Part shown: piece after piece, positions 1 through 64,000 of the stretch
Layout: every line of letters starts with the position of its first letter
Position numbering within the stretch: the first letter of the stretch is position 1
NCBI GenBank assembly: GCA_026075535.2
Contig: AP026549.1
Location: 4,464,001 to 4,528,000, forward strand
Reading direction: 5' to 3'
Length of the DNA stretch: 64,000 nt
Source: Tricholoma matsutake
Taxonomy: Eukaryota > Basidiomycota > Agaricomycetes > Agaricales > Tricholomataceae
The notes under the pieces: generated by a model
Told to the model about the DNA's origin: nothing
Databases searched by the model: none
The model's input: only the letters and a program-made list of their open reading frames with translations
Position numbers and translations under genes: made by a program

Positions 1-440
1 GCATCACATGCCCAATCAGTCAGGGATGTCTGTTCGGCTCCTGGGCTCTTGGCCATGGGTGCAATCATGCCAAGCCAAACTGCCACGCTGGCAGTTTGCT
101 TGCATCCCCTGGCATCCTCATCTCTCTCTCTCTCTCCCTCTTCTCTTCCTGTCTGTGCCTGGTTATGAATGGTTGGGCATATTAACTGAGCCATCCAGCC
201 TCTAAAGTGGGAGCCCCTGGGTGGCAAGGCTCCATGTTGCCCTCCATTTCTTCCTGTTTCTCCCTTGTTCTCTCTGTTTCTCTTGTTTCCTGCTCATTCA
301 TTGTTCCACGCTGATCTTGTGTCCCCCCAATTGTTGGAACTGCCCTTGGATCAGCTCACGATTCAGCAATCAAGGTCATTGGCCAATGTCTCATACTGCT
401 CCCAGCCTGTTTTGATGCAAACCCCTCTGACTCTTTCAAC
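1..440. other. Left flank of MULE insertion, no confident gene
   Basis: This is pyrimidine-rich, CpG-poor transposon-type sequence with a (ct)n run near 120-145. A perfect 10-bp hairpin with a 3-nt loop lies at 76-98. Open frames here have no recognisable family and seem to belong to the same degenerate ORF that resumes after 1559. The last nine bases (432-440) are the left copy of the target duplication of the next element. Confidence 0.4.
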
Positions 441-850
441 AGTGAATGCTATTCACCCAGCACTTTCTTCACAACACATGATTTTCAGGAACAGCCAAAG
501 TTGAACTTGGGCTTTGTTTACTGGACAGCATCACACAGCAAGGGAGACCACTATGCTCCCTCTTTAGTTTGGGCACCTCAAGAATGTGCTTTGGACAATT
601 ATATGTTCTATGTAAATAGCTGGTCTATTTCTGTTTGCATCAAAGTTGGTGGTTGTGTGATTTTGATGAACCTTTTGCACAAATAGCCATGAATCTTCTG
701 CAAGCCATATCTCAACAACCAGGCCACATGATCTTGTAGTAAAATTTTTACTAGTAATTGAACTCTAGAGCACTGTGTAATTTGCTTATGTTTTGATTGA
801 GTTTTGAAAGAGTGAGTTTGAGTCCAGCCAAAAAGGTGTGTGCAAGTAAT
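441..850 (+). repeat. Left terminal inverted repeat of the MULE element
   Basis: The sequence 441-850 is repeated in reverse complement at 1137-1549 with few mismatches and small indels. Confidence 0.85.
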
Positions 851-1136
851 GTTTCAAGTGCCATGAGTCATGCAGATAATCTGAGGGATGTAGATTGTCT
901 AGAGTAGTGCATATTGGAATACCCTATGAAATTTGAGATTATAGACCACTGTGGCCACTGTCAACTCTCAACTTCAAGTCAAGGAAGCAGTGATGAGACC
1001 TTGTCAGCATCATCAGGGAGTGGCTGACCACAACAGCACATAACCTGAAAGTCTTTGTATTGGGTAGCATTTAATACTCTATCCATGAATGTCTCCAACT
1101 CTCAGCTTAATTTTTCTGACCATTAGTTCTTGACAT

Positions 1137-1549
1137 ATTACTTGCACACACCTTTTTGGCTGGACTCAAACTAACTCTTTCAAAACTCAACCAAAAAATA
1201 AGCAAATTACAAGGTGCTCTAGAGCTCAATTACTAGTAAAAAATTTACTACAAGATCATGTGGCCTGGTTGTTGAGATATGGCTTGCAGAAGATTCATGG
1301 CTTATTTGTTTCCAAAAGATTCATCAAAATCACACAACCACCAACTTTGATGCAAACAGAAATAGACCAGCTATTTACATAGAGCATATAATTGTCCAAA
1401 GCACATTCTTGAGGTGCCCAAACTAAGGAGGGAGCATAGTGGTCTCCCTTGCTGTGTGATGCTGTCCAGTAAACAAAGCCCAAGTTCAACTTTGGCTGTT
1501 CCCAAAAATCACATGTTGCAAAGAAAGTGCTGGGTGAATAGTATTCACT
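1137..1549 (-). repeat. Right terminal inverted repeat of the MULE element
   Basis: This is the reverse-complement partner of 441-850. It ends exactly at the right copy of the 9-bp target duplication. Confidence 0.85.
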
Positions 1550-1562
1550 TCTTTCAACCTCT

Positions 1563-3210
1563 TTCTGCTCCTCACCCTTGCCACTGCTGCCACCATGATC
1601 ACCATAGCCATCTCCACCATTGTGTCAGCTGATGGTCTTCCTGAGCATTGTGCCAAGTGCATGTGTTTTTCCCTCAACATTCCTCCCTGCTTACGTGGCT
1701 GCCACTGCTGTTTCTGCCGACTTTCCCATGACTATTGAGCTCCCATTCCCTGGTGAGTTCATTTATGGCAAGTTCCAGGTCATCTACAAAACCCTGTGGG
1801 CTCTCGCTTCATGCTTGTGAAAACCAACTAATGCCTTTTGATATGTTTTTAGCAAGGGGAGCAAGCCTCACCTCAAAGCTCTCTGCAAATGGTTCAAGCT
1901 GCCCCACAGTGTGCTGAACAAAGCAGTGCTCATTGTATGTGTATGCCTGAAGGAGTTCAGTCAGCACAAGGAGAAATGGCAAAGGTATGTGATTGCTTCC
2001 ACATGTCATCCTCCCTCCCTAACCTGTCACCTAGCATTATTCCTGGAGCCCACCATGGTCCTCACAGTGGCACAAAGAACACCAGCACAAAAAAATCAGC
2101 TCAGCATTGTGTTGCACTTTTTCCTCCACCCAATGCCACTGACTCAGCACCAGCAGTGGATACCACTGCACACAGCAGGAGATCGAGAACATCCTCCCCT
2201 GGGTGAGGATCTGTTCTCTCATCTTCTCCATCTACTCATGAGCTGCTACAGGCAAAGATGATAGGTGTGATGTACCTGTATCTGCCCCTATGCACGTCCA
2301 CGATGGTCACCTGTGTTGTGCCTGCCATGCCAGCACTGGTCACTGCCCCTGCTGCTGCTCCTGCTGACAGTGACATCCATGCAAAAATGTTCCAGATGCT
2401 GCAAGAGATCCTCCTCCATGTCAACACCTGTGGACAACAGTGCCTGGGTACCCTCTATTCCTCTAGCTGCCATTCAGCCTCCTGTGTCAGGGCTGACTGA
2501 CCTGCCATTTCTCAGCTCTCTCTCACTCCCTCTCCTGCCTGCCCCACCTCTCGGTCCCATTGCTAAGAGCAATGGCAAGCCTGGAAAGGCAGCTGATGTC
2601 TGCACCATCATGCTTGGCAATGGCCCAGAGCTCAAGCTCCCTCTTGCTGAGATACCTGATCCACCTGCAGTGTCTTTCATTGACAACATTTCCCAGCTGA
2701 ACCAAATGTGGAATGACACCTTGATCCACTGGCATGATGGTGTGAGGACTCGTGGCTGCACATTTGAGGCCAAGCTATCGCTCTCAGCCACTGGCCTGTG
2801 GTGTACAAGTACTCATGGGCACCTACATGGAAGGGGATCAAGGGCAAGTTCTTCAAATGGAAGGTAAGCAATGATATCATGGCTCTGACAGGCACTTTAC
2901 ACTGATGTGTGTTGTCCTTGCCCAGGTGCTTGTACACCACTTCCATCGAGGTTCACCCCAAGAGTTCTGGTCAGAGTTCACTACCTCTGCTGGAAAGCTG
3001 CTCTCATATATGGTGATTGTCAGGCAGCTCCAGAAACAGCATGAGGCAGCAGATCTGGTCTTTGTGGAGAAGGCATGGGAGGAGTATGGGAACAGGTTCA
3101 ACAATGTATTCTCATATTGTGGCCATGGCTCGGAGCAGGTGGTGATGTCAAAGATGTCTGATATTGTGAAGCACTACTGTAGGCTCCACAACCTTCCCTC
3201 CCTCGAGTAG
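1563..3210 (+). pseudogene. Degenerate transposon-associated hypothetical gene
   Basis: Coding-like sequence continues in several frames from about 1563 to a TAG at 3208-3210. The best-preserved parts are a stretch ending WKGIKGKFFKWK just before a GTAAGC donor at 2863, and the last exon 2926-3210, which opens VLVHHFHRGSPQEFW and ends after an acceptor CAG at 2925. Upstream pieces (TIELPFPGEFIYGKF near 1730, ELKLPLAEIPDPP near 2630) are separated by frameshifts and stops. The pattern resembles an unnamed hypothetical family met beside transposons in Agaricomycetes, but I cannot name the domain. The MULE element at 441-1549 interrupts its upstream part. Confidence 0.45.
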
Positions 3211-3336
3211 AATAGCTGTTATGTTGATTGAGATTCCCTGCATTCAATAACCTACACACTGCTTAATTGTAGTAGGTAGATAGGTAGATACATTGTTACA
3301 TAGCATAGGCTTGAGCAATACAATACAAGTTGTCTT

Positions 3337-4673
3337 TCATGCACAGTGGCAGGACCTACCACTGCTGAAGCATTTCTTTGCTGGTGTTAGGTGGGGGTCT
3401 GTCAGGTCCTCTTGCCTCTCAGTTGGGTTGTCATTCCATGATATGAGATACTTGATGATTGTCAGGTTGGTGAACTCTGTGCTCCACCCACCCAACTTGC
3501 AGATAGTTCTCAGTGACCAGTGTTTGTATGATGCAAAATACTGGCAGCCTCCATGATGGAAGGAGTGGGTGCCATATGGGGATGGATCAATGTTCACATC
3601 CAGCAAATTGTTACAGAACATCTCCAAGAATGTATCTGAGGTCTACATGAATCAAGCTGAGCTTACAATAAATGGTTGGAGGTTGTCCAAGCCTCACCAT
3701 TGGCTTCTCTGTCACTCTGTCACTCACATCCATCCAGTGGAATAGGTAGCAAGTTTGAATTTCACTCACACTGATCCAGTCAGCCAATGCTCATACAGTA
3801 CAGAGGTAGGCATCATCGTTTAGCTGGAGATGGAGATGAAAAGGCTTTATCTCTGTGGATGTGATGAGTCTGGCTGAAAACAAGGTCTGAAACCATCCAA
3901 CCTACCTCCAAACTGATGGGTCTTTTGATATGGCAGTGTGAGGGTGACAAGAGTTCCCTCTATCTTTATGTGTGACATCTTTATCTTCAGCACCTCATCA
4001 ACTCGAAGCATGCACCAGAAGGCAAGGTAAAAGGCTGCAGCAAGCAAATGGCAGGTGCAGCCACCCCCCCATTTATCAGCAGTCTTCTTGCTGTGTGAGC
4101 CAGGTGCATAAGCTGGAATCTCTCTGTTCTCTGGCTGATGATTGATGTTGTGAAGCTTCTCAAGGATTTCCTGGCAGCAACTTCATTGTAAACTTTGGTA
4201 CCACCCTGGACATAGTATTAGCTTACAGGCGTGATTGCATGAGCACTCATAGTTGTCTCCCCTGCTCATACCTGTTGGACAAATTGTGGTGGGTGGCTTG
4301 GGGTAGCCATCAAGCTGTAACTAACACAGGAATGTGTCTGCTCAAAATCAAACTTTGTGTATTCATTGTGGGTGTTTTCAGAGACACCCTTTGAAGCATC
4401 TTGCAGTGTGCTCTGGAGCTGCCAAAAATCCTCAGCAATGTCAGCTTCCTGTTCATAGTCATCATCAGTATGAGTGGGCAGCCCCAAGGCCTCTTGTTCT
4501 CCATTGACATCATCTTCAATCTCTACAGGTGTAGGCTTCTCCCACCCATCCTTAGGTTCAATGGCATTCAGAACACCTGCAAAATTGGGGTTTTCAATCA
4601 AGGAATGGGTAGTTGCAGACATTGTGGCAGAGAGAGAGAGGGGGAAGGCAGAGGAGAGAGGGGCAGGAAGCAA
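3337..4673 (-). pseudogene. Crypton-like tyrosine recombinase, decayed
   Basis: Read on the minus strand, 4673-4266 gives an N-terminal part with ENTHNEYTKF, like the start of a core-binding domain. About 4180-3850 gives AFWCMLRVDEVLKI, the first catalytic Arg in its R-x-x-E setting, followed by LTLPYQKTHQFGG. 3627-3337 gives YGTHSFHHGGCQYF and a WGGWS-like LGGWSTEF block. In active tyrosine recombinases the HSF motif continues with the second catalytic Arg (H-x-x-R); here it is His, so the enzyme would be dead. Frames are also broken between the blocks. DNA cutting and rejoining by a Crypton-type YR is the inferred ancestral role. The XPG-like gene lies just upstream on the same strand. Confidence 0.7.
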
Positions 4674-5999
4674 TAAATTTTAAGGAGACTGAACATGTAC
4701 ATGTTCCTATATACAAGTATAGTACTACTACAGAAAGAAGGGGAAAAGATGACAGGTTTGAAGATGTATCACAGCAAGGAGGTGAGATCGATGACCTCAT
4801 GTTTGATATAGGCTCCTGATGATGTGGCATGAGGCAGCTGCACACTGAAACACACTGGGTCTACACACCTTCAACAGCAGAAGAAGGCAATGAGGCCTGA
4901 GCAGCAGCAGCCTGTGGTTCCAAAGGTGCACCTGCAAGGAAACATGAGGAATTCAGCAATGAGCAGGACACAATATGAGACTGACCCTTCTTGTGTGACC
5001 TGAGTTCTGCTACACATTGTGGAAGGACATGCATGATGAGCATCAGTGGCAACATGGCATGCACATAAAATCCATCATTTATCCAGTCGCATACACTAGC
5101 CATTGTTGTTGTCGTGTCATGCTCACCCTGAATTGTGGCCAAGATCTGGTTGATCATGGGCCTTACCTTGAGGGTAACATGAATCTCAGGCAGGCACAAG
5201 CCAGGATAGTGGTTTTTGAGGACAGCAGAGCCAAAGATCGAGCAGTCAGGCACCACCAAGCCAGAATCCATTACTGAAGCAGCTTTGACAAGCTGATGGA
5301 CAGCATGGCCAGGGAAGACATATGATGCAAACCATCAGAGAATGCCACCAGCATTACCCCATACAAAGTTCTGCTCACAGAACAATGCAAGCGATGCAAA
5401 GTCAATGCCATGTGCAGGTACAAACACAGCAGGAGGGATCACATAAACAGTTGTGTGTGGAGCAAGGTAGAGCTGCACGATACCCAGATCTGGGAAATCT
5501 GTGGGGACCAAGTTGGCAAGCTTGGGCAGACATTTTGAGAGCTGATGTGAGGTGTTTGTTCACAGTTCCTCACAAAGAGCCAACACCACATTGTTGTTGG
5601 CATGGTTCTGGATGCCCTGGATGAGCATTGTGCTGAGCCCCACCTGTGCAAGTGCATAGTGTTTCAAGGTCCAGTCAACAGGACTGAAAAAAACCATAGG
5701 ACTGAACTGGACTGAACTTTTGTCCGGTCTTTTTTTCCATTGTGGTTGCCCACATTTAGGCTTGTTACAGTTGCTGGTTGCCTCATTTTGTAAATATTTG
5801 AAAACCATTTGAAAACCAGTTGCAATTGGTTGCAACTGGTCTTTGCATATTAGTATATACTGAAAAGTATCTACATTACAAAAAAATACAACTAATATAT
5901 ACTATTAATACTATCGATATTAAATATGTGGTATAGGAATGGGCCATGGGAAGGAAAAGCACTCATTTCATGAGTGCTTATATACCCCATGGCTGTGCA

Positions 6000-7459
6000 T
6001 AGTGTTTGAAAGTCCGGTCCGGTCCAGTTTTTTGCCCCCTTCAGGGTGCAACCACAGACTGGACCAGTTCATATATTTTAATATTTACCTGCAACCACAG
6101 ACTGGACCAGTCAGGACCACGTATCTAATACAAACTATAAACTAAACTAAGCTAGAAAAGATACCCCTCACAGGCAGGGGCCTGCAAGGGAGTAGATTTG
6201 TAGTAAATAAATATAAATCTAAGATAAATGTCCCCTGTTTGCAAGATATGCAAGAGGGTCACTGTATGTCATAATAAAAGAAGGGTAAACAAACACATGA
6301 GAGAGCACAGCGGGGGAAGACTCCATCACCCATTGCCACCCGCCATTGCGTTGCCCACCATTGCACTGCCCACCATTGCCACCTGTCATCCACCTTCATT
6401 TGCCACCTGTCGTCTGTCATCCATCACCCGCAGCATTGATATAGCTGGGTTGCCATTCATTTTCTCGACTGGTTGGGGTTGTAAATGGTGATTTACGATG
6501 TAGGGGGATGCTTACCTGTGCATGCCCCGCTGTATGGGCCTTCTGACAAGTTTAAACCTACAGAAGACAAAGTTATTAGTAAAAAAGAACAATCTGACAA
6601 TGAAAATAAACCTACTTTGGATGTTTTGAACACATAGAACCTTCGTGACGTGGCATGTTTGTTGTGGTTGAAGAAGCATGGGGGCGGTTAAGGTGGCCAT
6701 TTACAGAGTGTTGAGGGTGGTTGTTGCGTTGGTGGAGGTGGGGGTGTCGCATTGGTAGACCGCTGCTATGTCGTCATTGAGGATGACACCAACGATCCAC
6801 CCCGTGAGCAGTGGCTCGCAAGGCTGGATGGTGGTGTTGTGTTGTTCATCTTTATCGTTGTCTCTGTTGTCTCTGTTTGTTGGCCAGCCCGGTTGTCCAT
6901 TGTCACTAAAGATCCACCCCATGAGCAGGGGCTCATGAGGCTGGGGTTGGGTCATTGCTAAGTTAAAACCTATGAAAGAGGCAATCAAAAATGTTAGTAG
7001 TAAAGAGAAAAATGAAAAACAGAATGAAAGACTTAATTATTATGTGTTGGAGAGGGCTCCAACATGGGCGTCAGTTGTCAAACCCATAGAACATGCAGGT
7101 GTGGCACGGTTGCAGCCAAGGTGTTGCCGTTTGAAGTCGTTGAAGGGGCGTGGGGGTTGTCGATGTGGTGAGGGAAGGGAGTGGGTTGTTGTTGTTATTG
7201 TTGTTGTCGTGGAAGTTGATCAGTGATGGATTACATGTGATTGATTGATCACATACCTTAGCAACACATTAAAAGACTGGTTGCAGTCAGTTGCAGTTGG
7301 TTTTTGAGCAGTCTATTAATATATTTGATTGTGATAGACTGGCAACCGGGTAATCACCAGACCTTGGGCAACTGCAACTGAAAGTCCGGTTGCCATCAGT
7401 CTAGTTCAGTTGGGTTCACAGTCTTTTTTCGGTCCTATGCACCGGACTTTCAAACACTA
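6000..7459 (-). mobile_element. hAT non-autonomous element inserted in a sister copy
   Basis: It is bounded by TAGTGTTTGAAAGTCCGGT at 6000 and its reverse complement at 7459, with a perfect 8-bp duplication GCTGTGCA at 5992-5999 and 7460-7467. It is reversed relative to its host element: the left end carries the 3'-type terminus (GTCCAGTTTTTTGCCCCC). Inside are GAGCAGNGGCTC hairpins near 6800 and 6915. The insertion falls just downstream of the TATATA box of the host element. No coding potential was recognised. Confidence 0.88.
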
Positions 7460-7645
7460 GCTGTGCACGGACCATTTGGTTGTGCTTGCACCCCAAAAAA
7501 AGAAAGTGGCACCACTTGCCATACAATTCCCATGACCACCAACAACCCACAATGCCACTTCCTCTCTACCACCCCTCTCCATTCCCTCTCACTGCCAACT
7601 GCACCCACTGCCTACCTTAGAAACACCACACCTTAACCACAAAGT

Positions 7646-7689
7646 GGGCCCAAATGATGAGCTAGTGGTCGTTTGGGCCCCAAGTATGT
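7646..7689 (+). other. Hairpin abutting an intron-like 5' splice site
   Basis: GGGCCCAAA at 7646-7654 pairs with TTTGGGCCC at 7672-7680. A GTATGT motif starts 4 nt later at 7684. The same arrangement recurs in other hAT elements of the window. Confidence 0.6.
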
Positions 7690-7836
7690 TTTTTATTGTT
7701 CATTTCATCTTTTTTTCTACTAACAATACATTTCTTTTCATTTAGTTTTTTGCATCCCAAGCCCTGCCCCATGCCCCTCCCAATGCTGTACTGATGCCAA
7801 TGCCAGCCAACAGGATAGCAATAACATTGCAAAGTA

Positions 7837-7880
7837 AGCCCAAACAACACTAGTTAGTGTCGTTTGGGCTGTAGGGTATG
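7837..7880 (+). other. Second hairpin plus GTATG motif in the same element
   Basis: AGCCCAAAC pairs with GTTTGGGCT across 7837-7870, and the stem is extended by ACACTA/TAGTGT. GGTATG follows at 7875, then a pyrimidine-rich run with TACTAAC. Confidence 0.6.
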
Positions 7881-8032
7881 TTTTTTATGATTGATTTCCT
7901 GTGTTTACTAACTAACTAACTATTATTTCTTTGTTTTGGGTTCTTGCTTGTTCACAACGATGCCTACCTGTGCCCTACGCCACCACCATGAGCCTCTGCT
8001 CATGGGGCTGCAACGTTGGACAATGATGCCGG

Positions 8033-8178
8033 TGGAGTAGGGTGTGTGGGCACCTACTCCAGTAGTCACATGATCACCTAGCCAGTAGCCACCTGCATGT
8101 ACATAGTCACATCGTGTTTAGGCTATCACTATCAATGTCCCTGCCATAGCTATAGGCAGGAGACTTGCTATGTCTCCA
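8033..8178 (+). repeat. Left LTR (146 bp)
   Basis: This is a direct repeat of 19019-19164 with only a few differences, mostly C/T transitions such as GTCACATG versus GTCATGTG. Confidence 0.7.
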
Positions 8179-8344
8179 TCTTGGTGATGAGAGCATGATT
8201 TGACGCACCCACTGCTTCTTTGGTATATTTTCGGCACTCTAGCTTTTGATTCTCATGAGCCACGTCATAGTGCACCAAATTCTTGTCTACACCTGCTTCT
8301 CATTTTTAGCTCTTGAGTCTCTAGTTTCAGTCCCCAGCCCTAGT

Positions 8345-8432
8345 CTCACAGAACCAGCTCTTGGCTCACAGAACCAGATCCAGTTACCGGAACCACAGAA
8401 CCAGTTACACAGAACCAGCACCAGTCTCTCAG
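8345..8432 (+). repeat. ACAGAACCAG short tandem repeat
   Basis: About six imperfect copies of CACAGAACCAG precede the likely start codon at 8459. Confidence 0.6.
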
Positions 8433-9515
8433 TCTTTCATTCAGTTCTCACACTCAGCATGCCAGGTCCAGAACAGGGCAAACGAAGCAATAAGAAAAAG
8501 TGGCGTGAGAACACGTCTAATTTGAATGTGAATATCACCACCATAAACACTGTAATAATGGCATTGAATGCAACAGCTCCGAGTGTGACCATAGCTACAT
8601 CAACAACATTGCTACCTGATGTAACCACCATAACACCATCCACAAATGAAACAGCACCAAAAACAGCTTTGTATACAGCTCCACTACCTACTACAAGCAT
8701 CAGTACAGCTATGGTCACAACAAGCAACCCAAATGATGCCAGCAACATTGATACAGCCACAGCTGTGTTACCACCAGTTGACTCAACACCTGACACAAGC
8801 TCATTCACTTACAGCCACGAGGAAGTCCGCATACTGTTGGAAGAAGCAAAGCTTGATGGATGGCAGGAAGGATATGAGGAAGGAAGTAAGAAGTTAATGG
8901 AAGGCTCCAGGGATGGATATGAAGCATGACAGAACCTAGACCAGGGGAAGGAAGAACAGGCACGTAGTGAAGGACAGTTAAAGGGGTATGAATTTGGGAA
9001 GGATGAGGAGTGAGCAAAGTGGTTAGCGGAAGGACATGGGCCAGGGATGTGCATATCGGTGCAAGGACACACTGAAGAGACAGAAAAACACATGGAAGAT
9101 GATGCCTCAAAGGAAATGGACACTTGGAAACATGGCTACAGCCACTGTGTATTGATTGAGGAAGGCCATTGCATCGAAGGAGGCCAAAATAACTGCCCAG
9201 AATGACTTCAGCACCCAAACCACTCCCAGTACCACTGAAATGGCCATGCAAACCATTGCTGAACACCCCAATACTCCCATTGATGCTGTTATGTCACTGC
9301 TGATGATGCCAGCACAGCCCCCATCAACATTGACAACATCGTCAACAATGACCACCTTCCCTGCTTCAAACAAGCTCCCAACAGCTCATAAACAACGACA
9401 TTCGCTTCCAGACCTACCTACAGCACTCTACCCAGTTCCCCAGCCCTTCGTCGCACACCCTAAGCTGCCTGTTGCCACTGCCACCTCACAGCCAACAATG
9501 GCAGCCACTTCTGCC

Positions 9516-10500
9516 ACATAGGTAAGCTACATTGTATCGAATGATACGACCTATCGAACACATACATTGTATCGAATGATATGGGTTCGATGGACGCTGT
9601 TGAACTCACTATATAAAGTCACTATACTATATTAACCAATGACTACATTGTACACTGATTATTATACCTTACAATAGACATGCATTAGGAATGTAATACA
9701 GACATTAGTAACATTTGAAATGCAATGGGCACAGACACGGGCACAGACATGGGGACGGCCATGGGGATGGCCATGGGGATGGCCATGGCATCGCCATTGG
9801 GCATGGACACAATATTAACCTATGAATACTATTGACTTTCAATGGATGCCATCAAACTCACTATATATTTGTACATATTCTATTAATTAACCAATGACTA
9901 CATTACTACTTTACTTGCTGTACCATACAGATAGACATGCATTAAGAACATAGTACAGACATTAGTAATGTTTAAAATGCAATTGCAGGGAAGGGGACGG
10001 GGACGGGAATGGGGACAGGAGTGGGGATGGGAGCGGGACGGGAGCAGGGATGGGGACTATTGACTGTACACATTGTATTATCTGTTTCAATGGACGCCGT
10101 CAAACTCACTATATATTTGTACATACTCTATTAATTAATAAATGACTAAATTACTACTTTACTTGCTGTACTGTACAGATAGACGTCCATTAAGAAGATA
10201 GTACAGACATTAGTAATGTTTGAAATGCAATTGCAGGGAAGGGGACGTGGACTGGGATGGAGATGGGGATGGAGACAGGAGTGGGGATGGGGACAGAAAC
10301 AGGAGTGGGGACGGGGACAGAAATGGGAGCGGGGATGGGGACAGAGATGGGAGCAGGGACGGGGACAGAGATGGGAGCAGGGACAGGGACGGGGACAGGA
10401 ATGGGGAAGCAGCACTGACATCGGGGCTTGACAGGACCACAAAACCAATGATATTACTACAATGATGTGCATTAAGAACAGAATACAGACAAAAGCTACA
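9516..10500 (+). repeat. KDZ left subterminal inverted repeat region
   Basis: Blocks such as the ATTAGTAA / TGCATTAGGAATG / TATAGTGAGTT series occur here two to three times and reappear in reverse complement at 17030-17570. Two copies of the palindromic motif GTATC-N4-GATAC type (TTGTATCGAATGATA) lie at about 9531-9585. Confidence 0.75.
10233..10415. repeat. Degenerate hexanucleotide (GGGGAY-type) tandem repeat
   Basis: About 180 bp of GGGGACRGRRAT-like units. Related arrays occur at 9735-9790, 9985-10065 and, reversed, at 17060-17105. They create spurious repetitive open frames on both strands. Confidence 0.8.
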
Positions 10501-10543
10501 TAGATATATATATAATGAGTAAGGTATTAATTATCCTTCCACA

Positions 10544-11207
10544 TCACTGGGAATCGGCAGGGGGATTGGCCATAGCATCTGAGTGGGATGATGGCATAAT
10601 TTCTGAGAACCTCCTTTCAAATGATTTCAACTTATTTTCAACCCTTTCCTTCAAAATGGCATATGTTTTCAATGTTATATCTTGTTGTTTGAGCTTCTCC
10701 ACCTTGGCCATGTACAGACGATGACTGGCATCCTTGTACGATATGCCAAGCTGGTCTTGAAGGGCCTTCACTTCAGCATGGCAGCTCAACAACTCCCTGT
10801 CTGTCAAGTCCTTGTCATTCGCCAGTTGTTCAAAAGCCAGTTTGTTAGTTCCTGGAAATGTGATCAATAATACAACATTGAATGGGATGATACCCCACCT
10901 TGGCATGCATGCGACTCTCCTCTGGATCTATTGGGGTCATCTCAATTGATGCCCAGTAATTAAATATGGTGGGGAGAATGTCAGTCTTGAGTATTTGCAA
11001 TCGGGCAGCTTTTGATTCCTGAGATCAGAATCCATCTTTATAAGGCTCAATGATCTTCCGCTCTTCGACCATATATTGGCTCCCCTTCCAGTACCGTCTG
11101 TGTCCTGGGTTCTCTGATGGCTCAGGTGGCATTGGAGGGGATTGATGTGGAGGAAGGAATTGTTCTTGCCATTGGGTTTCACTTGTCATTTGGCATGAGG
11201 ATAACAT
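10544..11207 (-). pseudogene. KDZ-associated coiled-coil protein gene
   Basis: Transcribed away from the transposase. The start region at about 11189-11207 reads MTSETQWQEQF, then YMVEERKIIEPYKDGF, an in-frame TGA near 11025-11027, SQESKAARLQILKTDIL, and ESRMHAK. A GTGGGG...CCAG intron (about 10906-10858) follows, and the second exon runs LAFEQLANDKDLTDREL to a stop at 10544. The second exon is rich in Lys, Glu and Leu and should form a coiled coil (KVEKLKQQDITLKTYAILKE). The stop replaces an Arg codon context (CGA to TGA), so the gene is probably dead. Its position beside the transposase suggests an accessory role in transposition; no enzymatic motif is visible. Confidence 0.55.
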
Positions 11208-11273
11208 GAGGATAACATGAGGTCAATAGTACAATAAATAGCCCATCAATGCAATTGATTCCCCCCAGTCATC
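11208..11273. promoter_or_regulatory. Shared divergent promoter between the two KDZ genes
   Basis: Only about 66 bp separate the divergent starts. The stretch has a duplicated CATGAGGATAA/CATGAGGTCAA motif and an AATAAATAG run. Its promoter role is inferred from gene orientation. Confidence 0.35.
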
Positions 11274-14200
11274 ATGAGCCTGACAAGAGCTCCTTACAAG
11301 CAAAAGAGACAATCAAAGAACAATGCCACCCTGCGTGAGGACAATGATGGTGCGGTGGATACTGTCACACATAAGGAAGTTGAGGTCAACACGAGACATG
11401 GACCAAAAACAAAGTGTATCAAGGTTCCCTTGCCTCCAGTTACAGAAGAACATGGTGAATCGAGTTCAGCTGGTATCCACGACAATCCAGGTCTTGCTCC
11501 AGAATGGGATATGCAAGAACCTCAGGTGGCCGATGAGCCAGTTCAGCCATGGATCAGCATGGTCAGTTTCTGACATTGATTGACTTACCGAGGCTCATGT
11601 ACAAATAACAGAGGCAGCGAGACTATGTCTTGGAGTTTGTCAGATGAATAGATGAACTGCTGCAAGCATCCCTGTCTCGGCAGGCATGGTCAATTGACAA
11701 ACAAGTTTGCAACCACTGTTCATTCAATAAACCGGCAATTTGGAGATGCGTTGATTGTTTGCTAGGAAGAATGCTTTGCCGAACATGTATGCGGGTAACA
11801 CACAGGCAAAATCCCTTTCATCGCATTGAATCTTGGACTGGCATGCACTTTCGCAGGGCCGAGTTATGGGAGGTTGGCACATACCTCTTAGTTCAGCACC
11901 AGACAGATCAGCCAATTTGCAATGCTCTTCAGTTCCAAATGGATTATCTGGAAACATTTGAGGACATGAAGGATAAAGCAGAACAAGAGTCGGCCAATTG
12001 GGAAGGTGATGATCAGCATCAGCCTTCATCACATCAATCAGCATTGGCCCCATGTGATGAGTCGGGAGTGGCAAGGGCAAGGGCAAGGGCAGATGAAGTG
12101 GGGGACGATGAAGCATTTTTTGATTCCCTTAATGAGCTTCTGATTCAAGCGCACGATACATATGTTGATGATAGCCTACAAGACTTCTTTGATGGCGATG
12201 ATGCACATGAAGTTGAACATGCTGATGAAGACATCCATGGGTTTGATCCATATTTGCCTAATGCTACTGAAACAGCTGAATGCATGAGGACCGATGCTGC
12301 TCCCGCTCCTGATGGCAATGGCGATATTACATTCAGACCACCCACTGCCGATGCCTTGAACAACAGTTACATCCATGTGGTGCATATGAATGGAATACAT
12401 CACTTGGTGATGGTTACCTGCCAGTGTCAAGGGGAGCACAGAATTCCCTTGGACCTAATAAGCAGTAACTTGCTACCCACCAGCTTCAACAAAATATGCA
12501 CTCTTTTCACCATGCATGTCCTGGATCATTTTCGGCTCTGTAATCTGGAATTGAAGGCATCAGCCTACTGATTTTACCAATTGATTCAGCGTGTCACATT
12601 GCCTATGAGGCCTGCAGAAGTGGTCAACCTCTACCACGAGCTTCGGTGCATGTCCCACTTATGGCGTTGGATGAAAAGATTGAAGTGGGCTGGGTATGGT
12701 CACAATCAAAATGATCCATTGAAACCTAAACCAGGATCACTCGCCAACTTCTGTCCAGCTTGTCCTCAAGTAGGCATAAATATACTGGAAAATTGGAAGG
12801 ACAATGAGAACCGGTGGGTGATTAAACACCTGCTTTGTGCAGTGGTCTCTGAAATGATATTACATTTTAGATTTGTTTTTAAATGTGTATTTGTGGCCGA
12901 TGGCAATTTCAAAGCTGACCATGTTCAGCAGAGAAACTCTGATACTGATATATGGCTATGGGATGGAGCTGGGATGGCCCCAAATCAGGCTGAATACAAG
13001 CAGTTTCTCCAAGATGCCATAGAACGATTAACAGTAAGTACACTTCCCTCGCTGCTGCCACTGCCATTGCCACTGCCGTTCCTGTGGCTGTGGCTGTGGC
13101 CATACCCGTGCCCACTCCCGATCTGATCTGATCTGATCCATGCCCCTTTTGCAGAAGGCACCTTGCGAAAATAAATTCCTAGCCATTGTGAATGCTTTTC
13201 TGGCATCGAAGGCATGTGATAGGACTGGAGTAGCTGCCATTGCATGTGCGTGACATGGATGTTATGCACCCAATGCATTGGTAGACTTGTTCTGGGGAGA
13301 ACAGCAAAAGAACATTGACTTTGCTTTCCTTCAAGCACTGAAGACTACCAGGGTTGACCCTCAACAGGGAGTAATGCTGATTTACGACATTGTCTGCCAG
13401 TACATCATCTACCTTCTGGAGCGCATTGGTCCACATCTTCCAGCTGACCTCACCATTGACCAGGCCATTGGGCTTATGCATGTACATGGTCACAAGGACG
13501 AATGCTTTTTTCGCTATGCTCCATCTTTCATTCCAGGCTCTGGCATCATAGCAGGAGAAATACTAGAGTCCCTGTGGTCATCACTGAATTCCATTTCCCC
13601 AACAGTCAGGACAGTGACCTTGCCACATCAGGCAGAAATGCTTGATGATCATGCTACGGACTCAAATCACAAGAAAATGCTTGGCATGACTGCTATGCTG
13701 TGTGCAAAATCTCAAGAAGCCCTTGAGATCTCCATGCAACTCGGCAAGCACCATGCTGACCTTACAGCAGCATTTGGTCAACAGGCAGTCCAAAGATGGG
13801 AGGATGAAGTGACTGCAGCAGAATCACTCAGGCTGACAGATGTTAAGGCCATGGATATCTACGCCACTCGGGGATCGGGAGTGGGAGTGGGAATGGCATC
13901 GGCATCAGCACCGGCACCGGCACCAGTTCAATCTGTGGTTGAGGAGTGGATTGATTTCACAATCATCGTTCAACAAATTCAGTAAGTACTGCCTAACATA
14001 CTCATATATCACAACCCATTGTTGGCGTACACCAGGATTGAATTATGAGACAAAGTCTGCTGAATTGGTACATCACCAAATGTTTCTGACATGCAATATG
14101 TTGAAAGGGAAAGGGAAGCTCTCGCATCCCACATGGAAACCTTAACAGATTTACAAAATGCTGCCAATGTTGCTGACCATGACATTGCTCCATCACAAAT

Positions 14201-15144
14201 CAGCCATTACAATGTTGACAACTCTGATGACTTAGACCCTTCAGATGAAGACACACCTACAGCATCGGGGCCTTCACATCTTCCAGCTGACAGAAATGCT
14301 ATTTCAGTTGAGGAGCAACAAGTATACCTCCCATTTAATGGCCCTCTGGCAGAGGTGGAGATTCAGCTCAGGAAGAATCAGGCAAGCCGACTGCTGCATC
14401 GGCTGCGGGAGCTCATTGTGGACAAGTCATTTCAATATTCACACATTATTCAAGCGGCCCCAAGAGAGGTAGTTCGCACACGAGCATGAGCCACTGTCCA
14501 GGAGTTGGTTAACAAAATTGCCCTGCATTCCCGAATGTATAACCATTGCCGAAGCAGATTGGTGGCACTGGATTGTGACACTGACACCTTAAATATGTTT
14601 CAGCAGTTAAAAAAGGATGACCTCAATGCTAGCACAGCTATTCTGAACCCGAATATGCCAGGCTCCACTAATATTTGTCTGTCCTGGATTTGGCATAATT
14701 CTCACATTTGGACTGGTGTTACTGACTTCCCTGATGCTGCTGCTGTACCCACTCCCACTCCCAGTCTCATTCCCGATCCCGCTTCCTTTAATGGCCCCGC
14801 TCCCAATCCCACTGATCAATTCTGGGAATGTACATCTATTTTGTGGCTACTCATTTGCATTGCACTGAACTTCTTGGATAGTCAGGCGAGTACATTGGCT
14901 TTGCTCGCGGGCTCAGAGACATAGATGGAAGGAGGAATTTCTGCTGGTCACATATGAAATGCAGTGGCCTGTGCAGTATTTCATTTATCACAGTGAACAG
15001 TGGCAGTCAGCCTTGCACTCAGAGAATACCTTGCCTGGCCCTCTAGCCTCTGCTAACTGTCAGTGGGCTTTATGGCATGAATTAGCATTCAGGGCTGACA
15101 CTGCATTTACATCAGCAAACGTTGATTACATCTCCCCTCTATGA
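11274..15144 (+). pseudogene. KDZ-family transposase with N-terminal Cys cluster
   Basis: ATG at 11274. A CxxC-rich cluster lies at about 11708-11825 (CNHC, CVDC, CRTC, then His residues), the KDZ-linked CxC2-type zinc motif. VTCQCQGEHRIPLDLI is near 12420 and FCPACPQVGINI near 12750. Catalytic-core blocks are VADGNFKADH (12893), GVMLIYDIVCQYII (13370), HKDECFFRYAPSF (13490) and AGEILESLWSSLNS (13555), matching the D, D, E acidic set. The C-terminal KDZ blocks are LVNKIALHSRMYNHC (14505), STAILNPNMPGS (14630) and a tail ending at 15144. Introns are at 13031-13154 and others. In-frame TGA codons (for example in ACA*HGCY near 13250, where relatives have Arg) and frameshifts mean this copy is inactive. 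It would cut and paste the surrounding element. Confidence 0.85.
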
Positions 15145-15192
15145 CCCTCTATTATGTAAACTTGATCATCTTGATCTCTAACCACAATCAAC

Positions 15193-15522
15193 ATGTCAAA
15201 TAAATGTCTCTCAGTCTTCAACCCTTTTTCTTTACAATCGGGGCTGAAAGGTTCACTCCAAATGCGTACACAGCAGATCATTTGGTATGCAGAGTCCCAT
15301 TTCCATCAAGTCCTGTTGCACATGCAAGGGGCAAATGTCTTAAAGCAAAAATGGATGCAAAAGGTTCTGTATTGTGAGCTTGTAAGCAGGATCTTTTATG
15401 AATCAAGTAAGATTCGTCACTCAAAAATATTGCATCTGTGCATCATGTCTCAAATCGGCTTTGCCATATCAATGGGCCTGGTGTTTGAGGTGCCAATCCT
15501 GCTTCATTCCTTGCTGAGGTAA
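15193..15522 (+). CDS. Small ORF, possible 5' exon of KDZ accessory gene
   Basis: A 109-codon open frame just downstream of the transposase (FNPFSLQSGLKGSLQM...). It may be spliced to the 15567 ORF, because GAGGTAAAC at its end resembles a donor and the next ORF is open upstream of its ATG (HLPLRFHPSLLAM). No family was recognised. Confidence 0.35.
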   Translation: MSNKCLSVFNPFSLQSGLKGSLQMRTQQIIWYAESHFHQVLLHMQGANVLKQKWMQKVLYCELVSRIFYESSKIRHSKILHLCIMSQIGFAISMGLVFEVPILLHSLLR

Positions 15523-15566
15523 ACTTTGACCACCTACCACTCAGATTCCATCCATCCCTCTTGGCC

Positions 15567-16982
15567 ATGTTGGATGATGGTGTCCCCCCCAAACTTACAA
15601 GCAGTCTAGTGCCCTCATATGCCCTGGATTGGTGGAGACATCATAGTGAATTGGCAGCGGACAGCATTATGGGCATCGACACCCTGGATCAGTGCCTTGA
15701 TCACCATAAGCAGTACTTCACTGAGTCTGACTCACCCGCTCCCGCTTCCCAGGCCGTTGCCACTCCCACTGCTGATGGCCAATCCTGCATCAAACTCCAG
15801 GGTCTCTTGAATGATATGCTGCATGAAATGCGCAGTACACTTCAGTTTATAGACAGCTGCAAATCATCAGCAGATGCTGTGTTGAATGCCAATGTCAGGA
15901 AAGCAGCAGCGTTACACCGAGTTCATGAGCTTGCCCTGCTCAAGGAGCTCCAGGCTGCACCACAGGCTTTGGCAACGGGATCAAAACCCCCTCAACGCGC
16001 TGGGCAACCTTCAAGGCAAACAGCAGTAAGAAGAAAATCGGAACTGGTGGCAGCAAATGCACAGGCAGAACTTGAGCGCCTGAAGTCCCTTCCCCCCAGC
16101 TCCTACAAGTGGACCTGGGGTGTCAACATCACAGAAAGTGATGTTTTGGGTGCTAATGAGAAGACCAAGAGCAAGGGCAAACAACAGCATTCTGGGTATC
16201 AGTTGTCTCTGCCTGATGGTGCAAAGGGAAGAAAGGTGTGGTCAAGCACACCAACGGTCTCAACAGTTGCATCCAATGCCTATGATCGACCACCCACAGT
16301 ATCAGGTGATGGAGCAGACAATTCATTGCCTCCCAGTGCCGCTCCTCCTCCCACTCCCACTCCCGCTCCCGTTCCTGATGCTCCCGTCCCCGATGCCTTG
16401 CCCGATGCAGAAGCTGGCCAGCCCACTGCCATGGTTTGGCAAGGCCAAGATGATGCATCAAGTGCAGATCAGCCCACTGCCTTTCAGGCAGCCATGGCAT
16501 GGCAAGGCAAAGACAATGCATCAAGTGATGCTGATCAGCCCACTGCCTTTCAGGCACTCATGGCATGGCAGGGTGACAATGATCAGTCATCATCTTCCCC
16601 TACAGGTTCCCTGACTGCCTTTGATGCTGCACCCTTTTATCTTTCCGATTCTACCTCCTCGTCTCCAGCCACCAATCCAACTTCAACAGATGCAGCTGCT
16701 TTCCCCACTGCATCTGATGCTGCAGATGCTTTTCTGTCATCCTTAGAGACTGGATCTAATGGTGAATCTGATGCCGAGGCCGATTCTGAAGATTCCATTA
16801 CCACATCACAGATAGAGAACCCCACTCCTTCTCATATCACTTTGCTGACCTACCCTCCTGCAGACTTCACTTTGCCGATCTACACTCCTGCAGACTTCAG
16901 TTATGTCAATGAGACTTGGTTGTCTAGCCCTGATGAGATGATGATGGACACTGACATTGAATTATGCATCATGTATATATAG
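15567..16982 (+). CDS. KDZ accessory protein of unknown function, intact ORF
   Basis: Uninterrupted for about 470 codons, unlike every other long gene in the transposon blocks. The N-terminal third has ALDWWRHHSELAADSIM and an Ala/Leu/Arg-rich helical stretch (AALHRVHELALLKEL). The middle has RRKSELVAANAQAEL and SYKWTWGVNITESD. A Pro-rich linker (near residues 255-280) leads to three copies of a DQPTAFQA-MAWQGKDNAS type repeat. The tail is Ser/Asp/Glu-rich and acidic, ending MMMDTDIELCIMYI. It lies inside the KDZ ends and on the transposase strand. The acidic tail and basic N-terminal half could suit a DNA- or chromatin-associated partner, but this is only inference. ATG 15567 was chosen as the first ATG. 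Confidence 0.6.
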   Translation: MLDDGVPPKLTSSLVPSYALDWWRHHSELAADSIMGIDTLDQCLDHHKQYFTESDSPAPASQAVATPTADGQSCIKLQGLLNDMLHEMRSTLQFIDSCKSSADAVLNANVRKAAALHRVHELALLKELQAAPQALATGSKPPQRAGQPSRQTAVRRKSELVAANAQAELERLKSLPPSSYKWTWGVNITESDVLGANEKTKSKGKQQHSGYQLSLPDGAKGRKVWSSTPTVSTVASNAYDRPPTVSGDGADNSLPPSAAPPPTPTPAPVPDAPVPDALPDAEAGQPTAMVWQGQDDASSADQPTAFQAAMAWQGKDNASSDADQPTAFQALMAWQGDNDQSSSSPTGSLTAFDAAPFYLSDSTSSSPATNPTSTDAAAFPTASDAADAFLSSLETGSNGESDAEADSEDSITTSQIENPTPSHITLLTYPPADFTLPIYTPADFSYVNETWLSSPDEMMMDTDIELCIMYI

Positions 16983-17029
16983 TGTTGTGGGTAGTAGTAC
17001 ATTGTACATAGTAAATATCATTGTTTTTG

Positions 17030-17860
17030 TGGTCCTGTCAAGCTCCGATGTCAGTGCCGCTTCCCAGTCCCATCCCTGGTCCCATCCCAGTCCCCTTCCC
17101 TGCAATTGCATTTCAAACATTACTAATGTCTGTACTATGTTCTTAATGCATGTCTATCTGTACGGTACAGCAAGTAAAGTAGTAATGTAGTCATTGGTTA
17201 ATTAATAGAGTATGTACAAATATATAGTGAGTTCGACGGCGTCCATTGAAAGTCAATAGTATTCATAGGTTAATATTGTGTCCGTGCCCAATGGCGATGC
17301 CGTGTCTGTGGCCACGTCTGTGCCCATTGCATTTCAAATGTTACTAATGTCTGTATTACATTCCTAATGCATGTCTATTGTAAGGTATAATAATCAGTGT
17401 ACAATGTAGTCGTTGGTTAATATAGTATAGTGACTTTATATAGTGAGTTCGACAGCATCCATTGAACCCGTATCATTTGATACAATGTATGTGTTTGATA
17501 GGTTGTATCATTCGATACAATGTATATGTTTGATAGGTCATATCATTCGATACAATGTATGTCAGAAATTTCCGGATGGCATTATAACCTCACCCAGATT
17601 ATATGTGGATTATCACTCCCTCTCAGCTAGTATACTGGGCCCTAATGTGGAAAATCTATTACCTACATATGTAAACTACATTATTGAACTGAACCCGAGA
17701 CTTGGTAGCTAGCTTAACATCAGTTCTGAGTGTCAATTTTAATGGGTTATGGCGGTTACGTGGGTCACGTGGGTCATATTAGGTTATACTGCATTACATA
17801 ATTTTGTGACATATGCGTTTGATAGGCCATATCATTCGATACAATGTAGCTTACCTATGT
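17030..17860 (-). repeat. KDZ right subterminal inverted repeat region
   Basis: Mirror image of 9516-10500. Four copies of TATCATTCGATACAATGTA (or one-base variants) lie at about 17470, 17505, 17540 and 17830. About 250 bp of unrelated AT-rich sequence (17570-17815) separates the last copy from the others. Confidence 0.75.
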
Positions 17861-19018
17861 GCTTCTGCCCCAAATGCCTCCAAAACAACCGCTATGGCCA
17901 CAGCTAGCACCCAGACGACCACTGACACCTTGGAGATCATTAACCTGGCTGTAAACGACGTACACGAACTGTCTATGGCTGAGGAAACAAATTTGCAAGA
18001 TGACGAACAGCTGCATTCATCAAAACACATTGTCTCCTCAACAAATGACTCCTGCCAGCTCCACCGCCTCCAATGACAACCTGCACCACCTCTCATACCA
18101 CCAACACCTCAGAAATGGAGGCACTCACTCCCAAACCAATCTATAGCACCACAGCAACATCCCCAGCCCCTTCCCTCGTGTCCTGAGCCCACCACTGCTG
18201 CCACATCATCCGGGACACCACCTGCACCTCACACCGCTGACTCGACACCACTGACAACACTGTCTGCACCCACAAAAGCTACCCATTCACCCCACACCCA
18301 CTGTACACAGCCCATCCGCCCCACCCTGCCCCAGCTCACCCATAAACGAGCTGTTTTGGCCCCTTCTGCTCCCTCCACAGCTGCTGGTACATCTGAGCCC
18401 CCTGCAAACATTGTTCTATGGCCCCCATCTCTTGTCCCACCCCCTTTGAGCCCTGTACCACTGAGTTCGAAACCTGCACTTACATGTTTCGACTGGGCTG
18501 ACGAGGCCATGTCATTTCCTATTACTCCTAGCACACAGCTGCGAGACCTCTCGGGTCTGAAAACAAGCCATACACAGCTGTTTGGGACTCTACGATGATG
18601 GACTCTATGACGACGACCCCCCATGCAGTATTTCTCATCTTGAAATTTTTTTAATCCAGCCTTGCCTTCTCTTGTTCTACCTCAACCTTTCATTACTCGA
18701 TGACACCCCTCCAGTATAGGCCCAGGCAAGCCCACCATCATAGTGCCCTTTGGAGGAGCACCCACACCTGCACCAGTACCTCCAGTTCCAGTACTTGACT
18801 GGGATCGAGACCCCCATCTCCTCAATTTGAGTCAGGCACTTCGAGCTTTGGGATGGATGCCCCCATGTTGAGTCTTTTACTACTATATTTTTCATATCAT
18901 GCATAGAATTTTCTGGTTACATTGTTTATATTATTCCTATACCTATTGTTTTGTTTTTAGCTTTTTTTGTTTTCTTTCTGTGGCGATGGGGACGTCGCCT
19001 TTTTTGGAGGTGGGCAGA

Positions 19019-19164
19019 TGGAGTAGGGTGTGTGGGCACCTACTCCAGTAGTCATGTGATCACCTAGCCAGTAGCCACCTGCATGTACATAGTCATGTCA
19101 TGTTTAGGCTATCACTATCACTGTCCCTGCCATAGCTATAGGCAGGAGACTTGCTACATCTCCA
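19019..19164 (+). repeat. Right LTR (146 bp)
   Basis: Partner of 8033-8178. Confidence 0.7.
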
Positions 19165-20611
19165 CTGGGATGCCATGTCACACAGTGCCACCACCCCGCC
19201 TGTGAGCCACTGCTCATAGGAGCAATGGAGGTGCTGATGACAAACAGTGCCACATCAACATGGCCCCAGAGGGATAACAAATGACAACACACACGGGGAG
19301 GGTCAATGAATGAAAGGGGGAAGTCAACAAACGATAGCAAAAATGGGGAGGATGGTGATGAACAACAGGGAGGGGATGACAAATGTCAATGCAAGGGCGA
19401 CAAACAGCAATGTGAGGGCGATGAATAATAATGCAGAGACGACAACACAAGGATGGCAGATGACAATGCAAGGATGACAAATGACAACACAGGGGTGAAG
19501 TGAATGCAGGGTACAATGAACAATGAGGCTGACAACAATGAATACTGGGGATGACATATGATGCCCCACTCTCGCTACAAATGCGAGACAGTGGGGGCTT
19601 TCTTTTTCTTTCTTTTTTTGTTAGGTCTTTTTTTCTTTTTTCTTTCTATTAGCAACTGCCCCCACCACTGCAAGCACCTGCTCACAGGGTGATGTAATTA
19701 GTTTCAATAAGTATATAATAGAATCTATTTAGACTGTAAAAATAGTAGTAAAATGGGTTGAAACTGGTCTTTTGGGGCAACTGAACCAAATAGGACCAAT
19801 CCTATTCGGTTCGGTTGCAGTCCTCCAAGTTTGGGCAATGGTTTGGACTGGTTGTGGTCCAGGTTTGCCCTCTTGGGGGTCAAAAAACTGGACCAAACTG
19901 GACCTTAAAACACTACAAGTGCATATGCTATCATAAGGCCACATCCATGCAGGCCAGGCTATGATAACACTGGGGTTAGCAGCCTTGCAATAGGGAGGAT
20001 TAGGAAGGACACACCAGGTAATCTCCCCCAGCAAGCAGTGCCACAAGCATGAGGGCATCCTTGTTCAACCCCAAGCTGGCCACATCATCAGCTTGATACG
20101 TGTGCACGCTTTCAGTTTTGCTAAATTTGTCACCACTGCAAACAACTGTCAGAAGGCATGAAGAATGTTTTTTGTTTCACTCACAGGCGTAAAATGGTTG
20201 TCACACCAAACACAACAGCATCTGAGTCTTTGGTGATGATAGCATCCACAAGATGCAGCTTTGAGAGCACCACAAGCTCTCACCAGGTGCCTGCCATGCT
20301 GTAAGCCAGGTAGAGACCATGATAGTGCAGGGAACATACATCTACCCAGGGGAACCCTAAATGGTCAAGCATCTCCTTCATTGCCATGGTGATCCAGTGG
20401 TGGTTCCCTTGAACTCACTTTCCTTGCTTCTTGTTTGGTCGCTTCTGTCCATCAAAAATGAAGACTGGATATATTGGCAACCAGAGCAGGTGGCAGCAGC
20501 ATGCAAACAGTGTTGCCTGCTCGGGGCTCTTGGTATTGCTATGATGATAGCATGCAGCATAAATCCAACCACTGGTCATCATTGTGAGCTTCCCACTACC
20601 ACAATAGTCCA

Positions 20612-21972
20612 TAGTGTTTCAAGGTCCAGTCTATAGGACTGAAAATAATTATAGGACCAAACTGGACCAAACCTCGGTCCGGTCTCTTTTTTGGTTGTGG
20701 TTGCCCATATTTGGGGTCATTCTGGTTGCTGGTTGCCTCATTTTGAAGATTTTTGAAGACTGTTTGAAGAACAGTTGCAATCAGTTGCAACTGGTCTTCT
20801 TACAGTATATAAAATATTAATGTGTACTCAAAAAACAGTCACTACAAGACAATAAATTAATGTAGATACTAATTAATATTTTCTATTTCTACCATTATAT
20901 AATGAAATGGGACATGCCCAGGGGAAAAGTGTTCATTTGGTGGATTATATAGCCTGTAGCTGCACATGGACCTGTTGGTCATGTGCACTGCCAAAAAAAC
21001 AAAGTGGTACCACTTTGCCAAATGGTTCCCACAACCACCAATGACCCACAACACTGCTTCCCCCACTCTCAGGCTTCTGTCCACCCACACACAACACAAC
21101 ACTTACTGCAACTACCTCAACAACTCCACCACAGCTGACAGGACAGACAGGGGGCCCAAATGACATGACACTAGTTGTTATTTGGGCCCAGAGGTATGTT
21201 GTTCATTTTTCTTTTTTTGTACTAACCAATTTATCTTATTTTTTAGAATCTTACTTCTTGCCATTACCATACCCTACCAAAGCCCTATGCCACCACTGTG
21301 AGCCTCTGCTCGCAGGGTGGTAACAGGTCCATTTCTGGATGACAATGCAACAACAACAGTGGCTGATGACAACGCCGCCATGCTGCGCCCAACACCATGT
21401 CACACAGCACCACCACCCCACCTGCAAGCCACTGCTTGTAGGAGGAGATGGTGGTGCCGACAAGGATGGAAGCATGAACAGGGGACAACACAAATGAATG
21501 ACAAATGCAGGGGCAATGAGTCACCAGGATGCCAATCAGCAGGGGACAACAAATGCGAGAATGATGAATGCTCAGATGATGAACATGGGAACGATGAATT
21601 TGGGAATGACAAATGTGGGAACGATGAACACAGGAATGATGAATGCAGGAACAATGAATGGCAGTGACAACTGGTGGGGACAATGACTGGCAGGGACAAC
21701 ACACCAGGTGGAGGATGAATGGTGGGGGTGATGAACAGTGGGGACAAGACAACAACAGCAGCCGCCCCACCCTCGCTACAAACGCAAGATGGTGGGGTGT
21801 GTTTTTTTCTTTCTAATTCTCTTTTATTTTCATTCTCTTAGTAACATCCCACCACTGCGAGCAATTGCTTGCAGGGTGTAAAGGTAATTAGTTTTATATA
21901 ATAGAATTTAGTTACAAAATCAGTGGTATGACTGGATGAAACTGGTCTTTTGGGGGCAACCAAACTGAATTA
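20612..21972 (+). mobile_element. hAT non-autonomous element, 3' end lost
   Basis: It starts TAGTGTTTCAAGGTCCAGTC at 20612, preceded by ATAGTCCA. It has the usual interior: TATATA-like box at 20946, hairpin 21152-21189, an intron-like unit 21194-21246 (GTATGT, TACTAAC, AG), a CTGTGAGC-GCTCGCAG hairpin near 21300 and a CCCCACCCTCGC hairpin near 21768. The 3' terminal repeat is missing. Sequence jumps to TTAGTCCA at 21973-21980, one base off the left flank, so the 3' end was deleted after insertion. It interrupts an intron of the XPG-like gene. Confidence 0.8.
21152..21246 (+). other. Hairpin followed by a complete intron-like unit
   Basis: The stem is GGGCCCAAA (21152-21160) with TTTGGGCCC (21181-21189). 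A 53-bp unit 21194-21246 then begins GTATGT, carries TACTAAC at 21220-21226 and ends TTTTAG. This is one of the clearest splice-like units in the hAT elements. Confidence 0.6.
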
Positions 21973-22100
21973 TTAGTCCAGCACACCACTTACCTAGCAT
22001 CAATTCCTACCTGATATCCTCAGATCCCAGCTACATTGTCAATGAACCCCTTTTCAACAGCAAGGTTGTGTAACAGTACTGATTTTGATATGGGAGCAAG

Positions 22101-22920
22101 TAGTGTTTAAAGGTCCAGTCCAGTCTGGTTTTTGACTTTCAAATAGGGCAACCGGCAACCGCAACTGGTCTAGGACCAACCCAGATATTGGAGGACCACA
22201 ACCGGACCCTTTAGGACCAGTCCTAATTGGTCCATGGACCGAAAAAAGACTGGTTCAGACCGGTCTTTTGTTGTAAAATTTATCATGCCAAATAACCCAT
22301 ATGTATCTCAACAAATATGACCATTACCTCATATATATTATATTCATGGATAGAGATTGTAATGCTCCATAGACCAATCCAACATTTAAGCAATTCTGTC
22401 AAGATTTGACTGAGATATGGCCAAAACTGAAAGGACATGCATTCAAGTTGCAGTTTGTAGTTTGTAATTTGTAGTTTGTAGTTCACTCATTTGGGCTGTT
22501 ATATGAATAAAATCCCATAGTAGAGATAATTAGGTGTGTTGTTGTTACTTTTATGATGTCATATAGCTGTACAAAAAAAATTATAGCTCAGGTAATAAGC
22601 AATGCAATCAGAGTTGTTCTGATACAACAAAATACTTGTACAAAAATGTTTTTGGTCATATCTCAACCAATTCTTGACCATTTTTGATGATCCAGGGACC
22701 GAAAATGAAGTAAATATGTGTGGGAGTAAAGTCCAACATATGTTGGAATGAAAGACCAGTTGCAACCAGTTAGTCCTACTATATGTTTCAAAATGAAAGA
22801 CCAGCAACTGGACTGAAAAAGACCAGTCCATAAATAGACCACTGGTCCGGTCCTAATCGGTCCAATTCAGTTCAGTTTTGGTCTTTTTTTCGGTCCTACA
22901 GACTGGACCTTTAAACACTA
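22101..22920 (+). mobile_element. hAT short non-autonomous element (820 bp)
   Basis: Termini are TAGTGTTTAAAGGTCCAGTC and its complement, with a perfect 8-bp duplication GGAGCAAG at 22093-22100 and 22921-22928. It has the same interior as 36748-37542 but the opposite orientation. It contains a TAGTTTGTAATTTG short repeat near 22450 and no ORF of note. It lies in the first exon region of the XPG-like gene. Confidence 0.9.
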
Positions 22921-22943
22921 GGAGCAAGAAGCTGATGGTGCAT

Positions 22944-24110
22944 ACAGGGATCAGCATCAAGCGGTATCAGTTAACATGGAGATGCTCACCGTCCACAGTC
23001 CATTAATACCCATAGTGCCCACAGATGATGGAAGTCTGTGACAGAGTTGAGGATAGGAGTCTTGATTTTCATCTAGTGATCATTTAAAGGGGTCCAGCTA
23101 CAGTGATACAAGCCCAGCATTACCATTTTTGATTCTCATAGTAGGTTGTGCTCCCTACTGCATAAGAATGAGGGGAGAATTGCAGATGAGAAAGAGTAGG
23201 CATTGAGGGGTACTGGTATGAGAGAACAATAGGTGTTTGAGTGTAGGTAGCAGGAGATAAATATGATCCTGTTTAAATGGAAAGTCATATCTCCAGGTGT
23301 TGACATGACTAGCCTTGATGGTGGGAGAGAGAAGAGAGGATGGGGAATCCACATATTCCAATGCATAGTGATGTGACGTGGCAAGATGTGGCAACTAGAA
23401 GCTGTCAAAGGAAAGCTAATAGTAGGGGAGGGTGTAAATGGGAAGCACTGGGAGAAAACTCACTCTAAGGAAGTTGTCAGAAACGAGACATCATGTGGCA
23501 TGTCAAGGACATTGGATGAGGCATACATGTGCGGTGATGTGTGATGTCAAACAGCAATGGATGGCTGATGATGTTGTAGATGGGACAGAAGCGACACTAG
23601 CAAAGACACATTAGCTCACGTTGATAGGAAAAGAAAGCCACATACTGAGTTTTCCCAAGCAGGGTGGAACGTCTTGCGCCACATACTGGAGCATCATTTT
23701 TCCAGCTCATGTCAGCTTTGCCTGAATTCTCGCAGAGTGTTCATAGGTGTATGCAGTCTTAGGTGAGAGGTTCTTGCCAGTGAAAAGACATTATGGTCAG
23801 GTCCAGGACATTCAGCATATCAGCTGTTATCTGCCCTTGTCACGCTATGATAGCTTGGCAGCCATTAGATCAGGGTGACACTGTGGGCACTCGAAAGATG
23901 ATATCAGCATCATGATGGTGCATATACATCAGGAATATGCACTGTTTTCTTTACCAGCCACATGGGAAACACACCTTTGTGCATCAATATTATAGATAGA
24001 ACTCCACACCTTCTTGATATTCAACACCCCCCACTAGCAGCACATCAATATCCCCTACCCTACCATCTAACTATTTCCTCACTGTTTACTCACTGTTGTG
24101 ATCTGCTATG
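22944..24110. other. Transposon-type sequence, no gene recognised
   Basis: CpG-poor sequence with only short open frames (the longest on the minus strand at 23136-23408). I see no domain, repeat border or RNA gene. Confidence 0.4.
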
Positions 24111-25930
24111 CCACCCATCACGTCCTTAGCAGTTGCCTCTGCAACCACAGTGTCTGATCTTCCTAGGTAAGTCACTTGCACCTTATCTCATGCTTTTTGG
24201 CCATCATTTTATGTGTTTTTCTTCCTGGTAAACACGGTGTTGAATCAGTGCTCTCATAGCATTACAGCACTGTGCATACCTCCGTGTCTTACCCCCTCTC
24301 CTTTGCATCTAATTGGTCATCAGGTCATTGCTTACCCTCCTTGACCATTCACTTGTTCACTTCCGTGGGGATCTGCCAAGAGAGATGCAAGAGGGAGCTG
24401 AAGGGGAGCCTGATAGCTGTGATGTCCACATTTGGACCATCATGTTTATCATTCGCAGTTTTACTTCTAGTGATGTGACAGCTCAGCACTCAGGCCTCAG
24501 GTGCCGGCTTAAAGCCTGAGACCAGCCCAAGCCAAGCCGTGAAAGCCCAGCTTGAAGAACAATAAAGCCCAAGCCCAGAGCCCAAGCCCAGGCTTTTTGG
24601 TGTGGTAGCTCAGCAGTGGCATGATACACAAAGTTACCCAATGTATTTCATATTTACCCCTTTGTTCAAAATACACAGGCGTACTATGACAGTATTTCTC
24701 AGGGAAAATTCAGACAATTTGGTCCTGCATTGTAGTTCTTAGATTTAGTGCAAAACGAGAATTTAGAACCCAACATCTGACTAACCAGCCACTTACTTCA
24801 ACACTGTGGTGCTGTTTGGTGGGGCTTGATATGGTGTTTGGTTCCTCCATTGGTTGCTCCTTGGTCCAGAAAACTATGATGGTAGTTTTCATTGGAAAAT
24901 GCCAATGTCTTGATCCCAACACCCAAGGCCAGGGCCCAGCACCCAACATCAGGAATTAAATCATGTGCGGGATGTTGAATCCACATATTAGAGGTGCCAA
25001 GGCCAAAATGAGAACAGAGTCATATATTGCTCTGGCTGTCCGCTGATGGAAGGGTGTTTTGGTTGTTACTTACTGAGTGTCACAGCTGTAATTGCCAATA
25101 AAGTGGTATGGACTGATAAACCAGAGCCGAGTCCAGAGCCTAAATATAACCATAACCAAACTAAGTAGCTGCCCTTCCAAAACTGTCAAGGAAACCAAAG
25201 TCATGGTGGTTGTGACCAAGTTGTTGGATTAGGTTTCAGGCAATAGACTATGTGATCCATATGTTTTACATAGCAGGCCCTGGGGAGGACATCTGGGTAT
25301 TGGAAATTCCCACAAGTCCAGTCCATCCAGTCCATCCAGTCCAGTCCAGTCCCCTTGGTGTTACTCAACCAAAGGGTCAAACAATAATCAAAGATGATAT
25401 AATATGTATGTTCTATGCAAATTGCCCTAATACAAGCCCAATATATGTTGGTAAATTGTCAAGAAATGGGTTGATTATGTATTGTGACATCGGTCACAAC
25501 TGTGACTGGTGTGTGTAAGTAAGGATGTTCTACTCTTCTCACAGGCATTTTGAAGGTACATTTGGATGTAGTAACACAGGTCAGATCTCAGTCATTAATT
25601 ATAGTGAACTGATAGCAGGAGGGAGGCACAATGCCTCAGACTGCTTAAAGTCATGTGACAAACAAAACCAATATAATAGGCAGATTATGAGCCTTTCCAA
25701 TGTCTGATGATTGATTTGACATATTGCAATGTGTTGTTAAGCTATACTTAGATACCCAGTCCTTCACTGAAGAAAGCCACACCAGCACCATCCATGCCAA
25801 ATCTGGAATGGGTGTTGGGTGACCTTCCCATGCCAGTGCCTATTGTGACATTGCCATGTGAAGTAATGCCAAGATTGCCTGGCAAAACTTCAGGCTTCCC
25901 TGTCACCCTTACTGAATGCAAGAAATTAAA
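24111..25930 (+). pseudogene. Fragments of unknown transposon ORFs
   Basis: ATG at about 24111 opens MPPITSLAVASATTVSDLPR, followed at once by a GTAAGTCAC donor, which looks like a real first exon. Later pieces include HFRGDLPREMQEGAEG (near 24360) and GLIMYCDIGHNCDW followed by GTAAGT...CACAG (25517-25549) and HFEGTFGCSNTG. A stretch rich in GCCCAAGCCC and CAGCTCAG, about 24465-25165, looks like a separate insertion whose ends I could not fix. No family was recognised. Confidence 0.3.
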
Positions 25931-25934
25931 ATTT

Positions 25935-26378
25935 TAGTGCTTGAAGGTCCAGTCCTTGGTTATGTAACAGTCTTTTGGAATTTTGAGATGTAATCTGCTT
26001 GTTTATACCTTACAACTTATCCTGGCATTTCAGGACTTTTTGTACACAATGTCAAGATATGATTGAACAGGTTTTGTCATTATGCCTCAGTGGTTTTTAC
26101 AGAATTAAACATATTAAACATAAAACAGTTTTTCCAGTCTATACATTTTCCAAGGTTTTGAGAAAAGTGTATGACCTGGAAAAATTGATTTGTGTTTAAT
26201 ACATTTAATTCTGTAAAAACCACTGAGGCATAATAACAAAACCTTTTTGGTCCTATCTTGGTGTTGTGTCCAAAAAATCCTGAAATGCCAGGATAAGTTG
26301 TAAGGCTTTAACAAGCAGATTACATCTCAAAATTCCAAAAGACTGTTACATAACCAAGGACTGGACCTTAAAGCACTA
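25935..26378. mobile_element. Foldback hAT-type element, almost fully palindromic
   Basis: 444 bp starting TAGTGCTTGAAGGTCCAGTC and ending with its complement. The two halves (25935-26155 and 26160-26378) are inverted copies over their whole length, with near-identity and almost no spacer. The first 20 bp match the TAGTGTTT family of hAT ends. No convincing 8-bp duplication flanks it (TAAAATTT against GCGAGAAT). Confidence 0.75.
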
Positions 26379-26984
26379 GCGAGAATGGATTGCATATGGA
26401 ACAGGGTGTGGGAGAACCACTCACCGATGACACTGGGATTGATGGATCCATGGCAACACCAGATGTCGACATGGCTGAAACTGCACCAGACACCACTGCA
26501 GACATGGAGGCAATGATGACTAGTGTTTCAAGGTCCAGTTTGGTCCAGTTTTTCGACCCCCAAGAGAGGCAACCAGGGACCACAACTGGTCCAAACCGTT
26601 GCCCACATTTGATGGACCACAACTGAACTGAATAGAACTGGTTTTATTCAGTTCAGTTGCCCCCAAAAGACCAGTTTTGACTGGTCTTTACTACTATTTT
26701 TTGATTCCAACTAAATTCTATTATATACTAAATAAATGTAATTACATTTACACCCTGTGAGCAGTTGCTCATTGGTGGGGTGATCTAGGAAAGTAAAAAA
26801 TGAAACATGACAGAAAAACCCCTCTTCCACCTACAGGAGGCAGTGGAGGGGTGGGTAGGGGTCTGTTAACAGCAAGAGCAAATGAGAATAACAAAAAACA
26901 AAAAACCCACCATCTCGCATTGGTAGTGATGGTGGGCACTACTGCTCATAAGTCATCCCCCGCAGTTCATCCCCCCCTTCACAT

Positions 26985-27115
26985 CATCCATTGTTCCTGT
27001 GTTTGCATTGTCCATTGTTCCTGCATTTGTGTCATCCATTGTTCCTGCATTTGTGTCATCCATTGTTCCTGTGTTTGCATCATCCATTGTTCCTGTGTTT
27101 GCATTGTCATCTATC
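26985..27115. repeat. Minisatellite of about 27 bp units
   Basis: Five imperfect copies of ATTGTTCCTGTGTTTGCAT-like units. Similar degenerate repeats (AACGATGAACANGGGAATG type) occur in the sister copies near 21570-21660 and 19330-19560. Confidence 0.65.
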
Positions 27116-30100
27116 ATTCCCCCATTCGCATTGTTGTCTGCTGTCCTCCTGTTCATCCCTCATTGTGTTGCTGTCTGTCATCTCCCCGGTTTGTGTTGTC
27201 ATTCTGCACTGAGGTTTGTAGTGGCCCCCACCCCCGTTGTTGTTCATAGCTGCTTGTTCAGTTGTATGCCATTGTTGTTGGTGGTGCCACATCATCATGG
27301 TCGGCTGCCATTGTTGCATTGTCATAGTCCAGAAATGGGACCTGTTGCCACCCTGCGAGCAGAGGCTCACAGCGGCAGCATAGGGTGGGGGCTAGGTGTT
27401 GGCTGTGGTCATCATTGTGGTCCAGAAACAAGCCCATTGACACTCTGCAAGCAGCAGCTCACAGCGGCAACATAGGGCTTGGGTGTGGATGGGCAACATT
27501 GTAATCAAACAGCCAGAACCTAATAATGAAGAAAGATTAGTTAGTTAGGTAGTAAAGAAAAAAAAAAAGTATAAAAAAACATACCATAGGGCCCAAACAA
27601 TGCAAGTTCGTTGTTTGGGCTGCCTGCTTTGTGTTCATTCATTAGCGATGCTTTGGGGGGTGGTGGGTGAATGTTGCTTGTGGGTTGTGCTCATGGGAGT
27701 TGTTGGTTGTTGTGGGAGTCAACTGGCAAATGGTGCCACCTTTTTTTTTTGTGAGCACAAATGTGACCCCATGGTCTGTGCACAGCCACAGGGTATATAA
27801 GCACCCACCAAACCACTGCATTTTCCCCCAGGCTTCTCCTTCTGCACGTAAATACAAGTATAATAGTATACATAGTTATAATCAGTACTTATATTCATAC
27901 CTTTTTATTACTGTACATGTACATTTTAGCATATATATTGTAGGGACTACCATGGATGCATCTGGGTAAATATCCATGGATGGTGGATAAATTCTTGTGG
28001 ATATGGATGATATCCATGGATTATCCACATCATCCACAAAACTGATAAGTGAACTTTTTGCCAAAAGGTTGTTGTAATATGCACTGTTGATGTGTAACTA
28101 CTAGTATACAACTAATAGTTATGTGTTTGAAGTACCTATCACTGAGGAAAAGGCAAATTTAGTGTTTCAATGCATTTTTGGATATTACCAAGAGAAATTG
28201 AATGTTACTGATTCAATTGGGCATGTAAAATCATGAAAATATTTGAGTAGGTGCTTACAAGACTTATGTATTGGACTATATAATTTATTGTTGGGATTTA
28301 TTTATTTATTCCTTGAAAATAGCCTAAAGATCATTTTATATAGAGTTACACCAATGTGGTATAGTATTTTGAGATTTTCTTATCAAATATTGCACAAAAT
28401 TAAGAATTTATTTTTCTCTCTTTAAACACCCTTACTGGTATAATATGCACAAAAATTTTCAGAAATTTTAAACATATAAAAGACAAATGAATATTGCATA
28501 TACAAAAGCATGAGAGCTGGTCATCAGAAATGCAAAAAAACAAATACCATGGCAACTGTTACAAATTCAATATCACAAAAAAATCTGGCTTCTTCATCTG
28601 AGTCCTCTTCATCATCTGTCTCAGCTTCTTTCTCACCTGCCCTTGTCCTATTCTCACCTCGCATCTGCTTCTCAACAATCTTGATGGTCTCTGAAAGTCC
28701 TGGGTACAATGGAGTTTTTGCCCAGGATCCAATGGCAACCTGAGCCTTGGATGTTTGTGGACTAGTGTTATGCTGAAGATGGTTAACCTCAAGCCTCCCA
28801 ACAGAAAATGCATGCTCTGCATCAACAGAAGATGCTATACAAAAGGTTTAGTAAAGATAAAAATAAAAACAGTGAAAGTCACCTGGTGCAGAGCAAAAGT
28901 CAAGTCCCATCTTTGACACCCGAGGACGATGCTGAGTAGCTCAATCCCAATACTTCATAACTCCCCCAGCCTCTTTAACAGCAGAAGACTTGATAACTGG
29001 GTCAGTCAAATATGTACTGATTGTGTCAGGGTCTTGAGAATCATCAAGGTCCTGTGTTCTAACCCACTTTGACTTCATCTAAAATAAAAGCATTGTTATT
29101 TAAACTCAGAGTCACAATGGAGTCACTTACCTTGCCTCTTCAAGAAGCTTCAGTGGCTGGGGGAGGTTCTTCATCTCCCTTGTAAGTTTCATTCCAACAA
29201 GTGACAACCAACTTCTTGATATCTCAGATCTGTGCAGCAGAGCAGCCATGATCTTTGAACCACTTGAGTTTCTTGTCAGGGCACATGACTGAATAATATT
29301 AGCCTAGACCAGAGAAAAAAAAAAGTACTAACCTATAGCAATTGTGTATAGCTCACAGTCCTTCATGAGACAGTAGTATTTGTCAATCAGAAGAAGGACT
29401 GCTTGAGCTGCAACATGGACAACATTTGGCAACTCCATGTCTTCATCATCACAAACAAGGGACATTGATTGTTCAATGGAGTCCAGCATAGGTAAGACAT
29501 CTGCAATAAGAGGAACCTGAGATTGTGAAAACAGTTTTGTTGGTTCTTCAAAAATCTGTCACAAAATTAAAATCAGTTATTTGCTTATGAAAGACAAGTA
29601 TTATAACCTCAAGTATGGCACTTAGCATCTCAGCAAGATTCCACTGCTCTTCTGAAAGTCAGTAAGCTTGTAGCTTATTGACAGCAGCCCCAGTGAGTTG
29701 TTCAACAGGACTTCTGAAGTATAGGTGAGCATCTAAGCATGTGAGATCTGAATTCCATCAAGTAGGAACACAGCGATCAAGTGCTGTCTTGTCTCCAGGA
29801 AGGTCCTTGTCATTTGAAACAAGAGTGTCGAACTTCTCCTTCAGTGTTGAACTGTCATGAACATGTCGAGCAAGACCAGCAACCTAATACACAAAATTAA
29901 AGTCATACAAGTCAATTATGACACAAAAATGTTATGCATACTCGGGGGAGAAGCTGAAGTGCCATTTTGTTCTCCTCTTCATTACACCCTTAGCTCTCAT
30001 TTTCTCAATGGCCTTATCACGAGTAGTTCTGACAACAGCTGAATCATGAGCATCCCTACCATCATCTGGCACAGCAGCAGCATCTGTTGCAACACCTTCC

Positions 30101-31528
30101 TTTTCACAGCAAGCTCATCATCAGAGACATCATCAGATTCAACAGCAGCTGAAACTATGGGTTATTTCTCTTCTCCAACAAATTGAATAAATAGTGTTAA
30201 ACTCACTGTGGACAGTAGCAGCTTGTTTCTTCTTTGGCAGTCGAAAGAAGAAAGATATCAAAATCTGAAAATTCATTAGTGCCATGAGAAAATGATTGTA
30301 TTGAAATGTACCTTTGCCAAAAGATCAATAATATGTGGAAAGCACCGACCACAAGCAGCCATTCCATGAAAGGATGGAATGAGGATAGGAAGATATCTCA
30401 CCAGTCCATCATTATTACTAGCATTATCCATACAAAGGGAAAGAAGCTAAAATTTAATTTGCATTAGCTTGGATTAAAAAAGAAAAAGGAAAATAAGAAG
30501 CAAACCAGTTCCTCAAGTCCAAACCGTTTCAAACAATTGGCAACAACTGTGGCAAGATATACTCCATCATGTTTTTGAGTTAACCTAAAATTAGTCAGAC
30601 AGAATACATTTTTAGCTACAAGGGACACTAACCGTATAAATTCAAGGATAGCATGATGGATGATACCATTTGAATACCACACAACAACAATTCCCAGAAA
30701 AGATGCAACAATGGGTGCTGTCCACCCATCCAAGACCAAATGAATGGTGGAGTTAAGAGCCTAGTCATATATTTATTAATATGGTAACAGTTGCATTGAA
30801 ATAGAATATATGTCACCATGAAATAATTCCAGACATTCTTTGACATTTTGGCATAGATAGATTTGATATCATGTGAGACTGTCTGAGGACCAGGGAGAAT
30901 GGTTCCAGGATGGAGCATCTCCACCTCTGCCTGATAATCTTCATCCAAGACAGAATTAAAAGGGCGGTGGTTTTTGGCACACTGCATAGCAATCAGGGTA
31001 CGATGGGCTGCTGCTGAATAGGGCCAGCACTGTGGTAGTGTCGGTAACAGTGCCTACATGCTTATCACATGCCTTGACACCATCTTGAATATTTTTCATT
31101 CCATGGCCAGTAGGCAATAGCACAGGTACGGGTCATGATTCCACGACCCATAACCCATAGCTACCCATCACCAAGAGGGAGGCAATGGTCTGAAGTTTAA
31201 TACCTAACTATAGTAAACTATCATACATAATATACAAACTACTTATTAAAAAATAAAAAGTGGGGCAAGCCCAGCTTACATGTAGAAATGGAAGGTTTAT
31301 ATACCCCGAGGTGCACAGACCATTTGGTCTTGTGTGCACACATAGCAAGTAAGTACAATGTGTCTTTGTTGATTGTTGACATGTTATTTACCTACATTTG
31401 TAGCTTTGTTCTTCCTAACACATTCTTAGTTTAGGATGGCCACCACATCACGACCACCCCCTCGATTGCAAACTTGAGGTGAAGATGACTGAACAAGGAG
31501 GGCCCCAAGCCCCAGCAAACCAAAAAAG

Positions 31529-31570
31529 GGCCCAAGAAATGTCAACAATGTTTCTTGGGCCGTATGTAAG
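31529..31570 (+). other. Hairpin joined directly to GTATGTAAG
   Basis: GGCCCAAGAAA (31529-31539) pairs with TTTCTTGGGCC (31551-31561). GTATGTAAG begins at the next base, 31562. Confidence 0.6.
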
Positions 31571-31970
31571 TTTTTTTTTCATTTTATTGTTGCTAACTAA
31601 TTACTAATTCTAGTTATTGCCGACGATAGCAACAAACCCCACCACTCTACCACTGCCATGAGCCCCTGCTCGTGGGGCAGACTGGGTGGTATGAAGCAAC
31701 CCAGAACAACAACAACAACAGTCGCCCAGCACCCGCCCCTGTCACTGTAAGTTTTTTTCTTTTTATTTTATTGTGACTAACTAATATACTAATGTTGCTA
31801 CTTCTAGACAGTGACGACCCCACCACCCTACCACTGCCATGAGCCCCTGCTCATGGGGTGGGCTGTGTAGTGTGAAACAACCCAGAGCGATGACAGATGG
31901 CCCAGCACCAGGGAAAACAGGGAGGATGAGGCAACTACGAGACAACAAGGCAAACCAGACAGGAAAAAAA

Positions 31971-32010
31971 GGCCCAAGAGATGCACGACGTCTCTTGGGC
32001 CACATGTAAG
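31971..32010 (+). other. Hairpin with stem variant AAGAGA/TCTCTT and 5' splice-like site
   Basis: GGCCCAAGAGA (31971-31981) pairs with TCTCTTGGGCC (31991-32001). GTAAG starts at 32006. Both arms differ from the AAACAAC-type stems elsewhere, so pairing is kept. Confidence 0.6.
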
Positions 32011-33159
32011 TTTTTTCTTTCTTTCTCATTCTCTTTCTTTTACTAGCAATGTTTTTAGGTACTACTACTACTTTGAACCATTGACAACCACGACAACAAC
32101 AATGACAACAGGACAGCAGGGGGGCAACGAAGACAACAGGATCCAGATGACCGGCACCCAACGATGGGGAATGACCCAGCACCTGCACCCAGCCCTGTGA
32201 GCCACTGCTCGTGGGGTGGATCACAGGTGCTAGCAGCCGACAATGAAGGGCGATGGAATGGTACAGGACAACAGGGACAACGATGGCCCCAAACTCACAA
32301 CCACCCCCCTCTCGCTTGCAAATGCGAGGTGGGGGTGGTTCTTAGTGTAATTAAATATTTCTTAGTTTAGATAGAATAATTTATATACTTAGCAAAACCC
32401 ATGTGGGAATAGACACCTGCGTGTACCCGCATGTACCCACTGTGTACCAACCTGCGGGTTGACAGGTTACTACCCATGCGGGTACGGGTACAGGTAGAGC
32501 TCTGGGTACCCATGGGAGTACCCATGCTATTGCCTATTGGCCAGTGGACATTTGGGCATGAATATTGGCAGGATGATGGGCAGGGTCAACCTTACAACTA
32601 AATACAAAGGATAACATCTTGGGTCTATCCCTAGCATCCATCTCACGACATAGGGTGATATCAAAGTGATCATGGACAGATGAGCGCCAGGTAGCTTTTG
32701 AAGCCTCTAAATATGCACAAATCAGCTCTATTCTTTTGGGGGAAACAACCACTCACCAATAATGTCATTATCTTGCAAGCTCCATACATCCTTATTACTC
32801 TTGTTTGTAATCCCTCGCTTTGCAGCCTGAGCCTTGACAGGAGAGATAAGAATGGCAGGCCCAGGTTGACTGCTATCAGTGTCAGAGTCTACTTGAACCA
32901 GAGCAGGAGCAGTAGGTGGAGCAACAGCAGCAGGGACACTAGAGGCAGCAGGCCTCTGAGGCATTTGTGTGTGGTATCACAATGTTGGTGAGTGAGGAAG
33001 GCCACATCGTTCAGAAAATGACTCACTGCACATTGATAGGCAGAGTTTGAATTGGAATTTGAGTGGCACACTGCACAAGGCAGTGCAGTGTTGATAGGTC
33101 CACTGTGTGCTCTAAACTCTGGGACCGTCTCCAGAGGCATCAAAACATCAAAATGCATG

Positions 33160-34175
33160 CTCCCAACCCCTACGAACCCCGCAACACCGCTCTGAAACTA
33201 TCTCGAATGACTTCAAACGATTTCAAATGACTTCAAATGACTTCAAATGACTTCAAATGACTTCAAACAATATTGCAGCACTTCAAATGCCTTCGGCCAC
33301 CGTACACCAATCACACCACCCTTGGGATACATGCAGCACACCTTGTAAGAGTTAGTGCGTTGCATATTGAGCACCACCAGACACGAGGAGATACAACGAT
33401 GGGATTTTAGGACGCGATTGTGGCGCTTTGACACCTCGATGATATATTAGATCAATGGGGACAGGTACCAGTGATAAATCATGTCTCTAGATGTTTCCCT
33501 TCTTATCGTCTTTCATTTATTCTATGATTCGCAAAGATTCTCTATTGTTTTATATCTTGCCTCATGTATTCCTCATGTTTTATCTCCTTTTTAGTATCAC
33601 TTCTCCCAAACATATATAGCCTTGTACTAGTTACTTAGAAGACAGATATACATTATCCTCTCACTTCAATCGTCTGATTTAAGAGCTATTCTCTTGAGTC
33701 CAAGCATCTCGACTTAGTCTCGAAATTCAGTGTTTTATGCCGAATTTCCTCGAACCCCTCGTACTAGCTTCACGAAACTATCGCATATTGTCTATCCTCT
33801 CTAGACCCCTTTCTACGTGCTCATAGTCTATCCTCAGTCACCGTCAAAGGTGTCTTTGTCTTCTATAAAGACCTTCGAGCTTCTTCGAACTTCATCGCAC
33901 TTCTTCGCACTTCATCGCACCTCTTCGAATACTTGTCAAACTTCATTAAATTTTCCTCAGACATTATCGCAGCACTTGGTACGCCCTCGATTATTATCGA
34001 ACTTCTCTCGAACATCATCGCAGCACTTTGAATACTTTCGAGCCTCTTCGAACCTCATTGCACTTCATTGCACCTCATTGCACCTCATTGCACACCCTTT
34101 AGAGTCGTTTTCATACCCCTGGTTTACAGCGGTGATATTTAGTACCACCTTGCAACCTTCCTCTAACTAGCATTA
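33160..34175. other. CpG-retaining AT-rich segment, possible solo LTR
   Basis: In contrast to its surroundings this stretch is full of TCG/CGA. It holds a tandem ATGACTTCAAA repeat (about 33205-33268) and many CTTCGAACTTC / CTTCATCGCAC repeats (33870-34085). A TATATAG sequence near 33615 is followed by GACAGATATACATTATCCTC, reminiscent of an LTR promoter. Its ends were not found. It resembles in style the segment 51440-52540. Confidence 0.4.
33205..33268 (+). repeat. Tandem repeat of ATGACTTCAAA
   Basis: About six 10-11 bp units with minor changes. Confidence 0.75.
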
Positions 34176-34184
34176 TACCAAGCA

Positions 34185-35845
34185 AGCCCTTATTGTGGGT
34201 TTTGTTTGGGTTTCCTGGTCGAGTACTATCAGTGTCACAGCTTTTCACTGACACCCAGCGCTGTGTCGGTTCCCACATGGGTCTCATACCAAATATATAT
34301 TATATTATCTAAACTATCTAATTTAATTGTCACCTCCCCAGGAGGGAGGTGGCAGTCATGACTTCATGCAAGTAACATTAGTTAGTAGGAACAAAAAAGA
34401 GAGGACAAAAACTAATAAACTTGTGGCCCAAGAGACGTTGTTGACATCTCTTGGGCCCCCCATTGTCCCTGCTCCCCATTCCATTGTTTTTGTTGTCGTC
34501 ATGGTCGTCCTCCTCCTCTTCATCTTCTTCATTGTTGTCATTGTGCCCACTCCCTCTCCCGTCGTTCCTATCCACATTGCTCCCCATTTCTACCCTGCAA
34601 GCAGTTGCTCGCGGCAGCAGTTGGGGGTGCTGTGCTGGTGGTGGTGTGGTCATCGTGGTGGCCCTCTTGTCATCTCCTCTTCTCCTTCCCCTACGAGCAG
34701 TAGCCCATAGGCATGGGGGCGGGTGCAGTGTCCATCGTCCTTGTCCTTGTCCTCGCATTGTCCTCGTGGTTGTCAATAGTTAAAATAGTACCTAAAATGT
34801 TCATTAGTAAAATGAAAATGAAACAAGAGAAAAAAAAACATACCTGTGGCCCAAGAGACGTCGTTGACATCTCTTGGGCCTTTTTTTCATTTGGCCCTCC
34901 TCCTCGTTATTCCACCCACAATCCACCCCACGAGCAGTTGCTCGTGAGGCTGGGGGTGGGTGGTGTGTTGTTCACCATGCCGTGCCTGTTGTCATCGCCA
35001 TCATCGGGCCCTTTTCCTTGCATGCCACCCCATGGCCGGCTCCCTCTCCCGTCGTTCCTATCCCCATTGCTCCCTGTTTCCACCCCATGAGCAGTTGGGG
35101 GTGCCATTATGGTGGTGGGTTGGTGGTGGTGGTAGCGACCATCATAGTCACTAATTAGTACCAAAAACCTTTAGTCAGTAATGATAAAATGAAAAGACAA
35201 AGAAAAAAACATACCTACGGCCCAGGAGATGTCAACAACGTCTCCTGGGACCTTTTTCTGCCATTGTTCCCTGGCCCCATCATCCTGCCCTTACGTCTGT
35301 CATCCCTCATTGTTGGCTACCAACACCTGCGATCCACCCTATGAGCAGTTGCTCGCAGGGCTAGGGGCAGATGCTGGGTTGTTCGTCATCATTTTTGTCA
35401 ATAGGCAGTGCTTGCATTGGTGGTGTCATCCCTGTTCCCTCATTGTTGCCGTCACCCTCCCCACCCCATTCCCATCGTCCCTCATCATTGGGGTGCTGGT
35501 ACTGGTGTGTGTTGGGTCGTCCCATCGTTTGTTCCCCATTGTTTGCTGTTCCTTGTTGTTGGGTGTTGGTTTGCTGGTTGGTTGTCACCCTGCCATCTAC
35601 CACCCTGCGAGTAGGGCGGTGTAATGGGGTCCTGTTGTTACAAGATGCTTATAACCTAAAAATGAAATCAAAGTAGTTAGTAAAAAGAAGAAAAAGAAAG
35701 AAAAAACTTACCCCCAAACATCATACATCAGCGTTTGGGCCCATTTTCTGTCCATTGGCCATGGCTGTGCTTGGCATGTAGAGGAGTATGTCAGTGGGGT
35801 TGAAGGATACCCATACCCATAACCCATGCTATAGCCTAGAGTCGG
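34185..35845 (-). mobile_element. hAT-like non-autonomous copy, left end unclear
   Basis: The right end, CCATGCTATAGCCTA near 35843, resembles the TAGGCAATAGCA terminal repeat in reverse complement. The interior has hairpins at 34424-34457, 34849-34880, 35219-35251 and 35711-35740, each next to a minus-strand GTATGT or GTAAGT (seen as ACATACC / ACTTACC). GAGCAGTTGCTCG hairpins lie near 34600, 34935 and 35345. The left terminal repeat was not found, probably destroyed at the border with the CpG-retaining segment. Confidence 0.6.
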
Positions 35846-36747
35846 AGGGAGGCAACATCAGTCTATGTGACAGTCAACATCCACATATCCGTGGATGTTC
35901 ATCCAGATATGATGCATCCATGGTAGTCCCTAATATATTGTACTTCATATATACTGTGACAAGACCAGTTGCAACTGATTGCAACCAGTCTTTGAACAGT
36001 TTTCAAAGATTTTCAAAATAAGGCAACTGACAACCACACTGACCCTAAATGTGGGCAACCACAACCAAAAAAAAAGACCAGACCAAGGTTCAGTCCACTT
36101 CGGTCCTATGGGCATTTTCGGTCCTATGAACTGGACCTTTGAACATAATTGATGACTTGGACAATGACAACAATGAAGAACCTGAGTTTCAATATGAGAA
36201 AACTGGAACTTACAGTTTTGCACCAACAGTAGCAGAAGCAGAAGCAGCTTTTGCAGATATCAAGAAACTTTTAAAGCTGCCCTGAAAGAAAGGTCCGAGA
36301 CATGATCACCATGGCCTCAATGAACTCACACACAGCCACATTGAGGCCATGAGAAAATTCTTATGGAAGTATATTTCAGGGAATAGCACTGCACAATGGG
36401 GTTCTGCATCATTGGAGACTGCACATCATCATAAAAGGGGGGCTTACCATGTGCGTCTACTCTGGGAGTGGACCCATGCATACATTGCCAATAGAAATGA
36501 CTTGCCAAAGAACATCTATGGAACCTGGAGGACTTCAATGCTTGATGACAAAGATTTGGCACAGATGATCCACTTACATCTTTAGTCTTTGGGACCATGG
36601 ATCTGAGCACAAGATGTGGTTGACTTTGTAAATAAACCTGAGACACAGGCACAGTTTGGATTGAAGAAATCAATTTCACTGTCAACGGCTACATGGTGGA
36701 TGAAGCACTTAGGATACAGGTGGACACTGGCTCCCAGTGGTCAGTAT

Positions 36748-37542
36748 TAGTGTTCACAGGTCCAGTCCATAGGACCGAAAAAAAGACTGAAACTGGACTG
36801 AATTGGACCAGAAAAGACTGGACCAGGTCTATTTATGGACTGGTCTTTTGCAGTCCAGTTGCTGGTCTTTCATTTTGAAAAATATAGTAGGACTGATGAA
36901 AAACCAATCTGTTGTCCCAAAATGTGTTTGAGCATACTCCCACACCTATTTACTTCATTTTCAGTCCCTGGATCATCAAAAATGGTTGAGAATTGGTTGA
37001 GATATGACCAAAAACATTTTTATATGATTATTTTGTTGTATCAGAGCATTGCTTATTACCTGAGCTATAATTTTTTTTTGTACAGCTATATGACATCATA
37101 AATATAACAACAACACACCTAACCATCTGTTCCATGTGATTTTATTGATTTAACAGCTCAAATGAGTTGTGACTACAAACTACAAATTACAAACTACACA
37201 CCACAGCTTGAATGCATATCCTTTCAGTTTTGGCCATATCTCAGTCAAATCTTGGTGGAATTCCTTAAAAGTTGGACCAATCTATGGGGAATTACAATAT
37301 CTATCCATTAATACAATATATATAAGGTATTGGTCATTAATTGTTGAGATAAATATGGGTTATTTCCTATGAAAAATTTTACAACATAAGACTGGTCCAA
37401 ACCAGTCTTTTTCAGTCCATGGACCGATTAGGACTGGTCCAGTTGTGGTCCTCAATGTCTGTGTTGGTCCTAGACCAGTTACAGTTGCCAGTTGCCCCAT
37501 TTGGAACTGAAAAACTGGACTGGACTGGACCTTTAAACACTA
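36748..37542 (-). mobile_element. hAT short non-autonomous element (795 bp)
   Basis: Ends are TAGTGTTCACAGGTCCAG and its complement ACCTTTAAACACTA. The duplication GTCAGTAT is perfect (36740-36747 and 37543-37550). It is an inverted copy of 22101-22920. It interrupts the DDE transposase gene between PSGQ and YVDGYER. Confidence 0.92.
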
Positions 37543-38025
37543 GTCAGTATGTTGATGGATATGAAAGGAAGGACATTGTTGATTACCAGCAGAAGAAATT
37601 TCTTCCAAGGTGGATGAGTCTTGAAGAATGGACATGGAAACAGAAAGAGAATTTCCTTGGTGAAGCAATTGGTGAGCAGCCACAAAATCCCCATATTGTC
37701 ATCTGGTTCCATGATGAATCCACCTTCTATGCAAATGATCATCAAAAGCTTCGCTGGGTCGACAAGGATGAAATGGCCATCCCACACCCCAAGGGTGAGG
37801 GTGCTTCACTTATGGTCACAGATTTTGTTTCAGCAGACTATGGGTGGGTATGCTCCCCTGACAAAACCAAAGAGGCTCAAGTGTTTTTCAAGGCCAGGAA
37901 AAATCACAAAGGTTACTTCACAAATGGAGACATTCTGAACCAAACCACCACTGCAATGGACATCCTCACCAAATTCTACCCAGACGACAAACACAAGTTT
38001 ATATTTGACAATGCAACAATGCACA

Positions 38026-39614
38026 TAGTGTTCAAGGGTCCAGTCCATAAGACTGGAAAAAGACCGGACCCTTAACTGAACTTAACCGCAAGAGACCGAA
38101 CCATCAGTTGTGGTTGACCCTATGTGGGAGTCAGTTTGGTTGTCAGTTGATAGAAAACCAGTTGAAACCAGTCTTAACTGGTCTTTCACACATGTTTATA
38201 CTAGTAGATATATAGTGTTAATCAAGTACGAGATACAGAAATAAGTATATAAAAGAACAAAATATAAATGTTATTTTTACTATTTATAGTATATGTACAT
38301 AAAGTAGGACAAGCTTGGGGGAAAGTGGTCATTTGGGTGGGTGCTTATATACCCTGTGGTAGCACACAGACCATGTGGTCATGTTTGTGTTCCCAAAAAC
38401 AAAAGTGGCACCATTTGCCTGATGACTTCCCATGACCACAACAACAACATCAACAACACCGCATCATCACTCTGTCCACAATAACAACCATGCAAACCAA
38501 CAAACACAATGCAGGCAGCCCAAGTCCATTGTTTGGGCAGGGTACATTCTTTTTATTCATTTATTATTACTTCTACTAGATGTTTTTTACTTTCTTTTAG
38601 GTTCTATTCTTTTGTTAACAACGCATAAACAACGCCAACAGGAACAACGCCACCAACACCAACGGGGGTGACACACCACCCTCTCTGTGCCCCACCCCTC
38701 CATTGACACACATGCCACCCAGCTTGGAATCTCTCACCACCATGAACAAACAAACACAAAGCACCCAAATGACGACTAGCATCATTTGGGCCCCTGGTAT
38801 GTCTTTTACTATTGATTATTATTATTTTTACTGACCAACTTGATTTTTTTCAGGTTTGATAACAATGACAACACCACCATCCCTACGTCACCCCTGCAAG
38901 CCACCACCCACCCTATGCTGCCACTGCAAGCCTCTGCTTGCAAGGTGGCAACAGGTCCCCCATGCCACGTCACACAGCACTACCACCCCACCTGCAAGCC
39001 ACTGCTCATAGGGGGCAATGGAGGTGCTGACAATGAACAGCGCCATGTCAACCTGGCCCAGTGGGATGACAAACGACAATGCACACAGGGAGGGGCCAAC
39101 AAACAACAGGGAGAAGACAATGAATGACAAAGAAAATGGGGAGGGTGGCGACAAATGACAGAGAGGGAACGATGAACAACAATGCAGGGAAGACAACAAA
39201 TGACAATGCAGGGACAATGCAAACAGGGGATACAACGAATGACGAGGCCGACAGCAACGTGTACCAGGGAATGATGTATGATGCACTCTCGCTACAAATG
39301 CAAGACTGTGGGGCATTTCTTTCTTTTTCTCATTATTCTTTTTCTATTAGCAACATCCCACCGCTGCGAGCACCTGCTCGCAGGGTGATGTAATTAGTTT
39401 TATTAAGTATGTAATTTAATTTAATTAGACAGTAAAAAATGGTAGTAAAACTGGTCCAAACCGGTCTTTTGGGGTCAACCAAACCAAATAGGACTGGTCC
39501 TATTCAGTTCAGTTGCAGTCTATTTAATCTGGGCATCAATGTGGACTGGTTTTGGTCTCCAGTTGACCCCCTTGGGGGTCAAAAAACTGGACCGAACTGG
39601 ACCCTTAAACACTA
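38026..39614 (+). mobile_element. hAT non-autonomous element (1589 bp)
   Basis: Ends are TAGTGTTCAAGGGTCCAG and its complement, with a perfect duplication AATGCACA (38018-38025 and 39615-39622). It has a TATATA box at 38346, two hairpin/splice modules (38516-38540 and 38764-38803) and hairpins near 38923-38950, 39288-39316 and 39358-39384. It splits the DDE transposase just after the second catalytic Asp motif FDNAT. Confidence 0.92.
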
Positions 39615-40582
39615 AATGCACACGGCAAGATTGAACTCAGCGCTATCTGCCTGTCAGATGCCAAAGGGTACCAAAGCCATCAGGGAATTTTGGGGAGCCA
39701 TCATACCAGTTCTTGATAGTGATGGGAACCAGGTATATATGCAAGATAATAATGGAAAGCTTACCAAGAAGCCAGCAAAAATGAAAATCTGCATGGACAA
39801 CACTACATTCAATGATGAATCCCCACAGCCACTTTATTTCCCTGACAACCATCCAACTTCTCCCAGGTGTTTCAAGGGTATGGCTGTGCTCCTTGAGGAG
39901 CACAGAATGATTAATGAATCTAAGCTTTGATATGAGTGCCCTGGCTTCAAATGCAAACCTGGTGCAACAGATTGTTGTTGCCCCTGAGCCTTGTACACAC
40001 AGCCAGATTTTGTTACAGTTGAATCTCTTCTGGAGACTCATGCTCGGGTGTGAGCATTTGAAGTTCTATTCCTGCCAAAATTTCACTGTGAGCTCAACTT
40101 TACTGAACAATGCTGGGGGTATGCAAAGTGGAAGTACCATGAATTTCCATCCTCATCAAAAGAAGCAGATCTCGAGAAAAATCTTCTTGCAGCATTGGAG
40201 ATGGTGTCACTGGACAAAATGTGCAGGTGAGTCTCTTAATTCAAAAATGTTATTGTATTGAATTATATCATCAGATATTCATATCGGTCACAACATTTTA
40301 TCATGATGGTCTTAATGGTAAAGATGCAGCATGTGCATGTAAGAAATACAAAGGTCACCATGTTATTCCTAAGACCCTTATAACTTCTTTTGATAGAACA
40401 AATACTATATCTACTTAATACTGCACCTTTATTCCAGAATCATCACGAGATTGACTTCAAGCGCGTCGCGCGTAATTTCGACGTTCATACACGTGATGCG
40501 TCACATCAAAGTAACATCACCTGATCTTGTCGAGTATGAATATGACGACTATCTTACGACAAAGAAAATCGCAGCCAGTAAT

Positions 40583-41397
40583 CTATGACGGTTCCTTTGT
40601 ACAAATATTATTTTCCGCGCGCGAAGGGATTTCCCGCGCGCGCCAGGTGTTGTCCTCATCTAGCATCATGTATCATGCATCATGTCAGATCAGCCCCCAT
40701 GTGCCTGTTTCCCATCATCATCGATCATTCATCTGCTGACCGTCTCCCACGGTCCATCACCATGCGCCACAGCATCCCGCTCATTGTGTGCGACGACGAG
40801 CAAACTATTCAATGAAGTACGAATCATTTCCGTTCGCTTTTTTCATTTATTACATAATCCTACATAATTTCCAATTGAATTATTACCTTACACCTGGTTG
40901 AAAAGATGGATTATGCCATTCCAACTGATAATAAATAAATATACATTTTCAATTTTCATAATACTAAGTAGTACAGCATATAACTATTAGATACTTATTA
41001 AAAAAGCAAAGATAATTTGCAGTGGAAAGGCTTGCCACGAAGCATCGTTCGATCAATGTTAACCGTGCACGTGGGCTGAAATGATCGATGATCGATGCCT
41101 GAGAAGCAACAAGAATTTGCTATTCGGGATCCCACGGTTTCTTTGTTGATTCCACTATGGCCTTACTGCCAGCTTTCTGCTCACTCAATCTTGCCCTCCA
41201 CCCGAACTGGCTGCATCATGCCATTGTCAGTACTCAGTTACATTAGAGGTACATTGCAGCCTGAGAGGACGAGGTCGGAGGGCACGCTAGGACGGGGCTT
41301 GATATTAGGTGGAGATAAATAGATAACAACAATTGTGCGCGCGAGGGAAATCCCTTCGCGCGCGGAAAATAATATTTGTACAAAGGAACCGTCATAG
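40583..41397. mobile_element. GC-rich-ended MITE (815 bp)
   Basis: The inverted repeats of about 60 bp start CTATGACGGTTCCTTTGTAC at 40583 and end with the complement at 41397. They are identical over the first 53 bp and end in runs of CGCGCG. A 4-bp TAAT lies outside both ends (40579-40582 and 41398-41401); a TA duplication nested in the ends is also possible. No coding potential. The CpG-rich ends show no C-to-T decay, so the insertion looks young or the region is not methylated. Confidence 0.8.
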
Positions 41398-41456
41398 TAA
41401 TCATGTGTCTGCGGTGATACGCTGACCAGTGACATAGACATATTAGAGAAACTTGT

Positions 41457-41748
41457 TCAATCGTGCCATTGAACGACCGTGTTCAAAATCCGAATTCCTT
41501 CAATACGTGAACTGATTTCCCTTGCAATGGCAGACTGGTTGAGAGTTGTGTGCTGGGTAGTGAGGTCTTCCCAGTGATCAGGGGCAAAGATAGCCTCACT
41601 GGGAATTGTTCCTTCCTTCCGTCCATGTGATTTCGAAACATAATCTGTCCACGGGTCCAGGAACTTCTTTGTCTCCACAAACCCAGGACTGACTCCTTCA
41701 GCCATGAGAAATATCCCATGACAATCTACATCGAGAATCTTGATGGCT
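41457..41748 (-). CDS. Partial hypothetical gene, last exon only
   Basis: The open frame reads AIKILDVDCHGIFLMAEGVS...FLDPWTDYVSKSHGRKEG and ends at a stop at 41457. Codon use and CpG content match the host genes. The frame is open upstream to an acceptor-like TAAG near 41750, so it is probably the last exon. Earlier exons on the minus strand (41750-42100) could not be traced. No family was recognised. Confidence 0.4.
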
Positions 41749-41749
41749 T

Positions 41750-42660
41750 AGCATGGTGCAGTCGATACAGGTTCAACATGAAGAGTTGACCATCTCAGTA
41801 GTAGTTGTCAGGTTGTCACAGGTAGACAATGGAGGAACAGGACCAGGCTGAGGGGCCAGGGCATGTTGAGCAACGATGATCGCAAGAATTTGCGAATCCT
41901 ATTGGAGTTAACGAGAGTTCATATGCTTCATGATCAAATGATGAAGTGCTCAGTTAGTTCAGAACAGTCAGAACCTTGCCTGACCCCGGCGTATTCTGCA
42001 CTTGTTTGATAACTTGAAGCATGAGCTGTTGCTTCATAGTTTACCCAGGAGTTTCGCCTAGGCTGTATAATGTCGATCAAATGCACCTGGGTCCTCTCTC
42101 AAGTGACTATGTAGCTATGGTCCACTGCAAGTGTTTTAACTTTAAACTTAATCGGTGACCGGTGAAAGCCAAAGAAGACCTCATGACGTACTTTCGTTCT
42201 CCGATGTTCCCCCCATGAATCCCTTCGGCACCTTTGCAGGCGTGAACCTTTCAAGCCTGCTCCTGCTGTTCCATATATATGTGATGTTCGGAGTGTACGT
42301 GTCATTCTCTCAAGATGATCAAATGTCATCATACTGCTGCTGGATTGTACTTCGAATTCTTGACCTGTGTGCGCGTTCTCCGGCTACTCTGTGCTGCGGC
42401 TTCGGTGGCGTTAGCGTCGTTCCCCCTGGTCGTGTGCCGTCTATTAATTATGGTCGTGTGACGAGCTTGTAATGTATCCTAGGCTTGAGCTTCGCTAATG
42501 TAATGAATCATTTCGAGAAAATGCAGGAGTTGCTGTCAAGATACAGTTGGATATATTTTACTGGTGCGAGTAGGAAATTATAAGGTACAACTACATGATG
42601 GGGGTAAAGAGGTAGTACATTCTGGTTTACAGCAAGTTAAACGATAGTCTGATGATAGGG
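41750..42660. other. Host-type sequence, no supported gene
   Basis: CpG-normal sequence. A plus-strand frame at 42155-42472 is open and hydrophobic in part, but it has no family match and no clear splice partners. It probably holds 3' and 5' flanks of the neighbouring genes. Confidence 0.4.
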
Positions 42661-42669
42661 ATTAGTGAG

Positions 42670-43200
42670 TTAGCCTTTTACAAACGAAGGCGACAAGAAG
42701 CGTGCCTGGATAGATGCAACACTCTTGGGAGAAGTAGAGACGGCAGACGAAGTCCGAGCAATGGTGGTGAGATCAAGGTCTATAAGGCCATGAATTTATG
42801 ATTGTAACACATTCGAAGGCATTGTTGGTGCGTACCAATGGTCTTGAGTGCGTTCTTCCTGAACTTCCTCGCTGTTTCCAGCTCCTCTTCTGTCAAAGTG
42901 TTGTTAGAGGTAGGCTTCTTGTCCTCAAGAGCTGTGGATATTTGTAAATGGAAAGGACTGAAGATCGAAGCAACGTCACATACAGTCTGACTGGGAGCTA
43001 ATGGTGTCAGTGGTCGATTCATTGTCATCAAATTCCTCGTCTTCCAAAGCAGCGGACTCGAGATATCCCTCGTCAGCGAGACTTCCCCAGTTATGCATAC
43101 CGGCGCCGTTCTTGCGCAAAGACTTGTCGAGGCCAGTCTTGGACTCTGAGCGGTCCTTGACAATAGCACGGGGGAAGGAGGAGCGTGCAGTGCGAGTCAT
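42670..43200 (-). CDS. HABP4/PAI-RBP1-family (hyaluronan/mRNA-binding-like) protein
   Basis: Three exons, 43200-42984, 42931-42836 and 42779-42670, give 140 residues. Introns of 52 and 56 bp run GTATGT..CACAG and GTACGC..TATAG. The start MTRTARSSFPRAIVKDRSES leads into TGLDKSLRKNGAGMHNWGS, the hallmark of the small fungal HABP4_PAI-RBP1-type proteins. An acidic stretch (ALEDEEFDDNES) and a helical EEELETARKFRKNALK follow. Members bind RNA or ribosomes; a role in translation or ribosome protection is inferred from the family. It is divergent from the OCRL-type gene, whose ATG is 368 bp away. Frame and splice sites are intact. Confidence 0.8.
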
Positions 43201-43567
43201 GGTATGAGGTAGAGGAGACTGAATGTAATTGGTTTTAGAAGGTGTGTAGTGGTCAAGGAAAACTGGGAAACTGGGTGGGGATTTATATAATTCTGGATCG
43301 AAGCGTAAGTACACCCCTGTCTCCGAATAACATCACTTGACCACACAAAGGGTCCCGGCTTCCATCGCCTTCTCTCTTTCATCCCTTGCTTTATTTCCTC
43401 CTTTCTTTCTGACTGAAATATTACTATACCTTGTCCATTGTCATAAAAAGGATAGCAACCGCCCCTTTGTGCGAATCTTTTCGCGTACAAAGGTTTGCAC
43501 ATGCGTCACGTGATGTGACGTCAATCTCGCGTGACTCAGCGGTTTCCCGAGTCGTCCACAAATACAT

Positions 43568-46500
43568 ATGGGAGAGCTAGAAGATTCAGTTCTAGGCCTT
43601 CTACGGTCTTCAGAGGAGCTTAGAACTGTGCTAGAAACTCAATTAGTCTCGCTTGTAAACCCAACCCTGGCCTCCCCCGCATCTCGTTCGCGATCGGCGG
43701 AGAATTACAGTTCGGAGGACACGAGGATTCTTGCGGTCGTAACTCATCAGGATGACTGGAGCGTATCTGAAGAAGGCAGGTGTGTACCAAAATACGTTTT
43801 TTTACGTCTTCGGAACTTGGTTCAAATGCGTCGTCTGCCACTGTATCGCGATCGTCTCTTCTTCACCATGTTGATTATCGGTATTTCACAATTAGCGAAT
43901 AGGCTTGCGGTTCGGGTCATATTTATTACTGATTCATATTTCGTATTCGTTTGTCCAGTGTCTTTGTCTGCAAATTCAATCATGTTGGTCACAAACTACC
44001 AAAGAAACTCGACATATTGCGCGTCCTCCCTATCACAGACGATTTTTCGATAACTATGACCCAGATGAGGCGTGGTACCATTGATTTGAGTACTGAAACA
44101 TCCAGGGCCGCTCTCGATCAGCCATCAGGTATGGGTCTTGCTTACGACGTAATACCCTACTTACTGACTTCCCACCCAGGCTTCAGCCTAACGATCAGTC
44201 CTGGCTTGGGTGCAAGGCCAGGATCAGACCCTTTGTCGCTATTCACTCACGACGTACAAAACTTACGTGTCGTTCTAAATGAAAGTAAACGAATAAAGAA
44301 GCTCTCTGGTGACCTCATTAATATCATCCATATTGGAAGTGACTAAAGATCTTTAGATGGCCCCGGGAATGCTACACGTTTTCGGTGGCTTTTGCCCTAT
44401 ACCTTGAGGAGCAGGTCACGTCAAATATGTAAGCATGCATTAACAATCATTATTTCCCCTGGATAATGGGCTCGTGCATCGCACACCAGTCAACCCTATC
44501 CCCCAGGATCTGCGATCTCTTAACCTGCCTCTTCATGCGCGGCTTTCCACAGCGAGTGCCGGTCTGCCTGGTGATGACTTTGCCGACATCGACGCCATCC
44601 GGGACGAATGGATCCGAAGTAGAACTCGAAAAGTAGTCCAGCGAGGACGACGAAGAATCAGGTAGATCCGTTTTCTCAGTGTTGGGCTCGTCTAACCTTT
44701 GAAAGCATACGGATAGGGACATTCAACGTGAATGGCAAACTCCCTTCACAAGATTTGGCTAGCTGGATCCGTGGCCCATCGTGGGGTACAGATGTCTCAT
44801 CTATGATTCGACCTCCAATGCCTTCGTCGACAGGAAATGCCGCTGGAGATTCACTTGACTCCGGTGAACTTTCTTCTTCTGTGGTTTCCTCTGGCACCAC
44901 TAACAATCCACGACAGCCTCCACAACCCGTCTCGCATCGACCCAATCTCTGGCTTCTACACTCGCAATGGGAAATGATGAGAATGACGAACCTGAAACAG
45001 AGGTACTCGATTCTGATCCGTACCCAGATATGCTCGTGCTCGGTTTCCAAGAACTAGACCTGTCGACTGAAGCTTTGTTATATTCCACGAGCACTGTAAG
45101 AGAAGACGCGTGGTGTCTAGCGGTATTTGCTTCTTTGGGTGAGAAAGCGATTATGTACGACAAGGTCTGGAATGGTATATCGTCATTATCTTCAATTGTG
45201 CTTACTGAATATATGTCTTAGTTAGCCTCAAAGCAGCTCGTTGGCATGCTCATTATGATTGTCGTCAAGAAAGCGCTGCGCTCATGCTTCAGCGACATAT
45301 ATACCTCTGCTATTGGTTCTGGTATCATGGGTGTTTTTGTATGCTTGTTGTGTCGCCCTTTTTCAATCGTCTAACTTTAGTTCAGGGCAATAAAGGCGGG
45401 ACGGCTATTCGCATGACATTCACCCCTCCCCTTCTCAGCAGCGGGGATCCAAATAGCACTACATTCACCTTCGTCAACTCCCATCTGGCGGCCTTTGATG
45501 AACAATACGATAAACGCAACTCGGACTTCCAGGACTTGTCCAAAAGGTTGAAATTTGAGTCGGAGATACTGGATGCGACAACATTGCCCATAACTTTATA
45601 CGAGAGTGACATATTGTTTTGGATGGTATGTTTATTTGCTTCGGTGTTGTCGGGGATCACCCACTTTAGATTATATTCTAGGGCGGTATGCACTTAGCCC
45701 TACCTAATACTTATCTGAAAGGATAATAATAGACCTTAACTATCGTCTGGATATTCCTGATGATGATGTACGAAATATTCTCAACTCTAATCAACGGGAC
45801 GAAGGTTTGCAGGTGCTCTTGCGGTATGACCAGGTACGTTTAGTGAAATTGGCTTGTCATGTTTATACATTGGACTCATCCCACCTTCATCAGCTCAACA
45901 AAGCTATGGGTGCCGGGAAAGCATTTGAGGGCTTCATAGAGTGCTCGATCGGCTATCCCCCGTACGTTCATGCTATAGCCCTTGACATGCCGCTCAGTAT
46001 GTTCCACCAGTACATATCGTTTCGGCGATTGGCCATCAGACGGTCTGTCATACGACCGAAAGTGAGCCTACACAATCTCTTCGGCGCTTAGTGCTGATAT
46101 TCGGTCGCAGACGAAAACCTGCATGGACAGACCGCGTGTTATACATGTCTGCTCCCTCCGTAGGAGTTCGACCAGTTTCATACACCTCGCACCCACAGAT
46201 CACAATGAGCGACCACCGGCCTGTTTCGGCTGATTTCGCTGTCGATGTAAGTAAATTCTTATCTTATTCTGATCAGAATAGATGGCGACTTCTTGCTTTC
46301 CCAACTCAGATAGATTGTTATGAGAAGAGGTCATATGATGCTACAGCGCAACGATTGTACTGGGAAGTGGACTATTTGGAGGAATATTCCGAACGCAACA
46401 ATATTAGTCTAGACAACACAACGGTCAACTTCAGCGAAATTTCGTGAGTATCCACACCCAGTGCATGACTCTTCATGGTGGCTTGAACTTCGTTGCCCAG

Positions 46501-47897
46501 ATACAAGCATCCAACATCACAGACAATACAAATACAGAATAACGGAAAAGTGGGTTCGACCGCTCCAGCATTCGAAATGGAAATGAAGTGATTGGTCCAC
46601 AAGGTCCCCTGTGCATTTCGTTTTATTCCAGCCGACAATAGTTCAGATATTCGTAAGTGTAACGTTATGTGACTTTTGTATCATTCCCTGATTTCACTTT
46701 AGATCCTGACTGGCTGAGAATTGAGCCGATGACAGTAAACCGAGACAATATTGCTTGATCAGCGTCCAGACTGATTCATTATTAGGACTTACTTTTGCCT
46801 GGCGAGGTTATGTCCATCACGCTAACAGCATATGTAGACACAAACTCAGCCTCGAAGCTGAATGTAGGTCCCAAAAATCTGAGTTGGACGCTCATTCTAC
46901 GCATCATCATGGGAAAAGACTACTTTATCTCCATCACGGGGGAATATCGTTGCGTTTCATGATCTTCGAATCAATATGTTAACTTACGCAGCTGACCCCT
47001 TTCAATCACCACAGAATACACCTGCTTCGGAAACAAATTGTCCAATCTGATACGCCTTCGTGGACCGGTGCGGCCTCTGGAACTCGCCACACCCGATGAT
47101 CTTCATCCTGCCAGCCGTCCCATCAATGCACCAAGAGAGATCATGAGACTCATCAACTGGATGATGTCTGGCAGCCATAATGTAAGTGGGTTGTACTTAA
47201 GATCCACGAGCAGCCCTGATCGGCCGTTCCAGGATATTCTCTTTACCTTATCAGCAGATGAAAACATCATACATACGATTCGAGAAGTGAGGATCTATAT
47301 CCTTCACTTTCGGTTCTCTTATTTTCTAATACGAAAAAGTGTCTTGATACAGGAGAAGAGTTCCCTTTCTCACCGAGTGACAATGAGCCGCATATCGCCC
47401 TGGCTTTTTCAATGACACTTCTCCAGTTATTGAATACTTTGACGGAGCCGGTTGTGCCAGCATCGTTGCATCAGAGGTGTATACAGATGACAAGTCGTGA
47501 TGAAGCTTTTGAGGTCTGTCGACCTCGAGTGGGCTTTCGTAAGCGGGAACTGACCTTGCTTCATCATGCTCAGCTTCTCGATGCTTTCCCGCCGCCCTCG
47601 GTCAATGTAAGCTTTCAACTAGTTCTCATTGCATGATCGTGTTGATACATACTCAGGTGTGGATATCCCTTACGGCCTTCCTGCATTTTATATGCCAATC
47701 CTCGGAAAATCCATCGGACAAAGCTGAGAGAATTGGTATGTTGTTATTCAACATTAGACACGAGGAATGGTCTTGAATGTGACGTGATAACAGCGACGAT
47801 CTTTGCACCAGTGCTCCTACGTGACGATCCCGAGTCTCCTGACCCCCCGGTGTCCCCCCTTGGGAGGCGTAATTTTTTACTGTATTTCATCAGTTGA
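43568..47897 (+). CDS. OCRL/INPP5B-type inositol polyphosphate 5-phosphatase with ASH and RhoGAP domains
   Basis: A multi-exon gene. The N-terminal part has VFVCKFNHVGHKLPKKL (from 43959). The 5-phosphatase domain has IRIGTFNVNG (44710), LVLGFQELDLS (45030), GNKGGTAIRM (45390), FTFVNSHLAAFDE (45467), WM-GDLNYRLD (45620-45755, across a 4-nt exon) and RKPAWTDRVLYM followed by MSDHRPVSADF (46110-46235). An ASH domain follows (FRFIPADNSSDI, LLLPGEVMSITLTAYV, 46610-46965). A C-terminal RhoGAP-like domain (EIMRLINWMMSG, LLQLLNTLTEPVVPASL, TIFAPVLLRDD) ends at TGA 47895-47897. Introns are 47-65 bp. The enzyme removes the 5-phosphate of PI(4,5)P2-type lipids on endosomal and Golgi membranes. The exact exons between 44330 and 44700 are uncertain. 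Confidence 0.88.
45682..45685 (+). other. 4-nt micro-exon GGCG in the 5-phosphatase gene
   Basis: Intron 45626-45681 (GTATGT..CTAG, 56 bp) and intron 45686-45732 (GTATGC..ATAG, 47 bp) leave the 4 bases GGCG between them. Only this splicing joins ATG to ACCTTAAC in the frame that gives W-M-G-D-L-N-Y-R, the invariant catalytic motif. Confidence 0.7.
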
Positions 47898-47913
47898 AGC
47901 TGATCAATGCTGT

Positions 47914-48190
47914 GGTTGATATATGATTACATTGTCCCTACTTCCCTGTTATCGCTCATCGGAAATGTCAACTACTCTTATGGGCTCTTCTCTTTTCCGG
48001 CTAGATTCTACCCTGTCAGAGACCATCCTCCAAGAACTAGAACGTCGAGCTCATGCTCTGGCTGATATACGATTACATTGTCCCTGCTTCCCTGTTGTCG
48101 CTCATCGGAAATGTCAACTACTCTTATGGACTTCTCTTTTCCGGCTAGATTCTAGCCTGTCAGAGACCTTCCCCCAAGAACTAGAACATC
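47914..48190 (+). repeat. Two tandem copies of a 130-bp unit, 146 bp apart
   Basis: The unit (TGATATATGATTACATTGTC... to ...CAAGAACTAGAACRTCG) starts near 47917 and again near 48063, with about ten differences. It lies just after the stop of the phosphatase gene. A 165-codon open frame crosses it but has no family. Confidence 0.75.
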
Positions 48191-49160
48191 GGGGGGAGAC
48201 TCGATCTTGTGAATGGAAACTCGTCTGCTTAACGGTTCAACGTTCATCTCAGAACGCCATGGTCAACATCACTCCTGCAATTGTGTATTTTATCCAGCTA
48301 GTCCTCCACCAGGATTTAATCTATCTCCACGTCTGCTTGCATCAGTTCAATGTAGCCTCCACAACTACAGACAGTTTCACATCGATAATCCCTTGCCATC
48401 TAGATCTTGCGATCAGCTAGACAGTCATTCTCGAGGAACTTGAAGCACTAACAACCGTTCAAAAATATCGCTCGCTTTTAAGGGTTGTACCTAGACAGGA
48501 CCGTGCAATCCCTCTTCTGGAGTCTGGAATAGTTGATTGACAGCATTGAACACATTTCAGAGACTTCTTCCAGGCAAGGCTCGGAGTCAAGGCTGCATTT
48601 GATGAGGTTAGAAAACACTTAAGCATACTCAGAAAAAGTTGGTAGCTAGAGCCTCAAGTCATGATTGATTGTTATATTGAAAGTTTGGATCGAAAGGGTG
48701 AAAAATTGCAAAGTCTTTAACTTTGCAGAGGGTGTATCATCACCTCTCACCTCTACACAAGATGGAGCTTTTCTTTTTGTTCCTTAAATGCATAAATAAA
48801 GATTCGGAAAAAATACCGGACGCACCTCATCAACCGGAGCCTGAGGCCTGATGGACGAAACTTTGGCCGCCGATATATCCTCCCGAACGGCATTCATACT
48901 TTACATATGACCATGATTGCGACGTTGTGCCATGTTGCTTTTCAACGATTTCTTGGGCCTAATGTTCGATATTATAAACCGTCGAAAAATACCACATGTA
49001 TGAGCCGTCAAGAGCGGTGCGTGAACCGATTAGTTTTCGGACGCCGGAATCTAAGCTTTCAACATGTCTGCCTACAGAATTCCTAACACATGTATGACAC
49101 AAGGGAAATTGATTCTGAGACATACACGCCAATTCTGCCTCTATTCTGTGGTAAGCTGAC
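48191..49160. other. Intergenic region between two convergent genes
   Basis: The phosphatase gene (+) and the cyclophilin gene (-) converge here. I see no gene. It contains short AT-rich stretches usable as 3' ends (for example AATAAA at 48795) but no clear terminator signature. Confidence 0.4.
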
Positions 49161-49163
49161 GAC

Positions 49164-50685
49164 CTACGCGAACATCTTCTTGAATGCTTTTTTTTCCTTA
49201 TCACGTTTTTCCTTCTTGCGCTGCCTAAGCTTCGACAATTCGCCACCGATGACCTTGTCGTCCGGAACGAGACTACTAGCTTCCACGAGATCTTGTTCTG
49301 CATGATCTTCCTCCTTTAAAATGATGTTCGCCAGCGCTCGACGATAAAGCGCTTTTGCTGTCAAAGAGAAGCCTCGAGTCACATCCCGAACAGGTAAGGC
49401 ACGCTAGCAGTATCATACCTTTGTCCGATGCGTTCAGCTCCAGTCTTTCAAGAGCCCGAGTGGTATCCTTAACAGCTGTGTTAGCGTTCTCGGTTGACGG
49501 TGGCTCACAGCGGATGGCGGCTAAAGCTGAGTTGAGCAGAAGGGGCGTAAGGAGAGTGTCATAAGAGTCTTTGAGCTCAGGTGGAGAGTTGTCGGGCAAG
49601 ACAGGGTGTACATCAAGATACCGAATAGACTCTACAATGCAATAAAGATGATATCGATGAAAAGTTCATATGCGCACTTACTTTGGTATTTACGCAGAGC
49701 CAAGTCAGGCTTCCCTTCTTTGAATAGTTTATTTCCGACTTCCCGAACTGTTTTAGCGATGTCCAAGGCGATTTCAGGATTTTGCACATCCCGATCTTCA
49801 TCGTCCGGATAATCTTCGTACGAATCACCATCTGCAGCAGCAGCTTCCGTCAGGGATGGGTCATCGGGCGAGAGAACGCCACACGACGAAATGACGATAG
49901 GTGACGTTGGGACATCGCCAGTTGCTGTTGGATAGTTTTCAATCTGACGCACTTTGGTAGCAGAACGTCAGCCAATCATATACTCGATGACTGGAAGCGA
50001 GGAAATGTGTACCGAGTGACTTGCCCTTGATAACTTCTCCAAAGACGACGTGCTTTCCATCTAGATGTGGTGTAGGGCTGACGGTGATGAAAAACTGAGA
50101 TCCGTTCGTGTTTGATCCTGCGTTGGCCTAACAAAGCGTCAACAACATTGATGGCTAATTCGTTTGGGAGCGCACCATCGAAAGTAAGAAGGGTTTTGTA
50201 TGTGTCACTGGAAAGGCTTCATCCTCAAACTTCTCTCCATAGATCGACTCGCCTCCAGTTCCTACGAAGTAAAGTCATTAAAGAGCGATCACTTCGGCAG
50301 ACGTCAAATCATGGTAGACGATACCATTTCCAGCCGTGAAGTCACCACCCTGGCACATGAATCTGCCAGCCACAATTCGCATGCATTCTTTCACTTTTAT
50401 GTCAAAATACGAAGCTCACCCTTTGATCACTCGATGGAATCCGGAACCCTTATAACACAGAGGCTTTCCTGATTGTCCTACGCCCCTTTCCCCTGTGCAT
50501 AGTGCACCTGCGATAAGCCCGTGTCAACGTTATCTGCAAACAGTAGAGTTAAAAAGGAATTCCTTACGGAAGTTCTCTGCGGTTTTGGGGACGAGATCGT
50601 TGTATAGAGAGAAAAAGATCCTTCCGATCGCTTTATCACCGATTGTGATGTCGAAATATGTAATAGGACGAGTCGCGGCAGCCAT
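49164..50685 (-). CDS. cpr6: Cyclophilin-40 type peptidyl-prolyl isomerase (Hsp90 co-chaperone)
   Basis: ATG at 50683-50685 ([20 protein letters not shown]), stop at 49164-49166. The cyclophilin domain shows [76 protein letters not shown] and [16 protein letters not shown]; the active-site Arg, Gln, Phe and His residues are present. A C-terminal TPR region follows ([54 protein letters not shown]), ending in a basic [16 protein letters not shown] helix. Seven or eight exons have introns of 47-65 bp with GT..AG ends. The length and order match Cpr6/CYP40, which isomerises prolines and docks on Hsp90 through the TPRs. The gene looks intact. Confidence 0.92.
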
Positions 50686-50858
50686 TAGAGCAAGAAACCA
50701 ATAGTGTCTCGAGAGCAGCGATCTTGCACAGAGTAGAAACTTTTCCGTGTTTGGCCATAATTGCACATAGGAACAAGGGATGCAAGTTTTTGAAACTCCG
50801 CTTGTATTACAACTTGAAAGTGAGACATCTGAGTAGCCTCGCTTCGTCAGGACTTTGA

Positions 50859-52766
50859 CAGTAGAGATTTTCAGTCCAGATTTATTTCTGAACTTCAGAA
50901 GCTGAACTTGGAGGCAGAAATGTGAACTTGATCCTTGCAATGTGAACTTGATTCTGGCAAAGTGAACTTCGGGAAAGTGAACTAATGTAGCTGTGCAAGT
51001 TCAGATTTGTAACTGATGCACGTGACATTAACTTGTCGCGTCGCGTCGACTAGTAGTAGTCGCGTCTATTACCAGATAAGTGGCCACCAAACTGCCATCT
51101 ATTGAGCCGAGAACAATGCAGAAAACTCACTGCATGGTATTTATACATATTAATGCAAACTCAAAAGCACTGCAAAGAAGCCAGGCATGCATGTGATGTT
51201 GTGACTACCATCACCAATGTAGATCCATTCGTTTCTGAGCCAGCCTGCCAGGAGTCAGTACAGCATCAACTTCTGAGTTTCAGCTCCACAAACCAAACCC
51301 ACTGTGAAACAGGTGGCAAACAACATTGATGATACTCAACCTGGGAAAACCACCAAAACTGCCGATGAGGCAATCAATGATATTTGCACAAGTCAGAGGA
51401 AGGGTGCGAGGTGTTCTGAATGTTTGTGGTCAGACCAAAGGGAAGACAACTAGTCGATACTAGTCATAAGCATAGTTCTATGAGAGAGGAAGGTGTTTGG
51501 CATGGTCCAATGTAGTATCAATCGATATTGACAAAGATCGACGTGATTGATGGCGAACAATGTTTATCAACGAGGACAATAGCAAACAATGTTGATCGAT
51601 GAGGGTCAATGTGTGAATTCTAAGGGCTTTTTGGTAGATCAATAGTATGCGAAGGTTATAGTTGATGGCTAGGAAGTGTTGGAGTGGTTACGAGTGCTAG
51701 CAATAATTTGATCGAAGGTTGATTGAGGATGATGATGGTCAAAGAGGTTTCTCGTCGATTGAGAAAACTCATAGAAGTTTTAGATAGTTTAGAGGATAGA
51801 TTGGATTCTTAGAACTTTATACGAGGTGATATGTGAAGACAATTTTCCTTTCATTCCCAAGTAGATACTACAGACTTTTATATGTTTTAAGAGAAACTTC
51901 CTAAAATGGTATAAGAAACATGTGTAAGAACATGAGGCAAAAAGATATGAGATAAAACACGAGGCCAAAATGAGACTGGAATTCGAACAAGAAAGAGATA
52001 TATCATATGACGAAGGAGTAATAAAGGGAAAGAACTAAAAGGAGACTGTCCTTTGTGTATAAACTGTGCTAAGTGTTGTGATAATCCATCCAGTGGGTTC
52101 TGTACATGATAGGGGCTTGGAACGAGGCTGACCTACTATCAGCAGGTCTGAGCATGAGTTGGAATACTCCCTGTCACATGGTATTCCACCATTTAGATAA
52201 TGAACGTGGTGCCCTATGTTGTTCATAGTTTCTCAATGTCGATCAATAATGCTCGACAATGGTCGACAATGTCTGATCACAGTCGAAGTTGGTCAAAGTT
52301 GATCGAAGATACTCGATGTTCGTTTGGAGGGTTCGTAGAGTGTTCCTAGGTAGCCCTAAGGTCGTGCAATGTAGTTTTGAAGTGGATCAATGTTGCTGGT
52401 GATGTTTCGACATGGTTGATATAATATCGTGATTGATACGACTTGGTTGAGAATGGTTGCACTGCTTCTGGGACATCGTAGGAGTTAGCCGATGTGATTA
52501 GAATGCGATTGTAATGGTGAATTGGCCCTTGAGCCGAGGAGACAACCTATCAATGTGAACAATGGTGGACTGCATCAATCATTGATCATCGATCACATGT
52601 TGAGCCACCAACTTGATCAAGATTACAAATCTGAACTTGCGAATTAAAACTGAACCATGAAAACAATCTGAACTAGTATATAATAAATTCCAGAGTTCAC
52701 TTCTCAGTTCAAGTTCAAGTTTAGTTTCTAAGTTTGGTTTATAATCTGGACCAAAAAATTCTACTG
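50859..52766. mobile_element. Inverted-repeat element with AAGTTCAGA-rich ends
   Basis: The left end CAGTAGAGATTTTCAGTCCA at 50859 and the right end (complement) at 52766 share CAGTAGA.TTTT..GTCCAGATT. Inside, TGCAAGTTCAGATTTGTAA at 50995 is repeated inverted at 52620. Both ends are rich in GAACTTGA / CAAGTTCA words. I find no convincing target duplication (GACTTTGA against TCGATGCC), so the class is unclear, perhaps hAT. A CpG-rich segment, about 51440-52540, lies inside and may be a later insertion. Confidence 0.5.
51440..52540. other. CpG-retaining segment rich in TGATCGA words
   Basis: Many TTGATCGA, GGTCGAC and CGATCAAT words occur, with no long ORF. On the minus strand it shows the style of the 33160-34175 segment (CCTCATGTTCTTACACATG and TTTTATCTCAT runs), suggesting related LTR-like sequence. 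Confidence 0.35.
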
Positions 52767-52907
52767 TCGATGCCCTCCACTTTGTGCCCAGCTGCCATGA
52801 TGTTAGTTGAGGTGGTCCAACAATGTCCTTCTTCGCAGATTTTGTATGGAATTATTAAGGTGCCTGGCCCATTACCTGTAACACCAAAATGTCCCCAGTG
52901 AGCTGTC

Positions 52908-53135
52908 TTGAGTGGTGATGTTCCATGCTCATCTTTGCCCAGAAATTATAAGATGGACCTTGACAGGTCACTGGTTACAGTGCAGCTAACTTGCAAGAAG
53001 AGTGACAGAGAGTGGATGGTGAGCAATATTCAGCATGCACCCTTTCATCACTTACAATCTTCATCGCCAAGGCAGAGAAGACCAAAGCACTGGCTAACCT
53101 TGCAAAAGAATTTGAGCATTTCAAGGAGGAGTGGA
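52908..53135 (+). pseudogene. 5' part of an unknown transposon ORF interrupted by Copia
   Basis: The frame ending LANLAKEFEHFKEEW at 53135 continues in frame as KVERAWEMEGLMAWKKEQEE after the Copia element (59770). Upstream parts (GDVPCSSLPRNYKMDLDRSL) are in a shifted frame. The joined product is charged and helical. No family was recognised. Confidence 0.45.
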
Positions 53136-53274
53136 TGTTGCTTTTCAGATACAACACAACAATTCTAGATACAGTATTACATAATCTACATACATAGGCC
53201 TGAGATGAGGGTCAAAGTTCTTTAACTTTGACCATCAATTCTCTGTTCCTTCAGACTTCCTTTGCATTGCATTA
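53136..53274 (+). repeat. Copia left LTR
   Basis: Starts TGTTGCTTTTCAGATACAAC and ends TTTGCATTGCATTA. Nearly identical to the right LTR apart from the duplication there. Confidence 0.85.
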
Positions 53275-53290
53275 GGTTATGGGCCCTGGT
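53275..53290 (+). other. Primer-binding site matching initiator tRNA-Met anticodon arm
   Basis: GGTTATGGGCCCTGG lies directly after the LTR. Its complement contains GGGCCCATAACC, the CAU anticodon stem-loop of eukaryotic initiator tRNA-Met, the half-tRNA priming known for Drosophila copia and Ty5. Confidence 0.65.
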
Positions 53291-53372
53291 GTTCAAACAT
53301 ATTTGAATTGATTTGTGTGTCAGGTTCATGCTCCCAAAAGAGCATTCACTTTCATGAACATCAACTTAAACA

Positions 53373-56300
53373 ATGACACATGGCTTCGATGCTTCAAAGA
53401 AACATTTTGATGACCTCACCAGCAATCCTAGCAACTACACATCTTGGAGCAAGAACATGGAGTCATACCTCAAAACTCACCGGGAATGGCTTTCAGTCAT
53501 TGGGAGATACCCCAAGCCTGAATTTGCAAATGTTGATGCTCCTACATGGTGGACCACATAGAGTGGCAAGAGACAAAGGACTCAGCAGCAGGAACCATCT
53601 TCCTTTGCATCAATGAGTCCCAAAAGGACCATGTCCATGACTGCCAAGGTGATCCTGAACAGATGTGGGACTAACTCAAGGAACTCCATCAGCAACACAA
53701 ACCAGGACCACGTTTCAATGCATACAACACCTTCTTCAACCTCCAAAAAGAAGATGACAAAACTCTGACCGACCTCTTCAGGCATGTTACACATGGTATG
53801 GCTAACATCAAGTCCCTTTGCCCTTCCCACTTTGGTCTTCAACAACTCGATGAGGAGCTCCAATGCATGGCAGCTATCCATGCTCTACCAGAAGAGTACA
53901 GCAGCTTCACAACCTCCCTATTCCTCCTTGACAAACTCACACTGCCCAACCTCTGTGCAGCCTTCCACAATCAAGAACAGAATGCACAGCTCCATGAGAC
54001 CACCTTGCCTGCCATCACTATGAAAGCCACTACATCTTCTTCAACCTCTCAATGCACTTGGTGCCTTCATACAGGCCACACTGAGGACAATTGCTACACA
54101 AAGAAACACTCACAGCAACGTGATCAAACTCAAGCATCAGCAGTGAAAAAGAAAAAGTCCAATTCAAAACCTGGGAGTAAGAAGGGAGCTTCGGCAGAAG
54201 TGAAGGAGGAAACTGCCAGACATGCAAGTGTTGACCTGTCCTCCCCAATGTCATCTGACTGGAACACTGATACAGGCATGCCTTGTAATATGACCCCTCA
54301 CCATGTCTGGTTCAAGATGTACACACCTCATGTTGTTCCTATTCGCCTTGCTGATGACTCATGCATATATTTGGAAGGTGTCAGGCTTGTTGTTTTCTGG
54401 CCAAAGGATAAGAATGGGAAAGATGGATCCAGTTGAATTCCATGATGTCCTGCACATACCAGCCCTCTGTAACAATCTACTGTCTCCATTCCACCTTACT
54501 CATGAAAAAGGCTACTATGTCAGTATCGAAGGATCTACTGTTGATTTCATTTACAGTGGTGAAATTCAGTTCTCAGCTGATATTACCCCAAACAACATTG
54601 GATACTTACAGGGACAAACTCAGCCCTTCTCTCCCTCTTCCACCATGGTTATTGCAAATTCTAGCTCAACCAGCACATGTTTGATGGATCTCAGTCTTTG
54701 GCATTGGCATTGTGGGCACCTATCTGCTGATAATATCCACCACATGATTGAGGACAAATTGGTGACTGATGTAAAGTGCATAGGGATGACAGGTCTTGAT
54801 CCAATTTGTGAACCCTGTATCTCAGGCAAGCTCCATCATCATAATATTCCCAAAGGACCTCACATTCTACTTCCCACCAAACTTGCTCACATATACTCAG
54901 ACTTAAAGGGTCCTCTACCAGTGGCTACACCTGAAGGCTACAGATACTGGATCACATTTGTGGATGATTCTTCATGTTTTTGGAGCGTATATCCCCTCAA
55001 GTCCAAAAGTGAGGCATTTCAAGCATTCAAGGTCTACAAAGCCTATGCTGATAATGCACTGCCTGGTCTCCATATCATTGAATTTCAAGACGATGAAGGT
55101 GGTGAATATATTGGAAAGGCCTTTACCCAATTCTGCCTTGAGCATGGCATTCAGCAGTGACTTCTAGCAGAATCAAAGCTTCCTCCCTCTTTCTGGTGGC
55201 ATGCAGTAGCTGCCTTTGTTCATGCCTGAAATCAGTGTCCCACATGTCCACTTCCAAATACCACACCATTCAGTAAATGGACTGGTCAAAAGCCCAATCT
55301 CTCACATCTACATATATTCAGATGCTTGGCATATGTCCTAGTCAAGAAAAAGAAGAGAAAGACACTTCAGTCACATGCAGTTAAGTGCATCTTTGTTGGG
55401 TATACACCTGGGAAGAAAGCTTGGACATTTTACAATCCACACACACAGAAATTTATTGAGTCTAGTCATGCAACTTCTGATGAACGAGTATTTTCTGGAA
55501 ACACCAAAACTCTGGTCAAACCTTTTGGTGACTTGTCTACTCCAACTTCTGCTCCACCACTAATCCTTACCTCTGCCTCTAAACATATTTTGGATACATC
55601 AGATCTGCATCATCAAGGGGGAGTATTAGATTCTGACTCCACAGCTTCTGATAATCCTTTACCTCCACAACTCCCTGCTATTGACACACCATTTGGTTCT
55701 CCTTTATCATCAATTCCAAGCTTACCCTCCTCAGCCCCTTCATCATGGTCACCATCTCCTGCTCCAGCTAGAAGTCCAATACATGCACCTCTAGAACCCA
55801 AATTTGGAAAAGATGGACTTATGATTCCAGAGCCTAATACTGGTTGTGGACAGCAGCTGCACCCTAACCCATCTGGACCACAGCTTGCCCAAAAGAGACC
55901 ATGGAACTATTGTGGCAAATGGCCACCTCCACAACCAGAAACCTCCACAACCAGTGAACAATTCTCTGTTGAACCACCTAACAACTCCATCCCTGTACCC
56001 AATGAGGATGATCCAGTGATTTTAGACCCAGGCAGCTCTTCTCACCTCAGCAATGAACAAATTCTTGCAGGAATGAGCTATGTTGACTGTGGAGATGATC
56101 CAGAGCTAGGTTACCTCACCCTCTCTGAAGCTGTTGAAGTGGCTTTCAAATGCCACATTGAACATGCCTTTGCAACTTCTTCCCATGAAAATGAACCCTG
56201 TACATTGGCAGAGGCATTGGCATGACCTGAGGAACAGGCAGCTAAATGGCATCAAGCAGCCCTGGATGAAATGGATTCCTTCCTAGAAAATGGTGTCTAT

Positions 56301-59300
56301 GAGCCTGTTAGGCTCCCCCCTGGTCATAAGGCAATTGGAAACTGTTGGGTCTTCAGAGTCAAACAAAATGCAGATGGATCTATTGAGTGATACAAAGCTC
56401 GGCTAGTTGCCAAGGGCTATTCACAATGCCCAGGTTTTGATTTTACAGAGACATTCTCACCTACACCCAAATAGGCCACCATCTGAGCAGTTCTTGCAGT
56501 TGCTGCTCTCAGGGACCTTGATTTGTGGAGTGTTGATATCTCATCTGCATTCCTTAATGGAGAACTTGATAATGTTGTGTTCATGCAAGAGCCAGAGGGA
56601 TTTGAAACCTCTGATTGCTCCTGGGCCTGGTGCCTTCATCGATCTTTATATGGACTCAAGCAAGCAGGGTGTGAATGGCACAAGAAGCTCCACACTGTTC
56701 TTGTCAGCATGGGATTTTCATGTGTTCAGTGTGAACACAGTGTTTGGGTATATGGCCATGATTCTGATAACACTCATATCATTGTTCCTGTTTTTCTTGA
56801 TGACATGACCATTGCAGCAAAAGGTCAAGAGGCTATTCAGCAAGTTATTGGGGAACTCAAAACACACTTCAAGCTTCAGGACCTGGGGGAAACAACATAC
56901 CTTCTTGGTGTTGGAGTCAACCATAATCGTGAAGAATGCTCAATCACACTATCACAGCACCAATACACCCTCAACATTCTAGAATGTGCAAACATGTCAG
57001 ATTGCAACCCAGTCACTACCCCTCTTGATCCTCACATTACCCTGTCTGCATCTGACTTGCCATCCACTGATGAGGAGAAGCATGAAATGAGGCTTGTTCC
57101 AGATGTTAACATTCTTGGTGCAGGTGCATATCTTGCAATAGCCACACAGCCAGATATTGCATATGCTGTGAGTGTCCTTTCACGGTTCAGAAAAAACCCA
57201 GGCAAAGCACATTGGACTGCCCTCAAGTGACTTCTCTGCTATCTAAAGGGAACACTGGATGTTGTACTATGGTACTCACCAGACTCATCATCCAATGAGC
57301 TCTTTACATCCCATTGTGATGCTGATCATGGTGGAAACCCTGACAATGGCTGTTCAACATCTGGATTTGTCATTAAAATGGGCACTGGTGCAATTAGCTG
57401 GATGAGCCATCTACAACCATTTGTTATTAGGGTGTAGCATGGGTCACACCACGGGTAAAGTTTCACACACTGCACCCGTACCTGTATACACCATACCCAT
57501 TCTAACACCGCAACCATGGTGACAGGTTTTTACCACGGTCTGTTGTGAAACACCACAGGTGCGACACCATGAGTATACACTGTGGTTTTGACTCTTTTTT
57601 TGCCTTGTATTTGATGTTCTACATTGTTAAACATAGTGTATTTGTATTGTATAACCCTCAACTAGAAATACATTCTGCGTAAGCTACAGACAATAAGGAT
57701 TTTTTATTTGAATAATGCCTCACATGAGGGACAACAGACTCGGAAGTATTAAATTTTTTCATTAAACTAACTAACCTCCCTCATGCAAAGCGAGGGAGGG
57801 GCCATGAAATTGATTAATGAGAGCAACAACAAAAACCTCTCATCTTCTGGTCCTCATTGTCATCCATCCCTTAGTACCTAAAAAGTTTGTTAGTTAACAA
57901 AAAATGAAATGAGAAAGAAAAAGATTACCTACAGCACCAAGAGACATTGTCGACATCTCTTGGGCCTTTTCCCCCAGGTTTTGCTCACCATCTCCACTGT
58001 CCTGTCCCACCTGCTCCCTGTTTCTACCCTGCGAGCAGTTGCTCACAGCGGCAGTTGGGGGTGCTGTCATGGTGGTGGTGGTGGTGGGGTGCTGGGCTCC
58101 CAGGTCCTCCTTCATTGTCGTTATCCCCCTTCCTGGCATGGTGGTGATTCCCTCCTCTCCCCACCTCCTCCCTGCCTCCCATCGTTGTTGTCATGCTATC
58201 CTCATCCTCATCCCTGTTGTCTCATTGTCATCTGGTTCATCATCCTTTTGTTGGCTCTCATCTCCCATTGGCCCCATTGTTCCCATCCCTCCTCATCCCC
58301 ATTGTCTCATTGTTGTCTGGTTCATCGTTGTCCTTTCATCGTCATTTGTTCCCTCTTGTCTCCCATTGGCCCCATTGTTCCCATCCCATTGCTCCCATTT
58401 CCACCCCATGAGCAGTTGCTCACAGTGGTGGAATGGGGTGCTGCTGTGGTGGTGGTGACGGCAGTCTGTCACTGTTGTCTGGTCCTTGTCCTGGACCTGG
58501 TTGACCTGATGGTCTCTCTCCATGTGGTGCTAGGTTCATAGTTCATCTGGGCATGGGTTGAGTTAGTGTTGATGGAGATGGGTGTAGGGGACGCACCTGG
58601 TGGGTATCCTGCTCCTTGGGTCTCCTGACGCCTCTCTGCAGCCTCCTAAGCACAAACAAAAGTGGTGTTGTTGAGGTGTAATTGGGGTCATAGTTTAGCA
58701 GGTTAAAAAGAGAAGAAAAATATTTAGTTGCATTGTTTTGAAAGGCCCCTTGGTCAGTTGGCAGTCATTGACACGAGATTTCATGTGTGACGTGGCACTC
58801 TGGTGTTGCCATTCAGGCGTGGAGTCATCCCAAGTGTCAGTTTCCTAAGAAAAGGAGAAAGAAATTACATACCTACTAGGGCATTATCAAGTGGTGATAA
58901 CTTGAACAACGTCGATTGAGTTCAATCCCAGTTGTGAGTCATGTTCCCATGGTCTCAACATTTCACTTCATGACCATTGTACAATTAATGAAAGGTTGAT
59001 ATATATAAATTAAGTAAAACTATGATATGTTCCTGGCTAGCTGGGCCCTTTGGCAATACCCATGAAAACCCACGACACCGTGTGCATGGGTGTGGTATGA
59101 CACAGGTTCAATATTTCAGGCACCGTACCCATACCTGTATAACCTGTGACCTCAACACCGCAGGTTTACCCGCACCCGTGCTATACCCTATTTGTTATGC
59201 TATCCACAACAGAAGCTGAGTATGTTGTGGCTGTCTCTGCTGGACAAGAAATTTTGTGGCTTCTTCACAGAACTGGGCTTCCAGTTTGATTCACCTTCAA

Positions 59301-59533
59301 CCCTATGGATTGATAACCAATCTGCACTTTCAGTTGCTAAAAATCCAGACCATCATGGGAGAGTTAAGCACCTTGATCTAAGATTCTACTGGCTTCACAA
59401 CGAAGTCAAGAAAGGAATTATCTGGGTTGAACACATCCCAACAGACAAGAATCCAGCAGATGTCTTTACAAAAGCTCTTAGCTGTCCAAGAACTTTGGAC
59501 ATGCTTGCACTACTTGGACTACAGGTTCCTTAA
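53373..59533 (+). pseudogene. Copia Gag-Pol polyprotein, decayed
   Basis: ATG at 53373 (MTHGFDASKKHFDDL). Gag ends with a zinc knuckle CTWCLHTGHTEDNC (54055). The protease site DTG is kept (54270), but its usual A-S-S neighbours are replaced. The integrase zinc part LWHWHCGHLSADNIH..CEPCISGK lies at 54700-54830. The integrase core has HIYSDLKGPL and FQDDEGGEYI; the segment with the catalytic Glu is deleted at about 55160, where GIQQ is followed by a stop and LLAESKLPPSFWW. Reverse transcriptase has ISSAFLNGELDN (56530), SLYGLKQAGCEWHK (56642) and a FLDDMTIAAK active site (56795). RNase H has HCDADHGGNPDNG, then TTEAEYVVAVSAGQE and LWIDNQSALSVAKNP after the hAT insertion. Stop codons such as SIE*YKARLVA and ALK*LLCYLKG replace Arg codons. 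Confidence 0.88.
57429..59190 (-). mobile_element. hAT non-autonomous element, TAGGGTRTAGCA family
   Basis: Ends are TAGGGTGTAGCATGGG (57429) and the complement ending CTATACCCTA (59190), with a perfect 8-bp duplication TTTGTTAT (57421-57428 and 59191-59198). Hairpins are CCTCCCTC/GAGGGAGG (57776-57801), CACCAAGAGACA/TGTCTCTTGGT-type 57941-57966 beside a minus-strand donor-like site, and GAGCAGTTGCTC at 58032 and 58410. Its ends differ from the TAGTGTTT family but the hairpin module is shared. It interrupts the RNase H part of the Copia element. Confidence 0.9.
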
Positions 59534-59568
59534 TCTTTTTTTCTATTATTACTATCTAGACTTATCTT

Positions 59569-59580
59569 GTTGAGGGGGAG
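59569..59580 (+). other. Copia polypurine tract
   Basis: GTTGAGGGGGAG lies immediately before the right LTR. Confidence 0.75.
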
Positions 59581-59764
59581 TGTTGCTTTTCAGATACAAC
59601 ACAACAATTCTAGATACAGTATTACATAATCTACATACATAGGCCTGAGACGAGGGTCAAAGTTCTTCTAACTTTGACCATTGATTCTCAGGTGAGTAGC
59701 ATACATTACATTACAAATTAACTTTGACCATTGATTCTCAGTTCCTTCCTTTGCATTGCATTAG
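59581..59764 (+). repeat. Copia right LTR with 45-bp internal duplication
   Basis: It is like the left LTR, but AACTTTGACCATTGATTCTCAG occurs twice with a short spacer between. Confidence 0.85.
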
Positions 59765-59888
59765 TGAAGGTAGAAAGAGCATGGGAGATGGAAGGTCTTA
59801 TGGCATGGAAGAAGGAGCAGGAGGAAGAGAGAGCAAGGGAGGAAAACTTGTCACAGGTTGGGAGACATACAGTCGAATAGCACAGGGT

Positions 59889-61409
59889 TAGTGTTCAAGG
59901 GTCCAGTCTATAAGACCGGAAAAAGACTGGACCCTTAACCAAACTTAACTGCAAGAGACCGAACTGTCGGTCTCAGTTCACCCTATATTGGGATTGGTTT
60001 GGTTGTTGGTTGATCACTTTCATAAACTCACAAAAACTGATGTAAGACTGGTTGAAACCGGTCTTTTAGCCATGTTTATACTACTAGATATATAGCATAA
60101 GTTCAGTACAAAATACAGAAATAAGTATCTAAAAGACCAAAATATAAATACTACTATTACTATTTAAGTTATATTTACATAGAGTGGGACAAGCCAGCGT
60201 AAAAGGAGTTGTTTGGGTGGGTACTTATATACCATGTGGTCATGTTTGTGCTCACAAAAACAAAAGTGGCACCATATGCCTGAAGACTTCCCACGACACA
60301 ACAACAACATCGACAATGCTGTGTCATCACCCTGGTCTGCAACCACGACCATGCAAACCAACAAACACAAAGCAGGGGGCCCAAATGATGAACTACCGTT
60401 GTTTGGGCCCCTAGGGTATGTTTTTAAAGTTCACTTCTTCTTTCTTTTACTAACTACTTGTTTTTCTTCATTATTAGGTTTTTGCATTTTGATAATGACA
60501 CTGCCCACCCACCAAATGATGCACACAACCCCGGCGCTGCCACTGCAAGCCTCTGCTCACAGGGTGGCAACAGGCCCTTTCCTGGATGACAATGACTGCT
60601 GACAACAAATAGCGGGGACAACAAGGACAACGAATCAGGGGGACAAGGACAAATCAGGGGGGGGCAATGAGGATGAATCAGGGGGGTCTGCTGCAGACAG
60701 CCCAGATGACGCCAGTCGTTGTTTGGGCTGTTGAGTATGTTTTTTTTTGTTTAATCTTATTTCTTTTACTAACGATGTCACCTAACCACCATGCAACACA
60801 CCTGGGCCCTCGCCATACACCACCCATGCCCTATGTCACCGCTGCGAGCCTCTGCTCACAGGGTGGCAATGGGTACCACCACTTCCAGACAGCAACAGCA
60901 ATGGCAGCCAGGGACAATGGCCGACACCACATCAGAGCACCACCAACCCACCTATGAGCCACTGCTTGTAGGGGGTAATGGAGGTGCCGATGACAAACAA
61001 TGTACACAGGTAGGGGCTGACAAATGACAGGGAGCACAAAACAGACAACAACGAGAACAGGGGAGGTGGCAACATGCGACGGGGAGGAGACGACAAATGA
61101 CAACCACTCTTGACCCCCCACCATCGCTACAAATGTGAGACGGTGGGGCTATTTTATTATTATTTCATTTTCTTTCAGTCTTTTAGCAACACCACTGTGA
61201 GCAACTGCTCGCAGGGTGTAAATATAATTAGTTTTATCTATGATATATTATAATTTAGTTAGACTTGTAAAAACAGCCCGAAGACCAGTTCAAACTGGTC
61301 TTTTCGGTTGCAGTCTTGCAACTTTGGATGTCAGTTTGGACCAGTTCCGGTCCACAGTTGACCCCCCTTGTGGTAAAAAAACTGGACCAAACCAGACCCT
61401 TAAACACTA
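59889..61409 (+). mobile_element. hAT non-autonomous element (1521 bp)
   Basis: Ends are TAGTGTTCAAGGGTCCAGTC and its complement, with a perfect duplication CACAGGGT (59881-59888 and 61410-61417). It is closely similar to 38026-39614. It has a TATATA box at 60227, hairpin 60377-60410 with intron-like unit 60416-60477 (TACTAAC at 60448), a second hairpin 60698-60731 with GTATGT, then CTGCGAGC/GCTCACAG and CCCACCATCGC/GACGGTGGGG hairpins. Confidence 0.92.
60377..60477 (+). other. Hairpin followed by a complete intron-like unit
   Basis: GGGCCCAAA (60377-60385) pairs with TTTGGGCCC (60402-60410). The unit 60416-60477 starts GTATG, has TACTAAC at 60448-60454 and ends ATTAG. Confidence 0.6.
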
Positions 61410-61491
61410 CACAGGGTGAGTATTGTGGTATTGTAATACAAAGGAAGTCCTAACAAATAGTCCTTGCTTTAGCAATTAATGACCTTGAAAA

Positions 61492-62195
61492 TTGCTGTAC
61501 TCAACTTCCCTGATGACAGCCTTGCATGTGCCCAAGCAATATGTATGGGACAAATCGATGAAGGGTTACAAGAACTGCTATGTATCGTACATCTTTCATA
61601 TTGTGGTCTTTTGTTCTACCTCACAACTAGCCTTGTGTAGTCCCCCATCTACTCACCAATTGGGGGTTGGCATCCCACTTTGCAGGGGAGGGCTATGAGT
61701 TACCAGACTGTTTAGTCCAATTCACCGAAGAACCACTGCCTTACAAATTTGAACAAGTGGAAATGCCATCCCACCTTTCATATGCCGCAGCCTGCTTGTG
61801 GGAGCACTTCGAACCACAACTAGAACTCATGCTATGCCTATATTGGGCATGGCCCAACAAGTACAACAACCTCCAGCACCTGATCCCAACACCAGCCTCT
61901 GCACAGTCTCACCTCATGACATTATTGTCCATGCAAGAGATGCAAATGGTCTCCCCCATCATTGAGGCTGGAACAAAGATCGAACGCAGACAGCGGTGGT
62001 TATTGTTCAAGCACAGGGATGAACAAGAGGCAACAGACACAAACCTTTCCCTCTGAAGCATTAGGGCTCATTGGGAATGTTGGAGTAGATGCAGCAGAGA
62101 ACGAGTCCACAAAGGGAGAGAAGAGAGAAAATGGGTCAGAAGGGGAAGATGACGATAGAGCAGGGAAAAGGCTGAAATGGGACACACTAGGTTAA
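61492..62195 (+). pseudogene. 3' part of the unknown transposon ORF
   Basis: Pieces with YELPDCLVQFTEEPLPYKF, LELMLCLYWAWPNKYNN and EAGTKIERRQRWLLFKH lie at 61690-62040. A shifted frame then runs acidic and Lys-rich (EREEDDDRAGKRLKWD type) to a stop at 62195. They probably belong with the fragment at 52908-53135 and 59770-59877 as one gene broken by Copia and hAT elements. The family is unknown. Confidence 0.4.
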
Positions 62196-62310
62196 CAGTC
62201 AAAAGTTTTCTTTTCATCTGCAGGACTTGTGATAGATAGACAGCATTGTAATGTATCATTAGATTCATTAGATATATGGCTGCCTACAAAAAACATCAGT
62301 CTTAGAGTGG

Positions 62311-62573
62311 GTGTGTCGAGCGAAGCGAGCTAGGACAATAGGATGCATTGCCGGAGATGTGGTGGCAGAGGTGTGTGACGTCCAGAGGAGAGGTCCGTTG
62401 TCCGATCCGGCGTCATCTCACACATGTGATCTCAAAAGAGCGGATGCGTGCCAATTATGTAATCCAGACTATGACGTGCGCGTGAAATCGGACTTGTGCC
62501 AGTGGCTCCGGTTACCGGTTATTGAGCGGCAACCTCTTGGCTTTCTCCTCTTTCCTCCCATTGTATCGTCTTA
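62311..62573 (+). promoter_or_regulatory. Upstream region of the hydratase gene
   Basis: CpG content jumps to host level at about 62313. The region holds pyrimidine-rich CTTTCTCCTCTTTCCTCC just before the ATG at 62574. An open frame through it shows no family and is not called as a gene. Confidence 0.35.
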
Positions 62574-63956
62574 ATGTCAGCAGACCTCTCTAAAGTCGTA
62601 GGTTTTTCGGTCCCAGATACACCTGTGAGTGAAGCATTCGTTCTGAAGAATGCCGTCAACTCAATTATGAATCTATGATACACTCGGCCAACCCACTCAG
62701 GTAAATTGGAACAAGAGGGACCTCTTGACATATGCTGTTGGTGTTGGTGCGAAGAATGACGAATATCCCTTCGTCTACGGTGCGTATATGTACACCCGAG
62801 GCCCTTCAATAACCTGATATATTTATTGATTAGAGCTTCGTAAGACAATCATGTCAGTTGCACTGTACCCTGTCTAACACACACGCGCAGACAAGGACTT
62901 CGCTCCCATTCCGACTTATCCCGTTGTTCTGCCGTTCAAAGGCGATAGCCAGGAACTTAACTTGTTCTCGGAGCAAATGAAGCATGACACGGTCCCTGGG
63001 TTGCCCTACTTGGACCCCAACCGAATCGTATGTCTTGTTTTATGATCCAACTTCCAATGTGAATCTGTACACATACTATGTAGGTCCACGTAACTCAGTC
63101 TATTGAAGTCCTGAAAAATTTGCCGCTCGTCAGCGGACCCGGGTGGAAATGGAGAACACGCTATACCGGCGTAGTCGAAAATAGTGAGTGCTCCCTTAAC
63201 TCCCATGTTTGTCGTTCTTCACATAAGATACAGAGACTGGTATCATCCTGACAACTGAGAGTATGCTTATCGACCCGCACGGCACACCATATGCAAAGCT
63301 ATACGTGAGTCGGTCCATCCATAATGCTTCTGTGACAGCCTTATCCTTATCTGGGTAAAAGAGTTCGGCATTCCATCTCGGGGCCAAAGCTACCGGGGAT
63401 AAGTTCGCGAAGGTTATTGCTGGTCCACCACAGGCCAAGCCAATTCCTAAGGACCGAAGTCCAAACTGGGTTATCAAAGACCAGACTACACCAGAGCAGG
63501 CACTTATTTTCCGCCTCAGCGGCGATTATAACCCACTCCACGTTGGTATGTATTATCTTCCCTTGTCGCGTCTACTCTTAATTTCGTTCTCTAGATCCGA
63601 AAATCGGGCAAGCAGCAGGATTTGGCGGTGTCATCCTTCATGGCCTCTCGGGATTCGGCTTTGCTGCACGAGCTATCATCAAAGCCGTGGCCAATGGTGA
63701 TCCATCGGCGTTGAAGTTCTTCGGTGTAAGATTTACCGCTCCTGTGAAACCGGGTGATGCCCTGGAGACACAAGTGTGGGAGGTCGGTCCTGGACCTGCA
63801 GGAACGATCGAGGTTACATTCATCACTAAGAACGTAACGTCTGGCAAGGTATGCATTTCTCGTTATTCGGGTGCTATACGTTCGCTCACGTGTGTCTAGG
63901 TTGCGCTTGGTGGTGGTATAGCGTATGTCAGGAAAACTGGGAAATCAAAACTGTAA
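62574..63956 (+). CDS. Peroxisomal MaoC-type (hydratase-2) enoyl-CoA hydratase
   Basis: Exons begin at 62574 (MSADLSKVVGFSVPDTP, donor 62625), 62701 and 62891 and continue through short introns to TAA at 63954-63956. The N-terminal hot-dog half has DLLTYAVGVGAKNDEYPFVY and GDSQELNLFSEQMKHDTVPG. The C-terminal half has the hydratase-2 motif SGDYNPLHVDPKIGQAAGF followed by GVILHGL, with the catalytic Asp and His. The protein ends GKSKL, a canonical SKL peroxisome signal. It matches the C-terminal domain of the multifunctional enzyme Fox2 as a free-standing protein of about 300 residues. It would hydrate trans-2-enoyl-CoA to (R)-3-hydroxyacyl-CoA in peroxisomal beta-oxidation. The gene is intact and lies beside a transposon border. 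Confidence 0.9.
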
Positions 63957-64000
63957 TTGTATCATTCTAGGTCAATTCAAATCAGTTAACGTGATGTCTT

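What the first reader, a model, noticed from the sequence alone, without database searches (positions are those of the whole stretch)
7646..60731. Splice-site-linked hairpin module shared by several hAT families
At least thirteen hairpins of GGGCCCAAA..TTTGGGCCC or GGCCCAAGAGA..TCTCTTGGGCC type lie within 0-8 nt of a GTATGT/GTAAGT-like site, usually followed by TACTAAC and AG at intron-like distance (examples 7646, 7837, 21152, 27591, 31529, 31971, 34424, 34849, 35219, 35711, 38764, 60377, 60698). They occur in elements with three different terminal repeats. Stems differ by paired changes: AAACAAC/GTTGTTT, AAGAGA/TCTCTT, AAGAAA/TTTCTT and AGGAGA/TCTCCT. A TATATA box precedes the module in most copies. 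This suggests a conserved spliced, structured non-coding transcript, or a DNA hairpin that controls splicing or transposition.
Basis: partly seen in the sequence, partly recalled or inferred. Interest (0 to 1): 0.87.

Follow-up and report, generated by a model that had tools for sequence, protein, structure and literature searches.

The report
Hairpin-before-intron cassette in fungal transposons
In the matsutake mushroom, well over a thousand copies of transposon-borne DNA carry a small hairpin sitting a few letters before a near-perfect intron start, which suggests that these elements make spliced, structured non-coding RNAs, although no RNA has been measured here.

Summary
All 13 named hairpins exist; 12 are followed within 0-8 nt, on one strand, by GTATGT/GTAAGT. 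It holds 1,786 perfect GGGCCCAAA..TTTGGGCCC and 443 AAGAGA-type hairpins; in samples, 29 of 30 and 25 of 26 have a donor-like site (up to 1 mismatch) within 0-8 nt. The arms flank a loop at -24..-19 from the donor. Carriers whose ends were found are non-autonomous hAT-type elements with 8-bp target duplications and no long sense ORF. Of nine end pairs picked by spacing, the five long ones with matching duplications carry the cassette; one long pair without them and three short ones do not, so it is not needed in cis for transposition. Stem changes: mostly CpG decay, without covariation or G-U bias; two-sided classes AAGAGA and AGGAGA exist, but one core pair shows only one-sided changes. Best reading: a spliced, hairpin-bearing non-coding RNA cassette. 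Transcription, splicing and function are inferred.

The parts
5657..19915 (+). hAT-type element with 8-bp target duplication CAAGTGCA on both sides (paired by eye from the end list), holding modules 7646 and 7837; interrupted by a nested hAT-type insertion (6000-7459) and by a KDZ-transposase-bearing region (about 9528-17524)
   Evidence: Ends and flanking octamers; inverted repeats; KDZ/CxC2
7646..7680 (+). hairpin, 3 nt before GTATGT at 7684; intron-like 7684-7745
7837..7870 (+). hairpin, 5 nt before GTATGT at 7876; branch-like TACTAAC present, no acceptor AG
21152..21189 (+). hairpin with 10-nt loop, 4 nt before GTATGT at 21194; intron-like 21194-21246; element left end at 20612, right end not found
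27591..27620 (-). hairpin, 6 nt before GTATGT (starting at 27584 on the - strand)
31529..31561 (+). hairpin of AAGAAA/TTTCTT type followed directly by GTATGTAAGT
31971..32001 (+). hairpin of AAGAGA/TCTCTT type, 4 nt before GTAAGT at 32006
34425..34457 (-). hairpin of AAGAGA type; donor degraded (GTTTAT)
34848..34880 (-). hairpin of AAGAGA type, 4 nt before GTATGT (34843 on the - strand)
35219..35249 (-). hairpin of AGGAGA/TCTCCT type, followed by GTAGGTATGT
35713..35739 (-). degenerate hairpin, 1 nt before GTAAGT (35711 on the - strand)
38026..39614 (+). complete 1,589-bp non-autonomous hAT-type element, target duplication AATGCACA, holding module 38764
38764..38790 (+). hairpin, 6 nt before GTATGT at 38797
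59889..61409 (+). complete 1,521-bp non-autonomous hAT-type element, target duplication CACAGGGT, holding modules 60377 and 60698
60377..60410 (+). hairpin; GTATGT at 60416; intron-like 60416-60477
60698..60731 (+). hairpin, followed by GTATGT at 60735; no acceptor found

Best explanation
The feature is a gene cassette for a spliced non-coding RNA, carried at least in large part by non-autonomous hAT-type DNA transposons of Tricholoma matsutake. SHOWN by sequence: in most sampled copies a TATA box, then a hairpin that usually ends 2-6 nt before a consensus donor, a T-rich intron of about 60 nt with branch and acceptor signals, a downstream region that in about half of the cases holds a second GAGC..GCTC palindrome, and no long sense ORF. 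INFERRED: RNA polymerase II transcribes it and the spliceosome removes the intron. The hairpin folds at the end of the exon just outside the stretch that U1 must pair with, so that exon sequence cannot occlude the donor; the intron supports RNA accumulation, as introns do in other basidiomycetes. What the mature RNA does for the element is not known; I think it most likely a cargo kept from a larger autonomous element.
For: Donor-like site (up to 1 mismatch) within 0-8 nt of 29 of 30 GGG-type hairpins (19 exact) in 24 loci taken from the listing without regard to flanks, one of them for its array; at the control distance 20-28 nt 6 of 30 (0 exact). AAGAGA type: 25 of 26 (19 exact), control 0 of 26. 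Whole-genome exact count with GTRWGT at 2-6 nt: 1,165, against about 17 by my own chance estimate from 1,786 hairpins. The gap was 2-6 nt in all 86 distinct hairpins listed although 0-10 was allowed. Strong intron signals: 63 of 71 have a hairpin score of 9 or more just upstream, control 80 nt upstream 4 of 71; 74 of 82 non-redundant ones have mean pairing over 0.6 at -42..-5, against 4 at -100..-61. Element-first test: 5 of 5 long elements with matching target duplications have the hairpin with a donor of at most 1 mismatch (7 hairpins). TATA box in 22 of 30. An intron-like site in transposase loci L085 and L087 has no such hairpin, by eye. Intron dependence of expression in basidiomycetes: starts of abstracts of PMC3744415, PMC4935854 and PMC8379801 in the listing.
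Against: No RNA evidence of any kind was available. Single copies show no selection on pairing: CpG-site states of the two arms are independent and G-U equals A-C. One core pair has 76 one-sided changes of one type and no two-sided one. Most loci were fetched because they carry the hairpin, so the intron-first counts are biased upward; searches are the unbiased ones and are small. Two window copies lack an acceptor. Sense ORFs exceed the 95% shuffle level slightly in 3 of 12 elements, and antisense frames run to 233 codons.
Confidence: 0.5

Rival explanations
1. The hairpin excludes the exon junction complex. After splicing, this complex is placed 20-24 nt upstream of a junction; the hairpin covers that place, so the non-coding RNA escapes the complex and what follows from it, such as decay or localisation.
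For: Arms at -36..-25 and -18..-7 with the loop at -24..-19; deposition at 20-24 nt upstream (passages of PMC4509934); Mago nashi, a core subunit, has two exon-like matches at one locus.
Against: The place itself falls on the single-stranded loop, so exclusion is not obvious. Only one subunit was searched, and nothing about function was tested.
Confidence: 0.15
2. The cassette is an inherited relic: an ancestral intron-bearing sequence with a palindrome at its exon end was copied with the transposons and has no present role.
For: Copies decay neutrally at CpG sites with no sign of pair maintenance; one-sided changes at a core pair are tolerated and occur in many copies.
Against: Arms, donor, branch and acceptor persist across copies whose loops, gaps, exons and intron interiors differ; two-sided changed classes exist.
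Confidence: 0.2
3. The inverted repeat is a DNA site bound by a dimeric protein (transposase or regulator), and its position beside a donor is inherited.
For: The arm sequence itself is conserved, not only its palindromy; the palindrome is flipped in 4 of 35 cases of one loop class, so DNA-level dynamics exist; pairing shows no strand bias.
Against: Short elements with the same ends and perfect duplications lack it, 3 of 3; it is internal and keeps a few nucleotides from a donor in one orientation.
Confidence: 0.1
4. The hairpin is a small-RNA precursor.
For: Stable hairpins; T. matsutake has dcl2 and qde2 genes according to a passage of PMC6980582.
Against: Stems of about 13-18 pairs are short for known Dicer substrates (recalled, no call); does not explain the donor link.
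Confidence: 0.05

Closest known systems
Non-autonomous hAT elements (large MITE-like elements)
   Same: 8-bp target duplications, TAG-starting terminal inverted repeats, no transposase
Introners (transposon-borne introns)
   Same: DNA transposons that carry splice signals in very many copies
   Different: In introners the transposon carries a splice site at one end and becomes the intron (passages of PMC12403724); here the intron is about 60 nt and wholly internal
oskar SOLE element
   Same: A stem-loop at an exon junction, linked to splicing and the exon junction complex
   Different: SOLE is built from both exons (18 nt of exon 1, 10 nt of exon 2; passages of PMC4509934); this hairpin lies in the upstream exon alone and sits in transposons
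Hypoxylaceae/Xylariaceae stwintrons with near-terminal inverted repeats
   Same: Fungal, multiplied introns with short inverted repeats
   Different: Their repeats are inside the intron near its termini (passages of PMC12403724); here the repeat is exonic

Membership tests
hAT superfamily, non-autonomous | 8-bp target site duplication | tested here: met
   Window 38026-39614, 59889-61409, 5657-19915 exact; elements in fetched loci exact or with one mismatch. For many sampled hairpin loci, AAGAGA types included, the element ends were not determined
hAT superfamily, non-autonomous | terminal inverted repeats beginning TAG/CAG | tested here: met
   TAGTGTTTnAAGGTCCrGTy, 2,164 exact ends in the genome; same proviso about loci without known ends
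hAT superfamily, non-autonomous | mobilised by a hAT transposase with matching ends | tested here: inconclusive
   151 Dimer_Tnp_hAT matches, 150 of 449 candidates scored; none of 12 transposase loci of about 3.2 kb nor two of 9.9 kb shows these ends
Introner | the inserted element itself is (nearly) the intron | tested here: not met
   Intron about 60 nt and internal; first donor 518-582 nt from the 5' end in 10 of 12 complete elements, 772 and 1238 in the others
Conserved structured RNA | base-pair covariation beyond CpG decay | tested here: inconclusive
   None at CpG pairs and 76 one-sided against 0 two-sided at one core pair; two-sided classes AAGAGA (443 places) and AGGAGA; 13 window copies exceed shuffles
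Spliced transcript | spliced reads at the predicted junctions | not testable with these tools
   No RNA data held
Known Rfam RNA family | covariance-model match | tested here: not met
   0 matches at gathering score in the window

The most novel reading that the evidence does not exclude
Non-autonomous DNA transposons of a mushroom have spread over two thousand copies of a structured non-coding RNA gene whose exon ends are built as hairpins over the exon-junction-complex site, a selfish RNA design that decouples splicing from the marks that splicing normally leaves.
Probability: 0.12. Interest if true: 0.85.

Novelty: new variant of a known kind. Interest (0 to 1): 0.55.

Why it matters
DNA transposons are not known to need RNA of their own non-coding copies to move (recalled knowledge), so a promoter-like box, intron and exon-end hairpin kept in long elements asks what the RNA is for. 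It also gives hundreds of natural variants of a structure at fixed distance from a donor site, a ready library for asking how RNA structure affects donor choice and exon junction complex placement.

Tried and rejected
Rejected: coding exons. In 12 module-bearing elements, spliced in the script, the longest sense ORFs are 51-112 codons; 9 lie within the 95% level of base shuffles and 3 slightly above it. Antisense frames are longer, up to 233 codons, and exceed that same level in 7 of 12, but the shuffles were scored on the sense strand only, so this is not a proper antisense control. One further row of that output, window_22101_-, is a short element without the module. Rejected: a DNA hairpin needed in cis for transposition. 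Rejected: CpG-type paired changes as covariation. The apparent G-U excess in the 13 window copies is not repeated by the 156 oriented genome copies. A first pairing profile gave values above 1 from a normalisation fault and was redone. Orienting the discordant hairpins by their loop word was abandoned when one search showed that loops can be flipped. Transposase locus L092 gave a convergent antisense intron-like signal without this hairpin; L093 has hairpin modules downstream of the transposase that match L047 and L040 and that I read as a separate insertion; no autonomous partner was found. Prokaryote genomes: 0 matches to the pattern with GTAAGT. The literature searches showed no earlier description; they cover only the held library, and I saw their listings and the passages, no whole paper.

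Full report
WHERE IT IS. The window is G000:C12:4464001-4528000 of a genome of 161,040,721 bases in 13 contigs. That total is the one printed for the Tricholoma matsutake telomere-to-telomere assembly in PMC10211490 (passages seen). The organism name is therefore inferred from the exact size; the window's KDZ/CxC2 and copia-type genes fit a basidiomycete.

OBSERVATION. The 13 named hairpins are all there. Twelve have GTATGT or GTAAGT within 0-8 nt, eight on the + and four on the - strand, and the donor at 34424 is degraded. A further hairpin of the same type lies at 57937-57966, between the LTR-like repeats of a copia-type element. The two motifs exceed shuffled expectation about tenfold. A scan for strong introns that ignores hairpins found 9 in the window, 7 with the hairpin. 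With relaxed signals, 40-53 kb gave 0 hairpins in 15 sites and 31-36 kb gave 3 in 9.

GENOME-WIDE LINK. Perfect GGGCCCAAA..TTTGGGCCC hairpins number 1,786 and AAGAGA-type hairpins 443; both patterns are their own reverse complement, so each place is listed on both strands. With exact GTATGT at 0-10 nt there are 216 places, and with exact GTRWGT at 2-6 nt 1,165 (loop limits 6-22 instead of 8-20). I took 24 places from the listing, four given by the tool and twenty chosen by me without looking at flanks, one of them for its array: 30 hairpins, 19 with an exact donor and 29 with one of at most 1 mismatch within 0-8 nt, 1 on both sides; the control distance gave 0 exact and 6 with a mismatch. For the AAGAGA type, 25 loci: 26 hairpins, 19 exact, 25 with at most 1 mismatch, 1 on both sides, control 0. 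In the 86 distinct hairpins listed the gap was never 0-1 or 7-10 although these were allowed.

ANATOMY. Among the loci then held, ten module-bearing elements could be delimited at both ends, and two in the window; for most other loci the ends were not determined. Complete elements have 8-bp target duplications, exact or with one mismatch, TAGTGTTTnAAGGTCC-like ends and lengths of 1.36-2.9 kb, or 3.8 and 14 kb when nested. In sense order most show a TATA box, usually 155-206 nt before the hairpin, the hairpin, the donor, a T-rich intron (median 61 nt, T 57%), a CTAAC-like branch site and an acceptor. A second palindrome GAGC..GCTC lies within 150 nt after the acceptor in 42 of 82 introns and within 150 nt before the donor in 7 of 82. 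Some loci hold tandem exon-intron units of about 135-160 nt, each with its hairpin. Predicted pairing averaged over 82 non-redundant introns peaks at -36..-25 and -18..-7 with a minimum at -24..-19, while shuffled exons stay near 0.5. The 82 were picked by intron signals, but mostly in loci fetched for their hairpins.

AN ELEMENT-FIRST TEST. From the terminal-repeat listing I took nine end pairs by spacing: L099 and L100-L107. Six span over 1.3 kb. Five of these have matching target duplications (two with one mismatch), and all five have the hairpin followed by a donor of at most 1 mismatch within 7 nt of TTTGGG (7 hairpins, 3 exact GTATGT). The sixth, L103, has unrelated flanking octamers and no hairpin, so it is probably not one element. 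The three short elements (443, 797 and 827 bp) have perfect duplications and no hairpin. The cassette is therefore typical of long elements and not needed for movement in cis. L098 was fetched because it spans a hairpin array and is not part of this test.

STEM CHANGES. PMC6980582 reports CpG C-to-T hypermutation in this genome (passages). In 156 distinct oriented hairpins, 10 of them set aside for other states, left and right CpG states are independent (chi-square p 0.54); 46 hairpins carry G-U and 45 carry A-C at these pairs. These changes are decay, not covariation. At core pair 6, 88 places are one-sided, 76 of them of the AAGY type by my count of the list, and no AAGY..RCTT place exists. 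Yet AAGAGA (443 places) and AGGAGA are changed on both arms: forward and reverse counts are 59 and 62, and of the 100 rows listed 3 are one-sided. In fetched loci with a donor, pair 6 is A-T in 110, G-C in 36, G-T in 1 and A-C in 1, but many of the G-C copies were fetched as perfect palindromes. In the 13 window copies 93.6% of cells pair against 85.2% shuffled, and 21 cells are changed on both sides against 9.1; those copies were chosen by eye and are related. Concerted change of both arms at the founding of a subfamily fits selection on pairing, but also arm-to-arm copying in a DNA palindrome, and 4 of 35 hairpins of one loop class are flipped.

MECHANISM. What is shown is anatomy. Transcription, splicing and any role of the hairpin are inferred. 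The hairpin stops just short of the nucleotides that U1 reads (recalled knowledge), so I hold most likely that it keeps the exon end folded and the donor free in an RNA whose intron aids its accumulation. The coincidence of the loop with the place of the exon junction complex is a measured position and an untested idea.

LIMITS. No RNA data, no second species, and mostly hairpin-selected loci. The autonomous partner was not found. hAT transposase matches are many (151). Twelve loci of about 3.2 kb and two of 9.9 kb show no TAGTGTTTnAAGGTCC-like ends. L093 does hold hairpin modules downstream of its transposase; they match L047 and L040 and I read them as a separate insertion.

Noticed in passing
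window 53136-59667: Copia-type element: 87-nt direct repeats 99% identical at both ends, LTR-like and probably recent; an AAGAGA-type hairpin lies inside it.
   Followed up: no
window 9528-17524: KDZ transposase region (CxC2 and KDZ domains) between long inverted repeats, nested in a hAT-type element.
   Followed up: no
L092, - strand, around 8922: Downstream of a hAT transposase domain a convergent antisense intron-like signal without the hairpin, followed by a GAGC..GCTC palindrome.
   Followed up: partly
L016 and other hairpins of the AGAT-loop class: The hairpin loop is flipped relative to the donor in 4 of 35 cases, as if the palindrome had inverted.
   Followed up: partly
L059, L016, L034: Tandem exon-intron units of about 150-160 nt, each with its own hairpin and donor-like site.
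   Followed up: partly
window 441-1549, 25935-26378, 40583-41397: Inverted-repeat (foldback or MITE-like) elements with arms 89-98% complementary.
   Followed up: no
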